Source: Alphaproteobacteria bacterium (lineage in GTDB: Bacteria; Pseudomonadota; Alphaproteobacteria; Micavibrionales; Micavibrionaceae). Taken from it: DNA of 64,000 nt. Of the stretch, positions 1-64,000 are shown piece by piece. Every line of letters begins with the position of its first letter. Positions within the stretch are counted from its first letter, which is position 1. The stretch lies in the NCBI GenBank assembly GCA_009995045.1, contig JAACQG010000007.1, forward strand, positions 117,641 through 181,640, given 5' to 3'. Under the pieces are notes generated by a model. That model was given only the letters and a program-made list of their open reading frames with translations, made no database searches and was not told the origin of the DNA. The position numbers were made by a program, and so were the translations under genes.

Positions 1-317
1 AAGACATAGGAATTGCGGTTTAAATTGTTTTCGAGCATCCATTCGCTGACGCGTTGAACATTGTCGAATGATTTTGTGCCCTCGCCCGGTTTTAAGGTCA
101 TCATGTGAACGTGGCGGGCGCGGTTATCTTGCATGATTGTTTCCACCTGCTTGGCATATGGCTCCACATTTTTATCGGTGATGATAAAGACGGAGCGCCC
201 CATAATGTCATCAGGGATCAATTCTGCCGCGCGTGATAACAACCCTTGTCCGATATAGATATCGTAGGCGTGGTTATCGAGGTCGATGGTAACAATTTTT
301 GTTTTTGCTTCAGACAT
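1..317 (-). CDS. aroB: 3-dehydroquinate synthase, N-terminal part (cut by window edge)
   Basis: Second enzyme of the shikimate pathway; it converts DAHP to 3-dehydroquinate in the cytosol using NAD and a divalent metal. Reading the minus strand from ATG at 317 gives an open frame to base 1. It begins MSEAKTKIVTIDLDNHAYDI and continues with IYIGQGLL, then FIITDKN and the TLKPGEGTKSFDN segment, all typical of the N-terminal Rossmann part of AroB. About 105 residues are present; the rest lies outside the window. It follows aroK after 10 bp on the same strand, the usual aroK-aroB operon. No clear Shine-Dalgarno precedes the ATG, so translational coupling to aroK is likely. Confidence 0.9.
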   Translation of the reverse strand, partial: MSEAKTKIVTIDLDNHAYDIYIGQGLLSRAAELIPDDIMGRSVFIITDKNVEPYAKQVETIMQDNRARHVHMMTLKPGEGTKSFDNVQRVSEWMLENNLNRNSYV

Positions 318-327
318 AAAGGGGAAG

Positions 328-882
328 TTATAACACTTTTGAAATGGCTTCAATCATTTCATTGAGCGCATGATCGGCGTTATTGCCTTTTGTTTTTATG
401 GTGATATCGGCATTTGCGTATGTGGATTTTCTCTCATCAATCAGCTTGGCGAGCGTTGCCTTTGGATTTTCCGTCTTTAACAGAGGGCGGTTTTTGGCGG
501 TTTTAATGCGCGCATAGATTGCTTCGGCGTCACTGTCCAGCCAGATTGAAATGCTTTTTTCTTTGATCGCGTCCATGATTATCGGGTTCATGGGTGCGCC
601 TCCGCCCGTTGCGATGATGCATGCGCCGCCGTCCAATAAATCGAGGATGGTTTTTTCTTCGGATTGGCGGAATCGTTGCTCACCATATAGCTCAAAAATC
701 TCGCTAATGCTAAGGCCGCCGCGCTTTTCTATCACATGGTCACTGTCGAAAAATTCGAGATTGAGGGCATCGGCAAGCATCTTGCCAAGATGCGTTTTTC
801 CCGTGCCCATCATACCGATAAGGATGACAGGTTTTTTCAGGGATTTTTCAATATTTCTTGTGTTTAAGTGCACGGCAACCAT
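328..882 (-). CDS. aroK: Shikimate kinase
   Basis: Phosphorylates shikimate at the 3-hydroxyl with ATP, a cytosolic step of chorismate synthesis. The 184-residue protein has the P-loop GMMGTGKTHLGK at about residues 23-34. The shikimate-binding region is DSD...IEKRGG, with the downstream R of EQRFRQSE. The glycine-rich ATGGGAPM follows, and the lid arginine lies in KNRPLL. Length fits the family (170-200). The first 15 or so residues are not conserved, so the exact start is uncertain. It is first in an aroK-aroB operon and diverges from the small membrane gene at 960. Confidence 0.95.
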   Translation of the reverse strand: MVAVHLNTRNIEKSLKKPVILIGMMGTGKTHLGKMLADALNLEFFDSDHVIEKRGGLSISEIFELYGEQRFRQSEEKTILDLLDGGACIIATGGGAPMNPIIMDAIKEKSISIWLDSDAEAIYARIKTAKNRPLLKTENPKATLAKLIDERKSTYANADITIKTKGNNADHALNEMIEAISKVL

Positions 883-959
883 AGGGGGGTCAATTGATCT
901 TTGGGCGATCGTTGTTTACGGTGTTAATTCATTCACAGAATATGGCGTAAGGATAAGAA

Positions 960-1112
960 ATGTCAAAGCTTCTACCAACTTTATTTCTGGTTATTATTGT
1001 CGCGATTATCGCGGGAACAGTGTTTTTGTCGTTTACCGATGTTCCGGTATCACAAAGCGTGGTTTCCGACACTATAACCCTTGAGCAATTTAAAGCGAAT
1101 AGCCAATCATAA
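960..1112 (+). CDS. Small single-span membrane protein (50 aa)
   Basis: A short ORF encoding 50 residues, starting MSKLLPTLFLVIIVAIIAGT and ending KANSQS. The first 25 residues form one hydrophobic helix, followed by a short polar tail rich in S, T and V. It has a good ribosome binding site (AAGGA, 8 bases upstream). Its stop overlaps the next gene's start in a TAATG junction, which argues that it is translated and coupled to the secreted repeat protein downstream. No family recognised; a small accessory membrane protein acting with its neighbour is inference. Confidence 0.6.
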   Translation: MSKLLPTLFLVIIVAIIAGTVFLSFTDVPVSQSVVSDTITLEQFKANSQS

Positions 1113-2740
1113 TGCGCATTTCCCTCCCCGTTATTGCCTTCATTGCATTGATCTGCGCCGCGCCGTTTGCGCATGCGGATAAGATGGGTAAATACAAACA
1201 ACCAACACAATTTGAAGCCACTGAAGATTTTTATGTGATTGAGGGGGCTGGCTTGTTCCAAAGCGGCTCACCGGACGCATTGAGCGTGGATATGTGGAGC
1301 GGTTCAAAACGCAGTGACATTACCGCCCTCATCAAAGATTTACCCGTTTATTCAAATAGTGACGCCATTGGCTCACTTACCGAAGCCGTGCTTTTAAGCG
1401 AGAGCAATGTTGAGGAATTGGCCAATTACAAAGACGTGAAACCGGGGGAAGATTTACTGACACTTCGCGTTTATAAGCTGATTGAGGCGGGGCGTTATAA
1501 AGACGCGCTTGAGCTTTATACGGTTGCGCTTGATACGCCGCATCATGAAGCGATTGCGAAAGCGGGTATTTTATCAATGCTCGGCAGCGGCGAGAAATCC
1601 ATCGCATGTCTTGAAATCAAGACATTGGGTAGTATCACGAGCGAGGATGACTTTTGGGCGGACCTAACGGCATATTGTGATTACACATTATCGGAAGAAC
1701 CGCCAGAAGACGCGCAGAAAGTGTTGGAAGACACACGCTATGAAATTTTGCGCAGTTTGGCGTTTAACCCTAACTTTATTTACCCCTACAGCAACGCAAG
1801 CTGGCGCAAGCTTAGCGTATTTGAGCAAAGCCTTTTGATAGCCGAGGGACGAATCGACCCGCCAGTTGTAGACGCGGCGATGCTTGCGGCAACGGCCCCG
1901 CGTGATTTAACTGCGCTCCTGTCACTAAAAACGCTGACGGAGGCCGATCGCCTCACATTGCTGCTAAAGGCACGTGAATGGGGAATGGTGGATAATGAAG
2001 ACCTTGTCAGTGCGTATAAACAGGCAGAACCGCAAAGCGATGCCCTTGGTGGATTGCCTGTTTTGTATCAAGCGCTTGCAAATGAGGAAGATGACCAAAA
2101 GCGCAATGACATTATGCTTAAAGCGATTGATATACGTGATGAATTTGGTATTTATGCGCTTATCCCATTTGCTCAAAATATTGCGGAGTCTTCATTAACA
2201 GGATTATCTGACGCCCAGATGCGCACAGCAATAGAGGCCTTTTACTATGCTCGGGTGACAAATGCGGATCAAATCATTGAAAATTACACTGCGAATGCGG
2301 CTGAAAATTTAAACAATATTGCGTTTTTGGAGAATATGCGGCTCATTCCGCTTGTCCTGCAAATGCCTGAAAGTCATGAATTCATCATAAATATGCAAAA
2401 TATAAACATTTTTCATAAAAACTCACAGGGTTTGGCTGAATTTAACATAGAACTGCTTGACAACAGCGTTGACGATGTTGATAATGCCTCCAAAGTTTAT
2501 GAAAAAGATGTTGACGTTGCAGCGCAACAAAGGCAAGAAGATCTCCTTAAGCAATTGGGAAATGCTTCTCGCGACAACGCTTTAGGTGAAACTGTCTTGC
2601 TGAGTATAAAATTGTTGTCTGGAAAAACGATCCATCAGGCCGATGAAGATGTTTATTCAGATGTTATTAAAGCCTTGAAAAAGGCTGAATTAAATGAATT
2701 TTCTCGGGAAATGGCGATTGAACGCCTTTTCGAGAAGTAA
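1112..2740 (+). CDS. Exported helical-repeat (TPR-like) protein of unknown function
   Basis: A 542-residue protein with a Sec signal peptide (hydrophobic core IAFIALICAAPF, cleavage likely after AHA). The mature part is almost entirely helical, with repeated A/L-rich helix pairs such as EAGRYKDALELYTVALD that resemble degenerate TPR or Sel1-like units. No catalytic motif is visible. A periplasmic scaffold or assembly factor is possible, but this is inference. It is coupled to the 50-residue membrane protein by a one-base overlap, and xerD begins 25 bp downstream. Not assigned to a named family. Confidence 0.8.
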   Translation: MRISLPVIAFIALICAAPFAHADKMGKYKQPTQFEATEDFYVIEGAGLFQSGSPDALSVDMWSGSKRSDITALIKDLPVYSNSDAIGSLTEAVLLSESNVEELANYKDVKPGEDLLTLRVYKLIEAGRYKDALELYTVALDTPHHEAIAKAGILSMLGSGEKSIACLEIKTLGSITSEDDFWADLTAYCDYTLSEEPPEDAQKVLEDTRYEILRSLAFNPNFIYPYSNASWRKLSVFEQSLLIAEGRIDPPVVDAAMLAATAPRDLTALLSLKTLTEADRLTLLLKAREWGMVDNEDLVSAYKQAEPQSDALGGLPVLYQALANEEDDQKRNDIMLKAIDIRDEFGIYALIPFAQNIAESSLTGLSDAQMRTAIEAFYYARVTNADQIIENYTANAAENLNNIAFLENMRLIPLVLQMPESHEFIINMQNINIFHKNSQGLAEFNIELLDNSVDDVDNASKVYEKDVDVAAQQRQEDLLKQLGNASRDNALGETVLLSIKLLSGKTIHQADEDVYSDVIKALKKAELNEFSREMAIERLFEK

Positions 2741-2765
2741 AAAGAAGAAATTAGGAGAATACACT

Positions 2766-3758
2766 ATGGCACGTCCAGGACGCCCAGCAATGCCGAAGCC
2801 AGATCTACACCCTAGCGTGGATGCATTTTTAGATATGCTCACGACAGAGCGCGGTGCCGCCCACAATACGCGCCAAGCTTATTGGCGTGATTTGGCGGAT
2901 GTGAGCTTATATCTCCGCAATGAGCTTAGCTCTGATGTGAATGTTGCGACAGCGGATCAGCTTAAAGCTTATTTGAAAGATTTATCAGAGAAGAAAAACA
3001 CAAAGGGTGACAAGAACACTCTTATCGCCTCTCGCACTGTTGCACGTCGCCTATCGGCGCTTCGTCAATATTACCGCTTCCTTATTTCTGAAGAAAAGCG
3101 TGAAGATGATCCAACAACAAACATCGAAAGCCCAAAGCAGACACGCACGCTGCCGAAAACATTGACTGAAGGTGAAGTTGATAACCTCATCACAACAGCG
3201 GGCAAAGGCGGAAAGCCAGAGAATATTCGTCTTGTTGCTTTGCTTGAGATTTTGTATGCATCAGGTCTTCGCGTTTCCGAGCTTGTTGGCCTTCCTATGT
3301 CGGCTCTTGGTGAAGAAAACCAGTTTTTGATTGTGACCGGTAAAGCCGGTCGTGACCGTATGGTTCCATTGTCCGAGCCTGCGCAAGCTGCGCTTGAGAA
3401 ATACATGGCGGTTCGCAAAACTTTCATCGGTACAGAAAACCAAGCTCTCCAAGAAAAAGCGGTTTTCCCGTCTCGCACATCAACAAGCGGTCATTTGACA
3501 CGTCAGCGTTTCGCGCAATTGCTTAAAGATTTGGCACGCGCCGCAGACATCGAAGAAGGCAAGGTTAGCCCACATATTCTTCGTCACGCGTTTGCGACCC
3601 ATCTTCTTAGCCGTGGTGCGGATCTTCGCAGCGTTCAAAAAATGCTTGGGCATGCTGACATTGCGACAACACAGATTTACACCCACATGGTTGGTGAAGG
3701 CCTTAAGAAAACTGTTAAAGAAAAGCATCCGCTTTCCACTAAAACAGGCACGAAATAA
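2766..3758 (+). CDS. xerD: Site-specific tyrosine recombinase XerD
   Basis: Acts with XerC at the chromosomal dif site to resolve chromosome dimers. The N-terminal SAM-like DNA-binding domain (about residues 12-115) is followed by the catalytic domain with all expected residues: R in ASGLRVSELVG, K in GKAGRDRMVPL, H and R in HILRHAFATHLL, H in MLGHADIATTQ and the nucleophile Y in IYTHM. ATG 2766 is chosen over an upstream in-frame codon because TAGGAG lies 8 bases before it and the upstream part overlaps the previous gene. At 330 aa it is slightly long because of a short N-terminal extension. Its position next to accA and aroKB suggests housekeeping Xer, not a phage integrase. Confidence 0.92.
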   Translation: MARPGRPAMPKPDLHPSVDAFLDMLTTERGAAHNTRQAYWRDLADVSLYLRNELSSDVNVATADQLKAYLKDLSEKKNTKGDKNTLIASRTVARRLSALRQYYRFLISEEKREDDPTTNIESPKQTRTLPKTLTEGEVDNLITTAGKGGKPENIRLVALLEILYASGLRVSELVGLPMSALGEENQFLIVTGKAGRDRMVPLSEPAQAALEKYMAVRKTFIGTENQALQEKAVFPSRTSTSGHLTRQRFAQLLKDLARAADIEEGKVSPHILRHAFATHLLSRGADLRSVQKMLGHADIATTQIYTHMVGEGLKKTVKEKHPLSTKTGTK

Positions 3759-3776
3759 GCTTTATTCAATATTATT

Positions 3777-3820
3777 AACAGGCGCAACATGGATTCGGTT
3801 TGAATTCGGGCGCCTGTTTT
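3777..3820 (+). terminator. Rho-independent terminator after xerD
   Basis: A perfect 9-bp inverted repeat (AACAGGCGC at 3777-3785 with GCGCCTGTT at 3810-3818) runs into TTTT. The loop is rather long (24 nt), so strength is uncertain. It lies between xerD and accA. Confidence 0.55.
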
Positions 3821-3862
3821 GCTATCCATATGACTCATTCCAACAACAAGAAAAAAATATAA

Positions 3863-4804
3863 ATGTTAGAATTTGAAAAACCCATTATTGAGCTTGAAGG
3901 TAAAATTGCGGAGCTGCGCCACGTCAGCAGCGATAGTGAAGTGAACATCTCTGATGAGATATCACGCATGCAGGGCAAAGCCGACAAGCTCATGCAGCAT
4001 GCTTATGCAAGACTTACCCCTGCGCAAAAAGTGCAAGTGGCCCGCCATCCAGAGCGCCCGCATTTCAAAGACTACGTGAAAGAGCTTATTACCGATTTTA
4101 CACCGCTTGCGGGGGATCGTAACTTTGCCGAGGATAACGCGCTTGTTGGCGGCCTTGGTCGCTTTAACGGGCAATCGTGTGTGATTATTGGCCATGAAAA
4201 AGGCCATGATACAGAAAGCCGCATCAAGCATAATTTCGGCATGGCGCGCCCTGAAGGGTATCGCAAGTCACAGCGCTTGATGGCGATGGCGTCGCAATTT
4301 AAGCTTCCTGTGATTACTTTGGTAGATACGGCTGGCGCGTATCCTGGCCTTGGTGCGGAAGAGCGTGGCCAGAGCGAGGCGATTGCAAAATCGATTGAGA
4401 GCTGCCTTCGCACAGAAGTACCGATTGTATCGGTTGTTATTGGTGAAGGTGGATCAGGCGGCGCAATTGCGATTGCTGTTGCTGATCGCATCTACATGCT
4501 AGAGCATTCAATTTACTCCGTGATCTCTCCTGAAGGATGCGCATCCATTTTATGGCGTAGCGCCTCTTATGCGGAAGATGCGGCAACAGCGCTTAAATTG
4601 ACAGCACAAGATTTGTTGTCGATGAAGTTGATTGACGGCATCATTGAAGAACCGGTTGGCGGCGCGCATCGCTATAAGCGAGAGTCTGTCTTGGCTGTTG
4701 GCAAGAAAATAGATTCCGCGCTTAAGGAATTAACACCTTGGGATAGCGCAAAATTAAAACAGACGCGCCGTGAGAAGTTTCTTGCTCAAGGGCGTCTGGG
4801 TTAA
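3863..4804 (+). CDS. accA: Acetyl-CoA carboxylase carboxyltransferase subunit alpha
   Basis: With AccD it transfers the carboxyl group from carboxybiotin to acetyl-CoA, the first committed step of fatty acid synthesis. The 313-residue protein matches the family throughout. It has an N-terminal helical segment (EKPIIELEGKIAELRH), RHPERPHFKDY, the oxyanion-hole region GEGGSGGAIAIAVADR at about 191-206, then SVISPEGCASILWR. Length is normal (310-320). It has its own upstream region after the xerD terminator and converges on the RHH gene 14 bp downstream. Confidence 0.97.
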   Translation: MLEFEKPIIELEGKIAELRHVSSDSEVNISDEISRMQGKADKLMQHAYARLTPAQKVQVARHPERPHFKDYVKELITDFTPLAGDRNFAEDNALVGGLGRFNGQSCVIIGHEKGHDTESRIKHNFGMARPEGYRKSQRLMAMASQFKLPVITLVDTAGAYPGLGAEERGQSEAIAKSIESCLRTEVPIVSVVIGEGGSGGAIAIAVADRIYMLEHSIYSVISPEGCASILWRSASYAEDAATALKLTAQDLLSMKLIDGIIEEPVGGAHRYKRESVLAVGKKIDSALKELTPWDSAKLKQTRREKFLAQGRLG

Positions 4805-4818
4805 CAGCATAATAGTTT

Positions 4819-5226
4819 TCACATTCGAACAGAATTGTGCTCTGACTTCATGGCGCTCTTGCGCATAGCCGCATCCGTCAATCCCGCTCTATCTTTCATG
4901 AATTTAATATCTCCATGCCCCGCTCTTGCATGCCCCTCTTCATTTGCTGCGGCGCGGAAATAGAGCATCAAGAACACACGGATACCCGCGGTTAATGATG
5001 TTTTCGGATTTTTTCGAATACTGATGAGTGTGCAGATATCATGAATTGAACAATTTTCGCGTTTTGCGATGTCAAACAAGGCATTCCACATCTCAGGCTC
5101 CAAGCGCACAGATGTTCTGCGCCCGTTCACTGTGATATTACGACTTAAAAGAGTTGTTTTAATATCGTCATCATCCGTTGTGTTTTTAGTTATTGTACGC
5201 AGATTTGAGTTTGCAATAAATGCCAT
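4819..5226 (-). CDS. Ribbon-helix-helix (RHH_4-type) DNA-binding protein
   Basis: A probable small transcriptional regulator. The central part, SRNITVNGRRTSVRLEPEMW through LFDIAKRENCSIHDICTLIS, has the beta strand plus two helices of the alphaproteobacterial RHH_4 family, with the conserved basic strand and the W in EPEMW. ATG 5226 (135 aa, MAFIAN) is preferred because GGGG lies just upstream; an in-frame GTG at 5256 would add ten lysine-rich residues. The C-terminal 40 residues (HARAGHGD...KSEHNSVRM) are not part of the fold. Target genes cannot be read from the sequence. Confidence 0.75.
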   Translation of the reverse strand: MAFIANSNLRTITKNTTDDDDIKTTLLSRNITVNGRRTSVRLEPEMWNALFDIAKRENCSIHDICTLISIRKNPKTSLTAGIRVFLMLYFRAAANEEGHARAGHGDIKFMKDRAGLTDAAMRKSAMKSEHNSVRM

Positions 5227-5333
5227 ATTTCCCCACTTGTCTTTCTTTTTGAACACATACGCAACACTTACAACCAGAAGTATATATACTTTTGCTTAAT
5301 CTATACAAATAAAAAAGACATGGAATTTTAATT

Positions 5334-5594
5334 TTATACCGTTATTAACTCCATACTCACCGCATGCAGCCCATCTTCAAAGCATCCGGACAGCGTATTA
5401 TTTACTAATCTTTGCCGCTGAACGCGTGATAATCCATTGAAGTCAGGCGAGGCGATTATAAGCTTATAATGTGTTTCCCCGCTTCCATCATCGCCCGCAT
5501 GCCCAGAATGCAAATGACTCTCATTTACAACCTGAAGGTGATTAATGTTTATTTTGCTGCCAATAGCCGCCTTGATTTTTTCTTCCATCGTCAT
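5334..5594 (-). CDS. bolA: BolA family protein
   Basis: An 86-residue BolA-like protein that normally partners monothiol glutaredoxin in Fe-S/redox signalling. The diagnostic segment ESHLHSGHAG lies at about residues 25-34. It is followed by HYKLIIASPDFNGLSRVQRQRLVN, the class-II KH-like core, and the conserved G.HAVSMEL end. It is divergent from the J-domain gene at 5669. In many alphaproteobacteria bolA sits beside this J-domain gene and cobS/cobT, as here. An alternative in-frame ATG two codons downstream is possible. Confidence 0.93.
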   Translation of the reverse strand: MTMEEKIKAAIGSKININHLQVVNESHLHSGHAGDDGSGETHYKLIIASPDFNGLSRVQRQRLVNNTLSGCFEDGLHAVSMELITV

Positions 5595-5668
5595 AGTTTT
5601 GTTGAACCTTATGCTTGTTTACCGTTACCATAGGAGTAATGACCCTTACTTAGTAATAACAGGATTTT

Positions 5669-6280
5669 ATGCCGCAGATATTTTTAAAACCACGATCCGC
5701 CGATTTTGCAGAGTTAAATTCTCAGCACGATGTGCAGGAATGCGACATGCCTAATTGCTATTTGAATGGTGAGCATCGCGCGCCGAAGGATCGCAGCCTG
5801 TCGGACTATTATCATTTTTGCTTTGAACATGCGCGTGATTACAACAAGGCGTGGAATTTCTTTGCAGGCATGAGCACCCATGATGTGGAGGAACATATCT
5901 ATAATTCCATGTATGGTGATCGCCCGACTTGGACATACGGAGTGAATGGGAACGCGGAAGATGCGCTGTACCAGAGCGCATGGAAAATGAAATTCGGTGA
6001 GGATGCAGAGCCACCGCCCAATAAAGAAGAACGCATGCGCAACAGCATCGGTGAGTCGCATCATTCCAAGGAATATGAAGCCATGGCGATTATGGGGTTA
6101 GAGCCGCCGCTGACGTTTGATGCAATTAAATTGAAGTATCGTGAATTGGCAATGAAACACCACCCAGACCGCAATCAAGGATCACAAAAGTCAGAAGAGC
6201 TTCTCAAGACCATCAATATGGCCTATACAGTATTAAAGCTGGCGTATGAGAAGTTTGATAAACTGCCTGATCAGAAATAA
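5669..6280 (+). CDS. J-domain (DnaJ-like) protein with C-terminal J domain
   Basis: A probable DnaK co-chaperone of restricted specificity. The J domain is at the C-terminus (about residues 138-198): EAMAIMGLEPPLTFDAIKLK, then KYRELAMKHHPDRNQ with the essential HPD motif. The first 130 residues carry a two-cysteine region (CDMPNC near residues 25-30, then HFCFEHARDYNKAWNFFAGM) typical of the alphaproteobacterial J protein next to bolA and cobS. There is no G/F or zinc-finger DnaJ domain, so it is a class III J protein. It starts the plus-strand group J-cobS-cobT. Confidence 0.9.
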   Translation: MPQIFLKPRSADFAELNSQHDVQECDMPNCYLNGEHRAPKDRSLSDYYHFCFEHARDYNKAWNFFAGMSTHDVEEHIYNSMYGDRPTWTYGVNGNAEDALYQSAWKMKFGEDAEPPPNKEERMRNSIGESHHSKEYEAMAIMGLEPPLTFDAIKLKYRELAMKHHPDRNQGSQKSEELLKTINMAYTVLKLAYEKFDKLPDQK

Positions 6281-6330
6281 CCTCCCTGCCCCCACTTGAA
6301 TTATAACCTCGGACAACAAAGATAATAAGC

Positions 6331-7410
6331 ATGAGCGCAAATAACATTGATAACATCGACAAAGAAAAAGATCGTCACGCCAGCCAAGATGGCGGCATGG
6401 CGTTTAACATCACCGAGGTCAAAGCCAAAGAGGGCAAATACACATCCATTCCCGATACCAAGGTCAATGTGCGCGAGGTGTTCGGCCTTGACCTGGATTG
6501 GGATGTTCCCGCGTTCAGCGAGGATACACCCAATGTTCCCGACATCGACAAGACATATCAATTTGACCACGATACGACACTTGCGATTTTGGCAGGGTTC
6601 ATCCATAACCGCCGCGTGATGATCCAAGGATATCACGGGACAGGGAAATCAACACATATTGAACAGGTTGCGGCGCGGCTCAACTGGCCATGCGTGCGCA
6701 TTAACCTCGACAGCCATGTAAGCCGCGTGGATTTGATCGGTAAAGATACGATCATCTTGCAAGAAGGCAAACAGATCACACAGTGGAAAGAGGGCTTGCT
6801 CCCTTGGTCTATTCAAAATCCTGTGGCACTTGTGTTTGATGAATATGATGCGGGGCGTCCCGATGTGATGTTCGTTATCCAGCGCGTGCTTGAGGCCGAA
6901 GGACGCCTAACGCTGCTTGATCAGAATAAAGTCATTCGCCCGCACCCTGCATTCCGTTTGTTTGCGACATCCAACACGATTGGCCTTGGTGATACGACTG
7001 GCCTTTATCATGGTACGCAGCAGATCAACCAAGGGCAGATGGATAGATGGAATGTTGTCGTGACATTGAACTATCTTCCGCATAATGACGAGATGGATAT
7101 CATGCTCGCGAAATTCCCGCATCTTGCCAATGATGAAGGGCGCGATATGGTTGATAAGATGGTGCGTATGGCGGATATGACGCGCGAGGGATTTGTGAAT
7201 GGTGATCTTTCCACCCTCATGAGCCCGCGTACGGTGCTTGCGTGGATTGAAAACACGGAGATCTTCGGCACGCCTGAATTGGCGTTCCAGCTTTCGTTCC
7301 TCAATAAATGTGACGAGACAGAACGCCCAATCATCGCCGAATATTACCAGCGTTGTTTCGACGTTGATTTACCCGAAAGCGCGATCAAGAATTTTGTGGT
7401 GAGTGGTTAG
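6331..7410 (+). CDS. cobS: Cobaltochelatase subunit CobS (AAA+/MoxR-type ATPase)
   Basis: The ATPase subunit of the aerobic CobNST cobaltochelatase, which inserts Co(II) into hydrogenobyrinate diamide. The 359-residue protein has Walker [10 protein letters not shown] at about 100-108, Walker [12 protein letters not shown] near 165, the sensor region [16 protein letters not shown] and the arginine-finger region DRWNVV. About 45 poorly conserved residues precede the core. cobT follows, but an antisense gene occupies the gap. No cobN is in the window, so whether this pair serves B12 synthesis here cannot be decided from the sequence. Confidence 0.93.
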
Positions 7411-7784
7411 GCTGGCTGAGAATTTACTGCAATGTCGTGACCTGAATGCTCTTTAGGCATGTCCAATTCCTGAAAAGAACCATCTGGCTGTAAAATCATA
7501 TGCGTGCCATCTGGCTCTACAAAGCCAATCAATACAGGCTGTTGGTTTTCATCAAAATCAATAATTATTTCTCTATCGCTATTTTCGCTGAGAATTTCAT
7601 TAACACCACTTAAAACTCCCAACGCTATTGCGTTCAACATGAAAACAGCGTTCTGACCAGTGTAGTATCCCCACTTTTCAAATGACCTATCAAACGGTGC
7701 AGAGTCCTCAACGCTACAACGAACAGCACCGCTTGCAATAACCGCTATACCAGCCACACCAAAAATTTTACTAATCATACCCAT
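7407..7784 (-). CDS. Hypothetical exported/lipid-anchored protein between cobS and cobT
   Basis: A 125-residue protein lying antisense between cobS and cobT; its stop overlaps the end of cobS by 4 bp. The N-terminus has a hydrophobic stretch, [19 protein letters not shown], that reads as a signal peptide with a possible lipobox ending at C23. The C-terminal half has [20 protein letters not shown] followed by a tight-turn strand segment ([11 protein letters not shown]). Start supported by AGGG before the ATG. No family recognised. It splits a normally contiguous pair, so it is probably a recent insertion. Confidence 0.6.
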
Positions 7785-7891
7785 ATTTTTTGCCCTATGC
7801 TAAAAAACACATTTTCAATACCATAATCAATTTCAATAACACAAGATATTTGTGGCTGGCATCGGGGGGCTTTGCGCCCTATATTCTTTTT

Positions 7892-9739
7892 ATGAGTGAA
7901 GAGAATGTTAATAATTTTAAACATGTGACATCGATTACGATGCGAACGATTGCGCGCGACAATGAGGTTGAGCCGTCTTATTCCGCATCCGAGCCACCGA
8001 CGGGGCGCGTGATTGAGGGGATGCGCCCGCGCCTGCCGCAACCGGATCTTGATATGAACGCCGCGAATAAGCGCCTTGTGCGGGGATGTGCGGATGTGCA
8101 GGCGCTTCGGCTTGCGCATCACAATGAGCGCCTTCATTACAAAATAAAGCCCCGCGACAATCATGCCGCCAGCGTTTTTGCCGCCCTTGAACAGGCGCGA
8201 TGCGAGGCGATTGGCGCAAAAAAGATGCCCGGTGTGGGCGGCAATTTGAACGCCGTCCTTGCGGAAAAATGTGAGCGGCTTGGCCTGCAAAACATCACCA
8301 AGCGAGAACAAGTTGATATGGGTGATGCGTTGCATGTTCTGGCGCGGATGGAATTAACGGGGGAGTCCGTTCCGCCGAGCGCGCAGAAATTGGTTTCCCT
8401 GTGGAAGCCATGGCTGGACCAGCGGCTTCAGGATTTGGGTTTTGATGATCTAAAGCCCCTCCTCAATGATCAGGCGGAATATGCGAAAGTTGCGAAAAAG
8501 CTGATTTCATCGCTCGATATGGTGATTGAAGATGGCATGGATGAGGGCAGCTCCGATAATGATGAAGAGCAGGATATTGACCAACAAGACCAAAGCGACG
8601 ATGAAGAAAGCGCGCAAGACGAAGATGACGAGCAAGAGGGCGATGAGCATGATCTCGACGAAAATATGTCCGGCGGCGCAGATGATGAATATCTAGAGGC
8701 GTTTGGCGAAGATGACACGCTGGATGATTCCTCGGGTGAAGGTGATACAGATGCGCCGTCGACGCCGCGCGGATCGGGGCGCGATGATTTTATCCCGGGT
8801 CGTGACGGGGAATATACGATCTACACTTCCGAATTTGATGAAGAAATTGCGGCGGAAGATTTGGCGGATAATCATGAGCTGATCCGCCTTCGCGCGATGC
8901 TGGACAAGCAATTGGCCGCGCATCAAACGGTGATTACAAAGCTCGCCAACCGCCTCCAGCGTAAAGTCATGGCGCAACAACAACGCAGTTGGAGCTTTGA
9001 TCAGGAAGAGGGAATTCTTGATACGGCGCGGCTGGCGCGGGTGGTGGCGAATCCGAATGTGCCGCTGACCTTTAAGCAGGAAAAAGAAACTGAATTTCGC
9101 GACACCATCGTAACCCTACTCATTGATAATTCCGGCTCCATGCGCGGGCGTCCGATTGCGACGGCGGCCATGACGGCGGATATTGTTGCGCGCACATTAG
9201 AACGTTGCGGCGTGCGGGTGGAGGTTTTGGGCTTTACCACGCGGGCATGGAAAGGCGGCAAGTCCAGAGATGTCTGGACGCAAAATGGTCGCCCGAAACA
9301 TCCGGGGCGGCTCAATGATTTGCGCCATATCATCTATAAAGACGCAGGCGCGCCGATGCGCCGCACGAAAAAGAATATGGGCCTTATGCTCAAAGAGGGA
9401 ATCTTGAAAGAGAACATTGATGGTGAGGCGCTTGTCTGGGCGCACAACCGAATCGCCCAGCGCCCTGAACAGCGCAAGATCATTATGGTGATTTCCGATG
9501 GCGCGCCAGTTGATGATTCGACCCTCTCAGTGAACCCGACACATATCCTTGAAAATGATTTGCGCAATGTGATTCATTGGATTGAGGAAAAGTCGAATAT
9601 CGGCCTGACCGCGATTGGTATCGGGCATGATGTGACGCGCTATTACAAACGCGCGATTAAGATCACGGATGCGGATGAACTGGCGAAAGCCTTGGTGGAT
9701 CAGCTTGAAGATTTGTTTGATGACGACAATGAAAAATAA
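7892..9739 (+). CDS. cobT: Cobaltochelatase subunit CobT (VWA domain)
   Basis: The partner of CobS in the chelatase ATPase ring. Start ATG 7892 (MSEENVNNF, 615 aa) is chosen because the 34 codons upstream are unconserved and hydrophobic. Domain order is an N-terminal helical domain (to about 210), a very acidic linker of D/E/Q runs (about 210-295), and a C-terminal von Willebrand A domain. The VWA domain has the MIDAS motif [10 protein letters not shown] near residue 412 and the later [11 protein letters not shown] strand. This architecture is diagnostic for CobT. No strong Shine-Dalgarno is seen. Length is normal. Confidence 0.93.
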
Positions 9740-9751
9740 GGATTACTGATT

Positions 9752-10042
9752 ATGCCCCATTTATATTTATTCGCAAAAATCACCCCGAAAGCCGAGCATC
9801 TTGATGACGCCCGCACAGCTATCCAAGGGATTATCGCGCAAACCGTGGCGGAGGAAGGCTGTATTCAATTTCATCTGCATGATGGATTGGATGATGGATG
9901 CCTCTATCTCTATGAGGAATGGGTGAATGAAGACGCCCTCGCCCATCATTACGACCAGCCGTATACGAAAGCCGTGTTCGAATCCTACAAAGAGTGGCTC
10001 GCCGCGCCCGTTGAAGGGCATAAAATGCGTCTGGCATCTTAA
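9752..10042 (+). CDS. ABM-fold (antibiotic biosynthesis monooxygenase-like) protein
   Basis: A 96-residue protein of the dimeric alpha-beta-barrel ABM superfamily. Visible signatures are LFAKITPKAEHLDDARTAIQ at the N-terminus, VAEEGCIQFHLHD in the middle, YLYEEWVNEDALAHHYDQPY with the conserved E and W, and the final strand. Members include quinol monooxygenases and heme- or aldehyde-handling enzymes; the substrate cannot be read. It lies 12 bp after cobT with an AAGGA ribosome binding site, so it is likely co-transcribed. Confidence 0.87.
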   Translation: MPHLYLFAKITPKAEHLDDARTAIQGIIAQTVAEEGCIQFHLHDGLDDGCLYLYEEWVNEDALAHHYDQPYTKAVFESYKEWLAAPVEGHKMRLAS

Positions 10043-10083
10043 CCTCTCTTGTCTTGGCGCGGAATATCGCTTAACTACAGTAT

Positions 10084-11373
10084 ATGAGCGATAAAAAGAA
10101 AATCTATAAACCGAAACCGATTAGCGGATACCCCGAATGGCTGCCACAGGTGCGCCGCGTTGAGCAGCAATGGCTGGATCATATCCGTGAGGTGTTTGAA
10201 AGTTATGGGTTTTGCAACATTGAAACGCCCGCCGTTGAGGCATTGGAGGTCATCGCCGCCAAGGGTGAGGATGTTGATAAAGAGATTTACGTGCTTGAGC
10301 GGCTCCAAAAAGAAGAAGGCGACAAAGAGGCGCGGTTAGCGTTGCATTTCGACCAGACTGTGCCGCTCGCGCGATATGTGGGACAGCATTTCAATGATTT
10401 GGTGTTTCCGTTCAAACGCTATCAAACGCAAAAAGTCTGGCGCGGCGAGAGACCACAGGCGGGGCGTTTTCGTGAATTTACGCAATGTGATATTGATGTG
10501 ATTAATGTCGATAATCTGCCGCTGTCGTTAGATGCAGAAATGCCGAAGATTATTCATGAGGTTTTGAGCGGGTTGGATATTCCACCGTTTGAGATACGGA
10601 TTTCTAATCGGAAGATTTTATTAGGCTTGTTAGATTATTTAGAAGTTCGAAACAAAACCGAAGTTACAAGAATAATTGATAAAATTGAAAAACTAAGTGA
10701 AGATAGCATTGAGCAATTATTAAAAGAGCATGGCATTGACGAGGCAGATTCTTCAGAAATATTATGGCTCGCTTTATGCCCTGATTTAGACGCTGTTTTT
10801 CCTCATAATGAAATGATGCAAGAGGGCCTTGAAGAATTACAATTCGTCATGGATCAACTCTCTCACCTTCCTAATGTGGTTGCGGATTTGTCTATCGTTC
10901 GTGGCCTGGATTACTATACGGGGACGGTTTATGAGACGATGTTTGTTGATGATCCGTCTTATGGGTCGATTTGTTCGGGCGGGCGCTATGATGATCTTGC
11001 GTCTTCTTATATCAATAAAAAGCTGCCCGGCGTTGGAATCTCCATCGGGTTTTCGCGCTTGTTTGCGAAGATGCATACACAGCTTGATACAGGGCGCATC
11101 TCGCCCGCTGATGTGCTTGTGATTTTGAATTCGGAAGATGATCGCGCCGCGGCGAGTGAGATTGCCGATACGCTGCGCAAGAATGGCAATGCCGTGGAGC
11201 TTTACCACGCGCCGCAGAAATTTTCGAAACAGTTGTCCTATGCGGAAAAGAAAGGCATTCCCTTTGTCTGGATGCCGCCTTTTGGTGATACGGTAGAGCA
11301 TAAAGTTAAAACCATGGCGACAGGCGATCAGGTCGAAGCCGATTACAAAGACTGGAAAGCCGCTGATGCTTAG
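10084..11373 (+). CDS. hisS: Histidyl-tRNA synthetase
   Basis: A class II synthetase charging tRNA-His; 429 aa. Motif 2 reads KVWRGERPQAGRFREFTQ followed by CDIDVI. The histidine-A motif is VRGLDYYTGTVYE (about 273-285) and motif 3 lies in GVGISIGFSRL. The C-terminal anticodon domain begins near ADVLVILNSEDD. The CDID form of motif 2 differs from the E. coli type, so tRNA-His G-1 recognition may differ (inference). Bases 10600-10870, encoding the insertion domain, are clearly AT-richer and use TTA, ATA and AAA codons unlike both flanks. The stop overlaps the next gene's start. Confidence 0.95.
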   Translation: MSDKKKIYKPKPISGYPEWLPQVRRVEQQWLDHIREVFESYGFCNIETPAVEALEVIAAKGEDVDKEIYVLERLQKEEGDKEARLALHFDQTVPLARYVGQHFNDLVFPFKRYQTQKVWRGERPQAGRFREFTQCDIDVINVDNLPLSLDAEMPKIIHEVLSGLDIPPFEIRISNRKILLGLLDYLEVRNKTEVTRIIDKIEKLSEDSIEQLLKEHGIDEADSSEILWLALCPDLDAVFPHNEMMQEGLEELQFVMDQLSHLPNVVADLSIVRGLDYYTGTVYETMFVDDPSYGSICSGGRYDDLASSYINKKLPGVGISIGFSRLFAKMHTQLDTGRISPADVLVILNSEDDRAAASEIADTLRKNGNAVELYHAPQKFSKQLSYAEKKGIPFVWMPPFGDTVEHKVKTMATGDQVEADYKDWKAADA

Positions 11374-12040
11374 AAAATCCAACAATACGTCTTTGCGAGC
11401 AAAGCGAAGTAATCTCTTCTTTTTAGGTATGTTGATTGCCGCGTCGCTCTCGCTCCTCGCAATGACAGCGTCGGCACAACAGGAGCAAAGCCTCGCGCTC
11501 TCCCCGACATATTCGCCTGATTTTTGTGAATTTAGCGTCACATTCCCGAGCGAGCCATATAAATCGCGCAAATGCGAATCAAAGGATCGGTGTTTTGACC
11601 AGATCAGCTATACGCAAGTCTTTGACATGGCATCGACGGTGAATTTTCGTGTGATTTGCAATCCTGTCGGGCAAGAGGTTTTGGATGCTTATTCCCCCGA
11701 GGTGATGAAAGCCACGCTCAAAGCCATGACCAAACAGAGTGTTGTGCAGGAATTTAACACCTCATACCGTGACGAGAAAACATATAAGCAAGCGGGCTTG
11801 GTTGGCGAAGGCCTCTCTGGTCGCACCCCGACGATTTATATCGCGCAATTATGGATTGGTAAGACTTCCGCGTTTTCCGTTGAGGCGGAGTTGATCGGTG
11901 AACCGATGGCCGACGCGGATGAATTATTTCGCGATGTCTTGGCGAGCGTTGGGCCGAAAGCGGTTGAAGGCGATGCGGCTGAGGACGGCGATGAAGCGGA
12001 TGCGGCGAAAGAGCCTACCCCTGCGCCGACAGCGCCTTAA
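11366..12040 (+). CDS. Exported protein whose signal peptide is encoded by a palindromic repeat
   Basis: A 224-residue Sec-exported protein; no family recognised. Residues 1-37 form a signal peptide (basic RKSNNTSLRAKRSN, hydrophobic LLAM, cleavage after TASA). The mature part has cysteines in DFCEFSVTF, RKCESKDRCF and VICNP, and an acidic, Ala/Pro-rich tail (EDGDEADAAKEPTPAPTAP). Codons 8-34 coincide with a dispersed palindromic repeat (11389-11466). The gene overlaps hisS by 8 bp. A later ATG (codon 22) would still leave a hydrophobic export segment. A periplasmic location is inferred. Confidence 0.8.
   Translation: MLRKSNNTSLRAKRSNLFFLGMLIAASLSLLAMTASAQQEQSLALSPTYSPDFCEFSVTFPSEPYKSRKCESKDRCFDQISYTQVFDMASTVNFRVICNPVGQEVLDAYSPEVMKATLKAMTKQSVVQEFNTSYRDEKTYKQAGLVGEGLSGRTPTIYIAQLWIGKTSAFSVEAELIGEPMADADELFRDVLASVGPKAVEGDAAEDGDEADAAKEPTPAPTAP
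11389..11466. repeat. Dispersed palindromic repeat (REP-like), copy 1, inside a coding region
   Basis: Left arm GTCTTTGCGAGCAAAGCGAA with GTAATC, right arm GATTGCCGCGTCGC with CTCGCAATGAC. The arms are imperfect inverted copies of the same unit (consensus GTCATTGCGAG...GCAATC). Related copies lie at 38643-38726 and, as a half, at 21842-21868. This copy lies within the signal-peptide codons of the exported protein. Confidence 0.8.
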
Positions 12041-12419
12041 TTCTTTCCACCATTGAGAAAAATCCGTTGCGGCGGTTAGGGCTTAGGTTTTGATCGAGGC
12101 CGATTTGCGCCATGGCGGCGTCAATATCGGTCGCCCTGATCTGCGCGAGGGATTTATCCTGATATGCGGCCATAAGAATGCCAATCAACCCGCGCACAAT
12201 ATGCGCGTCACTATCGGCGATGAAATGGAGTGTTTCGTCTTCAATCGTTGCGTCCATCCATACTTGTGATGTGCAGCCGCGCACGAGGTTGGTTTCAGTT
12301 TTCAAAGCATCGTCCATTTTGGGAAGCGCACGCCCCAAATCAATGAGGTAGCGATAACGCTCTTCCCAATCATCAAAGAGCGCGAAGTTTTCGATTAACT
12401 CTTCTAATTTATCAACCAT
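12015..12419 (-). CDS. sufE: SufE-type Fe-S cluster assembly sulfur acceptor
   Basis: SufE accepts sulfane sulfur from the SufS cysteine desulfurase. The 134-residue protein starts at MVDKLEELIENFALFDDWEE and carries YLIDLGRALP and LVRGCTSQVW with the persulfide-carrying cysteine (C51 by my count), then DSDAHIVRGLIGIL. ATG 12419 is used because CAGGAA lies upstream and family homology begins there. A second, diverged copy of its 5' end lies just upstream (12412-12540). The 3' end converges with the exported-protein gene, overlapping by 26 bp. No other suf gene is in the window. Confidence 0.93.
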   Translation of the reverse strand: MVDKLEELIENFALFDDWEERYRYLIDLGRALPKMDDALKTETNLVRGCTSQVWMDATIEDETLHFIADSDAHIVRGLIGILMAAYQDKSLAQIRATDIDAAMAQIGLDQNLSPNRRNGFFSMVERIKALSAQG

Positions 12420-12540
12420 AGTGCATTTCCTGTTTCTTAAAGTGTGCAAACAAACCTTCGGTTTGCTTTGCGGGCCAATCATCAAAGAGGGCGAAGTTTT
12501 CGACGAGTTCGTTTAATTCTTCGTTTTCTATGTCTGCCAT
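12412..12540 (-). pseudogene. Duplicated sufE 5' fragment forming a 42-codon upstream ORF
   Basis: ATG 12540 opens a frame beginning MADIENEELNELVENFALFD, then DW, which matches the SufE N-terminus. It runs on through a bulged hairpin (encoding AKQTEGLFA) and stops at a TGA overlapping the real sufE start by 8 bp. The two copies are 109 bp apart and in the same relative frame. Over the shared 12 codons the only amino-acid change is V/I. It could be a scar or a translationally coupled leader. Confidence 0.75.
12446..12471 (-). repeat. Bulged mini-hairpin element, copy 1 (sufE)
   Basis: On the minus strand GCAAA pairs with TTTGC, with one bulged G, and CAAACC pairs with GGTTTG around a GAA triloop. 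The same bulged structure occurs at 34736-34761 and 42573-42600, with compensatory base changes in the stems. Confidence 0.7.
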
Positions 12541-12659
12541 GTCAATTTTCTTGCTTTATCGGTGTAAAAATACATTTTGTTTATATAAGGGGTTGCGTCG
12601 TGTTTGACCAGTTCGCTAAGTTAATAATGTAAAACAATTTCTAAGGGATAAATCCATCC

Positions 12660-13991
12660 ATGAGCAAATCAGAAAAAAGCGATAGCAAAAACACACTTTA
12701 CTGTTCTTTCTGCGGTAAGAGCCAACATGAGGTGCGTAAGCTCATTGCGGGGCCAAATGTATTCATCTGTAATGAATGCGTGGAGCTTTGCATGGATATC
12801 ATCCGTGAAGAAGACAAAACCCAACTTGTGCGCGATGGCGCCGATGGAGTCCCTGCCCCGTCAGAGATTAAGAATTTCCTCGATGACTATGTTATCGGTC
12901 AGGAAGCAGCCAAGCGCGTTCTCGCGGTTGCCGTGCATAACCACTATAAACGCCTAGAGCATGGCGGTAGCGGTTCTGATGTTGAGTTGGCGAAATCCAA
13001 TATCATGCTTTGCGGGCCGACCGGTTGTGGTAAGACATTGCTGGCGCAGACATTGGCGCGTATTTTGGATGTGCCGTTCACCATGGCGGATGCAACAACA
13101 TTGACCGAAGCCGGTTATGTTGGTGAAGATGTTGAGAATATCGTCCTTAAATTGCTGCAGGCGTCTGACTATAATGTTGAGCGTGCGCAAAAAGGGATTG
13201 TCTATATTGATGAGATCGACAAAATCTCCCGCAAATCTGACAACCCATCCATCACACGAGATGTATCGGGCGAAGGTGTTCAACAAGCGCTTTTGAAATT
13301 GATGGAAGGGACGGTTGCTTCTGTTCCTCCACAGGGCGGGCGTAAACATCCTCAGCAAGAGTTCTTGCAGGTTGATACGAAAGATATTCTGTTTATCTGT
13401 GGTGGTGCGTTTGCGGGTCTGGATAAGATTATTGCGCAACGTGGTCGCGGTACGACAATTGGATTTGGCGCGGACATCAAAGATTTGGATGATGCACGCG
13501 GTATTGGCGAATTGTTCCAAGAGCTTGAGCCGGAAGATTTGTTGAAATACGGTCTTATCCCTGAATTTGTTGGTCGTTTGCCAGTGATTGCAACGCTTGA
13601 AGATTTGGATGAAGATGCGCTTATCACGATCCTCACTCAGCCAAAGAATGCGATCGTAAAGCAATACACCAAATTGTTCGACATTGAGGGCGTTGATTTG
13701 ACGTTCACCGATGACGCATTGAAAGCGATTGCGCAAAAAGCGATTGCGCGTAAAACTGGTGCGCGTGGTCTTCGTTCGATTATCGAAAATCTATTGCTGA
13801 ACACTATGTACGAAGTGCCGGACATGGAAGATGCGAAAGAAGTTATCGTTGATGGCGACACGGTTCGTGAGAATAAAGAACCTGAAATCGTTCATGAAAA
13901 AGGTAAGAAGAAGGCGACAAAGTCTAAGAAAACTGCCGATAAGAAAAAAGACGATAAAGAAGAAAAAGATGACGCGGATGATGCGGCTTAA
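12660..13991 (+). CDS. clpX: ATP-dependent Clp protease ATP-binding subunit ClpX
   Basis: An AAA+ unfoldase that feeds substrates to ClpP. The 443-residue protein has the N-terminal C4 zinc domain (CSFCGK...CNECVELC, about 15-44), Walker [11 protein letters not shown] near 120, Walker [14 protein letters not shown], the [11 protein letters not shown] pore-2/RKH region and sensor 2 [10 protein letters not shown]. The last 35 residues are an unusual lysine/aspartate-rich tail ([14 protein letters not shown]...) not found in standard 420-residue ClpX. clpP is not adjacent; lon is not in the window. Its promoter shares the region with the divergent sufE. Confidence 0.97.
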
Positions 13992-14000
13992 TCTTTAGCC

Positions 14001-14543
14001 TCATCCCCCTATCCCATCACACCGTGGCGCCACATCTTCTGGCGCCATGTTTGTTTTTAGATCTTTCGTTGCGCGCGCAGACAGCATACCAACACAGAAA
14101 AGCAGCATATCCATCTCTTTTTGCGATGATGCGCTCAGTGTAACGCCAAATATATTCATTGGTGGAGACTTTCTTAGACCATTAAATGTGGCGCCTAATA
14201 GATTTGCAGAGCCAAGGAAAGAATTTCGCAAAGCCCTTAAGTCGTCTTTTAAGCTTTCGGAGATATAAGTTTTATCAAAACTAACATTGACGATTAGAGA
14301 AGCCCCGCTTTTTGCAAATTTTTGATGAACGACTATCTGCTTTTTTAATGCGTCACTGATATAAAAACGCATACCAGAATGCACATTCCTAGCGCGGTCA
14401 ATTTCTACCTCTGAAATAACGCCATTTTTCTCCATTGATTTCAGCGAGTTTTCTAACGTTTGCGCCGCCTTTTTCGGGTCGAATTCTGCATTTCCTTCAT
14501 ACATTTGCGCATCATTAACGCACCGAATTAATATGTCAAACAT
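14001..14543 (-). CDS. Hypothetical protein (180 aa)
   Basis: An intact soluble protein with no family I recognise. It is mixed alpha/beta with basic and hydrophobic segments (GASLIVNVSFDKTYISESLK, then FLGSANLLGATFNGLR) and a cysteine near each end. There is no signal peptide or membrane helix apart from a mildly hydrophobic MDMLLFCVGML. It converges on clpX, ending 10 bp away, and diverges from the DHH gene. Orphan-like; function unknown. Confidence 0.6.
   Translation of the reverse strand: MFDILIRCVNDAQMYEGNAEFDPKKAAQTLENSLKSMEKNGVISEVEIDRARNVHSGMRFYISDALKKQIVVHQKFAKSGASLIVNVSFDKTYISESLKDDLRALRNSFLGSANLLGATFNGLRKSPPMNIFGVTLSASSQKEMDMLLFCVGMLSARATKDLKTNMAPEDVAPRCDGIGG
14025..14047. terminator. 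Paired TGGCGCCA palindromes, possible clpX terminator
   Basis: TGGCGCCA occurs at 14025-14032 and again at 14040-14047, each self-complementary, separated by 7 nt, and followed on the plus strand by TGTTTGTTTTT. It can form an 8-bp stem downstream of clpX, but it lies inside the 3' end of the convergent gene. Confidence 0.4.
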
Positions 14544-14659
14544 ATTATTCTCGAATTCATTTGCGCTTTGTTTACTTTGTTTTTATCCTTTTGCGTGAGA
14601 ATATAAATTCGACTGCTTTTCATTACCCATTTGAATACATATAGAGAAAGAAGAATTCC

Positions 14660-15625
14660 ATGAGCATTTCGCCGGCAGCCATTTTGGATAATCCCAATCA
14701 AAAATTCCGCCTTATCACACGCAGTGATATGGATGGCTTGGTATGTGGGGTTTTGCTCAAAGAGCTTGGTTTGATTGATGAAGTGACATTTGCGCATCCC
14801 AAGGATATGCAAGATGGCCTTATTGATGTTGGCCCCAATGATATCACAACGAATCTTCCTTATGTTGAGGGTGTCTACATGGCGTTTGACCACCACGCAT
14901 CCGAAATGGAGCGCGTAAAAGGAAACCCGGAGAATCATGTGATTTTACCGCAATGTCCATCTGCGGCGCGTGTGGTTTATGATTTCTTCGGCGGCGCGGA
15001 ACGTTTCCCCGATGTATCCGATGCCATGATGTCGGCAGTTGATAAAGCGGATTCGGCGCAATTTTCCAAGGAAGATATCCTAAACCCAGGTGGCTGGGAG
15101 CTGCTTAGCTTTTTGATGGATGCGCGCACCGGTCTTGGGCGTTTCCGTGATTTCAATATTTCCAATTATCAATTGATGATGAAACTGATTGATCATTGTC
15201 GTGATCATGATGACATTGACGATATCCTTGAGCTTCCTGATGTTAAGGAACGCGTTGATATTTACTTTGACCATCAGGTTAAATTCCGTGAACAGCTTGA
15301 GCGCTGCGCGAAGGTACATGACAATCTTGTGATTCTTGACCTACGTAAAGAAGACACGATCTGGGCGGGGAACCGTTTCATGATTTATGCGCTTTATCCG
15401 CAGACGAATATCTCTATCCATATCTTATGGGGTAAGAACAAGCAGAACACGGTCTTTGCGATTGGGAAATCTATCATCAACCGTACATCAAAAACCAATA
15501 TTGGCGAGCTATGCTTGTCTTATGGCGGTGGCGGTCATGATGCGGCGGGTACGTGCCAGATTGAAAACCTGAAGGCAGAAGAAGTTTTGACCGAGATCAT
15601 CAAAAAAATTAATGCGGATGGATAA
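14660..15625 (+). CDS. DHH/DHHA1-family phosphoesterase
   Basis: A probable metal-dependent phosphoesterase related to NrnA, RecJ and exopolyphosphatase-like proteins. The DHH domain has RSDMDGLVCGVLL (about 21-33) and FDHHASE (about 73-79). The C-terminal DHHA1 nucleic-acid-binding domain ends with the glycine motif GGGGHDAAGTC near residue 292. The substrate could be short oligonucleotides or polyphosphate; the sequence does not decide. 321 aa, single gene with its own 5' region. The photolyase gene begins 55 bp downstream. Confidence 0.87.
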   Translation: MSISPAAILDNPNQKFRLITRSDMDGLVCGVLLKELGLIDEVTFAHPKDMQDGLIDVGPNDITTNLPYVEGVYMAFDHHASEMERVKGNPENHVILPQCPSAARVVYDFFGGAERFPDVSDAMMSAVDKADSAQFSKEDILNPGGWELLSFLMDARTGLGRFRDFNISNYQLMMKLIDHCRDHDDIDDILELPDVKERVDIYFDHQVKFREQLERCAKVHDNLVILDLRKEDTIWAGNRFMIYALYPQTNISIHILWGKNKQNTVFAIGKSIINRTSKTNIGELCLSYGGGGHDAAGTCQIENLKAEEVLTEIIKKINADG

Positions 15626-15680
15626 GCATTAATTCCTTCCATGCGGTTGAATTACTGTTACGCCATCCCATGTCACTGAT

Positions 15681-17120
15681 ATGACACAAAAAAACGCTAT
15701 TGTATGGTTTCGTCAAGATTTACGCCTTGCCGATAACCCCGCTTTAAATGCTGCGCTTGATGCGGGGCATGCGGTTATTCCCGTATACATCCTAGATGAT
15801 GAAAACGCCGCCGAGTGGAAGCTTGGTGGGGCAACGCGATGGTGGCTACATCAAAGCCTAACCTCGCTTCAGGATGATTTGCGTGAGCATTTGATCATAC
15901 GCCAAGGCGACGCGGCGAGCGTTATACAAGCGTTGATAGAAGATACAGGCGCGGTCGCAGTCTATTGGAATCGCTGTTACGAGCCATGGCGCATTAAACG
16001 CGATGAAGCCATCAAAAGCGGATTGAAAGATAACGGCATTGATGTTGAGAGCTTTGACGGATCCATGCTCTGGGAGCCGTGGCAGGTTCTTAAGGATGAT
16101 GAAACGCCCTATCGCGTCTTTACGCCTTATTACCGCAAAGGCTGCGCGAAGAGTGAACCACGCAAACCCCTTGATCGTCCAGATCGCATTACTTATGGCG
16201 ATCATGACGCCGTGATGGGACATGTCGATGATTTGGCGTTGATGCCGGACATTCAATGGTATGATGGCATGGCGGCGTTTTGGGATGTTGGTGAAGATGC
16301 CGCGCATAAACGCCTGCAGGATTTTCTTGAGGGCGGCTTAAAAGGCTACAAAGATGATCGCAACCGCCCTGATATGGAGAATGTATCACGGATGTCACCA
16401 TATTTGAGGCATGGCGAGATTTCTCCGAATCAGGTCTGGCATATCGCAAAAGAGTATGCGGCGGCCAACAACATCCCCGACAAAGATATCGATCATTATT
16501 GCAGTGAGCTTGGCTGGCGGGAGTTTTCTTATTATTTGCTGTTTCACTTCCCAAAGATCACTTGGGATAATTTGCAAGATAAGTTTGATGATTTCCCTTG
16601 GGATGAAAGCGATAGCGAGGAGCTTAAGCGCTGGCAGGATGGTCAGACGGGCATTCCGATTGTTGACGCAGGAATGCGCCAGTTATATGAAACGGGCTGG
16701 ATGCATAACCGCGTACGGATGATTGTTGGCTCATTGCTGGTTAAAAATCTTTTGATCCACTGGCATAAGGGTGAGGAATGGTTTTGGGATACGCTGGTTG
16801 ATGCTGACCTTGCGAGCAATAGCGCGAGTTGGCAATGGGTTGCGGGATCGGGCGCGGATGCTGCCCCTTATTTTCGAATCTTTAACCCCCTGCTTCAGGG
16901 TGAGAAATTTGATCCCAATGGCGATTACGTGCGGCGATATGTCCCTGAGTTAAAGGATATGCCGAAAGAATTTATTCATAAACCATGGGAAGCAGGGCCG
17001 CTTATCTTACAAAGCGCAGGCGTTAAGCTTGGTGAGGATTACCCTGAGCCGATTGTTGACCTAAAAGAATCACGAGAGCGTGCGCTCGATGCATTGCAAA
17101 GCACTAAGCAATCGGATTAA
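15681..17120 (+). CDS. phrB: Deoxyribodipyrimidine photolyase
   Basis: A light-driven DNA repair enzyme (cryptochrome/photolyase family, class I CPD type). The 479-residue protein has the N-terminal antenna domain (IVWFRQDLRLADNPAL). The C-terminal FAD domain has LGWREFSYYLLFHFP, GIPIVDAGMRQLYETGWMHN, RMIVGSLLVKNLLIHW and SWQWVAGSGADAAPYFRIFN, which include the flavin-binding and electron-transfer tryptophan positions. Length is normal (470-480). The S66 peptidase begins 9 bp after its stop, so the two are probably co-transcribed. Confidence 0.96.
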   Translation: MTQKNAIVWFRQDLRLADNPALNAALDAGHAVIPVYILDDENAAEWKLGGATRWWLHQSLTSLQDDLREHLIIRQGDAASVIQALIEDTGAVAVYWNRCYEPWRIKRDEAIKSGLKDNGIDVESFDGSMLWEPWQVLKDDETPYRVFTPYYRKGCAKSEPRKPLDRPDRITYGDHDAVMGHVDDLALMPDIQWYDGMAAFWDVGEDAAHKRLQDFLEGGLKGYKDDRNRPDMENVSRMSPYLRHGEISPNQVWHIAKEYAAANNIPDKDIDHYCSELGWREFSYYLLFHFPKITWDNLQDKFDDFPWDESDSEELKRWQDGQTGIPIVDAGMRQLYETGWMHNRVRMIVGSLLVKNLLIHWHKGEEWFWDTLVDADLASNSASWQWVAGSGADAAPYFRIFNPLLQGEKFDPNGDYVRRYVPELKDMPKEFIHKPWEAGPLILQSAGVKLGEDYPEPIVDLKESRERALDALQSTKQSD

Positions 17121-17129
17121 CCTAGAGGG

Positions 17130-17984
17130 ATGATAGATCCTCAATCAAAAATTGGTGTATGCGCCCCCTCCTCCTATGTTGAGAAAGACGACATTGATTT
17201 GGCGGCGGATAGTCTTCGGGCGCGCGGCTATGATGTTTTCGTGCATCCGCAAACATTCATGCGCGAGCATCAATCCGCCGGATCACATCAGCAAAAGATC
17301 GATGCGATCCATGATTTATACCGCGATGAGAGCATTGACGTGATATGGGCTGCGGGCGGCGGTAATCGTACGATGCATAGTGTTGACCGGCTTGATTATG
17401 ATTTGATTGCGCGCAATCCAAAGCCGATGATCGGGTTTAGCGATGTGACCGCCCTGTTGAATGCGATCACGGTTAAGACGGGGATCATCAATATCCATGC
17501 GCAGGTTTTTAAGAATCTCCCGCAATACCAAGAATTAGACGCCCTGCTGAGTGGGGATTACACGATGTCGTTTGAGAATGCCCGCATCATGAAAGCAGGT
17601 GATGCGCGTGGGGCGATTTATGGCGGTAATCTTAGCCTGTTTCAATATCTGCCCGAAACGCTAGGGCATTCATTTTTGGATGGTGCGATTTTATGCCTTG
17701 AAGATTGTAACGAGGAATTGAGCCGCATTGACCGTATGTTTTTACATTTAAAGCGCATTGGCGCTCTTGATCGTATCGGCGGGCTTATTCTCGGGACGTT
17801 TAGTGATCTGGCTGATAGCACGCGGCCATTCGGCTTTTCTCTGGACGATATTGTTCGTGAGCATATTGAAGGGCTTGATATTCCCGTCATAATGGATGCG
17901 CCGTTTGGTCATGGCGGGCATTTGTCACCTCTGCCGATTGGTGCGCAAGGTGAGATGAATAAAAAATCGCTTCGAATCATTTGA
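17130..17984 (+). CDS. LD-carboxypeptidase-like protein (peptidase S66, LdcA/MccF)
   Basis: S66 enzymes cleave the L-Lys/mDap-D-Ala bond of murein tetrapeptides during recycling, or inactivate microcin C-type compounds. Visible features are IGVCAPSSYVEKDD at the N-terminus, WAAGGGNRTMHSVDRLDY with the oxyanion-hole glycines, the nucleophile S in IGFSDVTALLNA (about 108), the E of LEDCNEELSRIDRM, and the H of the DAPFGHGGHLSPLPIGA segment. At 284 aa it is slightly shorter than LdcA. Its ribosome binding site is jammed against the ATG (AGAGGG directly before it). Confidence 0.9.
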   Translation: MIDPQSKIGVCAPSSYVEKDDIDLAADSLRARGYDVFVHPQTFMREHQSAGSHQQKIDAIHDLYRDESIDVIWAAGGGNRTMHSVDRLDYDLIARNPKPMIGFSDVTALLNAITVKTGIINIHAQVFKNLPQYQELDALLSGDYTMSFENARIMKAGDARGAIYGGNLSLFQYLPETLGHSFLDGAILCLEDCNEELSRIDRMFLHLKRIGALDRIGGLILGTFSDLADSTRPFGFSLDDIVREHIEGLDIPVIMDAPFGHGGHLSPLPIGAQGEMNKKSLRII

Positions 17985-18149
17985 TAATTCTCTTTTCACC
18001 GCGATATTACTACCCTCAAGGCATTGAAAAACATCACTCAAACTTAATTTTTCCTTATTTAACAAGACTCTAATATAAGGTGTTTGACTCCCGCGCGAAA
18101 ATGTGCATAATTTAGTACATACTAATAAATAAAAAAATGAGTAAAAAGG

Positions 18150-18860
18150 ATGGGCGCCGTGTTGCATTACAGGGATACAACGCGCGGTTCTTTCGAAATG
18201 TGGGGCAATGGTTTTCGATACGATTACGATAACAACAAAAGCGCGCTAAGCGTTTTCCACCATGAGTCAGAAAGACTGCTTGCACAATTTAAATTTGATT
18301 CACTCTTGTTAAAAGAGCCACGCACCTATGTTGGCTTTCTTGATAAGGCGTCGCAAATTAACGCGTTAATGGTAAGCAATAACAGCACCGTTAATCTTGC
18401 CGAAACAATGCCTTTACGCCATGTTGCACCGATATTTCAGAGCATTGGCGTGATTTCACGGCATGCATTTGACCTTCACATACTCGACCTACCCCGCTTC
18501 AGCGAACGGTTCGCACAAGAATACGGCCTTAAATCCATCAATATTAAGCCCTTTAAATCACGCGATTGTGAGAATGCATTTTTTATAGCACGCCTTCAGA
18601 CACTGCATGACAATTGCATCAGCGTGCGGGCATGTACATTAGGCGGTATTATGGGGGCGCTATCGGAAAGTACGTTGCGTGACCTTATGACGATGGAATT
18701 TGGACATCGTTATAATGGCTCTGCACAGAATTTGCTCAATGCATCCTCTAAACTTTCTTCGCTTTCCTACATTTTGGATGAGAGTTTTGTGCCTGAAATG
18801 AAGGTTTTTAGCTCAAATACAGATAAAATTGATTATATTCACAGCAAGTCAACGCATTGA
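18150..18860 (+). CDS. Hypothetical protein (236 aa)
   Basis: A soluble protein of unknown family with no signal peptide or membrane helix. It starts MGAVLHYRDTTRGSFEMWGN; a hydrophobic/acidic mid-section follows (LHILDLPRFSERFAQEYGLK), then a helix-rich C-terminus. AAAAGGA precedes the ATG. It is monocistronic: an AT-rich promoter region lies upstream and a hairpin 19 bp downstream. No recognisable catalytic motif. Orphan-like. Confidence 0.6.
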   Translation: MGAVLHYRDTTRGSFEMWGNGFRYDYDNNKSALSVFHHESERLLAQFKFDSLLLKEPRTYVGFLDKASQINALMVSNNSTVNLAETMPLRHVAPIFQSIGVISRHAFDLHILDLPRFSERFAQEYGLKSINIKPFKSRDCENAFFIARLQTLHDNCISVRACTLGGIMGALSESTLRDLMTMEFGHRYNGSAQNLLNASSKLSSLSYILDESFVPEMKVFSSNTDKIDYIHSKSTH

Positions 18861-18878
18861 TTCATAACAATTTTATAT

Positions 18879-18918
18879 CTTTTTGTGAATCAAAAGTGTC
18901 ATTTCGAGTCACAAAAAG
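18879..18918. terminator. Perfect 10-bp inverted repeat after the 236-aa gene
   Basis: CTTTTTGTGA (18879-18888) and TCACAAAAAG (18909-18918) pair perfectly around a 20-nt loop, directly downstream of the stop. No U-run follows on the plus strand, so it may be an RNA-stabilising hairpin or operator, not a classical terminator. Confidence 0.4.
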
Positions 18919-18968
18919 TTGAAAATTAACGAAAAATTAAGTATAGTAATTCTATTCACACCAAGTGA

Positions 18969-19117
18969 TTGACATGTTTATAGGGGCAACATCCCCGGTT
19001 TTACTGACCGCCACTGTAAAGGGCTATGCATGAAAACCAAGGTTAAATAGTTTAACCGCGGAAAATGTTGTTAATAACAATAATAACGATAACAAACGAA
19101 CAAAGGTGATATAAAAC
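18969..19117 (+). promoter_or_regulatory. Structured leader upstream of carD
   Basis: The roughly 150 bases before carD contain several helices in series: AGGGG...CCCC around 18992-19006, TTTTAC...GTAAA flanking GACCGCCACT, and a perfect 7-bp hairpin GGTTAAA-TAG-TTTAACC (19041-19057). An unstructured AT stretch and the ribosome binding site AAGGTGAT follow. A TTGACA sits at 18969 but lacks a clear -10. CCGCCACTG resembles a conserved box of cobalamin riboswitches, but the other required boxes are missing. Function unknown. Confidence 0.4.
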
Positions 19118-19672
19118 ATGGCTAACAATGATAATTTCAACTTTACTAAAGGCGATTACGTAGTTTACCCGGCACATGGCGTTGGGCAAATTGAAGGCGT
19201 TGAGACACAAACCATCGGCGGGATGGATGTCAGCCTTTATGCGATCTCTTTCGAGAAAGAGCGCATGCGCTTGAAAATCCCTGTGATTAAAGCTGAAAGT
19301 TCTGGCCTACGTATGTTGAGCACATCAACACATATTGATGATGCCATCAAAACACTTAAAGGACGTGCACGCATTCGTCGCACCATGTGGAGCCGTCGCG
19401 CACAGGAATATGAAACAAAGATCAATTCCGGCGACCCTGTTTCTATCGCAGAAGTTCTTCGTGACCTTAAGCGTAGCAACGATGATACAGAGCAATCTTA
19501 TTCAGAACGCCAAATCTACCAATCAGCATTAGAGCGTCTTGCACGTGAAGTTGCTGCGGTTGATAAAACATCCGAGATTGAAGCTGCAGACAAGCTTGAA
19601 GACATTATGGGCGTGATTAAAGTTGACCCAGAAAGCTTCCTTGCGAGCGAAGACGACAAGATCGCCGCTTAA
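19118..19672 (+). CDS. carD: CarD/CdnL-family transcriptional regulator
   Basis: Binds the RNA polymerase beta subunit and stabilises open complexes, often at rRNA promoters. The N-terminal Tudor-like RNAP-interaction domain (about 10-70) shows GDYVVYPAHGVGQIEGVETQ and FEKERMRLKIPV. The C-terminal helical DNA-binding domain has TMWSRRAQEYETKINSGDP and VLRDLKRSNDD, with the conserved W. 184 aa, slightly longer than CdnL because of an acidic tail. It is monocistronic, between a structured leader and a strong terminator. Confidence 0.94.
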   Translation: MANNDNFNFTKGDYVVYPAHGVGQIEGVETQTIGGMDVSLYAISFEKERMRLKIPVIKAESSGLRMLSTSTHIDDAIKTLKGRARIRRTMWSRRAQEYETKINSGDPVSIAEVLRDLKRSNDDTEQSYSERQIYQSALERLAREVAAVDKTSEIEAADKLEDIMGVIKVDPESFLASEDDKIAA

Positions 19673-19697
19673 TCACCACGGCTGATATTAGAATTTC

Positions 19698-19730
19698 AAA
19701 AGCGCGGACTTCACGGTTCGCGCTTTTTTT
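19698..19730 (+). terminator. Rho-independent terminator of carD
   Basis: AAAGCGCG (19699-19706) pairs with CGCGCTTT (19719-19726) and is followed by a run of T to 19730. Confidence 0.88.
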
Positions 19731-19850
19731 GTGCCCTTTTTATGATTGAGCCGCCCTGCCCTTTGCTATCACCCTCAATCTATTATATACTTATATTCGT
19801 TACGGGAACTCTCCCGTCTGTTCATTCATGATCGAAACTTGATATCAATT

Positions 19851-20672
19851 ATGTGTCACGCTGACAGCCTTAAGGGCTTCGTCAATTTAGGAAATCCTAG
19901 CCAGATATGGGCTATCCCCGCCATTCACAGCGCGGCAGGGGATCTGACACTCTTGCATAATAACATTCTTAACAACGTCATGCCTGGTGATCGGATTGTC
20001 TATCTTGGCAATTATACGGGCTATGGCGAGAGCGCGGTTGATTCGATTGACGAGCTGCTGGCGTTTCGTCGTTTGGTGCTTTCCATCCCCGGTATGATTC
20101 CGTCCGATATTATTTATCTAAAAGGGATGCAGGAAGAAATGCTGGCCAAATTATTACAACTGCAATTTGCCTCCAACCCTAGCGATGTTTTGCTATGGAT
20201 GCTCGGCAATGGTTTGAATGCGACCCTTGCTGATTATGATATATGCCCGCATGAGGGGATTGAGGCGTGTCGCCGCGGGGTGATGGATATCACCCGTTGG
20301 ACACAAAAGATTCGCACGAAAATTCGTGAGCACGCAGGGCATCAGGATTTCATGATGGCGCAATACCGTGCGGCGTATACCTGCACGGAAAAACATGCAT
20401 CTCCGCTTTTGTTTGTGCATGCAGGATTGAATGTCGGAAAGCCATTGATGGAACAAGGCGATTCTTTGTGGTGGGAATCACAAAATTTTGATGCGATTAA
20501 TGCCCCCTATGCACCGTTTGAAAAAGTCGTGCGCGGCTATGACCCCGCTCATAAAGGATTAAATCTCAATTGTGTGACTGCGACGATTGATGATGGATGC
20601 GGATTTGGCGGAAGCCTTGTCTGCGCAGGGTTTGGCGCCGATGGACAGGTCAGCGAAATCCTCCAAAATTAA
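19851..20672 (+). CDS. PPP-type metallophosphatase homologue with lost metal ligands
   Basis: 273 residues aligning with bacterial PPP (PrpE/ApaH-like) phosphatases. Every metal-binding motif has decayed. GDIHG is replaced by PAIHS (in WAIPAIHSAAGDLTLL), GDYxDRG by GNYTGYG, and RGNHE by KGMQEE. LLFVHAGLNVGKPLMEQGDSLWW is still clearly family-like and keeps its histidine. It is therefore probably a non-catalytic binding protein. Start ATG 19851 is used because upstream residues are unconserved; no good ribosome binding site is visible. rpoH follows with its own leader. Confidence 0.75.
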   Translation: MCHADSLKGFVNLGNPSQIWAIPAIHSAAGDLTLLHNNILNNVMPGDRIVYLGNYTGYGESAVDSIDELLAFRRLVLSIPGMIPSDIIYLKGMQEEMLAKLLQLQFASNPSDVLLWMLGNGLNATLADYDICPHEGIEACRRGVMDITRWTQKIRTKIREHAGHQDFMMAQYRAAYTCTEKHASPLLFVHAGLNVGKPLMEQGDSLWWESQNFDAINAPYAPFEKVVRGYDPAHKGLNLNCVTATIDDGCGFGGSLVCAGFGADGQVSEILQN

Positions 20673-20754
20673 ATTTTCACCGCTATCATTACAAAAACTT
20701 AATGAATCCTTAAATGGGCGGTAACCATTTTCCTGATATCACGAATATATAAGG

Positions 20755-20776
20755 TTGGTTCTATAGGTGGAACCAA
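20755..20776 (+). promoter_or_regulatory. Hairpin in the rpoH 5' region
   Basis: TTGGTTC (20755-20761) pairs with GAACCAA (20770-20776). GTTGG in its 5' arm can instead pair with CCAAC at 20783-20787 next to the AAAGG ribosome binding site, giving two exclusive folds. It could modulate rpoH translation, but no experimental family is recognised. Confidence 0.35.
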
Positions 20777-20802
20777 TTCCCTCCAACAAAGGTTAGAGTA
20801 GT

Positions 20803-21690
20803 ATGGCTTATATAGACGACCCAGAAACACAAAAAGCGAATTTAGATTATATTCGCACCTCTATGAACGAACCTTTGCTTGAGAAGGATCATGAATTAGA
20901 CCTTGCGCGGCGATGGAGCGAAGAAGGCGATGAGAAAGCGTTGCACGAATTGGTGCAATCTTACACACGTCTGGTTGTTTCATTGGCGGCAAAATTTCGT
21001 AATTACGGCCTTCCGATGGGTGACCTCATCCAAGAAGGCAATATCGGCCTGATGCAGGCGGCTCAGCGATTTGATTACAAACGTGATTTGCGCTTTTCCA
21101 CATATGCGTCATGGTGGATCAGATCATGCATACAAGATTATGTGCTTCGTAACTGGTCGATTGTTCGCACTGGTACGACAGCGGCGCAAAAATCATTGTT
21201 CTTCAACCTTCGTCGTCTGCGTGCGCAGATCGAGGGGCGTGAAGAAGGTGTTGCGCTTGACGATGATGGTCGCGAAGAAATTGCCGATGAGCTTGGCGTA
21301 AAAGTCAGCGAAGTGCGTGCGATGGAGAGCCGCTTTAACGGTGGTGATCAATCACTTAACATGCGCATTGGCGAGGACGGCGAAGACGATTGGCAGAGCA
21401 TGTTGGCCGATGAAGGTCCAAATCCTGAAGATGTTGTAACAGGCATTAAAGATGCGGAAACACGTTCAGCATGGCTTAACAACGCGCTTGATAAACTGAG
21501 TGAGCGTGAACAACGCATCATCCGTGAGCGTCATCTCGGTCAAGAAACAGTTACGCTTGAGGCACTCGGCAATGAGTTGGGTGTCAGCAAGGAACGTGTG
21601 CGTCAGCTAGAGCAGCGCGCCATGGAAAAAATAAAAGGATCAATTAGTAACGATATTAGCAATCCAACCGAATTACTAAGCAGTTACTAA
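20803..21690 (+). CDS. rpoH: Heat-shock sigma factor RpoH (sigma-32)
   Basis: 295 residues with sigma-70 regions 1.2-4. Region 2 reads GDLIQEGNIGLMQAAQRFDY, then RFSTYASWWIRSCIQDYVLRN. The RpoH box that separates it from other group-3 sigmas is QKSLFFNLRRLR (about 129-140). Region 4.2 is LEALGNELGVSKERVRQLEQRAMEKIK. It directs transcription of chaperones and proteases under heat stress. Monocistronic; the promoter region has TATATAA near 20745 and a leader hairpin, and a strong terminator follows. Confidence 0.96.
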   Translation: MAYIDDPETQKANLDYIRTSMNEPLLEKDHELDLARRWSEEGDEKALHELVQSYTRLVVSLAAKFRNYGLPMGDLIQEGNIGLMQAAQRFDYKRDLRFSTYASWWIRSCIQDYVLRNWSIVRTGTTAAQKSLFFNLRRLRAQIEGREEGVALDDDGREEIADELGVKVSEVRAMESRFNGGDQSLNMRIGEDGEDDWQSMLADEGPNPEDVVTGIKDAETRSAWLNNALDKLSEREQRIIRERHLGQETVTLEALGNELGVSKERVRQLEQRAMEKIKGSISNDISNPTELLSSY

Positions 21691-21738
21691 TCCCATACCA
21701 GTTTGAAGACACGGTCATATAGATCTGTTTTCTCTCGA

Positions 21739-21774
21739 AGCCAGGCTGAATCCCCCTCCAGCCTGGCTTTTTTT
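21739..21774 (+). terminator. Rho-independent terminator of rpoH
   Basis: A perfect 10-bp stem, AGCCAGGCTG (21739-21748) with CAGCCTGGCT (21759-21768), followed by TTTTTT. Confidence 0.92.
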
Positions 21775-21841
21775 ATGTCCGTTTTAAAGCCGTGAAACGA
21801 TCATTCACCGCGTGAGAGAATAACAAAGACATGGGCAAGCC

Positions 21842-21868
21842 GTCATTGCGAACGCAGCGAAGCAATCC
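21842..21868. repeat. Half copy of the dispersed palindromic repeat
   Basis: GTCATTGCGAACGCAGCGAA followed by GCAATCC matches one arm of the repeats at 11389-11466 and 38643-38726. The second arm is missing. It lies between rpoH and the convergent M48 gene. Confidence 0.7.
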
Positions 21869-21894
21869 TTTTAGCTGACTTAAACGCCCATCCT

Positions 21895-23352
21895 TTAATC
21901 TGTGATGATTTTATACTGGCGGCCTGCGACTATGCTTTCATTGGGAAGAAGGCTGTTGAGAATGCGGAAGCGCTCTTCTTTTTTATCGCTGTATGGGAAG
22001 CGGCTTGCCATGCTCGCAATCGTATCGCCTGATTTTGCCGTTACGACACGCAATGTGTTGGGCTTGAGCGTATTCTTTTCCGCGTTTGATAGTGTATCAA
22101 AGCTATAGCTCGCGCGGCGCAAATCTTCGATGGTTCGGCTTGATGTGCCGCTTGGGATTGCGATTTGGAAACGCGCAAAGGAATCAGGCTTAAATTCGAT
22201 TGCCATCACACGGATGGTCACGGGTTTGCCACTGACCGTTCCATCAAACGCAGCGGTGGCGGCGTCCATGCCATTGACCGTTGTGCGTTCGGCGCGGATG
22301 CCGGGCTTATCCTTTAACCAGCTTTGCGTGAGGTAATTGCTGGCGGATTGGCCGCTGCTGCGTTTGGCGATATCGAATAACATCACTGTGCCGTTATTAT
22401 CAGTTATAACAACTTGGCTAGGCTGATTGATGATCCGATATCCACTCGGCGCGGTGAATTTAAAGCCAATTTTTGGATGGTAAAATGTCTGATCTCGGGC
22501 AAAGCCTTGATCGGCGCTATCGCCGTAGGTGATTCCGTCGATGATTTGTAAATACTCGCTACGGTTTTTGATGTCACTATCGGCGTAGCTTTTGGCTTCA
22601 TTTGCCGTTTTAAGAACGCGGTCGCCGGTTGCGGGGTGCGTTGAGAAATACCCTGCACCCGCATTCGGGTTTTGCCCCGCGAGGCGCGCATCAAGGCCGC
22701 TTTGCGCCTGAAGCGCGCTTAAGAACGCCGCCATTTCATCGGGATCATATCCGCCTTGTGTCATATACCGCAGGCCGAGCGTGTCGGCTTCGTTTTCTTG
22801 CGTGCGTGAATATGAGCTTAAATAGAGATTCGCGCCCGTACCGAGGGCTTGCGCGGCTTCTGGGCTGCCGATGACCGCGCCAAGGATCCCTGCCCCCAGT
22901 GATGTCACAACGCCGCGTGAGTAACGCTCCGCGGAGTGACGTCCCGTGATGTGTCCCGCTTCATGGGAGAGAACGGCGGCCAATTGCGCCTCGTTATTGG
23001 CCAAAGCCAAAAGCCCGCGCGAGATATAGATATACCCACCGGGCAACGCGAAGGCGTTTACGATGGGGCTGTCGAGGACGAAGAATTTATATGTCACATC
23101 GGGGCGTTCGGTTTTTTGGGTGACTTTTGCGCCCACGCGACTGACGTAATCGGTGACGGATTTGTTATTGTAGATGCCGTATTGTTCGACGATTTTTTCA
23201 TGCTCGCTCGCGCCGACGCTGTTTTCTTGTGCGGGTGACATGAGGGCGGTAAATTGCTGCTTGCCCGTCGCGGCGTTGGTTGAGCATCCTTGCAAGGCAA
23301 ACGCGGAGACCACAAGGGCGGATGTGGTTAAAAAGAATGACTTGCTAAACAT
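21895..23352 (-). CDS. M48-family metalloprotease lipoprotein with C-terminal LysM-like region
   Basis: A probable periplasmic zinc protease of the BepA/YfgC-Oma1 type, involved in outer-membrane protein quality control. The signal peptide has the lipobox ALQGC (cysteine near 23). The M48 core has ALPGGYIYISRGLLALANNE, the zinc motif SHEAGHITGRHSAE and the third ligand in SRTQENEADTLGLRYM. THPATGDRV follows, then a beta-rich linker. The end, VVTAKSGDTIASMASRF...AGRQYKIITD, is a LysM-like fold. 485 aa, normal for the family. AAGGA precedes the ATG. Divergent from the SNase-like gene with only 24 bp between starts. Confidence 0.93.
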   Translation of the reverse strand: MFSKSFFLTTSALVVSAFALQGCSTNAATGKQQFTALMSPAQENSVGASEHEKIVEQYGIYNNKSVTDYVSRVGAKVTQKTERPDVTYKFFVLDSPIVNAFALPGGYIYISRGLLALANNEAQLAAVLSHEAGHITGRHSAERYSRGVVTSLGAGILGAVIGSPEAAQALGTGANLYLSSYSRTQENEADTLGLRYMTQGGYDPDEMAAFLSALQAQSGLDARLAGQNPNAGAGYFSTHPATGDRVLKTANEAKSYADSDIKNRSEYLQIIDGITYGDSADQGFARDQTFYHPKIGFKFTAPSGYRIINQPSQVVITDNNGTVMLFDIAKRSSGQSASNYLTQSWLKDKPGIRAERTTVNGMDAATAAFDGTVSGKPVTIRVMAIEFKPDSFARFQIAIPSGTSSRTIEDLRRASYSFDTLSNAEKNTLKPNTLRVVTAKSGDTIASMASRFPYSDKKEERFRILNSLLPNESIVAGRQYKIITD

Positions 23353-23376
23353 GGTTTCAATCCTTCACAGTCTTTA

Positions 23377-24255
23377 ATGATGAGAGTGATACTAATCTTT
23401 TTAACGCTGATTTCCAGTGTAATCTTTATTCCATTTGCTCACGCGGATGAAACCCTTCCCGTTGTGGAATTTTCCGATATGCGCAGAAGCGGTCAAGGCG
23501 AAGTGGCGGATGTGCTTTCGCCCGTTACCATCTTAATGAAAGACGGGACGATCATTCGGCTTGTCGGGATTGATGTGCCGGGGATGTATAAAGACGATGC
23601 GAGCGTCATGGCGGTGACGGCGCGCGATATCCTGCGCGATTTATTGGCGGGGCAGCGTGTTGAAATCTATCAAACCACTGATAAGAATAGCGGATTGGTC
23701 AATCGCATGGGGCAACAGCTCGCGCATCTAAAGCTGGCCAAGGGTGGATTTTGGGCGCAGGGGGTTTTGCTGAAGCTTGGCTTGGCGCGGGTTAAAACCA
23801 CAGCTGCGAATGCGCATATGGCGGATAAGATGCTTGTGATCGAGAGGGCTGCGCGCGAGGAGAAGATTGGCATTTGGGCCAATGATGCCTATGGCGTTGT
23901 CTCCGCCGATAACGCGGAGAGCGCGGTTGGCAATTTTGCCATTGTTGAAGGGCGCATTCAAAGCGTCGCGCTCAAGAAAAACCGTCTCTATATTAATTTC
24001 GGCAAGAATTGGAGGCATGATTTTACGGTCTCTATAGCGCCCGAAGACAAGCGTGCCTTTTCAAACGCGCGGCTTGATCCGATGCGTTGGGGGCGAAAGC
24101 GCGTTCGGGTGCGCGGATCGGTGCGTGACTATAACGGGCCGTATATGGAGATCACGCATCCTGGCGCGATTGAATTTCTTGATGATGATATCGCCTTGCC
24201 CGAAGATGCGCCGCGCGAAGATGCCCTCCCCCAATATGTCGCGCCGCCGCAATAA
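23377..24255 (+). CDS. Exported SNase (thermonuclease)-fold protein, probably inactive
   Basis: The signal peptide (ILIFLTLISSVIFIPFAHA) is followed by a staphylococcal-nuclease-like domain: ILMKDGTIIRLVGIDVPGMY, then NRMGQQLAHLKLAKGGFWAQ, VLLKLGLARV and ERAAREEKIGIWAN, in the correct order. The catalytic Glu of the usual D.PE motif is Gly here (DVPG), and the RYGR arginine is replaced in NRMGQ. Nuclease activity is therefore doubtful. A second OB-like region (GRIQSVALKKNRLYINFGKN) occupies the C-terminal part. 292 aa. No clear ribosome binding site before the two tandem ATGs. Confidence 0.8.
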   Translation: MMRVILIFLTLISSVIFIPFAHADETLPVVEFSDMRRSGQGEVADVLSPVTILMKDGTIIRLVGIDVPGMYKDDASVMAVTARDILRDLLAGQRVEIYQTTDKNSGLVNRMGQQLAHLKLAKGGFWAQGVLLKLGLARVKTTAANAHMADKMLVIERAAREEKIGIWANDAYGVVSADNAESAVGNFAIVEGRIQSVALKKNRLYINFGKNWRHDFTVSIAPEDKRAFSNARLDPMRWGRKRVRVRGSVRDYNGPYMEITHPGAIEFLDDDIALPEDAPREDALPQYVAPPQ

Positions 24256-24342
24256 GACAGGTGTCTGAAATGCAAATAAAGCCATTGATCTGGCGCATTG
24301 CGCCCCTTAAGTTAAACTCTTAATGCATTCAAATTTAGGCTT

Positions 24343-25338
24343 ATGAGCACGCAGACACCACAAGAGACACCTCGCCCATTAAGAACGCGACCGCTGATGG
24401 ATTTATTTCCTGCGTTGCGCCCTTATTCTAGTGGGTATCTGCGCGTTGATGACATCCATGATCTGTATTGGGAACAAAGCGGCAATCCTGATGGTGTTCC
24501 TGTTGTCCTGCTTCATGGTGGGCCGGGCGCAGGTGCGGGGCCAATGCATCGGCGGTTTTTTGATCCTGATCATTACCGCATTATTGTCTTCGACCAACGC
24601 GGCGCTGGGCGTTCCGCTCCCTTGGGCAGTATCGAGAATAACAATGCGGCAGAGTTGGTTGGCGATATTGAACGCCTGCGGACGCATTTGCGTGTTGATC
24701 GCTGGCATTTATTTGGCGGATCATGGGGCAGTACGCTGGCGATGCTCTATGCGATCGCCCACCCAGAACGCTGCATTAGCATTGTTATGCGCGGGATCTT
24801 TTTGTGCGAAGCCGAGGAGATTGATTGGTTCATTCACGGTATTCACACTGTTTTCCCCGAAGCATGGGAACAATTCACAGCTATTTTAAACGACCAAGAG
24901 CGCGACGATATCCTCGGCGCGTATTATGCGCGGCTGACGCATGAGGATGAAGACGTACAGATTGAGGCGGCGATCCATTGGAGCCTGTATGAGGGTGCGT
25001 GTTCGTCGTTATTGCCCAATTATGAAACCATCACCACATCGGAGCAAAAACAGCATGCATTGGCGCTTGCGCGGCTGGAGGCGCATTACTTTAAGCATGA
25101 ATTAATCGCCCCTGAAAACAGCATTTTAACGCAGATTGATCGCGTACGGCATATCCCGTGTTCAATCGTACAGGGGCGTTATGACATGATATGCCCCATA
25201 CGTACGGCTAATCGATTGCATCACGCATGGCCGGAAGCGGATTATGTGGTAGTCCCGGATGCGGGGCATTCCGCACTTGACCCCGCTTTGCGTTCTCGGC
25301 TAATAGAAGCAACGGAACATGCGAAAGCGTTAAAGTGA
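24343..25338 (+). CDS. pip: Proline iminopeptidase (alpha/beta hydrolase, S33)
   Basis: Releases N-terminal proline from peptides. 331 residues with the oxyanion segment LLHGGPGAGAGP, FDQRGAGRSAPLG, the nucleophile elbow GGSWGSTLAM (S near 129), the acid in GRYDMICP and the catalytic H in PDAGHSALDP. IPCSIVQGRYD and WSLYEGACSSL are typical of this subfamily. Length fits (310-330). It lies 24 bp upstream of pgk on the same strand and may be co-transcribed with it. Confidence 0.94.
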   Translation: MSTQTPQETPRPLRTRPLMDLFPALRPYSSGYLRVDDIHDLYWEQSGNPDGVPVVLLHGGPGAGAGPMHRRFFDPDHYRIIVFDQRGAGRSAPLGSIENNNAAELVGDIERLRTHLRVDRWHLFGGSWGSTLAMLYAIAHPERCISIVMRGIFLCEAEEIDWFIHGIHTVFPEAWEQFTAILNDQERDDILGAYYARLTHEDEDVQIEAAIHWSLYEGACSSLLPNYETITTSEQKQHALALARLEAHYFKHELIAPENSILTQIDRVRHIPCSIVQGRYDMICPIRTANRLHHAWPEADYVVVPDAGHSALDPALRSRLIEATEHAKALK

Positions 25339-25361
25339 TCACCCTTGCATTAGGATAATAT

Positions 25362-26567
25362 ATGGATTTTGAAACGATTAAAGATATTGATGTGCGCGGC
25401 AAACGCATTTTGCTCCGTGCGGATTTAAATGTCCCTGCGCAACGCGGCAAAGTGACCGACACGACGCGTATTGATCGTTTGAAACCTACCATTGATTATT
25501 TGCGCGAGGCAGGCGCGAAAGTACTTATCCTCTCACATTTCGGACGCCCCGAAGGCGAGCAAAACCCGGAGATGTCCCTCGCGTTTTTGGTGAGCGCGCT
25601 TGAAGAATGTTGGGGCTGTGATGTGAAATTTGCCACTGATTGCATCGGCGAGAGAGCGGCGGCGGTTGCCAATGCGCTTGGCGATGGTGATGTTGCGTTG
25701 CTTGAGAATTTACGCTTTCACAAGGGCGAGAAAGAGAACGACCCTGCTTTTGTGGCGGAACTTGCGAAGCTTGGCGATATCTATGTGAATGATGCCTTTT
25801 CTGCGGCGCATCGTGCGCATGCCTCGACCGAAGGATTGGCGCATGTGTTGCCGCCGGTTGCGGGACTGTCGATGGCGCGCGAGCTTAAGGCATTGGATGC
25901 GGCGCTTGATAACCCGAAAACACCCGTTGTTGCGGTCACTGGCGGATCAAAAATATCCACTAAACTGAGTGTATTATACCATCTTGTTGAAAAAGTGGAT
26001 TATCTTATCCTTGGCGGCGCGATGGCCAATACATTCATCTACGCGCAGGGCGGCGATATTGGCGCATCCATGTGCGAAAAAGATATGCAGGATGAAGCGA
26101 AGAAAATCTTAGCCCACGCAAAAGACAAGCGCTGCAAAATCCTCCTGCCCATTGATGCAACCGTTGTGCGCGAGCTTAAGAACGGTGCGGAGCACAGCCA
26201 CGTCCCCGCCGATAAAATCCCGAGCGACATGATGGCAATTGATGCAGGCCCCAAGAGTATTGAATATTTCCTTGATGAGATTAAGGATTGTAAGACCTTG
26301 GTATGGAACGGGCCGCTTGGCGTGTTTGAAATTTCTCCGTTTGATGCAGGAACCAACGCATTGGCCAAAGCCGTCGCGCAGCGCACCAAGGACGGATCAT
26401 TGATCAGCATCGCGGGCGGCGGCGACACGGTTGCGGCGCTTGAAAATGCGGGTGTGGCGTGTGATTTGAGCTATATGTCCACGGCGGGTGGTGCGTTTCT
26501 TGAATGGCTACAGGGCAAGCCGTTGCCGGGTGTTGCCGCATTATCGCACAAAAAGAAAGCGGCCTAA
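25362..26567 (+). CDS. pgk: Phosphoglycerate kinase
   Basis: Interconverts 1,3-bisphosphoglycerate and 3-phosphoglycerate with ADP/ATP. 401 residues; substrate loop RADLNVPAQRGKVTDTTRID (about 19-38), LSHFGRPEGEQNP, LLENLRFHKGEKEND, the hinge region VTGGSKISTKLSVL and the nucleotide motif SIAGGGDTVAALE near the end. All canonical. No gap or tpi gene is adjacent. It converges on the DUF2336 gene 33 bp downstream. Confidence 0.98.
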   Translation: MDFETIKDIDVRGKRILLRADLNVPAQRGKVTDTTRIDRLKPTIDYLREAGAKVLILSHFGRPEGEQNPEMSLAFLVSALEECWGCDVKFATDCIGERAAAVANALGDGDVALLENLRFHKGEKENDPAFVAELAKLGDIYVNDAFSAAHRAHASTEGLAHVLPPVAGLSMARELKALDAALDNPKTPVVAVTGGSKISTKLSVLYHLVEKVDYLILGGAMANTFIYAQGGDIGASMCEKDMQDEAKKILAHAKDKRCKILLPIDATVVRELKNGAEHSHVPADKIPSDMMAIDAGPKSIEYFLDEIKDCKTLVWNGPLGVFEISPFDAGTNALAKAVAQRTKDGSLISIAGGGDTVAALENAGVACDLSYMSTAGGAFLEWLQGKPLPGVAALSHKKKAA

Positions 26568-26600
26568 CAACAGCCGCCCTCACCCACCTTAAACAACGCA

Positions 26601-27740
26601 TCATTCATCGTTTAGCGTTTGATCGATGGAATGTTTGATAATGTCTTTGGCAACATTGGTGTCAATGCGGGTGAAATAATTCATCGCCTTTGTCATGTCA
26701 GCCAAATCCACCATTTTCCCGTTATTACGAATTCGGTTGGTGAGCAGGAAGATCGACATAAAATCGGCCTTTTGGATTTCAAACGCGCGGCATGCAACAG
26801 CCAAGCCCTGCCCGCTATTTTGCATGAGAATGCTGATAACGGTTTCCGTTTTCATCCCTGTGTATTGCGCAAATTGCGCCACAAATCCTGAAATCTGACC
26901 GCGGCGCAAACTGCCGAGCATCATTTTGATCGTCAACAAGCCTTTATCTTTATAGCGCTGCGCGGCGTTCATCATGGGTTTTGTTGGCATGATGTTTTCG
27001 TGATCATCTATCGCGTCTGTGAATTCCTGAATTACGTCATCGACCATGCTGCCGATTGAACCGTCGATATCGAGATCATATGCTTTTACGATATATGCTT
27101 TAAGCGCTTGTCCAACATTTTGGTAAAGACGCTTTGCGATGTCCGCGGTCATTTCTTCGCGTTGAAGCAAAGGTTTTGCAAGCACTTCGTCGTCTTGCGC
27201 CATATCAACCATCACATCAACCGCATATTCGGTGAGCGTGATCTTTTTATTTTGGGCGAGGTTTAGCACAGTGCCGCTTTCACCCGTATCGACAAGAATG
27301 TTGATGATTTGATCGCTCATCGATTCGCGCTTGGCGATGGATTTCCAATGATCGGCGCCTTTTGATTTGATGATATAGATAAGGTCGAGATCACTTAAGA
27401 TGACGCTTTTGCTTAAAATGCTTCCGGCGACATCAATATCATCATTGGCCATTTGCAAGATCAGGCGCAGCGGAACATTGTCCATGATGGATAGGCGCTC
27501 TGCCATGGCGGCGCGTAAATCACGCTCGGCTTGGCGCATAAGACCAATGAGCACATCGGCAACCAATTCGCTTTCGCGCGGTGACAATTCCATCTCAAGC
27601 AGCTCCGTCACCGCCGTGGTTAATTCCGCCCGCGCCAACGGTTTTTCATCCTTTGCGAGGCCGTGCAGCTTTTGACTGTCGTACAGCTTCACCAATAAGG
27701 GTGTCATTTTCGATGATTGATCTAAGACGTTTAAGTCCAT
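26601..27740 (-). CDS. DUF2336-family protein
   Basis: A 379-residue all-helical protein of the alphaproteobacterial DUF2336 family. Recognisable segments are LSPRESELVADVLIGLMRQA, AERDLRAAMAERLSIMDNVP, the repeated helix-turn patterns around VILSDLDLIYIIKSKGADHW, and SMSDQIINILVDTGESGTVL. The fold is a HEAT-like helical stack; the molecular role is not established. ATG 27740 (MDLNVLDQ) is preferred to a codon 42 bp upstream whose residues are not conserved. Cytosolic; monocistronic, divergent from the Gln/Asn-rich gene. Confidence 0.8.
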   Translation of the reverse strand: MDLNVLDQSSKMTPLLVKLYDSQKLHGLAKDEKPLARAELTTAVTELLEMELSPRESELVADVLIGLMRQAERDLRAAMAERLSIMDNVPLRLILQMANDDIDVAGSILSKSVILSDLDLIYIIKSKGADHWKSIAKRESMSDQIINILVDTGESGTVLNLAQNKKITLTEYAVDVMVDMAQDDEVLAKPLLQREEMTADIAKRLYQNVGQALKAYIVKAYDLDIDGSIGSMVDDVIQEFTDAIDDHENIMPTKPMMNAAQRYKDKGLLTIKMMLGSLRRGQISGFVAQFAQYTGMKTETVISILMQNSGQGLAVACRAFEIQKADFMSIFLLTNRIRNNGKMVDLADMTKAMNYFTRIDTNVAKDIIKHSIDQTLNDE

Positions 27741-28051
27741 TTTATGTAAGCCCCAGCTAATTATTTTTGTGCCTTTTGGCATCTTTTTTAATGAGGGTTA
27801 AGAAGAATTGATGGTGAGCGGGAACGCCCTGTTGATATGAATTCTACGCATTAAACTCTTAACTCTCAACACATGTTATACGCTTCAATCGTTATTTTTA
27901 CGTTAAAGTTTGGTAAAAAGAGTCTTAAGATGCTAAAATAGTTTGATTGGTATTGTTTTTAATTATATTCAATTTACTGACTGTAAAGAAATATTAATCT
28001 TTTCTGCGTAACCTAATAATAGGGTTTATTTAAGAATTAAGGGTTTTAAAC
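27741..28051. promoter_or_regulatory. AT-rich divergent intergenic region
   Basis: 311 bases without a gene. A possible plus-strand promoter is TTGGTA (27910-27915), 18-bp spacer, TAAAAT (27934-27939), which would give a leader of about 105 nt before the Gln/Asn-rich gene. AAGGG precedes that ATG. No strong hairpin or repeat is visible. Confidence 0.35.
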
Positions 28052-28342
28052 ATGGCAGGTCCACTTTCCGGTATCGGTTCACAGACACAATCTGCTGTTG
28101 CAGCGCAGGCGCAACAACAGTCACAACAGAACAACCAAGGCGCTCGTCAGGCGAATGAACAGCCGCGTGAGACACGTCCAAACCGTGTACAACCGCAAAA
28201 CGCACCCGCCAATGAAACGCAAAATTCCGCAAACACCACACAGGAAACACAGCGTCAGGAGCAATTCTTTGCCTCTAACCTGAACGAATCTGAAGTGGAT
28301 GAGAATTCGCCGCGCGGATCGTTGATTGATATCGCGGTTTAG
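28052..28342 (+). CDS. Small Gln/Asn-rich low-complexity protein
   Basis: A 96-residue polar, disordered-looking protein: QSAVAAQAQQQSQQNNQG, then a P/N/Q/T-rich middle, ending in the ordered acidic tail ESEVDENSPRGSLIDIAV. The RGSLIDIAV-type end resembles a short conserved C-terminus I associate with small alphaproteobacterial proteins, which would suggest a partner-binding tail (inference). No signal peptide. A ribosome binding site (AAGGG) and a strong terminator frame it, so it is a real monocistronic gene. Confidence 0.65.
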   Translation: MAGPLSGIGSQTQSAVAAQAQQQSQQNNQGARQANEQPRETRPNRVQPQNAPANETQNSANTTQETQRQEQFFASNLNESEVDENSPRGSLIDIAV

Positions 28343-28367
28343 ATATTCATTGATATAAGGACGAAAT

Positions 28368-28390
28368 GCCCGCTTTAGTGCGGGTTTTTT
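28368..28390 (+). terminator. Rho-independent terminator
   Basis: CCCGC (28369-28373) pairs with GCGGG (28380-28384) around TTTAGT and is followed by TTTTTT. Confidence 0.85.
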
Positions 28391-28454
28391 ATTGCCCATC
28401 GAATCACTTCCAACATAAGATTCCCTCGTCCATCGCAATGGCGCGAAAGAAAGC

Positions 28455-29873
28455 TTATTGGAATGCGACCTCGTCGAAGCTGCGAAGTTTTCGGCTGTGG
28501 AGCTTTTCGTTGGGCGTTTCGCGCAATAGCTCCATGGTCAAAAGGCCAACCTTGAGATGCTGATCCACGCGCTCACGATAAAAGCTATCGGCCATACCAG
28601 GGAGTTTTAGCTGCCCATGGAGCGGTTTATCGGATACACAAAGCAATGTGCCATATGGTACACGCAAGCGGAATCCATTGGCGGCGATTGTGCCGCTTTC
28701 CATGTCCATCGCGATTGCGCGGGATTGGCTGAGTCGACGGTTTTGACGGTCAAATGCACGCAATTCCCAGTTACGGTCATCGGTGGTGGCGACCGTTCCG
28801 GTGCGCATGATTTTCTTAACGTCATACCCTTCCACGCCGCAGACTTGGCCGACGGCTTTTTGGAGGGCGACCTGAATTTCTGCCAAAGCGGGGATCGGGA
28901 TGCTGGGCGGCAGGTCTTCGTCGAGGATGTGATCTTCGCGTAGATACCCATGCGCCAGCACATAATCTCCCATTGCCTGAGAATTACGAAGCCCCGCGCA
29001 ATGCCCAAGCATCATCCATGCATGCGGGCGCAGGACGGCGATATGGTCGGTAATGGTTTTTGCGTTTGACGGGCCGACACCGATATTGACCATTGTGATG
29101 CCGCTGCCATCTTCTCTGGTGAGGTGATAGGCGGGCATTTGCGGCAGGCGCTTGCGTGGGTCTGGCTGAATAAATTCTGCATAGCCATTTGTGCCGGCTG
29201 TCTTTTCGCCAATGAGGATAAATTCGTCGATATAGAATTGGTAATTTGTGAAAATGACGTAATTTTGGAAATCGCATTCCGATGTGCCGCAATAATGCCT
29301 GAGGCGTTGCAGGCTTAAATCGACACGCGGCGCTGTGAATAGCGCGAGGGGCGCATCTTCGCCAAGTTTGGGCACATGCGTGCCATTGGCAATTTCATCG
29401 TCCATGATGTCCAGATTGGGCACATCAAAGATATCAGGCAGATCACCCATTTGATCGAGGCTTAACTGCCCCTCCAGATGGAAATCGGAACCAAGCGCGA
29501 AATGCAGCGGAATGGCGACATTGCTCACGCCAATTTCAATTGGAATGTCGTGGTTCATATTCAGCAAGCGCATTTGCTCAATGAAATATTCTTTAAAAAT
29601 ATCAGGGCGCGTCACGGTCGTGGAATATGATCCAGGCTTAGGGGCATAACCAAACGACATGCGCGTGTCTCTGCGTTTTGCGAATTTCGTGGTGATGCGG
29701 ATATAGGGGTAGAACGCGGAAACGCGCTTTGTTGGCTTCTTTCCGTCTACGTAGGATTGGAATTGATCGCGGAGGAATTGCGTTTGCTCACTATAGATTT
29801 GCTCTATAGCCTCGAACGCTTCCTGCGGGGAGGTGTAGTTTTTCGGCTTTCTAGCCTTAAGTGCTATTATCAT
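28455..29873 (-). CDS. amn: AMP nucleosidase
   Basis: Hydrolyses AMP to adenine and ribose 5-phosphate, regulating adenylate pools. 472 residues. The N-terminal domain (PQEAFEAIEQIYSEQTQFLR) is followed by the nucleoside-phosphorylase-like catalytic domain: VNIGVGPSNAKTITDHIAVLRP, MMLGHCAGLRNSQAMGDYVL and HGYLREDHILD. The acidic base lies near AFDRQNRRLSQSRAIAMDME. Length is normal (480-490). It lies alone between the terminator at 28390 and the candidate RNA region. Confidence 0.95.
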   Translation of the reverse strand: MIIALKARKPKNYTSPQEAFEAIEQIYSEQTQFLRDQFQSYVDGKKPTKRVSAFYPYIRITTKFAKRRDTRMSFGYAPKPGSYSTTVTRPDIFKEYFIEQMRLLNMNHDIPIEIGVSNVAIPLHFALGSDFHLEGQLSLDQMGDLPDIFDVPNLDIMDDEIANGTHVPKLGEDAPLALFTAPRVDLSLQRLRHYCGTSECDFQNYVIFTNYQFYIDEFILIGEKTAGTNGYAEFIQPDPRKRLPQMPAYHLTREDGSGITMVNIGVGPSNAKTITDHIAVLRPHAWMMLGHCAGLRNSQAMGDYVLAHGYLREDHILDEDLPPSIPIPALAEIQVALQKAVGQVCGVEGYDVKKIMRTGTVATTDDRNWELRAFDRQNRRLSQSRAIAMDMESGTIAANGFRLRVPYGTLLCVSDKPLHGQLKLPGMADSFYRERVDQHLKVGLLTMELLRETPNEKLHSRKLRSFDEVAFQ

Positions 29874-29947
29874 GCTCTATTATCGCTTAAAAAGCGTTTA
29901 GATTCAATCAATAAGAGAGGTGCAATAAGAGAGCATCGTATTAAAAC

Positions 29948-29976
29948 TTGACAATATAGGAATTTATTCATATATT
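29948..29976 (+). promoter_or_regulatory. Near-consensus sigma-70 promoter
   Basis: TTGACA (29948-29953), 17-bp spacer, TATATT (29971-29976). The first 12 bases, TTGACAATATAG, are identical to the promoter at 34813. No plus-strand ORF follows before ftsY, which is antisense, so a non-coding transcript is likely. Confidence 0.65.
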
Positions 29977-29982
29977 GTCTGT

Positions 29983-30106
29983 GATCGATCATTACGGGGT
30001 CGTCATATATCGCAGGGGATCAGGGTTTCCTTCCTGATCTTAATCTCCGGCGTTAGATGATCGCGTAAAACAAATTGGATTGTGCACTCTCGGCGCGCGC
30101 CTTTTT
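29983..30106 (+). ncRNA. Candidate structured small RNA upstream of (antisense to) the ftsY 3' end
   Basis: A transcript from the 29948 promoter would start near 29983. It could fold into a closing helix (CGATCAT with ATGATCG), an internal bubble, and an apical hairpin GATCAGG-8 nt-CCTGATC (30018-30039). It ends at a GC-rich GGCGCGCGCC followed by TTTTT (30092-30106). The layout loosely recalls 6S-like RNAs. The SRP RNA consensus (GGTCAGG...GGAAG...AGC) is absent. There is no coding potential. Identity unknown. Confidence 0.35.
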
Positions 30107-30140
30107 GCTGTTTCAACCATCATGTTGAGACAAAAATTTT

Positions 30141-31319
30141 CTACTCAATACCCATCAGGGATCGTGCGTATTCGCGGGCGTTGAATGGCTGCATGTCTTC
30201 AATCCCCTCGCCCACGCCAATGGCGTGAACAGGTGTACCGAATTGATCCGCCAGCCCGACAAAAACGCCGCCTTTTGCGCTGCCATCTAATTTCGTGACA
30301 ATCAGGCCGCTGACATTGACCATCTCTTTGAATGTTTCCAATTGAGAAAACGCGTTCTGTCCTGTGGTTGCGTCGAGCACTAGTAGCGTTGAATGCGGGA
30401 TGGTTTCGTCGTTTTTCTTTAAAACACGAATGATTTTGGCCAATTCCTCCATCAAATTCGCCTTATTTTGCAATCTTCCGGCGGTATCAATGAGCAAAAC
30501 ATCAATATTTTCCGCTTTGGCCTGCGTGTACGCCTCATACGCGACCGCGGCTGCGTCTGCGCCGACATCTTTTGCGATGAGCTTGCACCCTACTCTATTG
30601 GCCCAGATTTGAAGCTGCTCTGTGGCGGCGGCGCGGAATGTATCACCTGCAGCCATCATCACCTTAAGGCCGTCATTGCGTGTAAATTTTTCAGCGAGTT
30701 TTCCGATCGTCGTGGTTTTGCCGACGCCGTTTACACCTGCCATCAAAATGACAAACGGCCCTTCGGCGGGTTTTTCGATCGTGAGCGGCTTTGCGACAGG
30801 CTCAAGGATATTGGTTATGGCCTCGGCTAATGCTTCCTTGATTTCATCTTCGGATATATCTTTGCCGAAACGGTCTTTGGAAAATTCTTCCATGACTTTT
30901 GCGGCGGTGCGCGGCCCTAAATCTGCTGATATCAAGACTTCCTCAAGCGAATCCAGCGCATCTTGGTCGAGCTTTTTCTTGGTCAGGACATCGCTGATGC
31001 CGCCTGTGATTTTGTTGGTGGATTTAGACAGCCCTGATGATAGGCGTGATAACCATCCGCCCTCGTCACTATGATCGCTAAGCTCGCGTGCCTCTTTGAG
31101 GTCTTGTTCGGGTGTGTGTTTGGGGGTTGGGGTTGCTTCTAATTCTTCGATGATATCGGTTTCGGTTTCTTCGAAATCATGCTGAACATAGCGGGGCAAT
31201 TCGGAATCGGCGTCGGTTGAAGGCTCAATCTCGGGCGCGCCATCGGGATGGACAATTTTATCCTCTTTTTCCGCTTGTTCTTGCTCGCTCGCGTTTTTTT
31301 TCTTACGCCAAAAAACCAT
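30141..31319 (-). CDS. ftsY: Signal recognition particle receptor FtsY
   Basis: The GTPase receptor that docks SRP-ribosome complexes at the inner membrane. 392 residues. The acidic N-terminal A domain (KKKNASEQEQAEKEDKI...) is followed by the N domain (LSSGLSKSTNKITGGISDVL) and the G domain with GVNGVGKTTTIGKLA (G1), DTFRAAATEQL, DTAGRLQNKANLMEEL, TKLDGSAKGG and the C-terminal GVGEGIEDMQPFNAREYA. All family signatures are present. Upstream on the same strand are the HEERH protein, mtaB and dapF, the alphaproteobacterial dapF-mtaB-ftsY order. Confidence 0.97.
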   Translation of the reverse strand: MVFWRKKKNASEQEQAEKEDKIVHPDGAPEIEPSTDADSELPRYVQHDFEETETDIIEELEATPTPKHTPEQDLKEARELSDHSDEGGWLSRLSSGLSKSTNKITGGISDVLTKKKLDQDALDSLEEVLISADLGPRTAAKVMEEFSKDRFGKDISEDEIKEALAEAITNILEPVAKPLTIEKPAEGPFVILMAGVNGVGKTTTIGKLAEKFTRNDGLKVMMAAGDTFRAAATEQLQIWANRVGCKLIAKDVGADAAAVAYEAYTQAKAENIDVLLIDTAGRLQNKANLMEELAKIIRVLKKNDETIPHSTLLVLDATTGQNAFSQLETFKEMVNVSGLIVTKLDGSAKGGVFVGLADQFGTPVHAIGVGEGIEDMQPFNAREYARSLMGIE

Positions 31320-31405
31320 GTCAAACTCCCTTTTTGTATGAGAATGACTATAGGCCTAATGCATGGTTTCGCCAAGGGTTATCGGCAGATATTTGATAGG
31401 CGGCG

Positions 31406-32101
31406 TTACTCTTGCGGCGTATCGACAAGGGCGTTGAACTCTTTTTTGCGGATGGTGATTTCCTCAAGGTAAATATCAAGGGCATCAGACATGCTTTGCT
31501 TTAATTTTTCAAACTCATCTTGCACGCTTCCTTTTTGAACATATCGGTTTTCCATCATTGCAATCAGGCGCGGCATATCCGCCTCCATGCGCATTGCCAG
31601 GGTTTCTACGACGGTTACATTTGTTTCATGGTGACGCTCTTCATGTGCGAGGATTTCGTTATATTCGCATGTGCCTTTTTTATGATCTTTGGCGATAAAA
31701 ATCTCTGATCCATATTTGATGGTGACCAGTATTTTTTTTACGTATGGGCAGTAATAAATGCCGTATTTATCGTAAGGTTTTGCAATTAAGTCCGTGTTGG
31801 TTGTCATACTTACCCCGCCACGTGTGACGCCTTGGGTGTGCCAGTTACTGTCATCCGTACCCGACACCCATGCATTATTTTCATGTTGCTTGCGCCAATT
31901 TTTTATGCGCTGGCGCCCCTCTATTGTGAGGGATTTTCTATTCATTCGATGATTGTAAATGGTTGGTGCGATTTGAATATCGAACAGAATCTGGCTGCGA
32001 AAATTCTTGTGACTGGCACAGCCAGTTGCTTTTTGCTGCTGGGCGCTTGCGGATAAAGGGATAAAGATAATAATGGCAGATAAGATGATAAGATATGGCA
32101 T
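31406..32101 (-). CDS. Exported putative zinc peptidase-like protein (HEERH motif)
   Basis: 231 residues with a signal peptide (LIILSAIIIFIPLSASA). Near the middle, NEILAHEERHHETNVTVVET has an HExxH zinc signature with a further H and downstream E, in a predicted helix. Cysteines flank it (ATGCASHKN, YYCPYV, KGTCEYNE). The later helices (LDIYLEEITIRKKEFN) are charged. It may be a periplasmic metallopeptidase of a DUF922-like kind, but family assignment is not certain. Inserted between mtaB and ftsY, 23 bp after the mtaB stop, so probably in their operon. Confidence 0.75.
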   Translation of the reverse strand: MPYLIILSAIIIFIPLSASAQQQKATGCASHKNFRSQILFDIQIAPTIYNHRMNRKSLTIEGRQRIKNWRKQHENNAWVSGTDDSNWHTQGVTRGGVSMTTNTDLIAKPYDKYGIYYCPYVKKILVTIKYGSEIFIAKDHKKGTCEYNEILAHEERHHETNVTVVETLAMRMEADMPRLIAMMENRYVQKGSVQDEFEKLKQSMSDALDIYLEEITIRKKEFNALVDTPQE

Positions 32102-32124
32102 CGCGTAGCCTATGGCTTTTTTTG

Positions 32125-33396
32125 TCAGGATACGATATCAGCCAATAACTTCCCTGACTCGTATGCGTTGATTTTTACCTGTACCAGTGTACCTGCATTT
32201 GTGGTTTCGTTCAATTGCGCGGCGTCTAAATGCACCAAAGCGAAATTTTCGGTGCGGGCTTTGTGGCCTTTTTCCAAGACGGCGGTTGTGGTTTTGCCGA
32301 TTTGGTTTTTATGGAATGATTCCAGCTGCTTATCACCTAAATCACGCAGGCGTTTTGCGCGCTCTTTGCGGATTGCGGTATCAACCTGATCGGGGATTTT
32401 AGCGGCGGGGGTTCCTTCGCGCTCCGAATACGGAAAGACATGCAGGAAGGTCAAATCACATTCCCTGACGATATCGTACGTGTTTTGGAACATCTCTTCG
32501 GTTTCCGTGGGAAAGCCGGTGATAATATCCGCGCCGAATGCGATGTCGGGGCGAAGCTCACGGGCGCGGTTGCACATATCGATGGCATCTTGGCGCAGAT
32601 GGCGGCGTTTCATGCGTTTTAAGATCATGTCGTCGCCGGCCTGAAGCGATAAATGCAAATGCGGCATGAAGCGCGGTTCATTTTCGATGAGCGTCCAGAG
32701 ATCCTCGTCGATTTCAACAGGATCAAGGGATGACAAGCGCAGGCGTTTCAGATCAGGATTAAGCGCAAGTACGCGGCGGATCATTTGCCCCAGCGCGGGC
32801 TTGCCCGGAAGGTCGGGGCCATATGACGTGACATCAACGCCGGTCATGACAATCTCGTTATACCCTTGGGCGGTGAGTTGCTTGACCTGATCCGCGATCA
32901 CACCGATGGGGACAGAGCGCGAATTGCCGCGGCCATAGGGGATGATGCAGAACGTACAGCGATGATCGCATCCGTTTTGCACCTGCAGGAATGCGCGGGA
33001 GCGATCCTCGAACCCTTCCACGAGATGCCCTGCAGTTTCTTTGACCTCCATAATATCATGGACGAGGATTTTGTCGTTATGGCGCGTGCCCCATGTTTCT
33101 GCCTTAAGCTTGAGGTCGTTGCCGATGATTTGGTCGACCTCTACCATTGCGCCATATCCTTCGGGGTCGATTTGCGCAGCGCAGCCGGTCACGATGATTT
33201 GGGCATTTGGGTTGTTGCGGCGGGCTTTTCTGATGGCTTGGCGGGCTTGGCGTTCGGCTTCTTTTGTGACGGCGCAGGTATTGAAGATGATGGCGTCATT
33301 CATCCCCGCGGCTTTTGCATGTCCGCGCATAACTTCGGATTCATAGGTGTTGAGCCTACAGCCGAATGTCACCAATTGTGGCTCGTTTTCCTTCAT
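32125..33396 (-). CDS. mtaB: tRNA N6-threonylcarbamoyladenosine methylthiotransferase MtaB
   Basis: A radical SAM enzyme adding the 2-methylthio group to t6A37 in tRNAs reading ANN codons. The N-terminal UPF0004 domain holds three cysteines for the auxiliary cluster (TFGCRLN, FNTCAVT, VTGCAAQ). The radical-SAM motif is CDHRCTFC (about 143-150), followed by GRGNSRSVP, GVDVTSYG, RLSSLDP, LHLSLQAG and GADIITGFPTET. The end is a TRAM-like domain. 423 aa, normal. The GCRLN and NTCAVT forms fit MtaB more than MiaB. Operon with dapF upstream is interrupted by an opposing orphan gene. Confidence 0.93.
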   Translation of the reverse strand: MKENEPQLVTFGCRLNTYESEVMRGHAKAAGMNDAIIFNTCAVTKEAERQARQAIRKARRNNPNAQIIVTGCAAQIDPEGYGAMVEVDQIIGNDLKLKAETWGTRHNDKILVHDIMEVKETAGHLVEGFEDRSRAFLQVQNGCDHRCTFCIIPYGRGNSRSVPIGVIADQVKQLTAQGYNEIVMTGVDVTSYGPDLPGKPALGQMIRRVLALNPDLKRLRLSSLDPVEIDEDLWTLIENEPRFMPHLHLSLQAGDDMILKRMKRRHLRQDAIDMCNRARELRPDIAFGADIITGFPTETEEMFQNTYDIVRECDLTFLHVFPYSEREGTPAAKIPDQVDTAIRKERAKRLRDLGDKQLESFHKNQIGKTTTAVLEKGHKARTENFALVHLDAAQLNETTNAGTLVQVKINAYESGKLLADIVS

Positions 33397-33514
33397 GAGT
33401 GTGGTTTATCAGCATTCATGCGTTTTCGTCAAACTATTCATGCACATAATTATCTTGCATTTTTTGTAGCATTCAAGGTATTAAAACCGTCCAATCAGGA
33501 GTATAAAATACACT

Positions 33515-33898
33515 ATGGCATCTCACGGTCTTAACTTTTCTTCTATTATACGCGACAACGATGCGCGCCTTGCGCATAACAGCGTTGATGATTTTCAGAT
33601 GTATCTTGAGGTGGTTAAGCCGCATTGGCTAGAGATTCATGGTCGCCGCGCTTCATTTAATTGGGATATAATTTCTGAAAAGCTTATTTCTGCATTGGAA
33701 GATGTTATGGGCGATGAAGCGAAACAACAAATTACCAGCCATGATTTGCTGACGCTGCATGAGCATTTAAACCGTCTTTTCAGAACATCAGATAATAGCG
33801 TGGCGTGTTCCGATGCGTGCCAAGTTGCGTTGGACATGGCGATTAAATCACAACATTCCCCAAGACCAGAAAAAAGCAGCGTATACGCGGTTGCTTAG
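33515..33898 (+). CDS. Hypothetical protein between mtaB and dapF
   Basis: A 127-residue mostly helical soluble protein: MASHGLNFSSIIRDNDARLA, then a tryptophan-containing segment (VKPHWLEIHGRRASFNWDII) and EALDVM-like helices, with two cysteines in SVACSDACQVAL. It lies on the plus strand between two minus-strand operon genes and ends 10 bp from the dapF stop. AGGAG lies upstream of the ATG. No family recognised; it is one of several orphan insertions in this window. Confidence 0.6.
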   Translation: MASHGLNFSSIIRDNDARLAHNSVDDFQMYLEVVKPHWLEIHGRRASFNWDIISEKLISALEDVMGDEAKQQITSHDLLTLHEHLNRLFRTSDNSVACSDACQVALDMAIKSQHSPRPEKSSVYAVA

Positions 33899-33908
33899 GG
33901 CCTCCCCC

Positions 33909-34682
33909 TTAATTTAAAAGCTCACCTTCAAAGACGTACGCGACGGGTCCTGTCATCATCAGATGCCCGTCCGATTCTTGGCGCTCAATGAAGATTGTTC
34001 CACCGTCTAATTCTATCTCAACTTTGCGCTTTGTACGCCCCGAATGGAGGCCAGCAGTTGCCACTGCGCATGCGCCGGAGCCACAAGCAAGCGTGACACC
34101 GACACCACGTTCCCATGTTTTTTGACGCATTTTGGTATCAGATAAGATTTCCACAAACTCAACGTTTGTTTTATTTGGGAAAATTGGGTTGTTTTCCACA
34201 AGGGGTCCGATCTCTTCCACAGGTATATCCACAAGGTTATCCACGAAAAAGACGCAATGTGGATTTCCCATATTGACAGAAATCGGTGCATGCGCCACGC
34301 CCTCGCTGAGGGTTAATTCCTCCACATTCATGGGCGCGCCCATATCAACCGTGACCATGTTATTTTCGGCGCGCGTACATGGCAATACCCCCCTGCCCGT
34401 TTCAAGGGTACAGGTATCGGCGTTGTGTTCGCGCATGACGATATCAGCGACGCATCGTGTGGCATTTCCGCAGGCATCACTTTCGGAGCCATCGGCGTTA
34501 TAAAAGCGGGCGTACACATCGGCATTATCCGATGGCTCCAACACGGTAAGCAGATCACAGCCCACACCGAAATTGCGGTCGCAGATATGTTTGATTTGCC
34601 CCGGGGAGAGCGGCTCTGATTTCGTGCGGAAATCGAGGATGACAAAATCATTTCCTAGCCCATGCATTTTTCTAAATTTCAT
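33909..34682 (-). CDS. dapF: Diaminopimelate epimerase
   Basis: Converts LL- to meso-diaminopimelate for lysine and peptidoglycan. 257 residues with MHGLGNDFVILD at the N-terminus, the first catalytic cysteine in SDACGNATRCVA, GNPHCVFFVD, and the second catalytic cysteine in LACGSGACAVATA. At 257 it is slightly shorter than the E. coli enzyme (274). A diverged copy of its first eight codons lies 103 bp upstream beside a bulged hairpin. GGGTGAAG precedes the ATG. Confidence 0.96.
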   Translation of the reverse strand: MKFRKMHGLGNDFVILDFRTKSEPLSPGQIKHICDRNFGVGCDLLTVLEPSDNADVYARFYNADGSESDACGNATRCVADIVMREHNADTCTLETGRGVLPCTRAENNMVTVDMGAPMNVEELTLSEGVAHAPISVNMGNPHCVFFVDNLVDIPVEEIGPLVENNPIFPNKTNVEFVEILSDTKMRQKTWERGVGVTLACGSGACAVATAGLHSGRTKRKVEIELDGGTIFIERQESDGHLMMTGPVAYVFEGELLN

Positions 34683-34785
34683 TTTTCTTCACCCTATTAT
34701 TATTTGTTAAATTGCACGGGCTTCTTGATATAGAGGCAAACAAATCTTCGATTTGCTTTGCACCGTGCATTTTTCTAAACTTTAT
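34672..34785 (-). pseudogene. Duplicated dapF 5' end with upstream ORF
   Basis: Bases 34763-34785 repeat the first 23 bases of dapF (34660-34682), with three differences, all at third codon positions; one turns the ATG into ATA. The frame stays open through the hairpin, encoding GAKQIEDLFA, and stops at 34672, overlapping the dapF start by 11 bp. From the internal ATG at 34770 it would encode 32 residues. The arrangement is the same as at sufE. Confidence 0.7.
34736..34761 (-). repeat. Bulged mini-hairpin element, copy 2 (dapF)
   Basis: On the minus strand GCAAA pairs with TTTGC, with a bulged G, and CAAATC pairs with GATTTG around GAA. It differs from copy 1 only by a compensated pair (C-G to T-A). 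It directly follows the duplicated dapF start. Confidence 0.7.
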
Positions 34786-34812
34786 GATGTGCTCTTTAAT
34801 TGCTTAAACTCC

Positions 34813-34841
34813 TTGACAATATAGCGCATTTCTCATATTTT
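34813..34841 (+). promoter_or_regulatory. Sigma-70 promoter of ffh
   Basis: TTGACA (34813-34818), 17-bp spacer, TATTTT (34836-34841). The -35 and following bases equal those at 29948. It would produce a leader of about 115 nt before ffh. Confidence 0.65.
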
Positions 34842-34847
34842 CCCATC

Positions 34848-34963
34848 AAATTCCACTGACATCGATGTTTTGTCAGTGCCCGCGCACTCTCGGGGTGCAG
34901 GTACCCCCTACTCGGCGAATACGCTCAGTGGGGTTAGAGCTTATTATTAACAATGGATTTTAA
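34848..34963 (+). promoter_or_regulatory. Structured ffh leader
   Basis: The leader holds a 7-bp hairpin CACTGAC (34854-34860) with GTCAGTG (34872-34878), then a GC-rich portion with GGGGT...ACCCC near 34892-34907. It also shares the 10-mer GCACTCTCGG with the candidate RNA at 29983-30106. The conserved SRP RNA loop is not present, so this is not the ffs gene. No strong ribosome binding site precedes the ffh ATG. Confidence 0.4.
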
Positions 34964-36541
34964 ATGTTTGAATCATTGAGCGAAAAATTAGGTGGTGTGT
35001 TCACGAAGCTGCGCGGTAAGGGTAGCCTCAGTGAGAATGATGTCATGGCGGTGAGCCGTGAGATTCGCATTGCTTTGCTTGAGGCGGATGTGGCATTGCC
35101 GGTTGTTAAGGACTTTATTTCCACCATCAAATCAAAAGCCGTTGGCGAGAGCGTGATTAAGGGTGTTAACCCCGGCCAGCAAATCATCAAGATTGTGCAT
35201 GACGCGCTTGTTGAGATGCTTGGCTCGACCAATGATGCACTTCAGTTTTCTTCGCCGCCATCGGCCTATCTTATGGTGGGTTTGCAGGGGTCCGGTAAAA
35301 CCACGTCGACCGCGAAGATCGCAAAGCTCCTAACGGATCAGCATAAGAAAAAAGTATTGATGGCGTCATTGGACGTGTATCGCCCCGCCGCCCAAGAGCA
35401 GCTTAAGCAGCTTGGTGAGCAAACTGGTGTTGCGACATTGGATATCGTTGAGGGGCAGCAGCCCGTTGATATTGCCAATCGTGCGATGGATGTGGCGCGT
35501 AAAGAGGGCTATGACGTTGTCATGCTTGATACGGCGGGTCGTCTTTCGATTGATGAGGCATTGATGGCGGAAGTTGCCGCGGTGCAAAAAGCGACCAAGC
35601 CGATTGAGACATTATTGGTCGCCGATGCGATGACTGGACAAGACGCAGTGCAGACAGCGACAGCGTTTGACGCGGTTGTTCCCCTTTCGGGCATTATGCT
35701 GACCCGTGTGGATGGCGATGCACGCGGCGGTGCGGCGATGTCGATGAAGGCCGTGACGGGCAAGCCGATTAAGTTGCTTGGTGTGGGTGAGAAATGGAGC
35801 GAGATTGAATCGTTTCACCCTGATCGTGTTGCGGGACGTATCCTTGGCATGGGCGATGTTGTGTCTCTGGTTGAGAAAGCAGCGCAGAGCGTGGACGCCG
35901 AAGACGCCAAGAAAATGGCCGAGAAGTTCAAGAAAGGCCAATTTGATTTTAACGACCTCCTCTCCCAGATGCAGCAGATGAAGAAAATGGGCGGCATGGG
36001 CGCGATGATGAAAATGCTTCCGGGCATTGGCAGCATGGCGGGTAAGCTTGAGGAGGCAGGATTGGATGATGGATTCATGAAGCGCCAAGAGGCGATTATT
36101 CAATCCATGACCAAAGTCGAGCGGGAAAATCCCGATCTTTTAAACATGAAGCGTAAGCAGCGCATTGCCGCAGGTTCCGGGACTTCGGTGCAGGACATCA
36201 ACAAGCTGGTGAAACAGCAAAAGCAGATGGCCGGCATGATGAAGAAGATGAAGAAGATGGGCATGGGCGGCATGATGAAACAGATGAAGGGCATGATGGG
36301 CGGCAAAGCCGACGAGCTTGAGCTGATGGCGCAGAGCATGGATCCCGATGGCCTCGCCAAAGATATGGCCAGCATGGAAAATGACAATCCGTTGGGGCCA
36401 AACCCGTTTGCGGGTGGTGGCGCTAATCCGATTGGTGGCCTTGGTGGTGCGGGCGGTTTGCCTGGTTTAGGCGGCATGGGCGGCGGTTTGCCGAGCCATG
36501 GTGGGACTAAGAAGAACCGTAAGAAGAAAGGGAAGAAATAA
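34964..36541 (+). CDS. ffh: Signal recognition particle protein Ffh (SRP54)
   Basis: The GTPase that binds signal sequences and 4.5S RNA. 525 residues. N domain (MFESLSEKLGGVFTKLRGKG), G domain with GLQGSGKTTSTAKIA, DVYRPAAQEQLKQL, DTAGRLSIDEALMAEV, TRVDGDARGGAAMSM and LLGVGEKWSEIESF, then the M domain from about 330 (FNDLLSQMQQMKKMGGMGAM, SMTKVERENPDLL). The end is an unusually long Met/Gly-rich tail (MMGGK..., GGLGGAGGLPGLGGMGGG). Length exceeds the usual 450-500 because of that tail. The stop overlaps the next ORF's start (TAATG). Confidence 0.97.
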   Translation: MFESLSEKLGGVFTKLRGKGSLSENDVMAVSREIRIALLEADVALPVVKDFISTIKSKAVGESVIKGVNPGQQIIKIVHDALVEMLGSTNDALQFSSPPSAYLMVGLQGSGKTTSTAKIAKLLTDQHKKKVLMASLDVYRPAAQEQLKQLGEQTGVATLDIVEGQQPVDIANRAMDVARKEGYDVVMLDTAGRLSIDEALMAEVAAVQKATKPIETLLVADAMTGQDAVQTATAFDAVVPLSGIMLTRVDGDARGGAAMSMKAVTGKPIKLLGVGEKWSEIESFHPDRVAGRILGMGDVVSLVEKAAQSVDAEDAKKMAEKFKKGQFDFNDLLSQMQQMKKMGGMGAMMKMLPGIGSMAGKLEEAGLDDGFMKRQEAIIQSMTKVERENPDLLNMKRKQRIAAGSGTSVQDINKLVKQQKQMAGMMKKMKKMGMGGMMKQMKGMMGGKADELELMAQSMDPDGLAKDMASMENDNPLGPNPFAGGGANPIGGLGGAGGLPGLGGMGGGLPSHGGTKKNRKKKGKK

Positions 36542-36840
36542 TGATCAGAAAAATATACGCAGCAACTATTTCTATTATTGCACTTCCTGTTCTCTACCTA
36601 ATACTACAAATGGTATTTAGCATTCTTGGTAGCATTTTCGTGCATTCTGTAGGCATTGTGGATATACAACCAACTGATATAAAAGGCGTTTCTGCTACAA
36701 ACCCTGAAGATTCATCGAAATTAGAAATAACAATAGGGATAGCAAAAATTCTTTCGTTTATTGTTGCAGCGATAATAGCATTTGCATCATTTCAAAATAT
36801 TGTTGGCCGAGGACCAAGAAAAAATGAAGAGAGCAATTAA
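36541..36840 (+). CDS. AT-rich two-helix membrane protein between ffh and rpsP
   Basis: A 99-residue orphan with a hydrophobic N-terminal helix (TISIIALPVLYLILQMVFSI), an exported polar loop (QPTDIKGVSATNPEDSSKLE) and a second helix (ILSFIVAAIIAFASF), ending in a basic, polar tail. Base and codon use (ATA, TTA, AAA) is much more AT-rich than ffh and rpsP. Its ATG overlaps the ffh stop by one base, so it is translationally coupled. Function unknown; probable foreign insertion in a conserved operon. Confidence 0.6.
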   Translation: MIRKIYAATISIIALPVLYLILQMVFSILGSIFVHSVGIVDIQPTDIKGVSATNPEDSSKLEITIGIAKILSFIVAAIIAFASFQNIVGRGPRKNEESN

Positions 36841-36881
36841 TATCATTAAATTTGTAAGAACTATTAAAAAGGAGAAAAACT

Positions 36882-37406
36882 ATGGCACTTGCAATCAGAC
36901 TATCTAGAGGTGGACGTAAGGCGCGTCCATTTTATCGTATCGTTGTTGCGGATAAGCGTATGCCCCGTGACGGACGTTACATCGAGAAATTGGGGACTTA
37001 TAACCCATTGCTCGAAAACGACAATGACCAGCGTGTTCAGCTTGTTGAAGATCGTGTGAAATACTGGCTTGAGCAAGGTGCGAAACCTTCCGAGCGTGTT
37101 GCGATTTTCTTGGGTAAAGCGGGCTTAGCGCCTGTTCCTGCGCAACCTGATCGTCCGAACAAATCTAAGCAATCTGAAAAGACTGCGCTTAAGATTGCGG
37201 ATAAGAAGGAAAAGCAAGAAGCGGCTGCGGAGGCTGCTAAAGAAGCGGCAGCGGAAGCTAAAGCAGCAGAAGACGCGGCGAAAGCCGAAGCAGCGGCAGC
37301 GCCTGTTGAAGATGCTCCGGCACCTGAAGCAGCGGATGCACCTGTTGACGCTCCTGCGGATGCGGAAGCAGAAGCCCCCAAAGAAGAAGAAAAGCCAGCC
37401 GAGTAA
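36882..37406 (+). CDS. rpsP: Ribosomal protein S16 with long Ala/Glu/Lys-rich tail
   Basis: A 30S subunit protein. Residues 1-90 are a standard S16 ([57 protein letters not shown]). A low-complexity tail of about 75 residues follows: first [20 protein letters not shown], then [21 protein letters not shown]16 is normally 80-100 residues, with modest extensions in some alphaproteobacteria. AGGAG lies upstream. A terminator follows directly, so rimM is not simply read through. Confidence 0.95.
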
Positions 37407-37434
37407 GCTTTTCCTTCATAATACGCCATTTCAT

Positions 37435-37467
37435 TACACCCTCTCCTGTGTTTATCGGGAGAGGGTT
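37435..37467 (+). terminator. Rho-independent terminator after rpsP
   Basis: ACCCTCTCC (37435-37443) pairs with GGAGAGGGT (37455-37463) and is followed by TTTTT. It splits the rpsP-rimM-trmD-rplS cluster transcriptionally. Confidence 0.88.
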
Positions 37468-37556
37468 TTTGATTTATGGTATTGCGATAATAGTTTGCAG
37501 GGTGACTATTTTATGCTAGATGTCGGCAATCACTGCGTAACAGAAGGAATAATATT

Positions 37557-38114
37557 ATGGGTAAACATGTATTAGTAGCACCGGGTCTTGACCACAAAAT
37601 CGATTACGTTACCTGGAACACCCAAGGCAAGCCCCCTCAATCAGAGCATGGCGGTGAGGGGAAATTATTAGTTCCTGGAGACGCCATTTATGAACAGCAT
37701 GCAGTTAACTATAAAGCAAAACCATTCCTTGTTGACCTTTTTACCAGACATGCAAAAGTTGATCTTTCGATAAGAGCTTTATCTCATGGCGTATATAGAA
37801 CAACAGGCCTTCATCACGTCAATGTTTCTGACTATGGCCTTCCATCATCGCTTAGCGATATACGAGAGGGTAAAGGCATATATGCATTTACAGCCATCGT
37901 TGAGGGACAAGGTGATATTACAGGAGAAAGACTTTACGCCAGATATTTTAATGCCCTAGAACAGAATAGACAAGAGCTGACAAGAGCCTTAAAAGATTAT
38001 GATAGAGTAGGAATTTCTGAGTTTTGGGATAATCTATCGAGCGAAAGAAAAAGGTTAAAGCATATCGACTGCCCAATTTTTCCACATGACGGCTCACCTT
38101 TATTTGAACGATAA
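37557..38114 (+). CDS. Hypothetical 185-aa protein between rpsP and rimM
   Basis: A soluble orphan. It starts MGKHVLVAPGLDHKIDYVTW, then GKLLVPGDAIYEQHAVNYKA, a basic middle (RHAKVDLSIRALSHGVYRTT) and a helical C-terminus (NALEQNRQELTRALKDYDRV). No signal peptide, membrane helix or known motif. AAGGA before the ATG is well placed. More AT-rich than rimM, 10 bp from the rimM start. It follows a terminator, so it should have its own promoter between 37468 and 37540. Probable insertion in the operon. Confidence 0.6.
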   Translation: MGKHVLVAPGLDHKIDYVTWNTQGKPPQSEHGGEGKLLVPGDAIYEQHAVNYKAKPFLVDLFTRHAKVDLSIRALSHGVYRTTGLHHVNVSDYGLPSSLSDIREGKGIYAFTAIVEGQGDITGERLYARYFNALEQNRQELTRALKDYDRVGISEFWDNLSSERKRLKHIDCPIFPHDGSPLFER

Positions 38115-38123
38115 AAAAAACAT

Positions 38124-38630
38124 ATGACCACACAATCAAACACCCAAACCCCGCCCCCTTCGGAAAAGCGCATCTGTCTTGGTGTGATTGCGCAGGCGCA
38201 TGGGGTTAAGGGGTTGGTTAAGATTTTGCCGTATGGGGATGATCCTTATCTGATTGAGTTGGTTGAGGAATTTGAGATTACGCTCAAGAACCCGCATGGG
38301 AAGTATTTCCTCGCCGAGATTGCGGGCATTGATAGTCGTGAGGCGGTGGATGCGATTAAGGGCACGCAATTGTTCATTGATCGTGACCAATTGCCTGATC
38401 CTAATGAGGGGGAATATTATATTGAAGACCTTGTCGGGATGAAGGCCGTGAACATAGCGGGCAAAGACGCGGGCGTGGTGATTGCGGTGCATAATTTTGG
38501 CGCGGGTGATTTGCTGGAGATTAAGCCGCCGAGCGGTGAGGCTTATCTTGTGCCGTTTACAGACGATCACGTGCCAGAGGTTAGAGATGACAGCGTGACC
38601 GTTATTCCGATGATTGATGGTATTGGATGA
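38124..38630 (+). CDS. rimM: 16S rRNA processing protein RimM
   Basis: Assists maturation of the 30S head and binds S19. 168 residues: the N-terminal RimM domain (LGVIAQAHGVKGLVKILPYG, SREAVDAIKGTQLFIDRDQL) and the C-terminal PRC-barrel domain (EYYIEDLVGMKAVN, GAGDLLEIKPPSGEAYLVPF). Length is normal. No Shine-Dalgarno is visible (an A-run precedes the ATG). A palindromic repeat fills the gap to trmD. Confidence 0.94.
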   Translation: MTTQSNTQTPPPSEKRICLGVIAQAHGVKGLVKILPYGDDPYLIELVEEFEITLKNPHGKYFLAEIAGIDSREAVDAIKGTQLFIDRDQLPDPNEGEYYIEDLVGMKAVNIAGKDAGVVIAVHNFGAGDLLEIKPPSGEAYLVPFTDDHVPEVRDDSVTVIPMIDGIG

Positions 38631-38642
38631 GACACTTAAAAC

Positions 38643-38726
38643 GTCATTACGAGGAGGCAAAGCCGACGCGGCAATCCAAAAACTGCTCTTGATGGCTATG
38701 GATTGCTTCGCTTGGCTCGCAATGAC
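38643..38726. repeat. Dispersed palindromic repeat, copy 2, abutting trmD
   Basis: Left arm GTCATTACGAGGAGGCAAAG with CGGCAATCC, right arm GGATTGCTTCGCTTGGCTCG with CAATGAC, separated by about 22 bases. It ends two bases before the trmD ATG and so occupies the place of its ribosome binding site. Confidence 0.85.
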
Positions 38727-38728
38727 TT

Positions 38729-39427
38729 ATGAAACATAAACTCAATTTCAATATCCTCACCCTTTTTCCAGAGATGTTTCCCGGGTCGCTTGGCATGTCA
38801 TTGGCGGGGAAAGCGCTTGAGCGGGGGGATTGGGGGTATTCGACGGTGAATATTCGTGATTACGGGATTGGCACGCATAACGCGGTCGATGATGCGCCGT
38901 ATGGCGGGGGTGCGGGCATGGTGATGCGCGCCGATGTGATTGAAAGCGCCCTGCTCTCTTTGCCCAAAGCCGTGCGTAAGATTTATCTCTCGCCGCGCGG
39001 AAAGCCGCTCACGCAAAATCTAGTGCAGGAATTGGCGGCGACGCCTGATATCACGCTATTGTGTGGGCGGTATGAGGGCGTGGATCAGCGGGTTTTGGAT
39101 GCGTATGATTTTGAAGAGGTTTCGATCGGTGATTATGTGCTTTCGGGCGGAGAGCCAGCCGCGCTGATCCTCATGGATGCCTGCATTCGCTTGCTTGACG
39201 GGGTGATGGGCAATAGCGAGACGGTGAGTGAGGAAAGCTTTTCCAATGGATTGTTAGAATATCCGCATTACACGCGCCCCGCCGAGTGGCAAACCCGATG
39301 CGGTGATACGCTGGATGCGCCAAAGGTTTTGACATCGGGTGATCATAAGAAGATCGCCGCATGGCGTGACGAGGAGCGGTTGGACATCACTCGAAAGATA
39401 CGTCCTGATCTTTTGGAAAAAAAGTAA
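38729..39427 (+). CDS. trmD: tRNA (guanine-N1-)-methyltransferase TrmD
   Basis: Methylates G37 of tRNAs with a G36, preventing frameshifting. 232 residues with the SPOUT fold: FNILTLFPEMFPGSLGMSLAG, IRDYGIGTHNAVDDAPYGGG, LLCGRYEGVDQRVLDAYDFE, the knot region EVSIGDYVLSGGEPAALILM and the catalytic D in DACIRLLDGVMG. The start is placed at the ATG immediately after a repeat. There is no Shine-Dalgarno, so initiation must depend on coupling or be leader-independent. Length fits. Confidence 0.95.
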   Translation: MKHKLNFNILTLFPEMFPGSLGMSLAGKALERGDWGYSTVNIRDYGIGTHNAVDDAPYGGGAGMVMRADVIESALLSLPKAVRKIYLSPRGKPLTQNLVQELAATPDITLLCGRYEGVDQRVLDAYDFEEVSIGDYVLSGGEPAALILMDACIRLLDGVMGNSETVSEESFSNGLLEYPHYTRPAEWQTRCGDTLDAPKVLTSGDHKKIAAWRDEERLDITRKIRPDLLEKK

Positions 39428-39621
39428 CACAACCAAACGTCCAGCTGTTTTTCTTGGCGGCGATAAACAGGTCTTTTCTCACGTTTTTACCTTGCAATTT
39501 CATCTGCACTCTGACATAAACAGTCAAAATTTGGATGCGTATGTCCGGATGACCATAAAAAAGATAAATAACCTGCTAGGGAATTCCCTAATTACGAGGT
39601 TTCAAACAAGGAAATAAAACG

Positions 39622-40215
39622 ATGAATATACTACAAAAATTTGAAGCCAAAGAGCTTGGCAAACTACAAGAAACAAAAACAATCCCATCCTTTAGTTCTG
39701 GTGACACGGTTCGCGTGAATGTCCGTATTAAAGAAGGTACGCGTGAGCGTATTCAGGCGTATGAAGGCGTTGTGATTGCACGTAAGGGTTCCGGCATTAA
39801 CGAGAATTTTACAGTGCGCAAAATTTCATATGGCGAAGGCGTTGAGCGTGTGTTCCCGCTTTGGAGTTCACGTATCGATTCTATCGAAGTTGTTCGTAAA
39901 GGCTCTGTACGTCGTGCAAAGCTTTACTATCTTCGTGATCTTCGCGGTAAGAAAGCACGTATTGTTGAGCGTACAACTGGTCATGGTTTTGACACCACAG
40001 TTGATGAAGAAGCAGAACAGCTAACACAAACACAAAAACGCGCGCAGAAAAAAGCAGCGAAAGATGCGAAACGTGCGGAAGCGCGCAAAGAGCAAGAAGC
40101 TGCGATCAAAGCGAAAGCAGATGCAAAAGCGGCCGAGAAAAAAGCAGCGGATGACGCAGCGAAAGCAGAAGCCGACGCAGCAGCAGCGGCAGCGGCAGAA
40201 GGCAACGCAGAATAA
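39622..40215 (+). CDS. rplS: Ribosomal protein L19 with long Ala/Lys-rich tail
   Basis: A 50S protein at the 30S/50S interface. Residues 1-115 are a standard L19 ([79 protein letters not shown]). The extra 75-80 residues are almost only A, K, E, D and R ([20 protein letters not shown]...). Normal length is 115-130. The S16 gene of the same cluster has a similar extension. A clear AAGGA ribosome binding site and a terminator frame it. Confidence 0.95.
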
Positions 40216-40238
40216 GCGCTTGCCCCGTTTAAGAATTT

Positions 40239-40274
40239 TAAAAAACCGCCGATCATGTGATGGACGGTTTTTTT
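40239..40274 (+). terminator. Rho-independent terminator of rplS
   Basis: AAAAAACCG (ending 40248) pairs with CGGTTTTTT (from 40265), enclosing a smaller CC-ATCA/TGAT-GG stem. The symmetric A/T flanks allow termination from both sides, serving also the convergent orphan gene. Confidence 0.85.
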
Positions 40275-40294
40275 GTGATTTGATTTTCGGTCTT

Positions 40295-40999
40295 TTAAAT
40301 GTCGTTGGCTCCGGGAACGAAATCCGGTCTCTGCGGCTCTACCGTTCCATCGAGAACATTTTGCGCCTTATCCCAATCGCCTTGAGAAACTCCGTAATCA
40401 GTAGGATTTTGCGCATCCAATTGCGATGATAATTGAGACGTATAAGCAGGCAAATCTCTGGCTAACTTAACCCCTGCGTAAACGCTATCTACATTATTAA
40501 ATACTGCGGCATGTTCAGGGTCATTCATATCAAGACTACCGCCATCTGGAGTGCCCATGGCATCAGACCTAAATTCTTCCAGAGCTTCTAAAATACCATT
40601 TCCGATAAGATCGTAAGCCTGTTCCGAGTCTATTTGCCCATTAAAGATATGAACAGCTTCCACAGCGTCAATACCCTCAGGTAATATCCCCTCTAGCCTC
40701 TCCTCGCCAAGCATCAAGGTTGCTTTTGACACAGCGCTTTGTGCAATTCCCTCAATATGATCTGTTGTCATCGCGCCTAAAGCAACGATATTTGATCCTT
40801 GGTATCCACTTAAAACCTCATTGGGTATTTTTTCAAACCCCGCTACTTCATTGTTATCAGCCCCTTCAGTAAAGCTTCTGAAAACAAGTGTATTGTTGCC
40901 TTCGGCCGGTGCCACTGGAACAATAATATCATAGGTTCCCAAAATTGCATGCTCAACAGTCGCTGCATTTGCAAATGTTTCTTGGTTATGTCCTGCCAT
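40295..40999 (-). CDS. Hypothetical protein (234 aa) between rplS and leuC
   Basis: A soluble, acidic orphan without signal peptide: MAGHNQETFANAATVEHAIL, DIIVPVAPAEGNNTLVFRSF, then ALGAMTTDHIEGIAQSAVSK and a Q/N/D-rich C-terminus. No motif recognised. Its start is followed 136 bp away by the divergent leuC ATG. Its AT content is higher than its neighbours'. Probably lineage-specific. Confidence 0.6.
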   Translation of the reverse strand: MAGHNQETFANAATVEHAILGTYDIIVPVAPAEGNNTLVFRSFTEGADNNEVAGFEKIPNEVLSGYQGSNIVALGAMTTDHIEGIAQSAVSKATLMLGEERLEGILPEGIDAVEAVHIFNGQIDSEQAYDLIGNGILEALEEFRSDAMGTPDGGSLDMNDPEHAAVFNNVDSVYAGVKLARDLPAYTSQLSSQLDAQNPTDYGVSQGDWDKAQNVLDGTVEPQRPDFVPGANDI

Positions 41000-41135
41000 G
41001 TTTTATTACCCTCTTAAATAATAACGTTTGTCCGTGCCTGTAATTGGCATTCTTGAATTGACATGGCTCGTGCCTATTTGTTTAATTGCCAATCCTGAAC
41101 ATATTGTAGGGATTAAACATTAAAGAGAGATTAAC

Positions 41136-42557
41136 ATGCCGAATAATCCAAAAGCCAAGCCACGCACCTTGTTTGAAAAGATATGGGATGACCATGTTGT
41201 GCATCAACAAGATGATGGAACGTGCCTGATTTATATTGATCGGCATTTGGTGCATGAAGTGACATCGCCGCAGGCCTTTGAGGGGTTGCGCTTGGCGGGG
41301 CGCAGTGTTCGCCGTCCGGCCAATACATTGGCGGTGATGGATCATAACGTGCCGACAACCGATCGCAGCGTGCCAATTGCGCAGGAAGATAGCCGCATTC
41401 AGGTTGATACGCTTCGCAGAAATTGTGCGGAATTTGGTGTGGAATTGTTTGATTTGACGGATAAGCGTCAGGGCATTGTGCATATTATCGGGCCAGAGCA
41501 AGGGTTCACCCTGCCCGGCATGACGATTGTGTGCGGAGACAGCCATACAAGCACGCATGGCGCGTTTGGGGCGCTTGCGTTCGGGATTGGCACGAGTGAG
41601 GTTGAACACGTCCTAGCGACGCAGACATTGATCCAAAAACCCGCAAAGACAATGCGCATCACCGTTGATGGCGCGTTGCAGCCGGGTGTGACGGCGAAAG
41701 ACATGGTTTTGGCGATTATCGGTAAAATCGGTACGGCTGGCGGTACGGGATATGTGCTTGAATATGCGGGTGAAGCGGTGCGTAATCTTTCGATGGAAGG
41801 ACGCATGACGATTTGTAATATGTCGATCGAGGGTGGCGCGCGTGCGGGGCTTGTTGCGCCTGACGAGACTACGTTTCAGTATATCAAAGGGCGTCCACGC
41901 GCCCCCAAAGGTGCGGAATTTGATCAGGCGGTTGCCTATTGGAAGACTTTGGCGAGCGATGAAGGCGCGCATTACGATAAAGAAATCGTGCTTCATGGCC
42001 CTGATATTGAACCAACAGTGACATGGGGCACAACGCCCGAAGATGTGATCGCGATTACTGGCAGTGTGCCCTCGCCCGAGGATTTCGATGATGAGCATAA
42101 GCGCGCATCCGTGCAGCGTATGCTTGATTATATGGGCCTAAAGGCGGGAATGAAGATGACCGATATCACGCTTGATAAGGTGTTTATCGGGTCATGCACC
42201 AATGCGCGGATCGAAGATTTGCGCGAGGTTGCGAAGGTTGTTGAAGGCAAAAAAGTTGCGGCGAACATTAAGGAAGCGATGGTTGTTCCTGGCTCTGGTC
42301 TGGTTAAGATTATGGCCGAGGAAGAAGGCATTGCGGATATCTTGATTGAAGCGGGATTTGATTGGCGTGAACCGGGATGTTCGATGTGTTTGGGGATGAA
42401 CCCTGACCAGCTTGAGCCGGGTGAGCGATGTGCATCGACATCAAACCGCAATTTCGAAGGTCGCCAAGGGCGCGGTGGACGCACGCATTTGGTATCCCCT
42501 GCTATGGCGGCGGCTGCCGCGATTACTGGTCATTTGACCGATATTCGGGAATTTTAG
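41136..42557 (+). CDS. leuC: 3-isopropylmalate dehydratase large subunit
   Basis: With LeuD it isomerises 2- to 3-isopropylmalate in leucine synthesis through a [4Fe-4S] cluster. 473 residues, with [20 protein letters not shown] near 131, and the cluster cysteines in [17 protein letters not shown] and in [14 protein letters not shown]. Length is normal. A diverged second copy of its last 17 codons follows the stop. leuD lies about 1.95 kb downstream instead of adjacent, separated by two antisense genes and an HD gene. Confidence 0.97.
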
Positions 42558-42572
42558 GCCTCTTTTGGTTTA

Positions 42573-42600
42573 GCGAACAATACCTGCGGCATTGCTTCGC
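42573..42600 (-). repeat. Bulged mini-hairpin element, copy 3 (leuC 3' end)
   Basis: On the minus strand GCGAA pairs with TTCGC, a G is bulged, and CAATGCC pairs with GGTATTG around GCA. The outer and inner stems differ from copies 1 and 2 by compensatory changes, so the fold is conserved more than the sequence. Confidence 0.65.
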
Positions 42601-42602
42601 GG

Positions 42603-42653
42603 GCGGCTGCGGCGGCGATTACGGGGCATTTGACCGATATTCGGGAATTTTAG
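42603..42653 (+). pseudogene. Duplicated leuC 3' end
   Basis: 51 bases repeat the last 17 codons of leuC (42507-42557) at a distance of 96 bp and still encode [16 protein letters not shown] and a stop. The five differences are all at synonymous third positions. It has no start codon; the hairpin at 42573-42600 lies between the copies. Confidence 0.85.
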
Positions 42654-42955
42654 AATTCGAAATTAAGCTGAATGCCTGCAGCCGGGCTGATTTTGCTTAA
42701 GGCGCTGGCGGAGGGATCGATGAGGTCATTCTGGCTTGTTGTGTTTTTCACAAACAGCTTTAATGCGCCCTCTTCCTCCGCGTCTCCTGCAAAGTTATAG
42801 CGGATGCCATCGCGATCATCATACTCGCCAAAAATCTCCTCCATGAAGGATTTTTTGTCGGCCTGTGCATTTAACTTATATGTTTCGTTGGCAAAGCTTT
42901 GCGATGCGACTGTGCATAGAAATGTTAGAATAGTTAGATATGTTCTTGTTTTCAT
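42650..42955 (-). CDS. Small exported protein
   Basis: 101 residues with a signal peptide (TYLTILTFLCTVASQSFA). The mature chain of about 80 residues has an acidic middle (EIFGEYDDRDGIRYNFAGDA) and a C-terminal strand ending AAGIQLNFEF, the alternating hydrophobic/aromatic ending typical of outer-membrane beta proteins. Its stop codon lies in the duplicated leuC tail. It may be related in style to the next gene. Unknown function. Confidence 0.65.
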   Translation of the reverse strand: MKTRTYLTILTFLCTVASQSFANETYKLNAQADKKSFMEEIFGEYDDRDGIRYNFAGDAEEEGALKLFVKNTTSQNDLIDPSASALSKISPAAGIQLNFEF

Positions 42956-43029
42956 TGTCTTACCCCATCATTAAGACGATTTATATGCTACCAAATTAGC
43001 ATAGAATATGCAAATAAAGGGTAAACGCG

Positions 43030-43641
43030 TTATGGAAACGATGTTTTGTAACGGATAGACACGTTGCTATCGCTGCCTGCGGTGGCTTTGAAATTGAAGC
43101 CTTCTTTGCGCCCTAATAGCGGGATATAATCGCTTTCGAATATCAGGTTGCTGCTTTCGCCGATTTCAGCACGCATCTTTAAGGCGTCGACTTTGCCGAT
43201 GAATGGAACATCTTGGGTTCTGTATTCTAGCCCCTTATTGCCGCGATCCACGCGCAGACCTTCGAAATAGATATTTTCTTTGCCATCGATGATTTTCCAT
43301 GTGTATTTCAACGTGTTTTTATAGGGGAGTTTATCGAGGAGCTTATCCTCCCAATCTTCATCGTCTTTTGATTTGAAAGCGGCTTGGTTTTTATCCGCAT
43401 TTGGGGCGACATCTTTGTTTTGAGCATCGGCGATATTCATCGCATCTTGCGTGTCCAAGATGATGGGCACGGCTTCGGTTTGGGTGAAATCGTGTTTTTG
43501 GGTGTTCCATGCATTATCCAAGGTGTAAACGGACGGAATAAACAAATTTTGCTGATCTGTATTTTGCGCTGATGCGATGGTTGAAAAACCGATAAAAGCG
43601 AAGAAACCCACACATAGCGTGACTTTATAATTTTCTCTCAT
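43030..43641 (-). CDS. Exported protein with outer-membrane-like beta C-terminus
   Basis: 203 residues with a signal peptide (LCVGFFAFIGFSTIASA). An acidic/Gln-Asn-rich linker (AMNIADAQNKDVAPNADKNQ) is followed by alternating strands (LKYTWKIIDGKENIYFEGLR, EYRTQDVPF, LKMRAEIGESSNLIFESDYI) and the ending VSIRYKTSFP. The last 90 residues look like a small partial beta barrel or strand sheet. The gene lies antisense inside the leu region, probably co-transcribed with the 101-residue gene. No family recognised. Confidence 0.65.
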   Translation of the reverse strand: MRENYKVTLCVGFFAFIGFSTIASAQNTDQQNLFIPSVYTLDNAWNTQKHDFTQTEAVPIILDTQDAMNIADAQNKDVAPNADKNQAAFKSKDDEDWEDKLLDKLPYKNTLKYTWKIIDGKENIYFEGLRVDRGNKGLEYRTQDVPFIGKVDALKMRAEIGESSNLIFESDYIPLLGRKEGFNFKATAGSDSNVSIRYKTSFP

Positions 43642-43806
43642 ACCCTTATTATAGCAAATAAAGCGATGTTCTCCTATTTTATAATTTGCTGTAACGCAGC
43701 ACTGAAGCGCGATTGCGCGGATTTATCTTAAAATAAAAATATATCTTTCCTTTTGTTTTCAATTGGATGGCGTTAAAAGGATATAGGTTTTCAATGAGGG
43801 ATCACG

Positions 43807-44505
43807 ATGAATCAGTGGCCAGATTATTTTGATTTAAACGACACGCCAGAGATTGGCATGCGGATAAAAAGCTTTATCAATTCGCAGATGGCGGATCTTG
43901 AGGCGTATAACGATGTCCGCAGCGAGAACACCAATGGTGCACACACATACATCTTTCATGAACATGCACAGCGTGTGGCGATTAATGTGAAGCGTACATG
44001 TATACATATGGGGCTTGGCGAATTGGTTGCGGAGAATATGTATTTGGCGGTTTTGCCGCATGATATTGGTAAAAAGCTGCTGCCTGCGGGGATTTGGGAT
44101 CAGGAAGAAAAACCAACGGGTGCGATTAAGAAATATCGGCGTACGCATACGCTTTTGGGCGGACAAATTGTTGAAGAATTGTTGCATGATATTGACCATC
44201 CGATGAAAGATTTGATGATGGATATCGCGCGTTATCATCATGAGCAGATGGATGGTCAGGGGACGCTTGAGATTGCGGGGGATCAGCTGTCTTTGCCTTT
44301 GCGTTTGGCGGCGATTGTCGAGGCTTATGATGGGTGGCGAATTTGGCGTCCGCATTACGGGGATCGTGATATTTCTCCGCCGGCTGTGCTTGCGCGGATG
44401 CGTGATGACAAGGGGGCGGAAATTTTTGACATGGATTTGTTCGAAGCGTTTGCGGAAATGAAAATGCTAGATTATAAAGAAGGCCGTATATTACAGGGAA
44501 ATTAG
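43807..44505 (+). CDS. HD-domain phosphohydrolase (HD-GYP-like, degenerate GYP)
   Basis: 232 residues with H...HD metal motif: AQRVAINVKRTCIHMGLGEL, LAVLPHDIGKKLLPAGIW, RTHTLLGGQIVEEL and YHHEQMDGQG. The last segment matches the HHExxDGxGYP motif of HD-GYP enzymes, but GYP is replaced by GTL; LSLPLRLAAIVEAYDGWR follows as in HD-GYP. It may act on a cyclic dinucleotide or another phosphate ester. Its stop is 3 bp before leuD, so it is in the leuDB operon. This is an odd position for a signalling enzyme. Confidence 0.82.
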   Translation: MNQWPDYFDLNDTPEIGMRIKSFINSQMADLEAYNDVRSENTNGAHTYIFHEHAQRVAINVKRTCIHMGLGELVAENMYLAVLPHDIGKKLLPAGIWDQEEKPTGAIKKYRRTHTLLGGQIVEELLHDIDHPMKDLMMDIARYHHEQMDGQGTLEIAGDQLSLPLRLAAIVEAYDGWRIWRPHYGDRDISPPAVLARMRDDKGAEIFDMDLFEAFAEMKMLDYKEGRILQGN

Positions 44506-44508
44506 ACT

Positions 44509-45114
44509 ATGGAACCATTTAACACATTGAATGCGAAAGCTGCGCCGCTCGACATGATTAATGTTGATACGGATATTATTATCCCGAAACAGTTTTTGAA
44601 GACTGTTAAGCGCACGGGGCTTGGTGTTTCGGCATTTTACAATATTCGTTATGACGATGACGGCAATCCCCTGCCCGATTTTGTATTGAACAAACCAGAA
44701 TATGCGGATGCGCAAATTTTGATCACGGGTGAGAATTTTGGATGCGGATCAAGCCGTGAGCATGCGCCGTGGGCGATTTTGGATATGGGGTTTCGGTGTA
44801 TTATTTCGCCGTCTTTTGCGGATATTTTCTTCAATAACAGCTTTAAGAACGGTATCTTGCCGATTGAATTGCCACAGGAACAGGTCGATCAGTTGATGGA
44901 AAGCGCCGAGCAAGACCCAGATGCGCTTATTCAGATTGATTTGGAGAAACAGACAATCACACGCGGGAATAAATTCAGCGTTGAGTTTGAGATTGATCCG
45001 TTTCGCAAGCATTGTTTGATGAATGGCCTTGATGATATTGGCCTTACGCTGGAAAAAGGGCTTCATATTGATACATTTGAGGAAAAACGCGGCGTTGAGC
45101 AGCCTTGGGTTTAA
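44509..45114 (+). CDS. leuD: 3-isopropylmalate dehydratase small subunit
   Basis: The swivel-domain partner of LeuC. 201 residues: [20 protein letters not shown], then [14 protein letters not shown], the key [20 protein letters not shown], and [20 protein letters not shown]. Length is normal. Immediately follows the HD gene (3 bp) and precedes leuB (28 bp). Confidence 0.97.
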
Positions 45115-45142
45115 TAAGCAGAGATAAAAGAGTTTAAAGAAT

Positions 45143-46261
45143 ATGACACACACATTGATGATATTGCCCGGTGACGGCATTGGGCCCGAGATTGTTGCCG
45201 AAGCGGAGAAGGTTTTGGCCTGGCTTGGCGAACATGCGGGTTTAGAGGTTACGAGCGATCATGGTTTGATTGGCGGGCAGGCTTATGATGTGCATGGTGT
45301 GCCGTTATCGGATGGTGATTTGGACAAATGCCGCGCGGCGGATGCGATTTTGATGGGGTCTGTCGGCGGGCCGAAATGGGATGATGTTGACTATAATCTG
45401 CGCCCTGAGGCGGGTCTTTTGCGCCTGCGTAAGGAATTGGATTTGTTTGCGAATTTGCGCCCGGCCATCGTGTTTGATGCGTTGGTTGATGCGTCCACGT
45501 TGAAGCCAGAGATTGTTAAGGGGCTTGATATATTAATCGTGCGCGAGCTGACATCCGGTGTTTATTTTGGTGAGCCCCGCGGGATTGAAGATTTGGGCAC
45601 TAATGAAGACGGTGGGGTTGAGCGCCGCGGGTTTAACACGCAAACCTATACGACGTCCGAAATTCGCCGCATTGGCAAGGTTGCATTTGAATTGGCGCGC
45701 AAACGTGGCAATAAGGTGCATTCATGCGAAAAGGCCAATGTGATGGAGAGCGGGAAGTTATGGCGCGAAGAGACGACCAAGCTTCATGCAGACGAATTTA
45801 GCGATGTGATATTAGAGCATATGTATGCGGATAATTGCGCGATGCAGCTTTGTCGCAATCCGCGCCAGTTTGACGTGATTGTGACGGATAATTTGTTCGG
45901 TGACATTTTATCGGATGAGGCGGCGATGCTGACCGGATCGCTTGGCATGTTGCCGTCGGCGTCTTTGGGCGGCGCGGATGTTGCGGGGCTGTATGAGCCT
46001 GTGCATGGCTCTGCGCCGGATATTGCGGGGCAGAATAAGGCCAATCCGCTTGCGACAATCCTTAGCCTTGCGATGTTGCTGCGGTATTCATTTGATCGCG
46101 GGGATTTGGCGGATTTGATCGAGATGAGCGTTCAGGATGTTTTGAATGCGGGTATTCGTACGGTGGATATCGCGGGCAGCGATGGCTGCGCGGTCTCGAC
46201 ATCGGCGATGGGAGATGCTTTAATCGACGCACTCTTAAAAAGAAATGCGCAGAGCGCTTAA
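45143..46261 (+). CDS. leuB: 3-isopropylmalate dehydrogenase
   Basis: Oxidatively decarboxylates 3-isopropylmalate with NAD. 372 residues: [60 protein letters not shown], the substrate/metal segment [40 protein letters not shown] and [20 protein letters not shown]. All signatures present. Last leucine gene of the cluster; the NfeD gene follows after 20 bp. Confidence 0.97.
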
Positions 46262-46281
46262 CGAAAAAATGCGAAAGCAGT

Positions 46282-46716
46282 ATGATTAGCGGATTGCTAT
46301 TACTCATCGTCGGGGCAATTTTGATATTGTCCGAAATCTTCATTCCTATGTTTGGGCTTGTTGGCTTGATCGGGCTTGCGCTGGTCATTATGGGCTCGGC
46401 TGTGTCGTTTGATCCTGCGCTTGTTGAGTATGGTTTGGCGATGATTTTTGCGGTTTCTATGATGCTTGCGCTGATTATTGGTGCGGGGCTTTGGGTTGGG
46501 ATTAAGGCGTATCGCAAGCGCACGCAAACCGGCAAAGAGGGCATGATTGGCGACACGGCGCGGGTGATTAGCTGGAATGACACTCAAGGGCGGGTGTTTA
46601 TTGACGGCGAGAATTGGCATGCGCAGAGCGCTAAGCCCCTCACACTCGCCAAGGATGAAATTGTGCGCGTGATCGAGATGAAAGATTTAACATTAATGAT
46701 TGAACCCAAAGCTTAA
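46282..46716 (+). CDS. NfeD-like membrane protein
   Basis: 144 residues with two or three N-terminal membrane helices (MISGLLLLIVGAILILSEIF and LGLVGLIGLALVIMG, ending near WVGIKAYRK), then an OB-fold domain (GKEGMIGDTARVISWNDTQG, RVFIDGENWHAQSAKPL, LMIEPKA). Short-type NfeD proteins pair with stomatin-like SPFH proteins, as here with the next gene 11 bp downstream, in membrane microdomain or protease-associated complexes. Confidence 0.92.
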   Translation: MISGLLLLIVGAILILSEIFIPMFGLVGLIGLALVIMGSAVSFDPALVEYGLAMIFAVSMMLALIIGAGLWVGIKAYRKRTQTGKEGMIGDTARVISWNDTQGRVFIDGENWHAQSAKPLTLAKDEIVRVIEMKDLTLMIEPKA

Positions 46717-46727
46717 GGAGCGTTGTT

Positions 46728-47492
46728 ATGGAGTTTGCTATCGTATTTTTACTGGTGGTCGGATTTATTTTGTTCACCTTGATTAAAATCATTCCCGAAT
46801 ATGAACGTACGGTTATGTACTCAATGGGGAAATATGCCACGGTTGAGGGGCCGGGTTTGGTGTTTAATATTCCCCTGCTCTATTATATTGAGCAACGCGT
46901 GGATATTCGTATCCGTACGGAAGATATTCCGCCGCAAGATGTGATTTCGAAAGATAACGTATCGGTGAAGGTGAATGCGGTTGTTTATTACCGTGTTGTT
47001 GATCCGGAACATGCGATTAACAATGTTGAAGATTTCCGCGATGCCACAAGCCAGCTTGCGCAGACAACGTTGCGTTCGGTGCTCGGCAAGCATGAATTGG
47101 ATGATATGTTGTCCAATCGGGAGCAGTTGAATGCGGATGTCCAGGAGATTTTGGACAGCCATATCAATAAATGGGGAATCAAAATCACCAATGTTGAGAT
47201 TAAGAATGTTGATATTGATCCGACCATGGTGCGCGCCATTGCGAAACAGGCGGAGGCCGAGCGTTCACGTCGTGCGCGTGTGATTAATGCGGAAGGTGAG
47301 TTTCAGGCGGCCAAGCAATTGGATGCGGCGGCGGAGATTTTGGCGCGCCGTCCGGAGACGATGCAGCTGCGTTATCTTGACACATTGGGGCAGTTTACCA
47401 ATTCCAAAGGATCGACCATTGTTTTGCCGATGCCGATGGATTTGCTTGCTAGTGTTGCGAAGATTGCGGGCACAGGACAGATCAAGAAATAA
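46728..47492 (+). CDS. SPFH/stomatin-like membrane protein (slipin)
   Basis: 254 residues. One N-terminal membrane helix (FLLVVGFILFTLIKIIPEYE) is followed by the SPFH domain (ERTVMYSMGKYATVEGPGLV, VDIRIRTEDIPPQDVISKDN, VSVKVNAVVYYRVVDPEHAI, TLRSVLGKHELDDMLSNREQ) and a coiled coil (AIAKQAEAERSRRARVINAE). It forms oligomeric membrane microdomains with its NfeD partner. A GGAGCG ribosome binding site precedes it, and a strong terminator follows. Confidence 0.95.
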   Translation: MEFAIVFLLVVGFILFTLIKIIPEYERTVMYSMGKYATVEGPGLVFNIPLLYYIEQRVDIRIRTEDIPPQDVISKDNVSVKVNAVVYYRVVDPEHAINNVEDFRDATSQLAQTTLRSVLGKHELDDMLSNREQLNADVQEILDSHINKWGIKITNVEIKNVDIDPTMVRAIAKQAEAERSRRARVINAEGEFQAAKQLDAAAEILARRPETMQLRYLDTLGQFTNSKGSTIVLPMPMDLLASVAKIAGTGQIKK

Positions 47493-47555
47493 GCGCCGAC
47501 ATATGCGCCCTGCCCGCCTTTATGTGGCGGTAGTAGCGGCGAGATTATACGCATT

Positions 47556-47586
47556 AAAAAAGGCCACTCGTATGAGCGGCCTTTTT
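47556..47586. terminator. Bidirectional terminator between stomatin and prepilin genes
   Basis: AAAAAGGCC (ending 47564) pairs with GGCCTTTTT (47578-47586), with an extra CTC/GAG pair set inside the loop. A- and T-runs on both sides suit the convergent genes. Confidence 0.9.
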
Positions 47587-47609
47587 GTTGAATTATGTGT
47601 TATGCGTGA

Positions 47610-48359
47610 TTACATGCGGTAAGCGATTGCACAAGTCTGAGTAGCAACACTGTCATATTCATCGTCACCAGCCGCAGCTTTACAGTTTGCAGCAGTATCT
47701 TGACCAATCACAGTACCCGCACTTGCCAATCCATCATCCAAACGACGGTCGATGTTAGCAGCTTGTTGAGGGTTTAGAGCGCCATCACCGTCGGCAACTG
47801 CGCCTGTAACGCCGTTCAATACAACATAAATACCAGGCCTCATATCAGCTGCCAGGAATTCCGTAACTCCGGTGCGTGTGTCACCAACCAAGAAACCACC
47901 ACCGATAGGTGCAGTTGGGAATTGGTTACCGAAACTAAGTACAGCAGTGCCGTCCATGCTTGTGATCAAACCAGACGCCAAAAGTTGACCATAAAAGTTA
48001 CCAGGTTCACCAGCAGCGCTGTTCGCAGCAAGTGCGCCAGCAGCACCAACGTTAACACCGATACGACCATCGCCGTCACCGTCATTACACGCTGCTACTT
48101 GGTTACCACAAGTACCAATACGTGCCTGCGCAGTCGCCATGTCACCAGGGATCGCATTATACTGGTCACGGAAGCTGTTATAAGCAGCGCCCATAGCTTC
48201 AACTTGTGATGCTGATGATGTTACACGTGCGTTTGTGATCAATTCCTGACCTTTCAAGATACCACCGATCAAAAGACCGATAATAATCATAACAACCGCA
48301 AGTTCGACAAGAGTGAAACCCTTTTCGCCTTTACGGTTTTGTAGATTTAAATTATCCAT
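47610..48359 (-). CDS. Type IV major prepilin (MSHA/pseudopilin-like)
   Basis: The likely pilus subunit. The 14-residue basic leader ends RKGEKG, followed by the mature N-terminus FTLVELAVVMIIIGLLIGGI with phenylalanine +1 and glutamate +5, the PilD cleavage and methylation site. The large C-terminal domain has cysteine pairs in GTCGNQVAAC and ANCKAAAG...QTCAIAY, and Asp/Gly loops NDGDGDGRIG and VADGDGALNP resembling calcium-binding turns. 249 aa. AGGAG lies 5 nt upstream. It is the last gene of the pilus region with its own promoter. Confidence 0.93.
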   Translation of the reverse strand: MDNLNLQNRKGEKGFTLVELAVVMIIIGLLIGGILKGQELITNARVTSSASQVEAMGAAYNSFRDQYNAIPGDMATAQARIGTCGNQVAACNDGDGDGRIGVNVGAAGALAANSAAGEPGNFYGQLLASGLITSMDGTAVLSFGNQFPTAPIGGGFLVGDTRTGVTEFLAADMRPGIYVVLNGVTGAVADGDGALNPQQAANIDRRLDDGLASAGTVIGQDTAANCKAAAGDDEYDSVATQTCAIAYRM

Positions 48360-48456
48360 TTTAAACTCCTTTTATATATGTAGAAACGGATTAGCTTTGA
48401 GAGATGTGCCTTGCCCCGCTCCAAGGAAGAAACGAATCAAAATACAGCACCCATAA

Positions 48457-48485
48457 ATTGTATCGCGAAGTGGTTTTATACACAA
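48457..48485 (-). promoter_or_regulatory. Sigma-70 type promoter of the prepilin gene
   Basis: On the minus strand TTGTGT (48485-48480), 17-bp spacer, TACAAT (48462-48457). Transcription would start near 48450, leaving a roughly 90-nt leader before the prepilin. No sigma-54 consensus, common for pilA elsewhere, is visible. Confidence 0.6.
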
Positions 48486-48572
48486 GTCTATGCACAGCAC
48501 ACACATCACCCAACCTCACCAGCTTAACCCGAATTTTATGAATGAAATCTTAACGTTAGCCATTTGCGCAAC

Positions 48573-48614
48573 ACAAAATGAGAGGTGATTTATCACCATC
48601 ACAAAATGATAGGT
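48573..48614. repeat. Direct repeat with central hairpin upstream of the prepilin promoter
   Basis: ACAAAATGAGAGGT (48573-48586) and ACAAAATGATAGGT (48601-48614) match at 13 of 14 bases, 28 bp apart, with GGTGAT/ATCACC between them. It lies between the AraC gene end and the prepilin promoter and could be an operator. Confidence 0.45.
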
Positions 48615-49691
48615 TTACGTTTTGAGTGCTTTTCTGTACGCGCCTGGTGAGTAACCTGTTATGTCTTTGAATACGCGGTTAAAGGATGGCATTGAATTAA
48701 AACCAACCTCTGCGGATATCTGTTTTATGGTGGCTTTTGTCTCTTCCAAAAGGCGTTTTGCCTCATCAACGCGATGTTCGTTCATAACTTGTGGGAATGA
48801 TTTTTGAAAATGTGCGTTAAAAACTTTTGATATAACCGTTTCAGAGCAGTCGCATTCTTTGGCTAAATCTGATCTGGAATAGGCAGGCTCCTGATAGACT
48901 TTGTCTGTATAAATCAAATATTCAATACGCTTGGCTAATTCACGTTCTTCTTCGTTGAAATCTTCGTTGGTTATTGTTGTTGTTGATGTTTTCGGTGGTT
49001 TTGGGTAGAGGCGCAGCAGGCTTGTGCTGACAAGATAGACAAAGGCTAGCCCTAAAACTGTGCGCATAAGCGCAGCTTCTTCTATGCTTATGTAGTTTGT
49101 GAGCGCCGCCATGACCGTTAGTAGCAACAAAATATTTACACTTATTAAAGTTAATATTAGCCAATATCGTTCTTTTCCTAATTTTTGTTTACGGATTTTG
49201 GCAAATAGGTCTTTTTTGCTGAAAATAACGAGAATGCTGATTGCTCCGGCTAAAAGACCTGTAACAGTCATAAGCGAGGTGAGTTGTTCGCACGGCTCTA
49301 AGCGGTTACATGCTTTAATTGTATCTACGGCGGTGATAGAGAGAATGAAACATAATGGCGGCAGCAGCAGCACCCAATAATCGCGTAGCAGCGGGGATTT
49401 ATCGATCTCTGAAAACTGGATTACTAATAAAACACTTAATGGGGCGAGTGAAAACCAAGTAAACCATTGTAGGTAATAGTAATATTCACTGAGCGCGCCA
49501 ATTTTTGTTTCTGCCATGTCGAAGAAAAATGCGGCGCCCAAAACCAAGAAATAAACAAGCGGGAGGCCTGCATGGCCAATGTTGCGCATGCGCGCAATGA
49601 TATACACTAGAAGGTAGACACATTGAACCATTCCGATGAGTGATAATATTTCGGGCAATGAGAAGTTCAGGTTTTGTAGCATTGATGTCAT
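48615..49691 (-). CDS. Membrane-bound AraC-family transcription regulator
   Basis: 358 residues. The N-terminal half has about seven hydrophobic helices (e.g. LIGMVQCVYLLVYIIARM, WVLLLPPLCFILSITAV, YWLILTLISVNILLLLTVMA). The C-terminal 100 residues form an AraC double helix-turn-helix: YSRSDLAKECDCSETVISKV, then IKQISAEVGFNSMPSFNRVF and KDITGYSPGAYRKAL. It probably senses a membrane or external signal and controls the adjacent prepilin gene (inference). It follows the TPR-like gene by 30 bp. Confidence 0.9.
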   Translation of the reverse strand: MTSMLQNLNFSLPEILSLIGMVQCVYLLVYIIARMRNIGHAGLPLVYFLVLGAAFFFDMAETKIGALSEYYYYLQWFTWFSLAPLSVLLVIQFSEIDKSPLLRDYWVLLLPPLCFILSITAVDTIKACNRLEPCEQLTSLMTVTGLLAGAISILVIFSKKDLFAKIRKQKLGKERYWLILTLISVNILLLLTVMAALTNYISIEEAALMRTVLGLAFVYLVSTSLLRLYPKPPKTSTTTITNEDFNEEERELAKRIEYLIYTDKVYQEPAYSRSDLAKECDCSETVISKVFNAHFQKSFPQVMNEHRVDEAKRLLEETKATIKQISAEVGFNSMPSFNRVFKDITGYSPGAYRKALKT

Positions 49692-49721
49692 GCGGCTTAT
49701 TCCAACTTCTATAATTTCAAT

Positions 49722-50453
49722 TTATTTAAAATCTACACATAAAGAGTGCGTTTTTGCTTCCTCGGGGTCAAGGATTTGCTCACATATATATGCGAGCATT
49801 GCATTGACTTCATTGGGATGGATTTTATCAGATTTATCTTTCAAAATGCTCAACATAAGGTCTAAAGCCGCCTCTTTTTCACCTTGTTGGTTGAGAACAT
49901 TAACGGGCATTTGCCTTGCCCAATTGGGCATGTCATCGTTTGGCAGTGCGGCAAGTTCTTTTGCCATGTCCAAAGCGAGGTTTAAATCATTCAGCTTAAA
50001 ACGCGCTAAATAAACGCCTTGAGCGAGCCATCTCCATTTTTCACCCTCAGTGCTGTTGCCCGCTATACGCAGGTAATCGATGACTGGTCTGATTTTTGTG
50101 GGATCTTGAGATTGGGCGAAATAATATGCGGCCATATATGGCGCCAGATCGGAATGAGGGTCGAGCTTATAATTTAACATCAACCAGTCGCCTAGTTTGT
50201 CAAAGTCATAATCTTTGATTGGTGTTATGCGGCCGCCTGTGCTGCCAAAATTTTGGATCATCATTGAAATCATTCGCGCGGCGAATTGTTCATCTCCAAG
50301 CGTTGAAGACACGGCAGAGAAGCTTGTGGGGACAGGTGGAATGTTTAACCATTGTGCTCGCAACTCACGGGAGTAAAACCAAAACAGCACGTTTGATAGC
50401 ACCGCGAGGGTTAATGCTATTTTCAGTACCGTGATGGTTCTTGGTTTTTGCAT
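49722..50453 (-). CDS. TPR-like membrane protein in the pilus cluster
   Basis: 243 residues. One N-terminal membrane anchor (VLKIALTLAVLSNVLFWFYS) is followed by a periplasmic helical domain with TPR-like repeats (LGDWLMLNYKLDPHSDLAPY, WRWLAQGVYLARFKLNDLNL, QQGEKEAALDLMLSILKDK). It lies 2 bp after the ABC permease and is likely its partner. By position it recalls PilG, which accompanies the PilH/PilI ABC transporter of Myxococcus pili; sequence similarity cannot be judged here. Confidence 0.75.
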   Translation of the reverse strand: MQKPRTITVLKIALTLAVLSNVLFWFYSRELRAQWLNIPPVPTSFSAVSSTLGDEQFAARMISMMIQNFGSTGGRITPIKDYDFDKLGDWLMLNYKLDPHSDLAPYMAAYYFAQSQDPTKIRPVIDYLRIAGNSTEGEKWRWLAQGVYLARFKLNDLNLALDMAKELAALPNDDMPNWARQMPVNVLNQQGEKEAALDLMLSILKDKSDKIHPNEVNAMLAYICEQILDPEEAKTHSLCVDFK

Positions 50454-50455
50454 CT

Positions 50456-51217
50456 CTAAAATTGTCTTAAGACCAAATCAATTAACGCAACGATCAGGAT
50501 AACAGCGAGGAAAATACCGCCCTGAATTGCAACAAACATGAAGTTTACATCGGCTCCTATCCCATACACCAACCATGAGGTCTGGCCCATTAGGTCCAAG
50601 CGTGGGGTTACAGCAGAGACCATATTCATGATTACTTGCACGCCGTCCATGACTGGGCCGGCGGTTCCTGAATCGAGGATACCCAATATTTGCCCCATCA
50701 TGCGCGCGAGCACGTAAAAAGCAAGCGCAGCAAGAACAATTGTTGCGGCACTTGATAGGATCATGGCAAAAGCAAAGGTCAAGTTCACCATAATGATGGT
50801 TTCGATGATGATGCTGAAACACCATAAAATAAACGCATTGGATAATAGGTGCGGCGACATGCAATACAGCGCCAAAGCGCAAGCAAGGCTGAGTGTAACC
50901 GCCAGAATTGAGAATGCGACAGCGTAGGATAAAACGAATTTAACGCGGCTGATTGGTCGTGAGAGTAGGAATTCAACGTCTTTTGAGTCAAAGGATCTGC
51001 GCACAAAGAATGCGGTGAATATAACCAACCCTAATACAGCAAGGATCCTTAAACTTCCAGATGCATAGACAGCGAGGAATTGATCTTGCTCGGTGATTGC
51101 AGAGGATGCCATAAAGATTGACATACTCGATGTCAAAATGATTAAAACCAGCATCGCGATAATAAGCTTATCACGAATTGCTGCCTTTAATACATATTGG
51201 ATCAATGAAAGTGACAC
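50456..51217 (-). CDS. ABC-2-type transporter permease in the pilus cluster
   Basis: 253 residues with six hydrophobic helices: KLIIAMLVLIILTSSMSIFM, LAVLGLVIFTAFFVRRSFDS, FSILAVTLSLACALALYC, WCFSIIIETIIMVNLTF, IVLAALAFYVLARMM and a last span near GIFLAVILIVALIDLVL. The cytosolic loop SKDVEFLLSRPISR is typical of ABC-2 permeases. No ATPase gene is adjacent; the matching ABC ATPase is 6.5 kb upstream in the same pilus operon. Probably they form one transporter for pilus assembly, like PilH/PilI (inference). Confidence 0.85.
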   Translation of the reverse strand: MSLSLIQYVLKAAIRDKLIIAMLVLIILTSSMSIFMASSAITEQDQFLAVYASGSLRILAVLGLVIFTAFFVRRSFDSKDVEFLLSRPISRVKFVLSYAVAFSILAVTLSLACALALYCMSPHLLSNAFILWCFSIIIETIIMVNLTFAFAMILSSAATIVLAALAFYVLARMMGQILGILDSGTAGPVMDGVQVIMNMVSAVTPRLDLMGQTSWLVYGIGADVNFMFVAIQGGIFLAVILIVALIDLVLRQF

Positions 51218-51234
51218 AGGTTTATTCCAAAATG

Positions 51235-53127
51235 TTAGAAGCGCAGAGGTCTTCTATCGCTTGAAAACTGTCTGTACAGATCCTTGTCTGTTGCGTGAAC
51301 AGAGTCAGACGCATTGTCCAGAATTGTTGCTTTGAGGAAGATAACCAATTCTGTTTTCTCAATGATACTTGTGTCATCACGGAAAGCAGCGCCGATCATT
51401 GGAATTTCACCCAGGATAGGAACAGCGTCTTGATTGCTGCGGACGACATCCTGAAGAAGTCCGCCCATTACGATTGGCTGTCTGTCATTGACTTTAATGA
51501 CAGAGTCAATTTCTTGGACATTCAATTCAGGCACAGGTGATGAGACGTTCACACCCGGTACTGTCTGAGAAATGAAATCAATTGCAGGGTTTTCAATTCT
51601 ATCGGAGATGCTTGTGATCGTTGGACGCAATGCTAATGATACAGTTCTGTCATCCAGATTGATTGATGGTTGTACGTTTACAAGCACACCAACAGGAACG
51701 TTTTGAGCGCCTGCGTTAATATCAGTTTCCCGATCGCCCGTATCATCATCAGTACTTGTATCGATATCAATATCAAAGAAGACGACGTTTGTAGCGACGT
51801 TCATGACGGCGGGTTGATTGTTCAACACGGTCATACGAGGACTTGCGAGGGCTTTTACTGTACCAAAACGTGACAGAGCCGTAATGAGCGCCTGTACATC
51901 GTTACCAGCAATACCAGCCGCGAATGATTTAGTGGTTAAATCACTACTGATACCTGGAATTGGTAGTGATGAGTTCTGCCCTAAGTTGATGCCAGTAGCA
52001 GTTGTCCCCGCAGCGGCAAGACTATTCAAACCTGTTGCACCAGCACTAGTGAAGAAATTTAGCGCACTTTCGGAGCCGAAAAGGTCGATTGCACGCCAGT
52101 CAACGCCGGTTGCGTATGTATCATTTAGAGTCACCTCAAGGATTTTAGCTTCGATAAGCACCTGTGATGTAACCGACCGCTTGACTTGCTTTAAGTATTC
52201 AGCGACCTCTTTATGTGCCTTTTCGGTTCCATAAACATTGATAAGGCCAGCTTGTTTGTTGAGTGTGAATGTCTGAGGATTACTATTGTCGTCATCGCCA
52301 GATGCAGTACTCACATCGTCTGTTGCCACCTGACCTATAGTAACATTAGCCTCGACAGGATCACCAGAAGTGGTCTCAAGCAACGGGTTTGGCGCAGTCG
52401 CTGAAATAGATGGGTCACGTTGCGTTTTAAGCGCGCCAGTTGATTGACCGCCTAGAATTTGTGTTAAGTTGTTTTCAAGCTCACCCCAGAAATCAATTTC
52501 AGTCTCTGATTGAGCCGTAAAGCGCGAGCCCGTGTCCGTTCCATCGCCTGATACGACAGAGATATCATTGCTAATCCCACTAGAGCTTGAACGGACATAG
52601 CTTAGATAGTCTATTTTATACAGTTTGCCGTATGGATTATCGAGTTCAACACGAAGCACATCATCGTTAAACGAATAGCGAAGCCCTGCAATACTTGCAA
52701 TTCTCTGAACAACCTGGTCGAAAGGACGGTTGCGGGCAGTAAAGATAATTGAGCCGCGAATATTAGGATCAAGCTCAAGATCATAATCAGCCTGCTTGGC
52801 TAATTCGAACAATATATCCCTCAATGGCACTGACTGATTCACAGAAAGCGACACGAGAGGCATTGACTTCATATCTTTAGCGCCGGAAGAGATATAAGGC
52901 TGAAGCTTAGGGATGTTAGTCTTATCGACCTCGTCGTCCGTTAAGTCATCTGCAATACGTGACGCCAGAGCATCGCGATAGTCCTGCATCTCAAGACTAG
53001 CTTCTCTATCAGGCTTCAATGTATTTTGCGCCATATCACAAGCAGACACACCCAAAATAGGAAGAAGAAGCGCACCACATATTAGAAGCTTGGATACTTT
53101 GGCTTTTGAAAAAAGAATTTTTTGCAT
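51235..53127 (-). CDS. Type IV pilus secretin (MshL/PilQ-like) lipoprotein
   Basis: The outer-membrane channel for the pilus. 630 residues. The lipobox VSAC is near residue 30. The secretin/TonB N0-like domain (VPLRDILFELAKQADYDLEL, RNRPFDQVVQRIASIAGLRY) is followed by an N1-type domain (QAGLINVYGTEKAHKEVAEY) and the secretin core: SQVLIEAKILEVTLND, VKALASPRMTVLNNQPAVMN, VNVQPSINLDDRTVSLALRP and DRQPIVMGGLLQDV. A Ser/Thr/Asp-rich linker of about 130 residues separates the domains. MSHA-type secretins share this shape. Confidence 0.92.
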   Translation of the reverse strand: MQKILFSKAKVSKLLICGALLLPILGVSACDMAQNTLKPDREASLEMQDYRDALASRIADDLTDDEVDKTNIPKLQPYISSGAKDMKSMPLVSLSVNQSVPLRDILFELAKQADYDLELDPNIRGSIIFTARNRPFDQVVQRIASIAGLRYSFNDDVLRVELDNPYGKLYKIDYLSYVRSSSSGISNDISVVSGDGTDTGSRFTAQSETEIDFWGELENNLTQILGGQSTGALKTQRDPSISATAPNPLLETTSGDPVEANVTIGQVATDDVSTASGDDDNSNPQTFTLNKQAGLINVYGTEKAHKEVAEYLKQVKRSVTSQVLIEAKILEVTLNDTYATGVDWRAIDLFGSESALNFFTSAGATGLNSLAAAGTTATGINLGQNSSLPIPGISSDLTTKSFAAGIAGNDVQALITALSRFGTVKALASPRMTVLNNQPAVMNVATNVVFFDIDIDTSTDDDTGDRETDINAGAQNVPVGVLVNVQPSINLDDRTVSLALRPTITSISDRIENPAIDFISQTVPGVNVSSPVPELNVQEIDSVIKVNDRQPIVMGGLLQDVVRSNQDAVPILGEIPMIGAAFRDDTSIIEKTELVIFLKATILDNASDSVHATDKDLYRQFSSDRRPLRF

Positions 53128-53259
53128 TATGAACTCGCAAGGATTGACGAATTGAAAGGATAAAGAAGAGAATCAAATATAAAACTCATAATAATTAGAC
53201 CATAAGTGCTGTTTGCAAGCAACATCGCTTTAAAATGTTTTTAAACTTTGCTTCTTAAT

Positions 53260-54411
53260 TTAGTCATGCAGAGAAATGATCGATGTATCGAGACCAGCCA
53301 GAACGCCGTCTTTGTTTTTACTTTTGGCATCGCTTGAAACCAGATCTGCTTGTTGTACTTTTATTTTCATTTCAGATGGCTTATCCGAATTTAAAATTGC
53401 AGTTTCACTGGTGATTCTCCCAGCTTGGTATAGCGCAATTAAGCATTGGTCAAATGAGCACATGCCGCTTGATACGTTTTGTTCCATCACCTCTCTAATC
53501 TTTGAAATATCGCCTTTTTGAATGAGTTCACGAACAAACCCCTGATTGATCATCACCTCTATCGCAGGCACCAATTTTTTCTCAACACCTGGTATGAGGC
53601 GTTGAGAAACGATTGCTTTTAAATTCATTGCTAAATTCATACGAATTTGCGCGGAAAGCTCTTCGGGGAATAGGTTAACGATGCGTTCAATTGCCTGATA
53701 TGAGTTATTGGTGTGGATTGTCGCAAGACACAAATGTCCTGTTTCTGCAATTGCCAGAGCCTGTTCCATCACCTCTCTGTCACGAATTTCACCGACCAGA
53801 ATTACATCTGGGCGTTGACGCAGAGAGTTTTTCATGGCGATTGCGTAGCTATCTGTGTCTACGCCGACTTCACGCTGCGTGATGACTGATTTTTTATGGT
53901 CGTGATAATATTCAATGGGGTCTTCAATCGTTATGATATGCCCTTCTTCACGAGAATTACGATAATCAATCATAGATGCGAGCGTGGTTGATTTACCTGA
54001 GCCCGTCATCCCGGTAATCAATACTAAGCCACGCTTTTCCATTGCGAGCTGTCCAAATATAGCAGGCAGCTTTAGTTGTTCAAAATTTGGAATTATGGAC
54101 GTGATACGACGAATAACAAGAGCGGGAAATTGGCGTTGACGCAAAACATTCACACGAAAACGGCCATGTTTTCCCATATCAAGCGCAGTGTTTAGCTCCA
54201 TCTCTGTTTCGTATTCGCGTCTTTGGCGCGTTGTTAGAATCGCAGCGAGGATCGAATTCACATCATCTTCGGTGAGTGGATTATCAGAGAGCGTTATGAG
54301 CGCCTCCTCACCGCGCAGTGTTGCGGGCTTGCCAACCGTGATATAAAGATCACTGGCGCTATTATGCTCCATGGCTGTGAGGTAGCTAAATATTAACTCA
54401 GGATCAGTCAT
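53260..54411 (-). CDS. pilU: Type IV pilus retraction ATPase PilU
   Basis: A cytosolic hexameric ATPase. 383 residues: PAS-like N-terminal part, Walker A GMTGSGKSTTLASMI (near 133), the Asp box ITIEDPIEYYHDHK, Walker B DVILVGEIRDREVMEQAL, His box TGHLCLATIHTNNS. It lacks the AIRNLIRE motif of PilT (here GFVRELIQKGDISKIREVM), which marks it as the PilU paralogue. The start overlaps the pilT stop by one base, so they are coupled. Confidence 0.93.
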   Translation of the reverse strand: MTDPELIFSYLTAMEHNSASDLYITVGKPATLRGEEALITLSDNPLTEDDVNSILAAILTTRQRREYETEMELNTALDMGKHGRFRVNVLRQRQFPALVIRRITSIIPNFEQLKLPAIFGQLAMEKRGLVLITGMTGSGKSTTLASMIDYRNSREEGHIITIEDPIEYYHDHKKSVITQREVGVDTDSYAIAMKNSLRQRPDVILVGEIRDREVMEQALAIAETGHLCLATIHTNNSYQAIERIVNLFPEELSAQIRMNLAMNLKAIVSQRLIPGVEKKLVPAIEVMINQGFVRELIQKGDISKIREVMEQNVSSGMCSFDQCLIALYQAGRITSETAILNSDKPSEMKIKVQQADLVSSDAKSKNKDGVLAGLDTSIISLHD

Positions 54412-55577
54412 TAGAAGGAATACCCGTCATCGTTGTTACCTTGCTTGCTGGGTTTATTGCCAGCGCCCATGGTGTCGAGGTTCATTTTCCCTCCTCCAAG
54501 AGAAGCACTTGCGTAACCGCTGTCGCCGTCTGTGCTTTCATCTTCCTCGTCAGTTGCCTCGAGGATGGCGCGTCGCGCTTCATCCATATCAATAATGCCC
54601 GCTTCGAGAAGATCATTCACGCAGTCTTCCATTGTGACCATGCCGTAGCGTGAGCCCGTTTGCATCATGGAGAACATTTGCGGAATTTGGTTTTCGCGAA
54701 TGAGGTTACGTACGGCGTTGGTTCCAACGAGCACCTCGAATGCACCGACGCGTCCGCCCTCAGGTTTACGGAGAAGTGTTTGCGCGACGACCCCTTGTAG
54801 GGATGACGCAAGCATCGCGCGAACCATTTCTTTGTCCCCCGTTGGGAACACATCGATCACACGGTCAATTGTTTTTGCAGCGGAGTTTGAGTGAAGTGTA
54901 CCGAACACCAAGTGACCGGTTTCCGCAGCGGTTAGCGCGAGAGAGATTGTTTCATAGTCGCGCATCTCACCGACCAGAATAACGTCTGGATCTTCACGCA
55001 GCGCGGATTTCAATGCGCGTGCGAAAGAATTTGTATCGGTTCCGACTTCGCGGTGGTTGATCAAGCTTTTTTGAGATTTGTGGAAAAATTCCACTGGATC
55101 TTCAATCGTAAGAATATGCTTTGGGTGGTGCATGTTAATGTGATTGATCATTGACGCAAGGGTTGTTGATTTACCAGAGCCCGTCGGGCCAGTGATCAGG
55201 ACGATTCCTTTTTCCAATTCAGCAAAGCGACGAATCACCGGCGGCAAGCCAAGATCAGACATCAGAGGCACTTCGGTTGGAATGGTACGGAAGACGGCAC
55301 ATGATCCAAGACGTGTGGTGAAGCCGTTGACACGAAAACGTGCCTTTTCCCCTAGAGCGATCGCGAAATCAATCTCCATATTCTTTTCGTATTCAGCGCG
55401 TTGATCTTCGGTCATCACGGAATAGAGCATTGTGCGGATGTCGTCGCTTGATAGCGGGTCTGCTTTGACACGTTTTAGCTGACCGCTTGAGCGGATGACT
55501 GGTGGGCTTCCGGCGCTAAGATGTAAGTCGGATGCGTCGTTTTGCATGGTGAATGCTAATAGCTGTGTTAAGTCCAA
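54411..55577 (-). CDS. pilT: Type IV pilus retraction ATPase PilT
   Basis: The motor that depolymerises pili for twitching. 388 residues: DLTQLLAFTMQNDASDLHLS at the N-terminus, Walker A GPTGSGKSTTLASMI, Asp box LTIEDPVEFFHKSQ, Walker B DVILVGEMRDYETISLAL, His box AETGHLVFGTLHSNSAAKTI, and the PilT-specific AVRNLIRENQIPQM. A Gly/Ser/Asp-rich tail of about 40 residues follows. The start codon is TTG, with GGAGAGAGC 1 base upstream. The 180-bp AT-rich gap before it may hold a promoter for pilTU and the secretin. Confidence 0.95.
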   Translation of the reverse strand: MDLTQLLAFTMQNDASDLHLSAGSPPVIRSSGQLKRVKADPLSSDDIRTMLYSVMTEDQRAEYEKNMEIDFAIALGEKARFRVNGFTTRLGSCAVFRTIPTEVPLMSDLGLPPVIRRFAELEKGIVLITGPTGSGKSTTLASMINHINMHHPKHILTIEDPVEFFHKSQKSLINHREVGTDTNSFARALKSALREDPDVILVGEMRDYETISLALTAAETGHLVFGTLHSNSAAKTIDRVIDVFPTGDKEMVRAMLASSLQGVVAQTLLRKPEGGRVGAFEVLVGTNAVRNLIRENQIPQMFSMMQTGSRYGMVTMEDCVNDLLEAGIIDMDEARRAILEATDEEDESTDGDSGYASASLGGGKMNLDTMGAGNKPSKQGNNDDGYSF

Positions 55578-55757
55578 TGCTCTCTCCTTTGATGAGAATG
55601 CGCCGAGAATAGCGCGAAAATGATAGTGTTTGCCTTGTGCTCTTGCCCTGTTTTTTGGGTCTTTTTAAATGATCTTTGCCTTACCGTCTTTAAGGGTAAC
55701 GTAAATTAATAAACGGAAAGTAAAAAAACGCAGACTATTTTTATATTTTATCCCTTT

Positions 55758-56576
55758 TTACAGGAAATGAGAACCTTGAAGCAGCAAAACTGTGTAAAAA
55801 GATAAAATTAACGCGGGGCCGAAGGGGAAAACGGCTTCTCCTGTACGGCTTTTCCAGACCAATGCCAATGCCACACCGATGAATCCTGAGGCTATACAGA
55901 ATGCGCCGATCGCGGGAATCCCCACCCAGACACCGACCGCGGCAAAAAACTTTACATCGCCAAAGCCAAGCGCTTCTTTTTTGAGGAGCTTTTCCATTAT
56001 AAAGCCAAGCGCCCATGCGAACACACCAAAGAGACATGCGCCGCCAATATATATCAGGAGCGATGCGGTTATATCAGGTGATTCGCCAGACAGGATGCGC
56101 ATGGTCAACGCGACCAATCCTAGAGCGAAGATGATGGCAACCAATTGATTGGGGAGGATCATGTGTTCGAAATCAATCATCATGAGCGCAATTAAAAACG
56201 GTATCATGAGAAAAAACGGCAAAGAGAACCATGTCATTCCATAGATTGCGTATATGCCTACACACCCCAAAAGCGTAAGAAGTTCGCAAGCGGGATATGT
56301 TTTGGGGATTGGCTGAGCGCAGTGACGACATTGCCCTTTGGATGAGGCCCATGATAATAAAGGAATAAGATCGCGTGGTTTTAGGAGTGTTTTGCACGAC
56401 GGGCACGCGGAACGCAGGCCATGTTCGCTCTTGCCCTTGGTAACCCATGGCAGATTGCGCGGGACACGATATGTCAGCGCACTGGCGAAGCTGCCGAACA
56501 TTAATCCGCAGATCAGAAGGACAATGATTTCAAAGGTTTGGAATTCGAATATAGGGGCATTGAGATACGCAATCAT
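55758..56576 (-). CDS. pilD: Prepilin peptidase/N-methyltransferase PilD
   Basis: Removes the prepilin leader and methylates the new N-terminus. 272 residues, polytopic. The N-terminal cytosolic zinc domain has CPSC...CRHC (about 43-46 and 68-71). The peptidase aspartates are in LMMIDFEHMILPNQ and in ALGFGDVKFFAAVGVWVG (GxGD motif). At least seven membrane helices. Length normal. It lies between the TPR protein and pilT in the operon and should process the 249-residue prepilin. Confidence 0.94.
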   Translation of the reverse strand: MIAYLNAPIFEFQTFEIIVLLICGLMFGSFASALTYRVPRNLPWVTKGKSEHGLRSACPSCKTLLKPRDLIPLLSWASSKGQCRHCAQPIPKTYPACELLTLLGCVGIYAIYGMTWFSLPFFLMIPFLIALMMIDFEHMILPNQLVAIIFALGLVALTMRILSGESPDITASLLIYIGGACLFGVFAWALGFIMEKLLKKEALGFGDVKFFAAVGVWVGIPAIGAFCIASGFIGVALALVWKSRTGEAVFPFGPALILSFYTVLLLQGSHFL

Positions 56577-56616
56577 TTAAGCCCCTACTCTCTCGCTTGG
56601 TTTACACAGCTATGAT

Positions 56617-57687
56617 TTAACGAAGGCTTGAGAGGCGTTCGAAAATGGCATCGCGTGGGATCAAATCACCCTTACCGTATAGTGTGTCCGTTTCCAAAGC
56701 TTGTTCGTAGAGAGAGATTGCTTGCTGTTTATCTCCCGCAGTATCCGCTACAACCGCCATGTTAAAGATGTGAGATGGGTTATTTGGTTCAATACTTGCG
56801 GCGATACCGAGATAGCGAATTGCGTCTTCGTATTCACCCAAAGCGGCTTTTGCAACGGCGATTTGGGCGACGATACCGACATTTTTGCTGTTTTTCTCTC
56901 GTAGGTCCATGAGCTGACGAAGGGCGACGGCGGGATATTTTTGACCAATAAGGCCCAGCATATTGACGCGGGATTCAACATTATCAGGGCGAAGTTCAAG
57001 CAGCTCCTCATAAGCTTGAACGGCGAAATCATCTTGCCCGAGGCGCTGATACGCTTCTGCTCGTCCCATTAAAATGTTCGGGTCACGCTTATTTTTAGCG
57101 TACATGGCTTCATACATATCCAATGCAGCGTCAAAACGACCGAGTTTCATAGCGCGCTCTGCGGCTACAAGCTCCGCCTTGGTAGAGCTGCTGCTGTAAT
57201 CTTTCGTGACAACAATTAATTTTGTGCCTGGCTCATCAGCCGGGCTGATTTTACGGGGAGCGCCTTTGCGTCCAATTTCTGAGCGTGGAATGTTTTGCTC
57301 CGCATCAAAGAACAAACCATCATCCGCGTTCTCTTGTGCTTGCGTTTCGGGAATTTGCGGGATGATCGTTGATTGATCCATTGCAGCTTTTGCATTTGCA
57401 GCCTCTGGATCTGATAGCTCATTGATTTCAGGTTGAGGGGCAGTTTCTGGAACAGGCTCAGGCATAACCTCGATAACTTCTGTTTGCTCTGAAACGTCTT
57501 CGGCGGGCATTGCACCCTCAATGTCATTAAGAACGTCATTAATGTCCATTCCTTCATCCGCAGGCATTTCTTCAGGCGCCAATTCAGGTAAATCTTGCGC
57601 ATAAGATTTAAGAGGGAGCGCGATAGCCGTCGATAAGACCAACGACATTAGAATGTTTTTGCGGAGTGTGTTTGCGTGTTTAGACAT
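56617..57687 (-). CDS. Exported TPR protein of the pilus cluster
   Basis: 356 residues with a signal peptide (ILMSLVLSTAIALPLKSYAQ). An acidic, Pro/Gln-rich linker (ELAPEEMPADEGMDINDVLN...EVMPEPVPETAPQPEINE) leads to a C-terminal TPR domain of about six repeats: AERAMKLGRFDAALDMYEAM, RAEAYQRLGQDDFAVQAYEE, AKAALGEYEDAIRYLGIAAS, DTAGDKQQAISLYEQALETD. MSHA systems carry a TPR protein (MshN) at a comparable place; PilF-like roles in secretin assembly are possible (inference). Confidence 0.88.
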   Translation of the reverse strand: MSKHANTLRKNILMSLVLSTAIALPLKSYAQDLPELAPEEMPADEGMDINDVLNDIEGAMPAEDVSEQTEVIEVMPEPVPETAPQPEINELSDPEAANAKAAMDQSTIIPQIPETQAQENADDGLFFDAEQNIPRSEIGRKGAPRKISPADEPGTKLIVVTKDYSSSSTKAELVAAERAMKLGRFDAALDMYEAMYAKNKRDPNILMGRAEAYQRLGQDDFAVQAYEELLELRPDNVESRVNMLGLIGQKYPAVALRQLMDLREKNSKNVGIVAQIAVAKAALGEYEDAIRYLGIAASIEPNNPSHIFNMAVVADTAGDKQQAISLYEQALETDTLYGKGDLIPRDAIFERLSSLR

Positions 57688-57769
57688 GCCTTAACCTTAA
57701 TATTTAATTTTGCATCACGTGATGTGAATTTGGCGGGAATCACTTAAAGCGATTAACGATTTGATTCTA

Positions 57770-58507
57770 TCACGCTGCGGCGGGTTTCTCAATAAAATGT
57801 AAGAAGGCGCGTTCAAGGTTTTCACAATGAGTTTGCTTCTTTAAATTCGATGGGGTTCCAGTGAACTGGATGTGTCCGTCATGCAGCACAGCGACATTGT
57901 CACAAATTTCGTCCATATCCGCTAGAATGTGGGAGCTTAAAAAGATTGTACGTCCCTCAGATTTTATATTCATGAGCATATCTTTGACGAGCGTACGGGC
58001 GCGCGGGTCAAGGCCACTCATTGGTTCATCGAGGATTAATAGCTTGCAGTTTGTCAGCACCGTGCCGAGAAGGCCTAGCTTTTGGCGCATCCCTTTAGAA
58101 TAGGTTTGCACGCGACGTTTTAGCGCATTTTTGTCCAAAGCGAGTTTTTCGGCGTATTCGTAGAACACATCGTCACTTACCTTTTGACCGTACAGCTTGA
58201 GGGAAAAGCGCAAGAACTCTAGGCCCGTTAAAAACCATGGAGGGTCAAAACGTTCAGGGAGATAAGCAAGATTTTGCTTACTTTCCGCGTTGGTGCACGG
58301 CTTGCCGAAGATAGAAATTTCTCCTTCGCGCTGAGATCGTAATCCGAGTATGGATTTTATGAGTGTCGTCTTGCCGGCGCCATTGAGGCCGATCAAGCCA
58401 AAAAACTCACCGGGTTGGGTTTGTAGAGAAATATCAGATATGACGTCATTTGCGCCATCATATGATACATAAACAGAATCAATGTTGAGTGTTGGTGTTT
58501 GTGACAT
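57770..58507 (-). CDS. ABC transporter ATP-binding protein in the pilus cluster
   Basis: 245 residues with Walker A GLNGAGKTTLIKSI, Q-loop LAYLPERFDPPWFLTG, signature YSKGMRQKLGLLGTVLT, Walker B LLILDEPMSGLDPRARTLVK and switch H in IFLSSHILADMDEICD. It is of the ABC-2 exporter type. It lies 5 bp after the pilP-like gene and pairs by type with the permease at 50456. In Myxococcus, PilH/PilI form an ABC transporter needed for pilus assembly; the same role is inferred. Confidence 0.92.
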   Translation of the reverse strand: MSQTPTLNIDSVYVSYDGANDVISDISLQTQPGEFFGLIGLNGAGKTTLIKSILGLRSQREGEISIFGKPCTNAESKQNLAYLPERFDPPWFLTGLEFLRFSLKLYGQKVSDDVFYEYAEKLALDKNALKRRVQTYSKGMRQKLGLLGTVLTNCKLLILDEPMSGLDPRARTLVKDMLMNIKSEGRTIFLSSHILADMDEICDNVAVLHDGHIQFTGTPSNLKKQTHCENLERAFLHFIEKPAAA

Positions 58508-58512
58508 TTTTT

Positions 58513-59088
58513 TTAACCTGGAAGGAACATGCGGTTATCAATGTTAAAGCGTTGGTGGGCGCGCAATCGGATCGGTATAATTTGATTGGTATATTCATCA
58601 AACCATTTGATTTCGATATATTGCTTAAACACTTTTAAATCGATGGCCTCTTCGGGAATTGCGTCTGGTGTTACGCGTTTTCCATTTAACCATATTGTCC
58701 AATTTTTGTTACCTTTATATGCAATGCCGCTTAATGCGATATTTCTTTCTTCGGGCGGGGGCATTACCCGCTCATCGTCTGTATCTGTACCAAGCACTCT
58801 GCCTATTTCAGAATCTGTTGGCGCCCTATTTTGGCCTGTTGAATTACGAGCATCTTCGATTGCGACCTGCTCCCAATACGTAAACAAAAGGGAGGGGAAC
58901 GTATCGACAGAAAATTGATACTTAACTTTTTCAGGTGTTTGCGCGAGTGATGACGCGTCAGCATTTTCTTGCGCTGGTTCACTCGGCGCATTTTGTTCTT
59001 GTGCGACAGGAACATCTTGAGCCATCGCATTCGAATTGATTGAGAGGCTAAAAACAGCGACACCTAGTAAGAGAAGATATTTTTTCAT
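58513..59088 (-). CDS. PilP/MshK/GspC-like periplasmic pilus alignment protein
   Basis: 191 residues from ATG 59088 (MKKYLLLLG), chosen for its GGAGGG ribosome binding site; an upstream GTG/ATG in the same frame would add ten polar residues. Signal peptide LLLLGVAVFSLSINSNAMAQ, a Gln/Ala/Glu-rich linker, then a C-terminal homology-region-like beta domain: NIALSGIAYKGNKNWTIWLN, GKRVTPDAIPEEAIDLKVFK and the last strand EIKWFDEYTNQIIPIRL. This is the layout of PilP/MshK, which links inner-membrane PilNO to the secretin. Confidence 0.72.
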   Translation of the reverse strand: MKKYLLLLGVAVFSLSINSNAMAQDVPVAQEQNAPSEPAQENADASSLAQTPEKVKYQFSVDTFPSLLFTYWEQVAIEDARNSTGQNRAPTDSEIGRVLGTDTDDERVMPPPEERNIALSGIAYKGNKNWTIWLNGKRVTPDAIPEEAIDLKVFKQYIEIKWFDEYTNQIIPIRLRAHQRFNIDNRMFLPG

Positions 59089-59089
59089 T

Positions 59090-59737
59090 TTATTGCCCTC
59101 CTCCGTTATTGGTCTCATCGGTGGTTATAGGTATCATTGTGCGCCATGATAATTCGAGATTAGCCTTTACAAGTGGTGGCGGATTTTTGCTCGCAATGGC
59201 GCGAAGGACTACACCGTTCAAATCTGATTCCCGTTTAATAGATATATTTTCAATAGATATATGTCCGGGGAAATACTCATCCATGAGGTATATGTAACGA
59301 TAAACATCAAGGTCATTTAACGCCTCGATATTTATCTGGATTGGGCTTTTTAAAATTTGATGGTCTGCTTTTATAGCCTGTGTGTTTTCCTCAAATTCTC
59401 CACCAGCTATACTTGCAACTGCCGAGATAACACTAGAGCGATCTTGTATTTCTTGCAGCACGAGTTCGGCTTTGCGACGGCTTTGGGTGTCAAAAAAGCC
59501 TCTGTCTTTAAGGGCTTTGTATGTATCTAGCTGCTGATCCAATTGATCAAATTCGACCAAAAGCCCATCTATATCAGCCTTAAGTGTGCTGACCTTGCCG
59601 CGCATAGTGCGTAATTCACGATCTTTGCTTGTTTTTTGCGGCATGAAATACATGTACGCGGACAAGCCGAAGACAGTGTTTAACGCCAACAGAACTGCAA
59701 GAATTATAATGCGACGGAAACCGAGTATCTTTATCAT
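59090..59737 (-). CDS. Type IV pilus inner-membrane platform protein PilO-like
   Basis: 215 residues: one N-terminal membrane helix (IIILAVLLALNTVFGLSAYM), a long periplasmic coiled coil (RELRTMRGKVSTLKADIDGL, LVEFDQLDQQLDTYKALKDR) and a ferredoxin-like C-terminal domain (SPIQINIEALNDLDVYRYIY, then the MDEYFPGHISIENISIKR strand-turn). This is the PilO/GspM plan. ATG overlaps the PilMN stop by 4 bp and the next gene follows after 1 bp, so the three are translationally coupled. Confidence 0.78.
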   Translation of the reverse strand: MIKILGFRRIIILAVLLALNTVFGLSAYMYFMPQKTSKDRELRTMRGKVSTLKADIDGLLVEFDQLDQQLDTYKALKDRGFFDTQSRRKAELVLQEIQDRSSVISAVASIAGGEFEENTQAIKADHQILKSPIQINIEALNDLDVYRYIYLMDEYFPGHISIENISIKRESDLNGVVLRAIASKNPPPLVKANLELSWRTMIPITTDETNNGGGQ

Positions 59738-61374
59738 TGCGTTTTCGCCTCCATTAATGGGCCTTCAATCTTAATTTCAGCAAGGAAGTCCTGCGCTAGA
59801 TCGTTTGTTTTAAGATCACCTGTCTCGACGATCAGCCCTTCCGTGTATTCGTAATCTTTTAACAGCTTCGTTATCTTTACATCGTAGCCTTTAAGGTTTT
59901 TTGACAAACGATCACCGAGATCGCGGACTTCGGTATTACCTTTTTCAATGTCTGCTGTGCTGGGGTAAGATATTTGAAGCGTTGTTTCATATAATGGCTT
60001 AGGTTTGTTCCTATCATTAGAAAAACTTCGCATACCTTGTTCAGCAACATCATCATCAAGAGCCTTAATACCGATTGAATCCACGCGAAGGTCTTTACCA
60101 ATTGCGGTCCCTACGCTGTTAAAGAAATCAATCACATCAATTGTTTTGCTTTCAATTTCTTTTTCAGCATTGATAGATGCTTGCACCAATTTCACGTCAA
60201 AACCCAGCTCTGATTTTTTTGCTAATTCTTTTTGATATTGCACATCAAGCTGCGCTCTCTGATTTGTAGAAGCCTCAAGATCATTGTTAATTGAAGCGAG
60301 TGAATTAAAGGTCGTGAATGACTGATACCCTAAGAATGCCCCGCTTAATAAAAGCAACACAGAAGCGGCCATTGCCGCTTGGCGCGGTTTTGTCAGCGCA
60401 TCAACTTGCGCTGATTTCATTGGCAAAATGAGTGAGCCTTTGCGTGCGGACCACGCGACATGAAGAACATCCGCATAATTGGCATCGCCTTCTTGAAGGC
60501 GCCCAAGGCGAATATTCAAGAGCTTTGCGGCGTCGTAAGAGGCCATGGTGAAAAGGTTTGCGCCGTGCGATGTATCGACTAAACCTGTTAGCAAATCGCC
60601 CGAGGTCTGATCGGCGATGATGATAATATCGAGCGTATCATCGGGGACATATCCGAAACGAGCAAGATAGCTCATCGTGGATTTCAACTCGTCATTGACT
60701 TCACTCGCCCATTTTTGGTGATTGCCAACATCTTCAGTGACGGGAGTCATGCGCGTTAATGCGATTTCTCCGTTCTTTGTTACAATCTGCCTTAAACCGC
60801 CGCCTTTATGTTGACCAACAAAGACACACCATTTTGCAGCTTTTGCTTTTTTATCTTTTGATAAGCGCTCGGATAATGCCTTAAGCATATCCGATGATTC
60901 AACGGGTAGCAGCCCAAAGCCAGCGATTGACGCCATAGATTTTGATGCAGCAGACATGGTTTGATTAAATTGTGTAGAATTGGGGACAGCAGCAAAGATA
61001 TAGATATCTGCGGCTAGCTGCCCTTCCGCTTTAGCAATCTTCTCCCTCAATGGAAAAGCAGCGCGCACTGGGTAATTTGGGAATGCTACATTCAGCTTAC
61101 GACGAACCATTGCAGCTTTATCGCCGAATAATGCGCCGGATTTAATCACTTTTTCTTTGCGATAATGTTGCTCGACCATATCATTGAGTATCAAAATGGG
61201 CTTTCCACCACATTTTTTTACCACAAGATTTAGAAGGTGCGCCTCGAAATCTTCTAAAGCCCAATCAACACTATCAACAAGATCAACACCTTTTGGCGCC
61301 GCGCTGAATACGTGTAAAGCTTCGTCAGATACGAGAAGAACAGTTTTACTGCTAGATAAAAAACTAAGAGACAT
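59734..61374 (-). CDS. PilM-PilN fusion-like (GspL-type) pilus assembly protein
   Basis: 546 residues combining two functions. Residues 1-310 form an actin-like cytosolic domain (TVLLVSDEALHVFSAAP, PILILNDMVEQHYRKE, KWCVFVGQHKGGGLRQIVTK, DTLDIIIIADQT) resembling PilM. A single membrane helix (AAMAASVLLLLSGAFLGYQ, about 335-353) follows. Then come a coiled coil (NNDLEASTNQRAQLDVQYQK) and a PilN-like periplasmic domain (TIDVIDFFNSVGTAIGKDLR, LYETTLQISYPS). In most T4P systems these are two genes; GspL of type II secretion joins them. Overlaps pilO by 4 bp. Confidence 0.8.
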   Translation of the reverse strand: MSLSFLSSSKTVLLVSDEALHVFSAAPKGVDLVDSVDWALEDFEAHLLNLVVKKCGGKPILILNDMVEQHYRKEKVIKSGALFGDKAAMVRRKLNVAFPNYPVRAAFPLREKIAKAEGQLAADIYIFAAVPNSTQFNQTMSAASKSMASIAGFGLLPVESSDMLKALSERLSKDKKAKAAKWCVFVGQHKGGGLRQIVTKNGEIALTRMTPVTEDVGNHQKWASEVNDELKSTMSYLARFGYVPDDTLDIIIIADQTSGDLLTGLVDTSHGANLFTMASYDAAKLLNIRLGRLQEGDANYADVLHVAWSARKGSLILPMKSAQVDALTKPRQAAMAASVLLLLSGAFLGYQSFTTFNSLASINNDLEASTNQRAQLDVQYQKELAKKSELGFDVKLVQASINAEKEIESKTIDVIDFFNSVGTAIGKDLRVDSIGIKALDDDVAEQGMRSFSNDRNKPKPLYETTLQISYPSTADIEKGNTEVRDLGDRLSKNLKGYDVKITKLLKDYEYTEGLIVETGDLKTNDLAQDFLAEIKIEGPLMEAKTQ

Positions 61375-61388
61375 GCAACCTTTCCTTT

Positions 61389-62645
61389 TTAAAAGTCCAT
61401 AAAGTTGCCGAGATTCATATAGATTGGACCTAGACTACCGGCGGCAATCCACGCAATCATCAAACCCAGGATTGCGGTCAATGTTGGTTGAATTAATTCA
61501 ATCATTCCATCAATCGCTTCATTAACATCTTGTGTGTAGAAATCAGACACCTGATCCAACACTGGTGATAGCTTACCTGATTCTTCCCCAACCTTCACCA
61601 TACGAATAACAAGACTTGGAAATTCACCACAGCCGTTAAACGCTTCAGAAAGAGGGCTACCAGATTGAACAAGGCGCTCAACGGTTTTCATCGCATCAAT
61701 CATTACTAAATTGCTAACCGTTTGGCGTGCAGATTTAAGACCGTTAACAACGTCAATACCGCTGGAAAAGAGCGCGGCAAATGTTTGCGAATAACGTGCA
61801 ATTGTAATCTTACGGATCAAGCCGCCGAATACAGGCAACGTTAAAAAGATCATATCAACACGGTAAGCGACGCTTTCCGAGCTTTTATGCGCAACTTTCA
61901 TGAGAAAATAAGCCAATGCAGGAACACCCAATACTATAAAGCCGCCATAAATAGGAATACCCAAGACAGAGAATGCCGGCGTAGAAAAGAAATTAGATGT
62001 GTTAATGAGCGCCACGGTAAACCATGGGAGATCAAGACTTAAGAACTTCAGGAAGCCTACGATTTGCGGCACAACAATCATCATCATAAATGTAATGGTT
62101 AGCAAAACAACAAATGTCACGATAATCGGATAACGTGTCGCTTTTTTAATTTTAGAGTTAATGCCATCAACCCATTTCAGATATTTGATCAACTGATTGT
62201 AAGAAGAGGTTAGATCCCCCGTCTCTTCACCAGCTGAAACCAATGAAATGTATATGTTTGTGAATATCTTAGGATGCTTGTTCAGCGCCTCCGACAACGA
62301 AGACCCATCAGATACATCGCGGTGAATATCGGTCAGCATGTCAGAGAGGGTTGGATTTTCTGTTGTATCACGAATATCACCGAGCGCGTCCAGAAGCGGC
62401 ACGCCCGAGCTTTGCATTTGCTCCATATGGACGAATAATTGAATAAGGTCGCGTGTCTTGACCTTTGGCTTACCCAAACCACCCAGCAAGGCAGATTTTG
62501 GGCTGCTACTGATTACGGAACAATCGACTAGCTCCAAACCCGCGGTTTGAAGCTGTTTATAGAGATCCGCCTCGCTGCCAGCAGCGATCGAGCCGCGAAT
62601 TGGGCGGCCGGCCTCATTTATTGCTTTGTATTTATAACGCTCTAT
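61389..62645 (-). CDS. pilC: Type IV pilus inner-membrane platform protein PilC (GspF family), ATA start
   Basis: The polytopic platform protein. Two repeated T2SSF domains (TRDLIQLFVHMEQMQSSGVP and ITIARYSQTFAALFSSGIDV) each precede helices (IIVTFVVLLTITFMMMIVV). The conserved N-terminus ERYKYKAINEAGRPIRGSIA continues upstream of the first standard start. The only TTG (62537) would remove 36 conserved residues. No ATG/GTG/TTG occurs in frame back to the upstream stop near the pilB end. The best start is ATA 62645, 8 bases after GGGG. About 418 aa, normal for PilC. An annotator using standard starts would truncate it. Confidence 0.9.
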   Translation of the reverse strand: MERYKYKAINEAGRPIRGSIAAGSEADLYKQLQTAGLELVDCSVISSSPKSALLGGLGKPKVKTRDLIQLFVHMEQMQSSGVPLLDALGDIRDTTENPTLSDMLTDIHRDVSDGSSLSEALNKHPKIFTNIYISLVSAGEETGDLTSSYNQLIKYLKWVDGINSKIKKATRYPIIVTFVVLLTITFMMMIVVPQIVGFLKFLSLDLPWFTVALINTSNFFSTPAFSVLGIPIYGGFIVLGVPALAYFLMKVAHKSSESVAYRVDMIFLTLPVFGGLIRKITIARYSQTFAALFSSGIDVVNGLKSARQTVSNLVMIDAMKTVERLVQSGSPLSEAFNGCGEFPSLVIRMVKVGEESGKLSPVLDQVSDFYTQDVNEAIDGMIELIQPTLTAILGLMIAWIAAGSLGPIYMNLGNFMDF

Positions 62646-62680
62646 TGTTCTTACCCCAGATGTATAAAGCTGAAAGACGG

Positions 62681-64000
62681 TTATTTATTGACATCAACAA
62701 CCTTGGCGAGAGCTTCAAGACTCGTTTTGCCTTCAAGCACTTTTATGATGCCATCGTCCTTCATAGATTTAAAGCCTTTTTTAACAGCGAGCGCTTTGAT
62801 GTCGGCTTTTGACTCACCTCGCGCCAGTAATTCATCCAATTCCTCGTCAAACATTAAAATCTCGACGACAGCAGAGCGGCCTTTATACCCTGTCCCCTCG
62901 CACATTCCGCATCCGCCCTCTTTGGCTTTATGTATTCTTGGCGGCTTAGCAGGATCAACACCAAGTATTTTGCATTCATCTTCGTCTGGCTTGTAGCTCT
63001 GCTTACAATCTTTGCACAAAACACGCACAAGACGTTGCGCAAAAATTGAAACAATCGCTCCCGCGACCATGCCAGGCTTCAAGCCCAAGTCAAAAAGACG
63101 AGGAATCGCGCCAAACGAATCGTTTGTGTGAAGTGTTGTATAAACCTGATGACCAGTCATCGCAGCCTTTAGCGCCATGCCAGCGGTTTCAGCATCGCGA
63201 ATTTCACCAATAAAGATGATGTCGGGATCCTGCCTTAGCAACGCTTTGATACCATCCGCAAACTCCAGAACGCCTTCCTTGACGTGCGTTTGACGAATCA
63301 TTGGTAGAGAATACTCAACCGGATCTTCAAGCGTTTGAATATTTACATCCACGGTATTAATTTCATTGAGCATGGAATAAAGAGATGTTGTCTTACCAGA
63401 CCCCGTTGGCCCCGTAACAATGATAATCCCCTCGGGCTTGGCTTGTGATGCATTGATAAGCTTGACGTTGTGCTCACTAAAACCGAGTTTTTCCATCGCC
63501 ATGATTGACGAGCTTTGATCAAGAACACGCAGAACGATGTTCTCACCATGCACCGTTGGCAATGATGAAACACGGAAATCTGCTTCGCGGCCATTTACGC
63601 TCATGCCGAAACGCCCATCTTGCGGAATAAGCTTATTCGCGATGTTCATTTTTGACATGATTTTAATGCGCTGTGATATACCGCTCCAATGCTCTTTGTG
63701 AATAATTTGAGCGGTGAAGAGTGTTCCGTCTTTTCTATAACGAAGACGCACGAAGTTTTCTTCGGGTTCAAAGTGCAAATCAGATGCGCCGAGTTTTACA
63801 GCCTCAAAGACTAGCGCATTCACTAAGCGAACAATAGGGTGAGCGAACGCTCCGTCATCCAAATCACTGAGATCATTTGTATCTCCGCCTTCGCCATTAT
63901 CGAGCTCGCCGAGAATTTCATCGATTGAGCTAGCGCAGCCATAGGCAACATCAATCGCATCAGAGAGAATTGATGATGGGCAAACGAGAGGCACAACTTT
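62681..64000 (-). CDS. pilB: Type IV pilus assembly ATPase PilB (GspE/MshE family), N-terminus missing
   Basis: The extension ATPase. The C-terminal 440 residues are present; the rest lies beyond the window. The end of the T2SSE N-terminal domain (PLVCPSSILSDAIDVAYGCA) is followed by GASDLHFEPEENFVRLRYRK, NKLIPQDGRFGM, Walker A GPTGSGKTTSLYSML, Asp box TLEDPVEYSLPMIRQTHV, Walker B DIIFIGEIRDAETAGMAL, and His box TGHQVYTTLHTNDSFGAI. The tetracysteine zinc site is CKDCKQSY...CGMCEGTGY. It ends VVDVNK 36 bp before pilC. Confidence 0.95.
   Translation of the reverse strand, partial: KVVPLVCPSSILSDAIDVAYGCASSIDEILGELDNGEGGDTNDLSDLDDGAFAHPIVRLVNALVFEAVKLGASDLHFEPEENFVRLRYRKDGTLFTAQIIHKEHWSGISQRIKIMSKMNIANKLIPQDGRFGMSVNGREADFRVSSLPTVHGENIVLRVLDQSSSIMAMEKLGFSEHNVKLINASQAKPEGIIIVTGPTGSGKTTSLYSMLNEINTVDVNIQTLEDPVEYSLPMIRQTHVKEGVLEFADGIKALLRQDPDIIFIGEIRDAETAGMALKAAMTGHQVYTTLHTNDSFGAIPRLFDLGLKPGMVAGAIVSIFAQRLVRVLCKDCKQSYKPDEDECKILGVDPAKPPRIHKAKEGGCGMCEGTGYKGRSAVVEILMFDEELDELLARGESKADIKALAVKKGFKSMKDDGIIKVLEGKTSLEALAKVVDVNK

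What the first reader, a model, noticed from the sequence alone, without database searches (positions are those of the whole stretch)
12412..42653. A three-copy family of structure-conserved mini-hairpins linked to gene-end duplications: candidate new element or allele-exchange scar
Three hairpins (12446-12471, 34736-34761, 42573-42600) share a 5-bp outer stem, one bulged G, a 6-7 bp inner stem and a triloop, with covarying bases. Each lies between two copies of the end of the adjacent gene, 96-109 bp apart. On the minus strand each directly follows the outer gene-end copy. Ordinary MITEs give short target duplications; 23-51 bp duplications of coding ends that keep the gene intact are unusual. 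The pattern fits either a gene-restoring mobile element or a mark of homologous exchange with a close relative.
Basis: inference. Interest (0 to 1): 0.82.

Follow-up and report, generated by a model that had tools for sequence, protein, structure and literature searches.

The report
Hairpin insertions carrying spare gene ends
In a family of little-studied bacteria, pieces of DNA about 100 letters long, each starting with the same kind of small hairpin, sit inside the ends of tRNA and housekeeping genes, beside a displaced copy of the gene end, and the gene stays whole.

Summary
The hairpins form a real repeat family (27 sequences, 99.3% of cells paired, at most 42% when slid), patchy within one family of Micavibrio-like Alphaproteobacteria: 23 of 105 genomes. 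A gene-end copy abuts the hairpin in 26 of 146 hairpins against 4 of 2490 random positions. Targets are tRNA ends, tmRNA, dapF, leuC, sufE, fabH, nadK, phnA and a phage tail gene, several at the same site in different genera. Identity stops at the gene boundary (447/477 inside, 140/353 outside) and changed codons are synonymous (35 to 3), so the copies diverged as working genes; a plain target-site duplication is excluded. Sister genomes G003/G007 show empty sites for fabH and phnA; the phnA body is 92-98% identical over the 300 nt next to the junction, against whole-gene exchange. Next to the hairpin come about 10 A/T-rich bases and often an inverted copy of the target site (>=8 nt in 10 of 19 spacers, chance 6 of 383). 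Best reading: a mobile double-hairpin mini-element ending in a replacement gene end. Enzyme unknown; mobility inferred.

The parts
12446..12471 (-). hairpin HP1 (26 nt, bulged G)
12436..12445 (-). A/T-rich linker after HP1 (acactttaag)
   Evidence: linker consensus from 147 hairpins
12366..12419 (-). inner (working) 5' end of sufE, part of sufE 12015-12419
12475..12540 (-). outer (displaced) 5' end of sufE, ATG at 12538-12540, truncated after codon 22
34736..34761 (-). hairpin HP2 (26 nt)
34724..34735 (-). A/T-rich linker after HP2
34709..34720 (-). inverted copy of the dapF target core; only 5 nt match exactly, 9 of 10 with one mismatch
34660..34682 (-). inner (working) 5' end of dapF with a new leader; dapF 33909-34682
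34763..34785 (-). outer (displaced) 5' end of dapF, start codon now ATA, at the native spacing from the conserved upstream sequence
42573..42600 (-). hairpin HP3 (28 nt)
42558..42572 (-). 15-nt spacer between leuC stop codon and HP3; too short to hold the inverted target copy
42506..42557 (+). inner (working) 3' end of leuC; leuC 41136-42557
42602..42653 (+). outer (displaced) 3' end of leuC; all 5 changed codons are synonymous

Best explanation
The three features are inserted copies of a non-autonomous, double-hairpin mini-element. On the hairpin strand the insert reads: conserved hairpin HP; about 10 A/T-rich bases; in many copies an inverted stretch G' matching the intact target site; a short flank; and a direct copy G of the end of the target gene. 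The insert lies inside the gene end at point X. The incoming end G completes the gene and the resident end is pushed outside as a truncated remnant abutting HP. G' can pair with G, so many inserts can fold into two hairpins joined by the A/T linker. The solo and paired hairpins elsewhere (HP-AT-HP' inside other palindromes) are the same building block without a gene end. SHOWN: the repeat family and its covariation; recurrent gene-end duplications, nearly always on the same side of the hairpin; identity confined to the gene part; divergence under coding constraint; empty sites in sister genomes; the inverted target copy in about half of the testable spacers. INFERRED: that the inner end came in with the insert from another lineage; that the unit moves as (single-stranded) DNA and finds its site through G/G' homology; that a trans-acting enzyme and vehicles such as phages carry it.
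For: Family and structure: (99.3% of cells paired, 35 double-changed cells, 0 of 500 shuffles as high). Orthologous tail-gene hairpins of G071 and G072 (gene 86% identical) differ by a paired A-T to C-G change, beside one outer pair lost. Patchiness: 23 of 105 family genomes, 8 of 39 genera; in the order sample 21 of 143 genomes, all in the same family. Association: 26 of 146 hairpins with a left-abutting duplication, 4 of 146 right-abutting, 4 of 2490 random positions left-abutting. The 26 rows are 24 places, since L035 and L143 count twice. Gene-limited identity, 16 loci: 447/477 in gene ends (six tRNAs 146/146); 15 loci: 140/353 in flanks. Synonymous bias, 13 pairs: 35 to 3 changed codons, 19% synonymous expected, binomial 2e-22. 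Same sites reused: dapF in G000, G007 and, in another genus, G077; leuC in G000 and G002 at the same codon; tmRNA in G005, G006, G093, G095; tail gene in G028, G070, G071, G072. Empty sites: fabH (G003 filled, G007 empty, 75-bp insert) and phnA (G007 filled, G003 empty). CGTC-1 repeats with (4) and without (4) an HP pair in the loop, 8 seen in fetched stretches. Inverted target copy: >=8 exact nt in 10 of 19 spacers, one of them misplaced, against 6 of 383 cross-gene pairings. Second stem ending at X in 7 of 11 inserts folded, 3 dapF and 4 tRNA. dapF outer copy at native spacing.
Against: No enzyme was found. PF01797 is under cut-off in all 8 genus genomes, with one degenerate match in G000. 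In 10 chosen family genomes it is over cut-off in hairpin-bearing G071, G077 and G095, in hairpin-free G009 and G011, and absent from hairpin-rich G053, G093 and G094. No longer HP-bounded unit with a gene-end repeat was seen, but reach to the right was a median 4 kb and 1.5-2 kb for a quarter of the hairpins. From fabH and phnA sequence alone the inserted copy cannot be told from the resident one: OUT to sister 7/44 and 3/21, IN to sister 9/44 and 5/21. The direction rests on dapF leader spacing and on the non-native flank of IN. The inverted copy is absent, misplaced or too decayed in 10 of 19 testable spacers, including sufE, nadK and leuC of G002, and 5 more spacers were too short to test. 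Second stem not formed with the gene end in sufE, leuC of G000 and tail G070. At one paired-hairpin locus (L143, tRNA-Ile of G093) the polarity is not the usual one. 120 of 146 hairpins show no duplication with this detector. No movement was observed.
Confidence: 0.5

Rival explanations
1. Scars of larger integrative elements. Islands or phages with tyrosine recombinases integrated at tRNA, tmRNA and other gene ends, brought a replacement end, displaced the old one and later lost their cargo, leaving about 100 bp.
For: Targets are classical island sites (recalled). G003 has about 650 bp of foreign DNA in place of the dapF leader. G007 has about 900 bp with an open frame between tig and tRNA-Leu(tag), where G003 has the hairpin scar. 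Trailers of 5 of 8 scar-bearing tRNAs share a box like ATCTTTAGAAA, and several a second box GATGAAGTGAACC, which could be arm sites.
Against: The same hairpin and linker at unrelated targets is not expected for many integrases. The 26 rows found give inserts of 58-149 bp, with no larger ones within the reach searched. No recombinase gene was evident among the ORFs read by eye around four hairpin clusters (no integrase model was run).
Confidence: 0.2
2. Replication template switching. A stalled strand folded back at a hairpin, copied the gene end backwards and then forwards (a micro tandem-inversion-duplication), leaving direct, inverted and direct copies.
For: Order outer (direct), hairpin, inverted copy, inner (direct) is the expected one. 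In tRNA-Leu of G003 the spacer aligns with 41 nt of the inverted tRNA end from the junction on (p 0.02), dapF of G077 with 26 nt (p 0.02), and tail G070 gives p 0.01.
Against: Copies would be identical at birth, flanks included, but gene parts are 94% alike and flanks 40%, and differences are synonymous even in 3' remnants that cannot be translated. The conserved hairpin plus linker is not local sequence. Only 4 of 23 spacers scored give p<0.05 for a whole-spacer inverted match, one of them not colinear with the junction.
Confidence: 0.13
3. Homologous allele exchange with a relative, one end resolved illegitimately at a hairpin that lies beside the gene in the donor.
For: Copies differ like alleles of related species. 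In G053 single hairpins stand 9-14 nt after stop codons of genes read by eye as groEL, tuf and rplL, as a donor would need.
Against: phnA gene body 92-98% identical to the sister over the 300 nt next to the junction, 82% in the last window at the gene start. fabH shows no identity break along 1.4 kb, 63-92% throughout. Gene-wise identities across the window do not single out sufE or leuC of G000.
Confidence: 0.1
4. REP/BIME-like palindromes spread by a RAYT transposase, with gene-end duplications a side effect.
For: Size, bulge, inverted pairs, intergenic location; REP features read in passages of PMC8266576. RAYT-type genes exist in G071, G077 and G095.
Against: No conserved tetranucleotide at the hairpin foot: left flank information at most 0.34 bits. 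No PF01797 gene in hairpin-rich G053, G093 and G094, and one in hairpin-free G009 and G011.
Confidence: 0.07

Closest known systems
Mobile C-terminal duplications of fungal mitochondrial genes (Allomyces, Glomus; PMC3630166, passages read)
   Same: Insertion in a gene end brings a foreign end, the native end is displaced, and copies differ in DNA far more than in protein.
   Different: Those inserts carry an endonuclease ORF (about 0.4-1 kb in the table seen); here there is no ORF, inserts are 58-149 bp, in bacteria, at 5' and 3' ends and RNA genes.
Repetitive or double hairpin-forming elements of mitochondria (PMC2800124, passages read)
   Same: Small dispersed hairpins, single or double, with complementary substitutions, in and between genes.
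   Different: No gene-end copy or inverted target copy is mentioned in the passages I saw.
REP/BIME and CGTC repeats (PMC3733652, PMC8266576, passages read)
   Same: 20-40-nt palindromes, some with a bulge, often in inverted pairs.
   Different: No GTAG/CGTC tag at the foot, no RAYT link, and gene-end replacement. The CGTC-1 repeat reported for Micavibrio is a separate family that serves as a landing site here.
tRNA/tmRNA-targeting integrative elements (recalled)
   Same: Replacement gene end at one side, displaced end at the other, same target genes.
   Different: No integrase, no cargo, and a shared hairpin at the crossover side for unrelated targets.
Rickettsia palindromic elements (recalled; listings only)
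   Same: Palindromes inserted in protein and RNA genes of Alphaproteobacteria.
   Different: RPEs are recalled as in-frame insertions without gene-end duplication.

Membership tests
REP/BIME mobilised by RAYT | conserved tetranucleotide GTAG (or CGTC) at the palindrome foot | tested here: not met
   left flank shows no conserved tetranucleotide in 147 hairpins
REP/BIME mobilised by RAYT | imperfect palindrome with mismatch or bulge, often in inverted pairs | tested here: met
   bulged G invariant in 27 aligned sequences, which were chosen by a pattern that fixes it; inverted pairs
REP/BIME mobilised by RAYT | RAYT (PF01797) gene in the genomes that carry the repeat | tested here: not met
   0 of 8 genus genomes over cut-off, one degenerate match; 5 of 10 chosen family genomes over cut-off, not matching hairpin abundance
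tyrosine-recombinase integrative element | gene end restored by element, displaced end at the far side | tested here: met
tyrosine-recombinase integrative element | integrase gene inside the element | tested here: not met
   the 26 inserts are 58-149 bp, without room for a gene
DNA-transposon MITE | terminal inverted repeats plus short fixed target duplication | tested here: not met
   duplicated stretch 16-54 nt in 16 loci, ending at gene boundaries, flanks not duplicated
mitochondrial mobile C-terminal elements | endonuclease ORF between the two gene ends | tested here: not met
   spacers of 3-77 nt hold no such ORF
integron attC cassettes | IntI integrase and attC R/L boxes | not tested
   considered only from the bulged hairpin; no IntI search was made
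Rfam RNA families | match to a described family at its gathering score | tested here: not met
   0 matches in the window

The most novel reading that the evidence does not exclude
A homing element guided by base pairing: the conserved hairpin and A/T linker form a scaffold, and the adjacent inverted copy of the intact target site is a guide that spans the insertion point. It directs an unknown enzyme to insert the unit and its restoring gene end at one site in a conserved gene. A change of guide plus gene end retargets it, which would explain one scaffold at tRNA, tmRNA and protein-gene ends.
Probability: 0.12. Interest if true: 0.92.

Novelty: new variant of a known kind. Interest (0 to 1): 0.68.

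Why it matters
A mobile unit of about 100 bp that replaces the end of an essential gene and leaves it working would be among the smallest gene-restoring insertions I know of in bacteria (recalled, not surveyed), and a route for short, silent patchwork of gene ends between species. It also gives a ready test set (same site, several species, sister empty sites) for asking how hairpin repeats move. Displaced ends can be misread as pseudogenes, partial tRNAs or island scars. I found no description of it: the searches (open-licence PMC only) gave the relatives listed, seen as listings or passages, but not this combination.

Tried and rejected
Simple target-site duplication: rejected because identity ends at the gene boundary. 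RAYT as mover: not supported. Larger HP-bounded units: one search returned 11 rows, which I read as repeats of composite flank sequences (L045, L136, L130, L026) or the L035 array, not gene ends; reach was limited. Recombinase genes near hairpin clusters L045, L136, L143 and L144: none evident by reading ORFs. Phage carriage: a pattern scan of viral contigs gave 35 stretches, of which only L314, identical at the site to a locus of G076, has the hairpin pair with its linker; three others fit the hairpin but lack the linker (56 loci). Foreign gene bodies in the window: gene-wise identities not decisive; relatives are distant. Whole-spacer inverted alignment: p<0.05 in 4 of 23 rows scored, 3 rows too short; the anchored test is stronger. 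In one search, 24 of 26 rows were used and 19 had spacers of 25 nt or more. Leaving out the misplaced match and the two L143 rows gives 8 of 17. In one search, 19 loci were listed: nadK and fabH were not scored (boundary not set) and tRNA-Cys of G003 fell below the detector; the sufE register is off by the length difference of its two starts. In one search only alignable in-frame stretches were used (sufE from ELVENF; nadK up to the point where the frames part). Upstream-ORF or leader-peptide function of the displaced 5' ends: considered, not general. The detector misses short ends (phnA of G007 was found only through the sister genome), so 26 of 146 is likely a lower bound.
Full report
WHAT IS THERE. 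The three hairpins and their gene-end duplications are present as described. Pfam names the genes SufE, diaminopimelate epimerase (dapF) and an aconitase-family protein, which I call leuC from its sequence and context. On the minus strand each site reads: end of the outer gene-end copy, 1-3 nt, hairpin, spacer (15 to about 53 nt), complete gene.

A REPEAT FAMILY. A pattern fixing only the outer bases gives 8 places in the own genome (control 0) and 31 places in 7 of 8 genomes of the genus. In a 27-sequence alignment 99.3% of cells pair, five pairs change on both sides, and slid controls pair at most 42%. The rows were picked from pattern hits, which biases the outer stem; the inner three pairs were free. 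A covariance model finds 23 of 105 genomes of the family and 8 of 39 genera at E<=1e-5. In the order sample it finds 21 of 143 genomes at E<=1e-6, all in the same family. The named records are Micavibrio sp. and unclassified Alphaproteobacteria. In 147 distinct hairpins from fetched stretches the left side is close to random, while about ten A/T-rich bases follow on the right (information up to 0.88 bits). Many copies come as inverted pairs HP-AT-HP', for example in the loop of CGTC-1 repeats: 4 with and 4 without the pair among 8 such repeats in fetched stretches of G094 and G095, none found in those of G093.

GENE ENDS. A duplication abuts the hairpin on its left in 26 of 146 hairpins (24 places), on its right in 4, and at 4 of 2490 random positions (left side only tested there). 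Targets: tRNA-Asn, -Cys, -Leu(tag), -Leu(gag), -His, -Pro (ARAGORN); tmRNA in G005, G006, G093 and G095 (ARAGORN); dapF in G000, G007 and G077; leuC in G000 and G002 at the same codon; sufE in G000; nadK in G000 and fabH in G003 (Pfam); a tail gene in G028, G070, G071 and G072. The G028 tail protein matches a pectate-lyase-like Pfam model, and its homologue in L045 matches phage tail families and lies among phage terminase, head and tail genes; the surroundings of the four target copies were not examined. phnA in G007 was found by sister comparison; a G093 homologue of phnA has the PhnA domain, the G007 gene itself was named by likeness to it. L143 is a paired-hairpin locus at the 5' end of tRNA-Ile with unusual polarity.

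THE COPIES DIVERGED AS WORKING GENES. For 16 scored loci the gene parts are identical at 447 of 477 sites (six tRNAs 146 of 146), while the adjoining flanks of 15 match at 140 of 353. In 13 coding pairs 35 changed codons are synonymous and 3 are not, where 19% would be expected. The 3' remnants of leuC, fabH, nadK and phnA have no start of their own, so this constraint must predate the juxtaposition. This excludes a plain target-site duplication and means that one copy was imported or carried by the insert.

EMPTY SITES. G003 and G007 are the closest pair in the genus set (dapF 88% identical). At fabH, G007 runs straight from flank through gene end into the gene, while G003 has 75 extra bp: hairpin, linker and a second, synonymously different end. 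At phnA the roles are reversed: G007 has the insert, and its gene body is 92-98% identical to G003 in the five 60-nt windows next to the junction, 82% in the sixth at the gene start. Sequence distance alone does not say which copy is resident (OUT to sister 7/44 and 3/21, IN to sister 9/44 and 5/21). For dapF the outer copy sits 24 nt after the conserved TCAAGGA sequence, as the gene does in empty G004 (32 nt in G006), while the inner leader is unrelated. I therefore take the outer copy as resident and the inner as incoming, by inference.

ANATOMY OF THE INSERT. Inserts are 58-149 bp in the 26 rows, with spacers of 3-77 nt. After hairpin and linker, many spacers hold an inverted copy of the intact target site. 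At least 8 exact nt are found in 10 of 19 testable spacers, one of them misplaced, against 6 of 383 cross-gene pairings. Of the nine well-placed ones, eight begin 10-17 nt after the hairpin and one (tRNA-His of G003, where a second hairpin intervenes) at 36; seven run across the junction with 3-4 nt from the gene-body side, and two (dapF of G007 and G077) begin at or just inside it. DNA folding of 11 inserts gives HP in all 11; in 7 (three dapF, four tRNA) a second stem joins the inverted copy to the very end of the insert; with the outer copy a stem around HP forms in 8. sufE shows neither. Of 26 distinct tRNAs, a trailer box like ATCTTTAGAAA is seen in 5 of 8 scar-bearing ones and in G007 tRNA-Leu(tag), in none of the other 17. 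G007 tRNA-His has the same plan with another hairpin, so the plan is wider than this hairpin family. Tandem arrays (L035 in the own genome, L053 in G005) show repeated insertion or unequal exchange.

HOW IT MAY WORK. The simplest account is a mini-element that moves as folded DNA, recognises its site by the gene-end homology it carries, inserts at X, and is tolerated because it completes the gene. Phages are one possible vehicle: L045 is a phage gene cluster with three hairpin places, and a tail gene is a target in four genomes. The enzyme is unknown; RAYT does not fit. Scars of larger islands remain the strongest rival: G003 dapF and G007 tRNA-Leu(tag) carry foreign DNA at the same places.

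KNOWN RELATIVES. Mitochondrial mobile elements of Allomyces and Glomus also bring a foreign gene end and displace the native one (PMC3630166, passages). Mitochondrial repetitive hairpin elements (PMC2800124, passages) and bacterial REP/CGTC repeats (PMC3733652; PMC8266576; passages) share the hairpin side. The M. aeruginosavorus ARL-13 genome paper reports almost no repeats or mobile elements but nine island-like regions, four beside tRNAs (PMC3189940, passages). In what I saw, none combines a conserved mini-hairpin with a carried gene end, so I rate this a new variant of a known kind.

Noticed in passing
window 21842-21868 and 38700-38726: Two copies (inverted to each other) of GTCATTGCGAACGCAGCGAAGCAATCC, which I read as the CGTC-1 type repeat reported for Micavibrio (PMC3733652); a different family from the hairpins here.
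   Followed up: partly
L083 (G003:C12) about 1259-1913: About 650 bp of foreign DNA with short or split open frames replaces the native dapF leader in G003, the same gene start that carries the hairpin in sister G007; dapF there starts MRFRKMHG.
   Followed up: partly
L316 (G007:C14) about 1740-2660: About 900 bp with an open frame (length not measured) lies between tig and tRNA-Leu(tag) in G007, where G003 has only the hairpin scar.
   Followed up: no
L319 (G007:C14) about 1795-1915: tRNA-His has a duplicated 3' end with a different short hairpin (ATTCGCTACGCGAAT) plus TATAAA, where G003 has the HP family hairpin followed by a similar short hairpin.
   Followed up: partly
L038 (G000:C24) around 1455-1620: The displaced nadK end stays open past the point where the working nadK stops, suggesting that the insert shortened the protein's C-terminus.
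   Followed up: no
L035 minus strand about 11850-12070 (G000:C25): Tandem array of two hairpins with three copies of the same adjoining sequence, about 92 bp apart.
   Followed up: partly
L045 (G004:C62): Phage gene cluster (terminase, head, tail) with hairpin places between its genes and a composite repeat (TTTTTAAAGC-ATC-GCTTTAAAAA-TTGTAACGAGC) beside them.
   Followed up: partly
L122, L124, L133 (G053): In the hairpin-rich genome G053 single hairpins stand between the stop codons and terminator-like hairpins of genes read by eye as groEL, tuf and rplL.
   Followed up: no
tRNA trailers in L032, L316, L317, L319, L024: A box like ATCTTTAGAAA 15-19 nt after CCA, and in several a second box like GATGAAGTGAACC, in trailers of scar-bearing tRNAs.
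   Followed up: partly
L143 about 9376-9560 (G093:C6): A hairpin pair stands between an intact tRNA-Ile and a second copy of its 5' end.
   Followed up: partly
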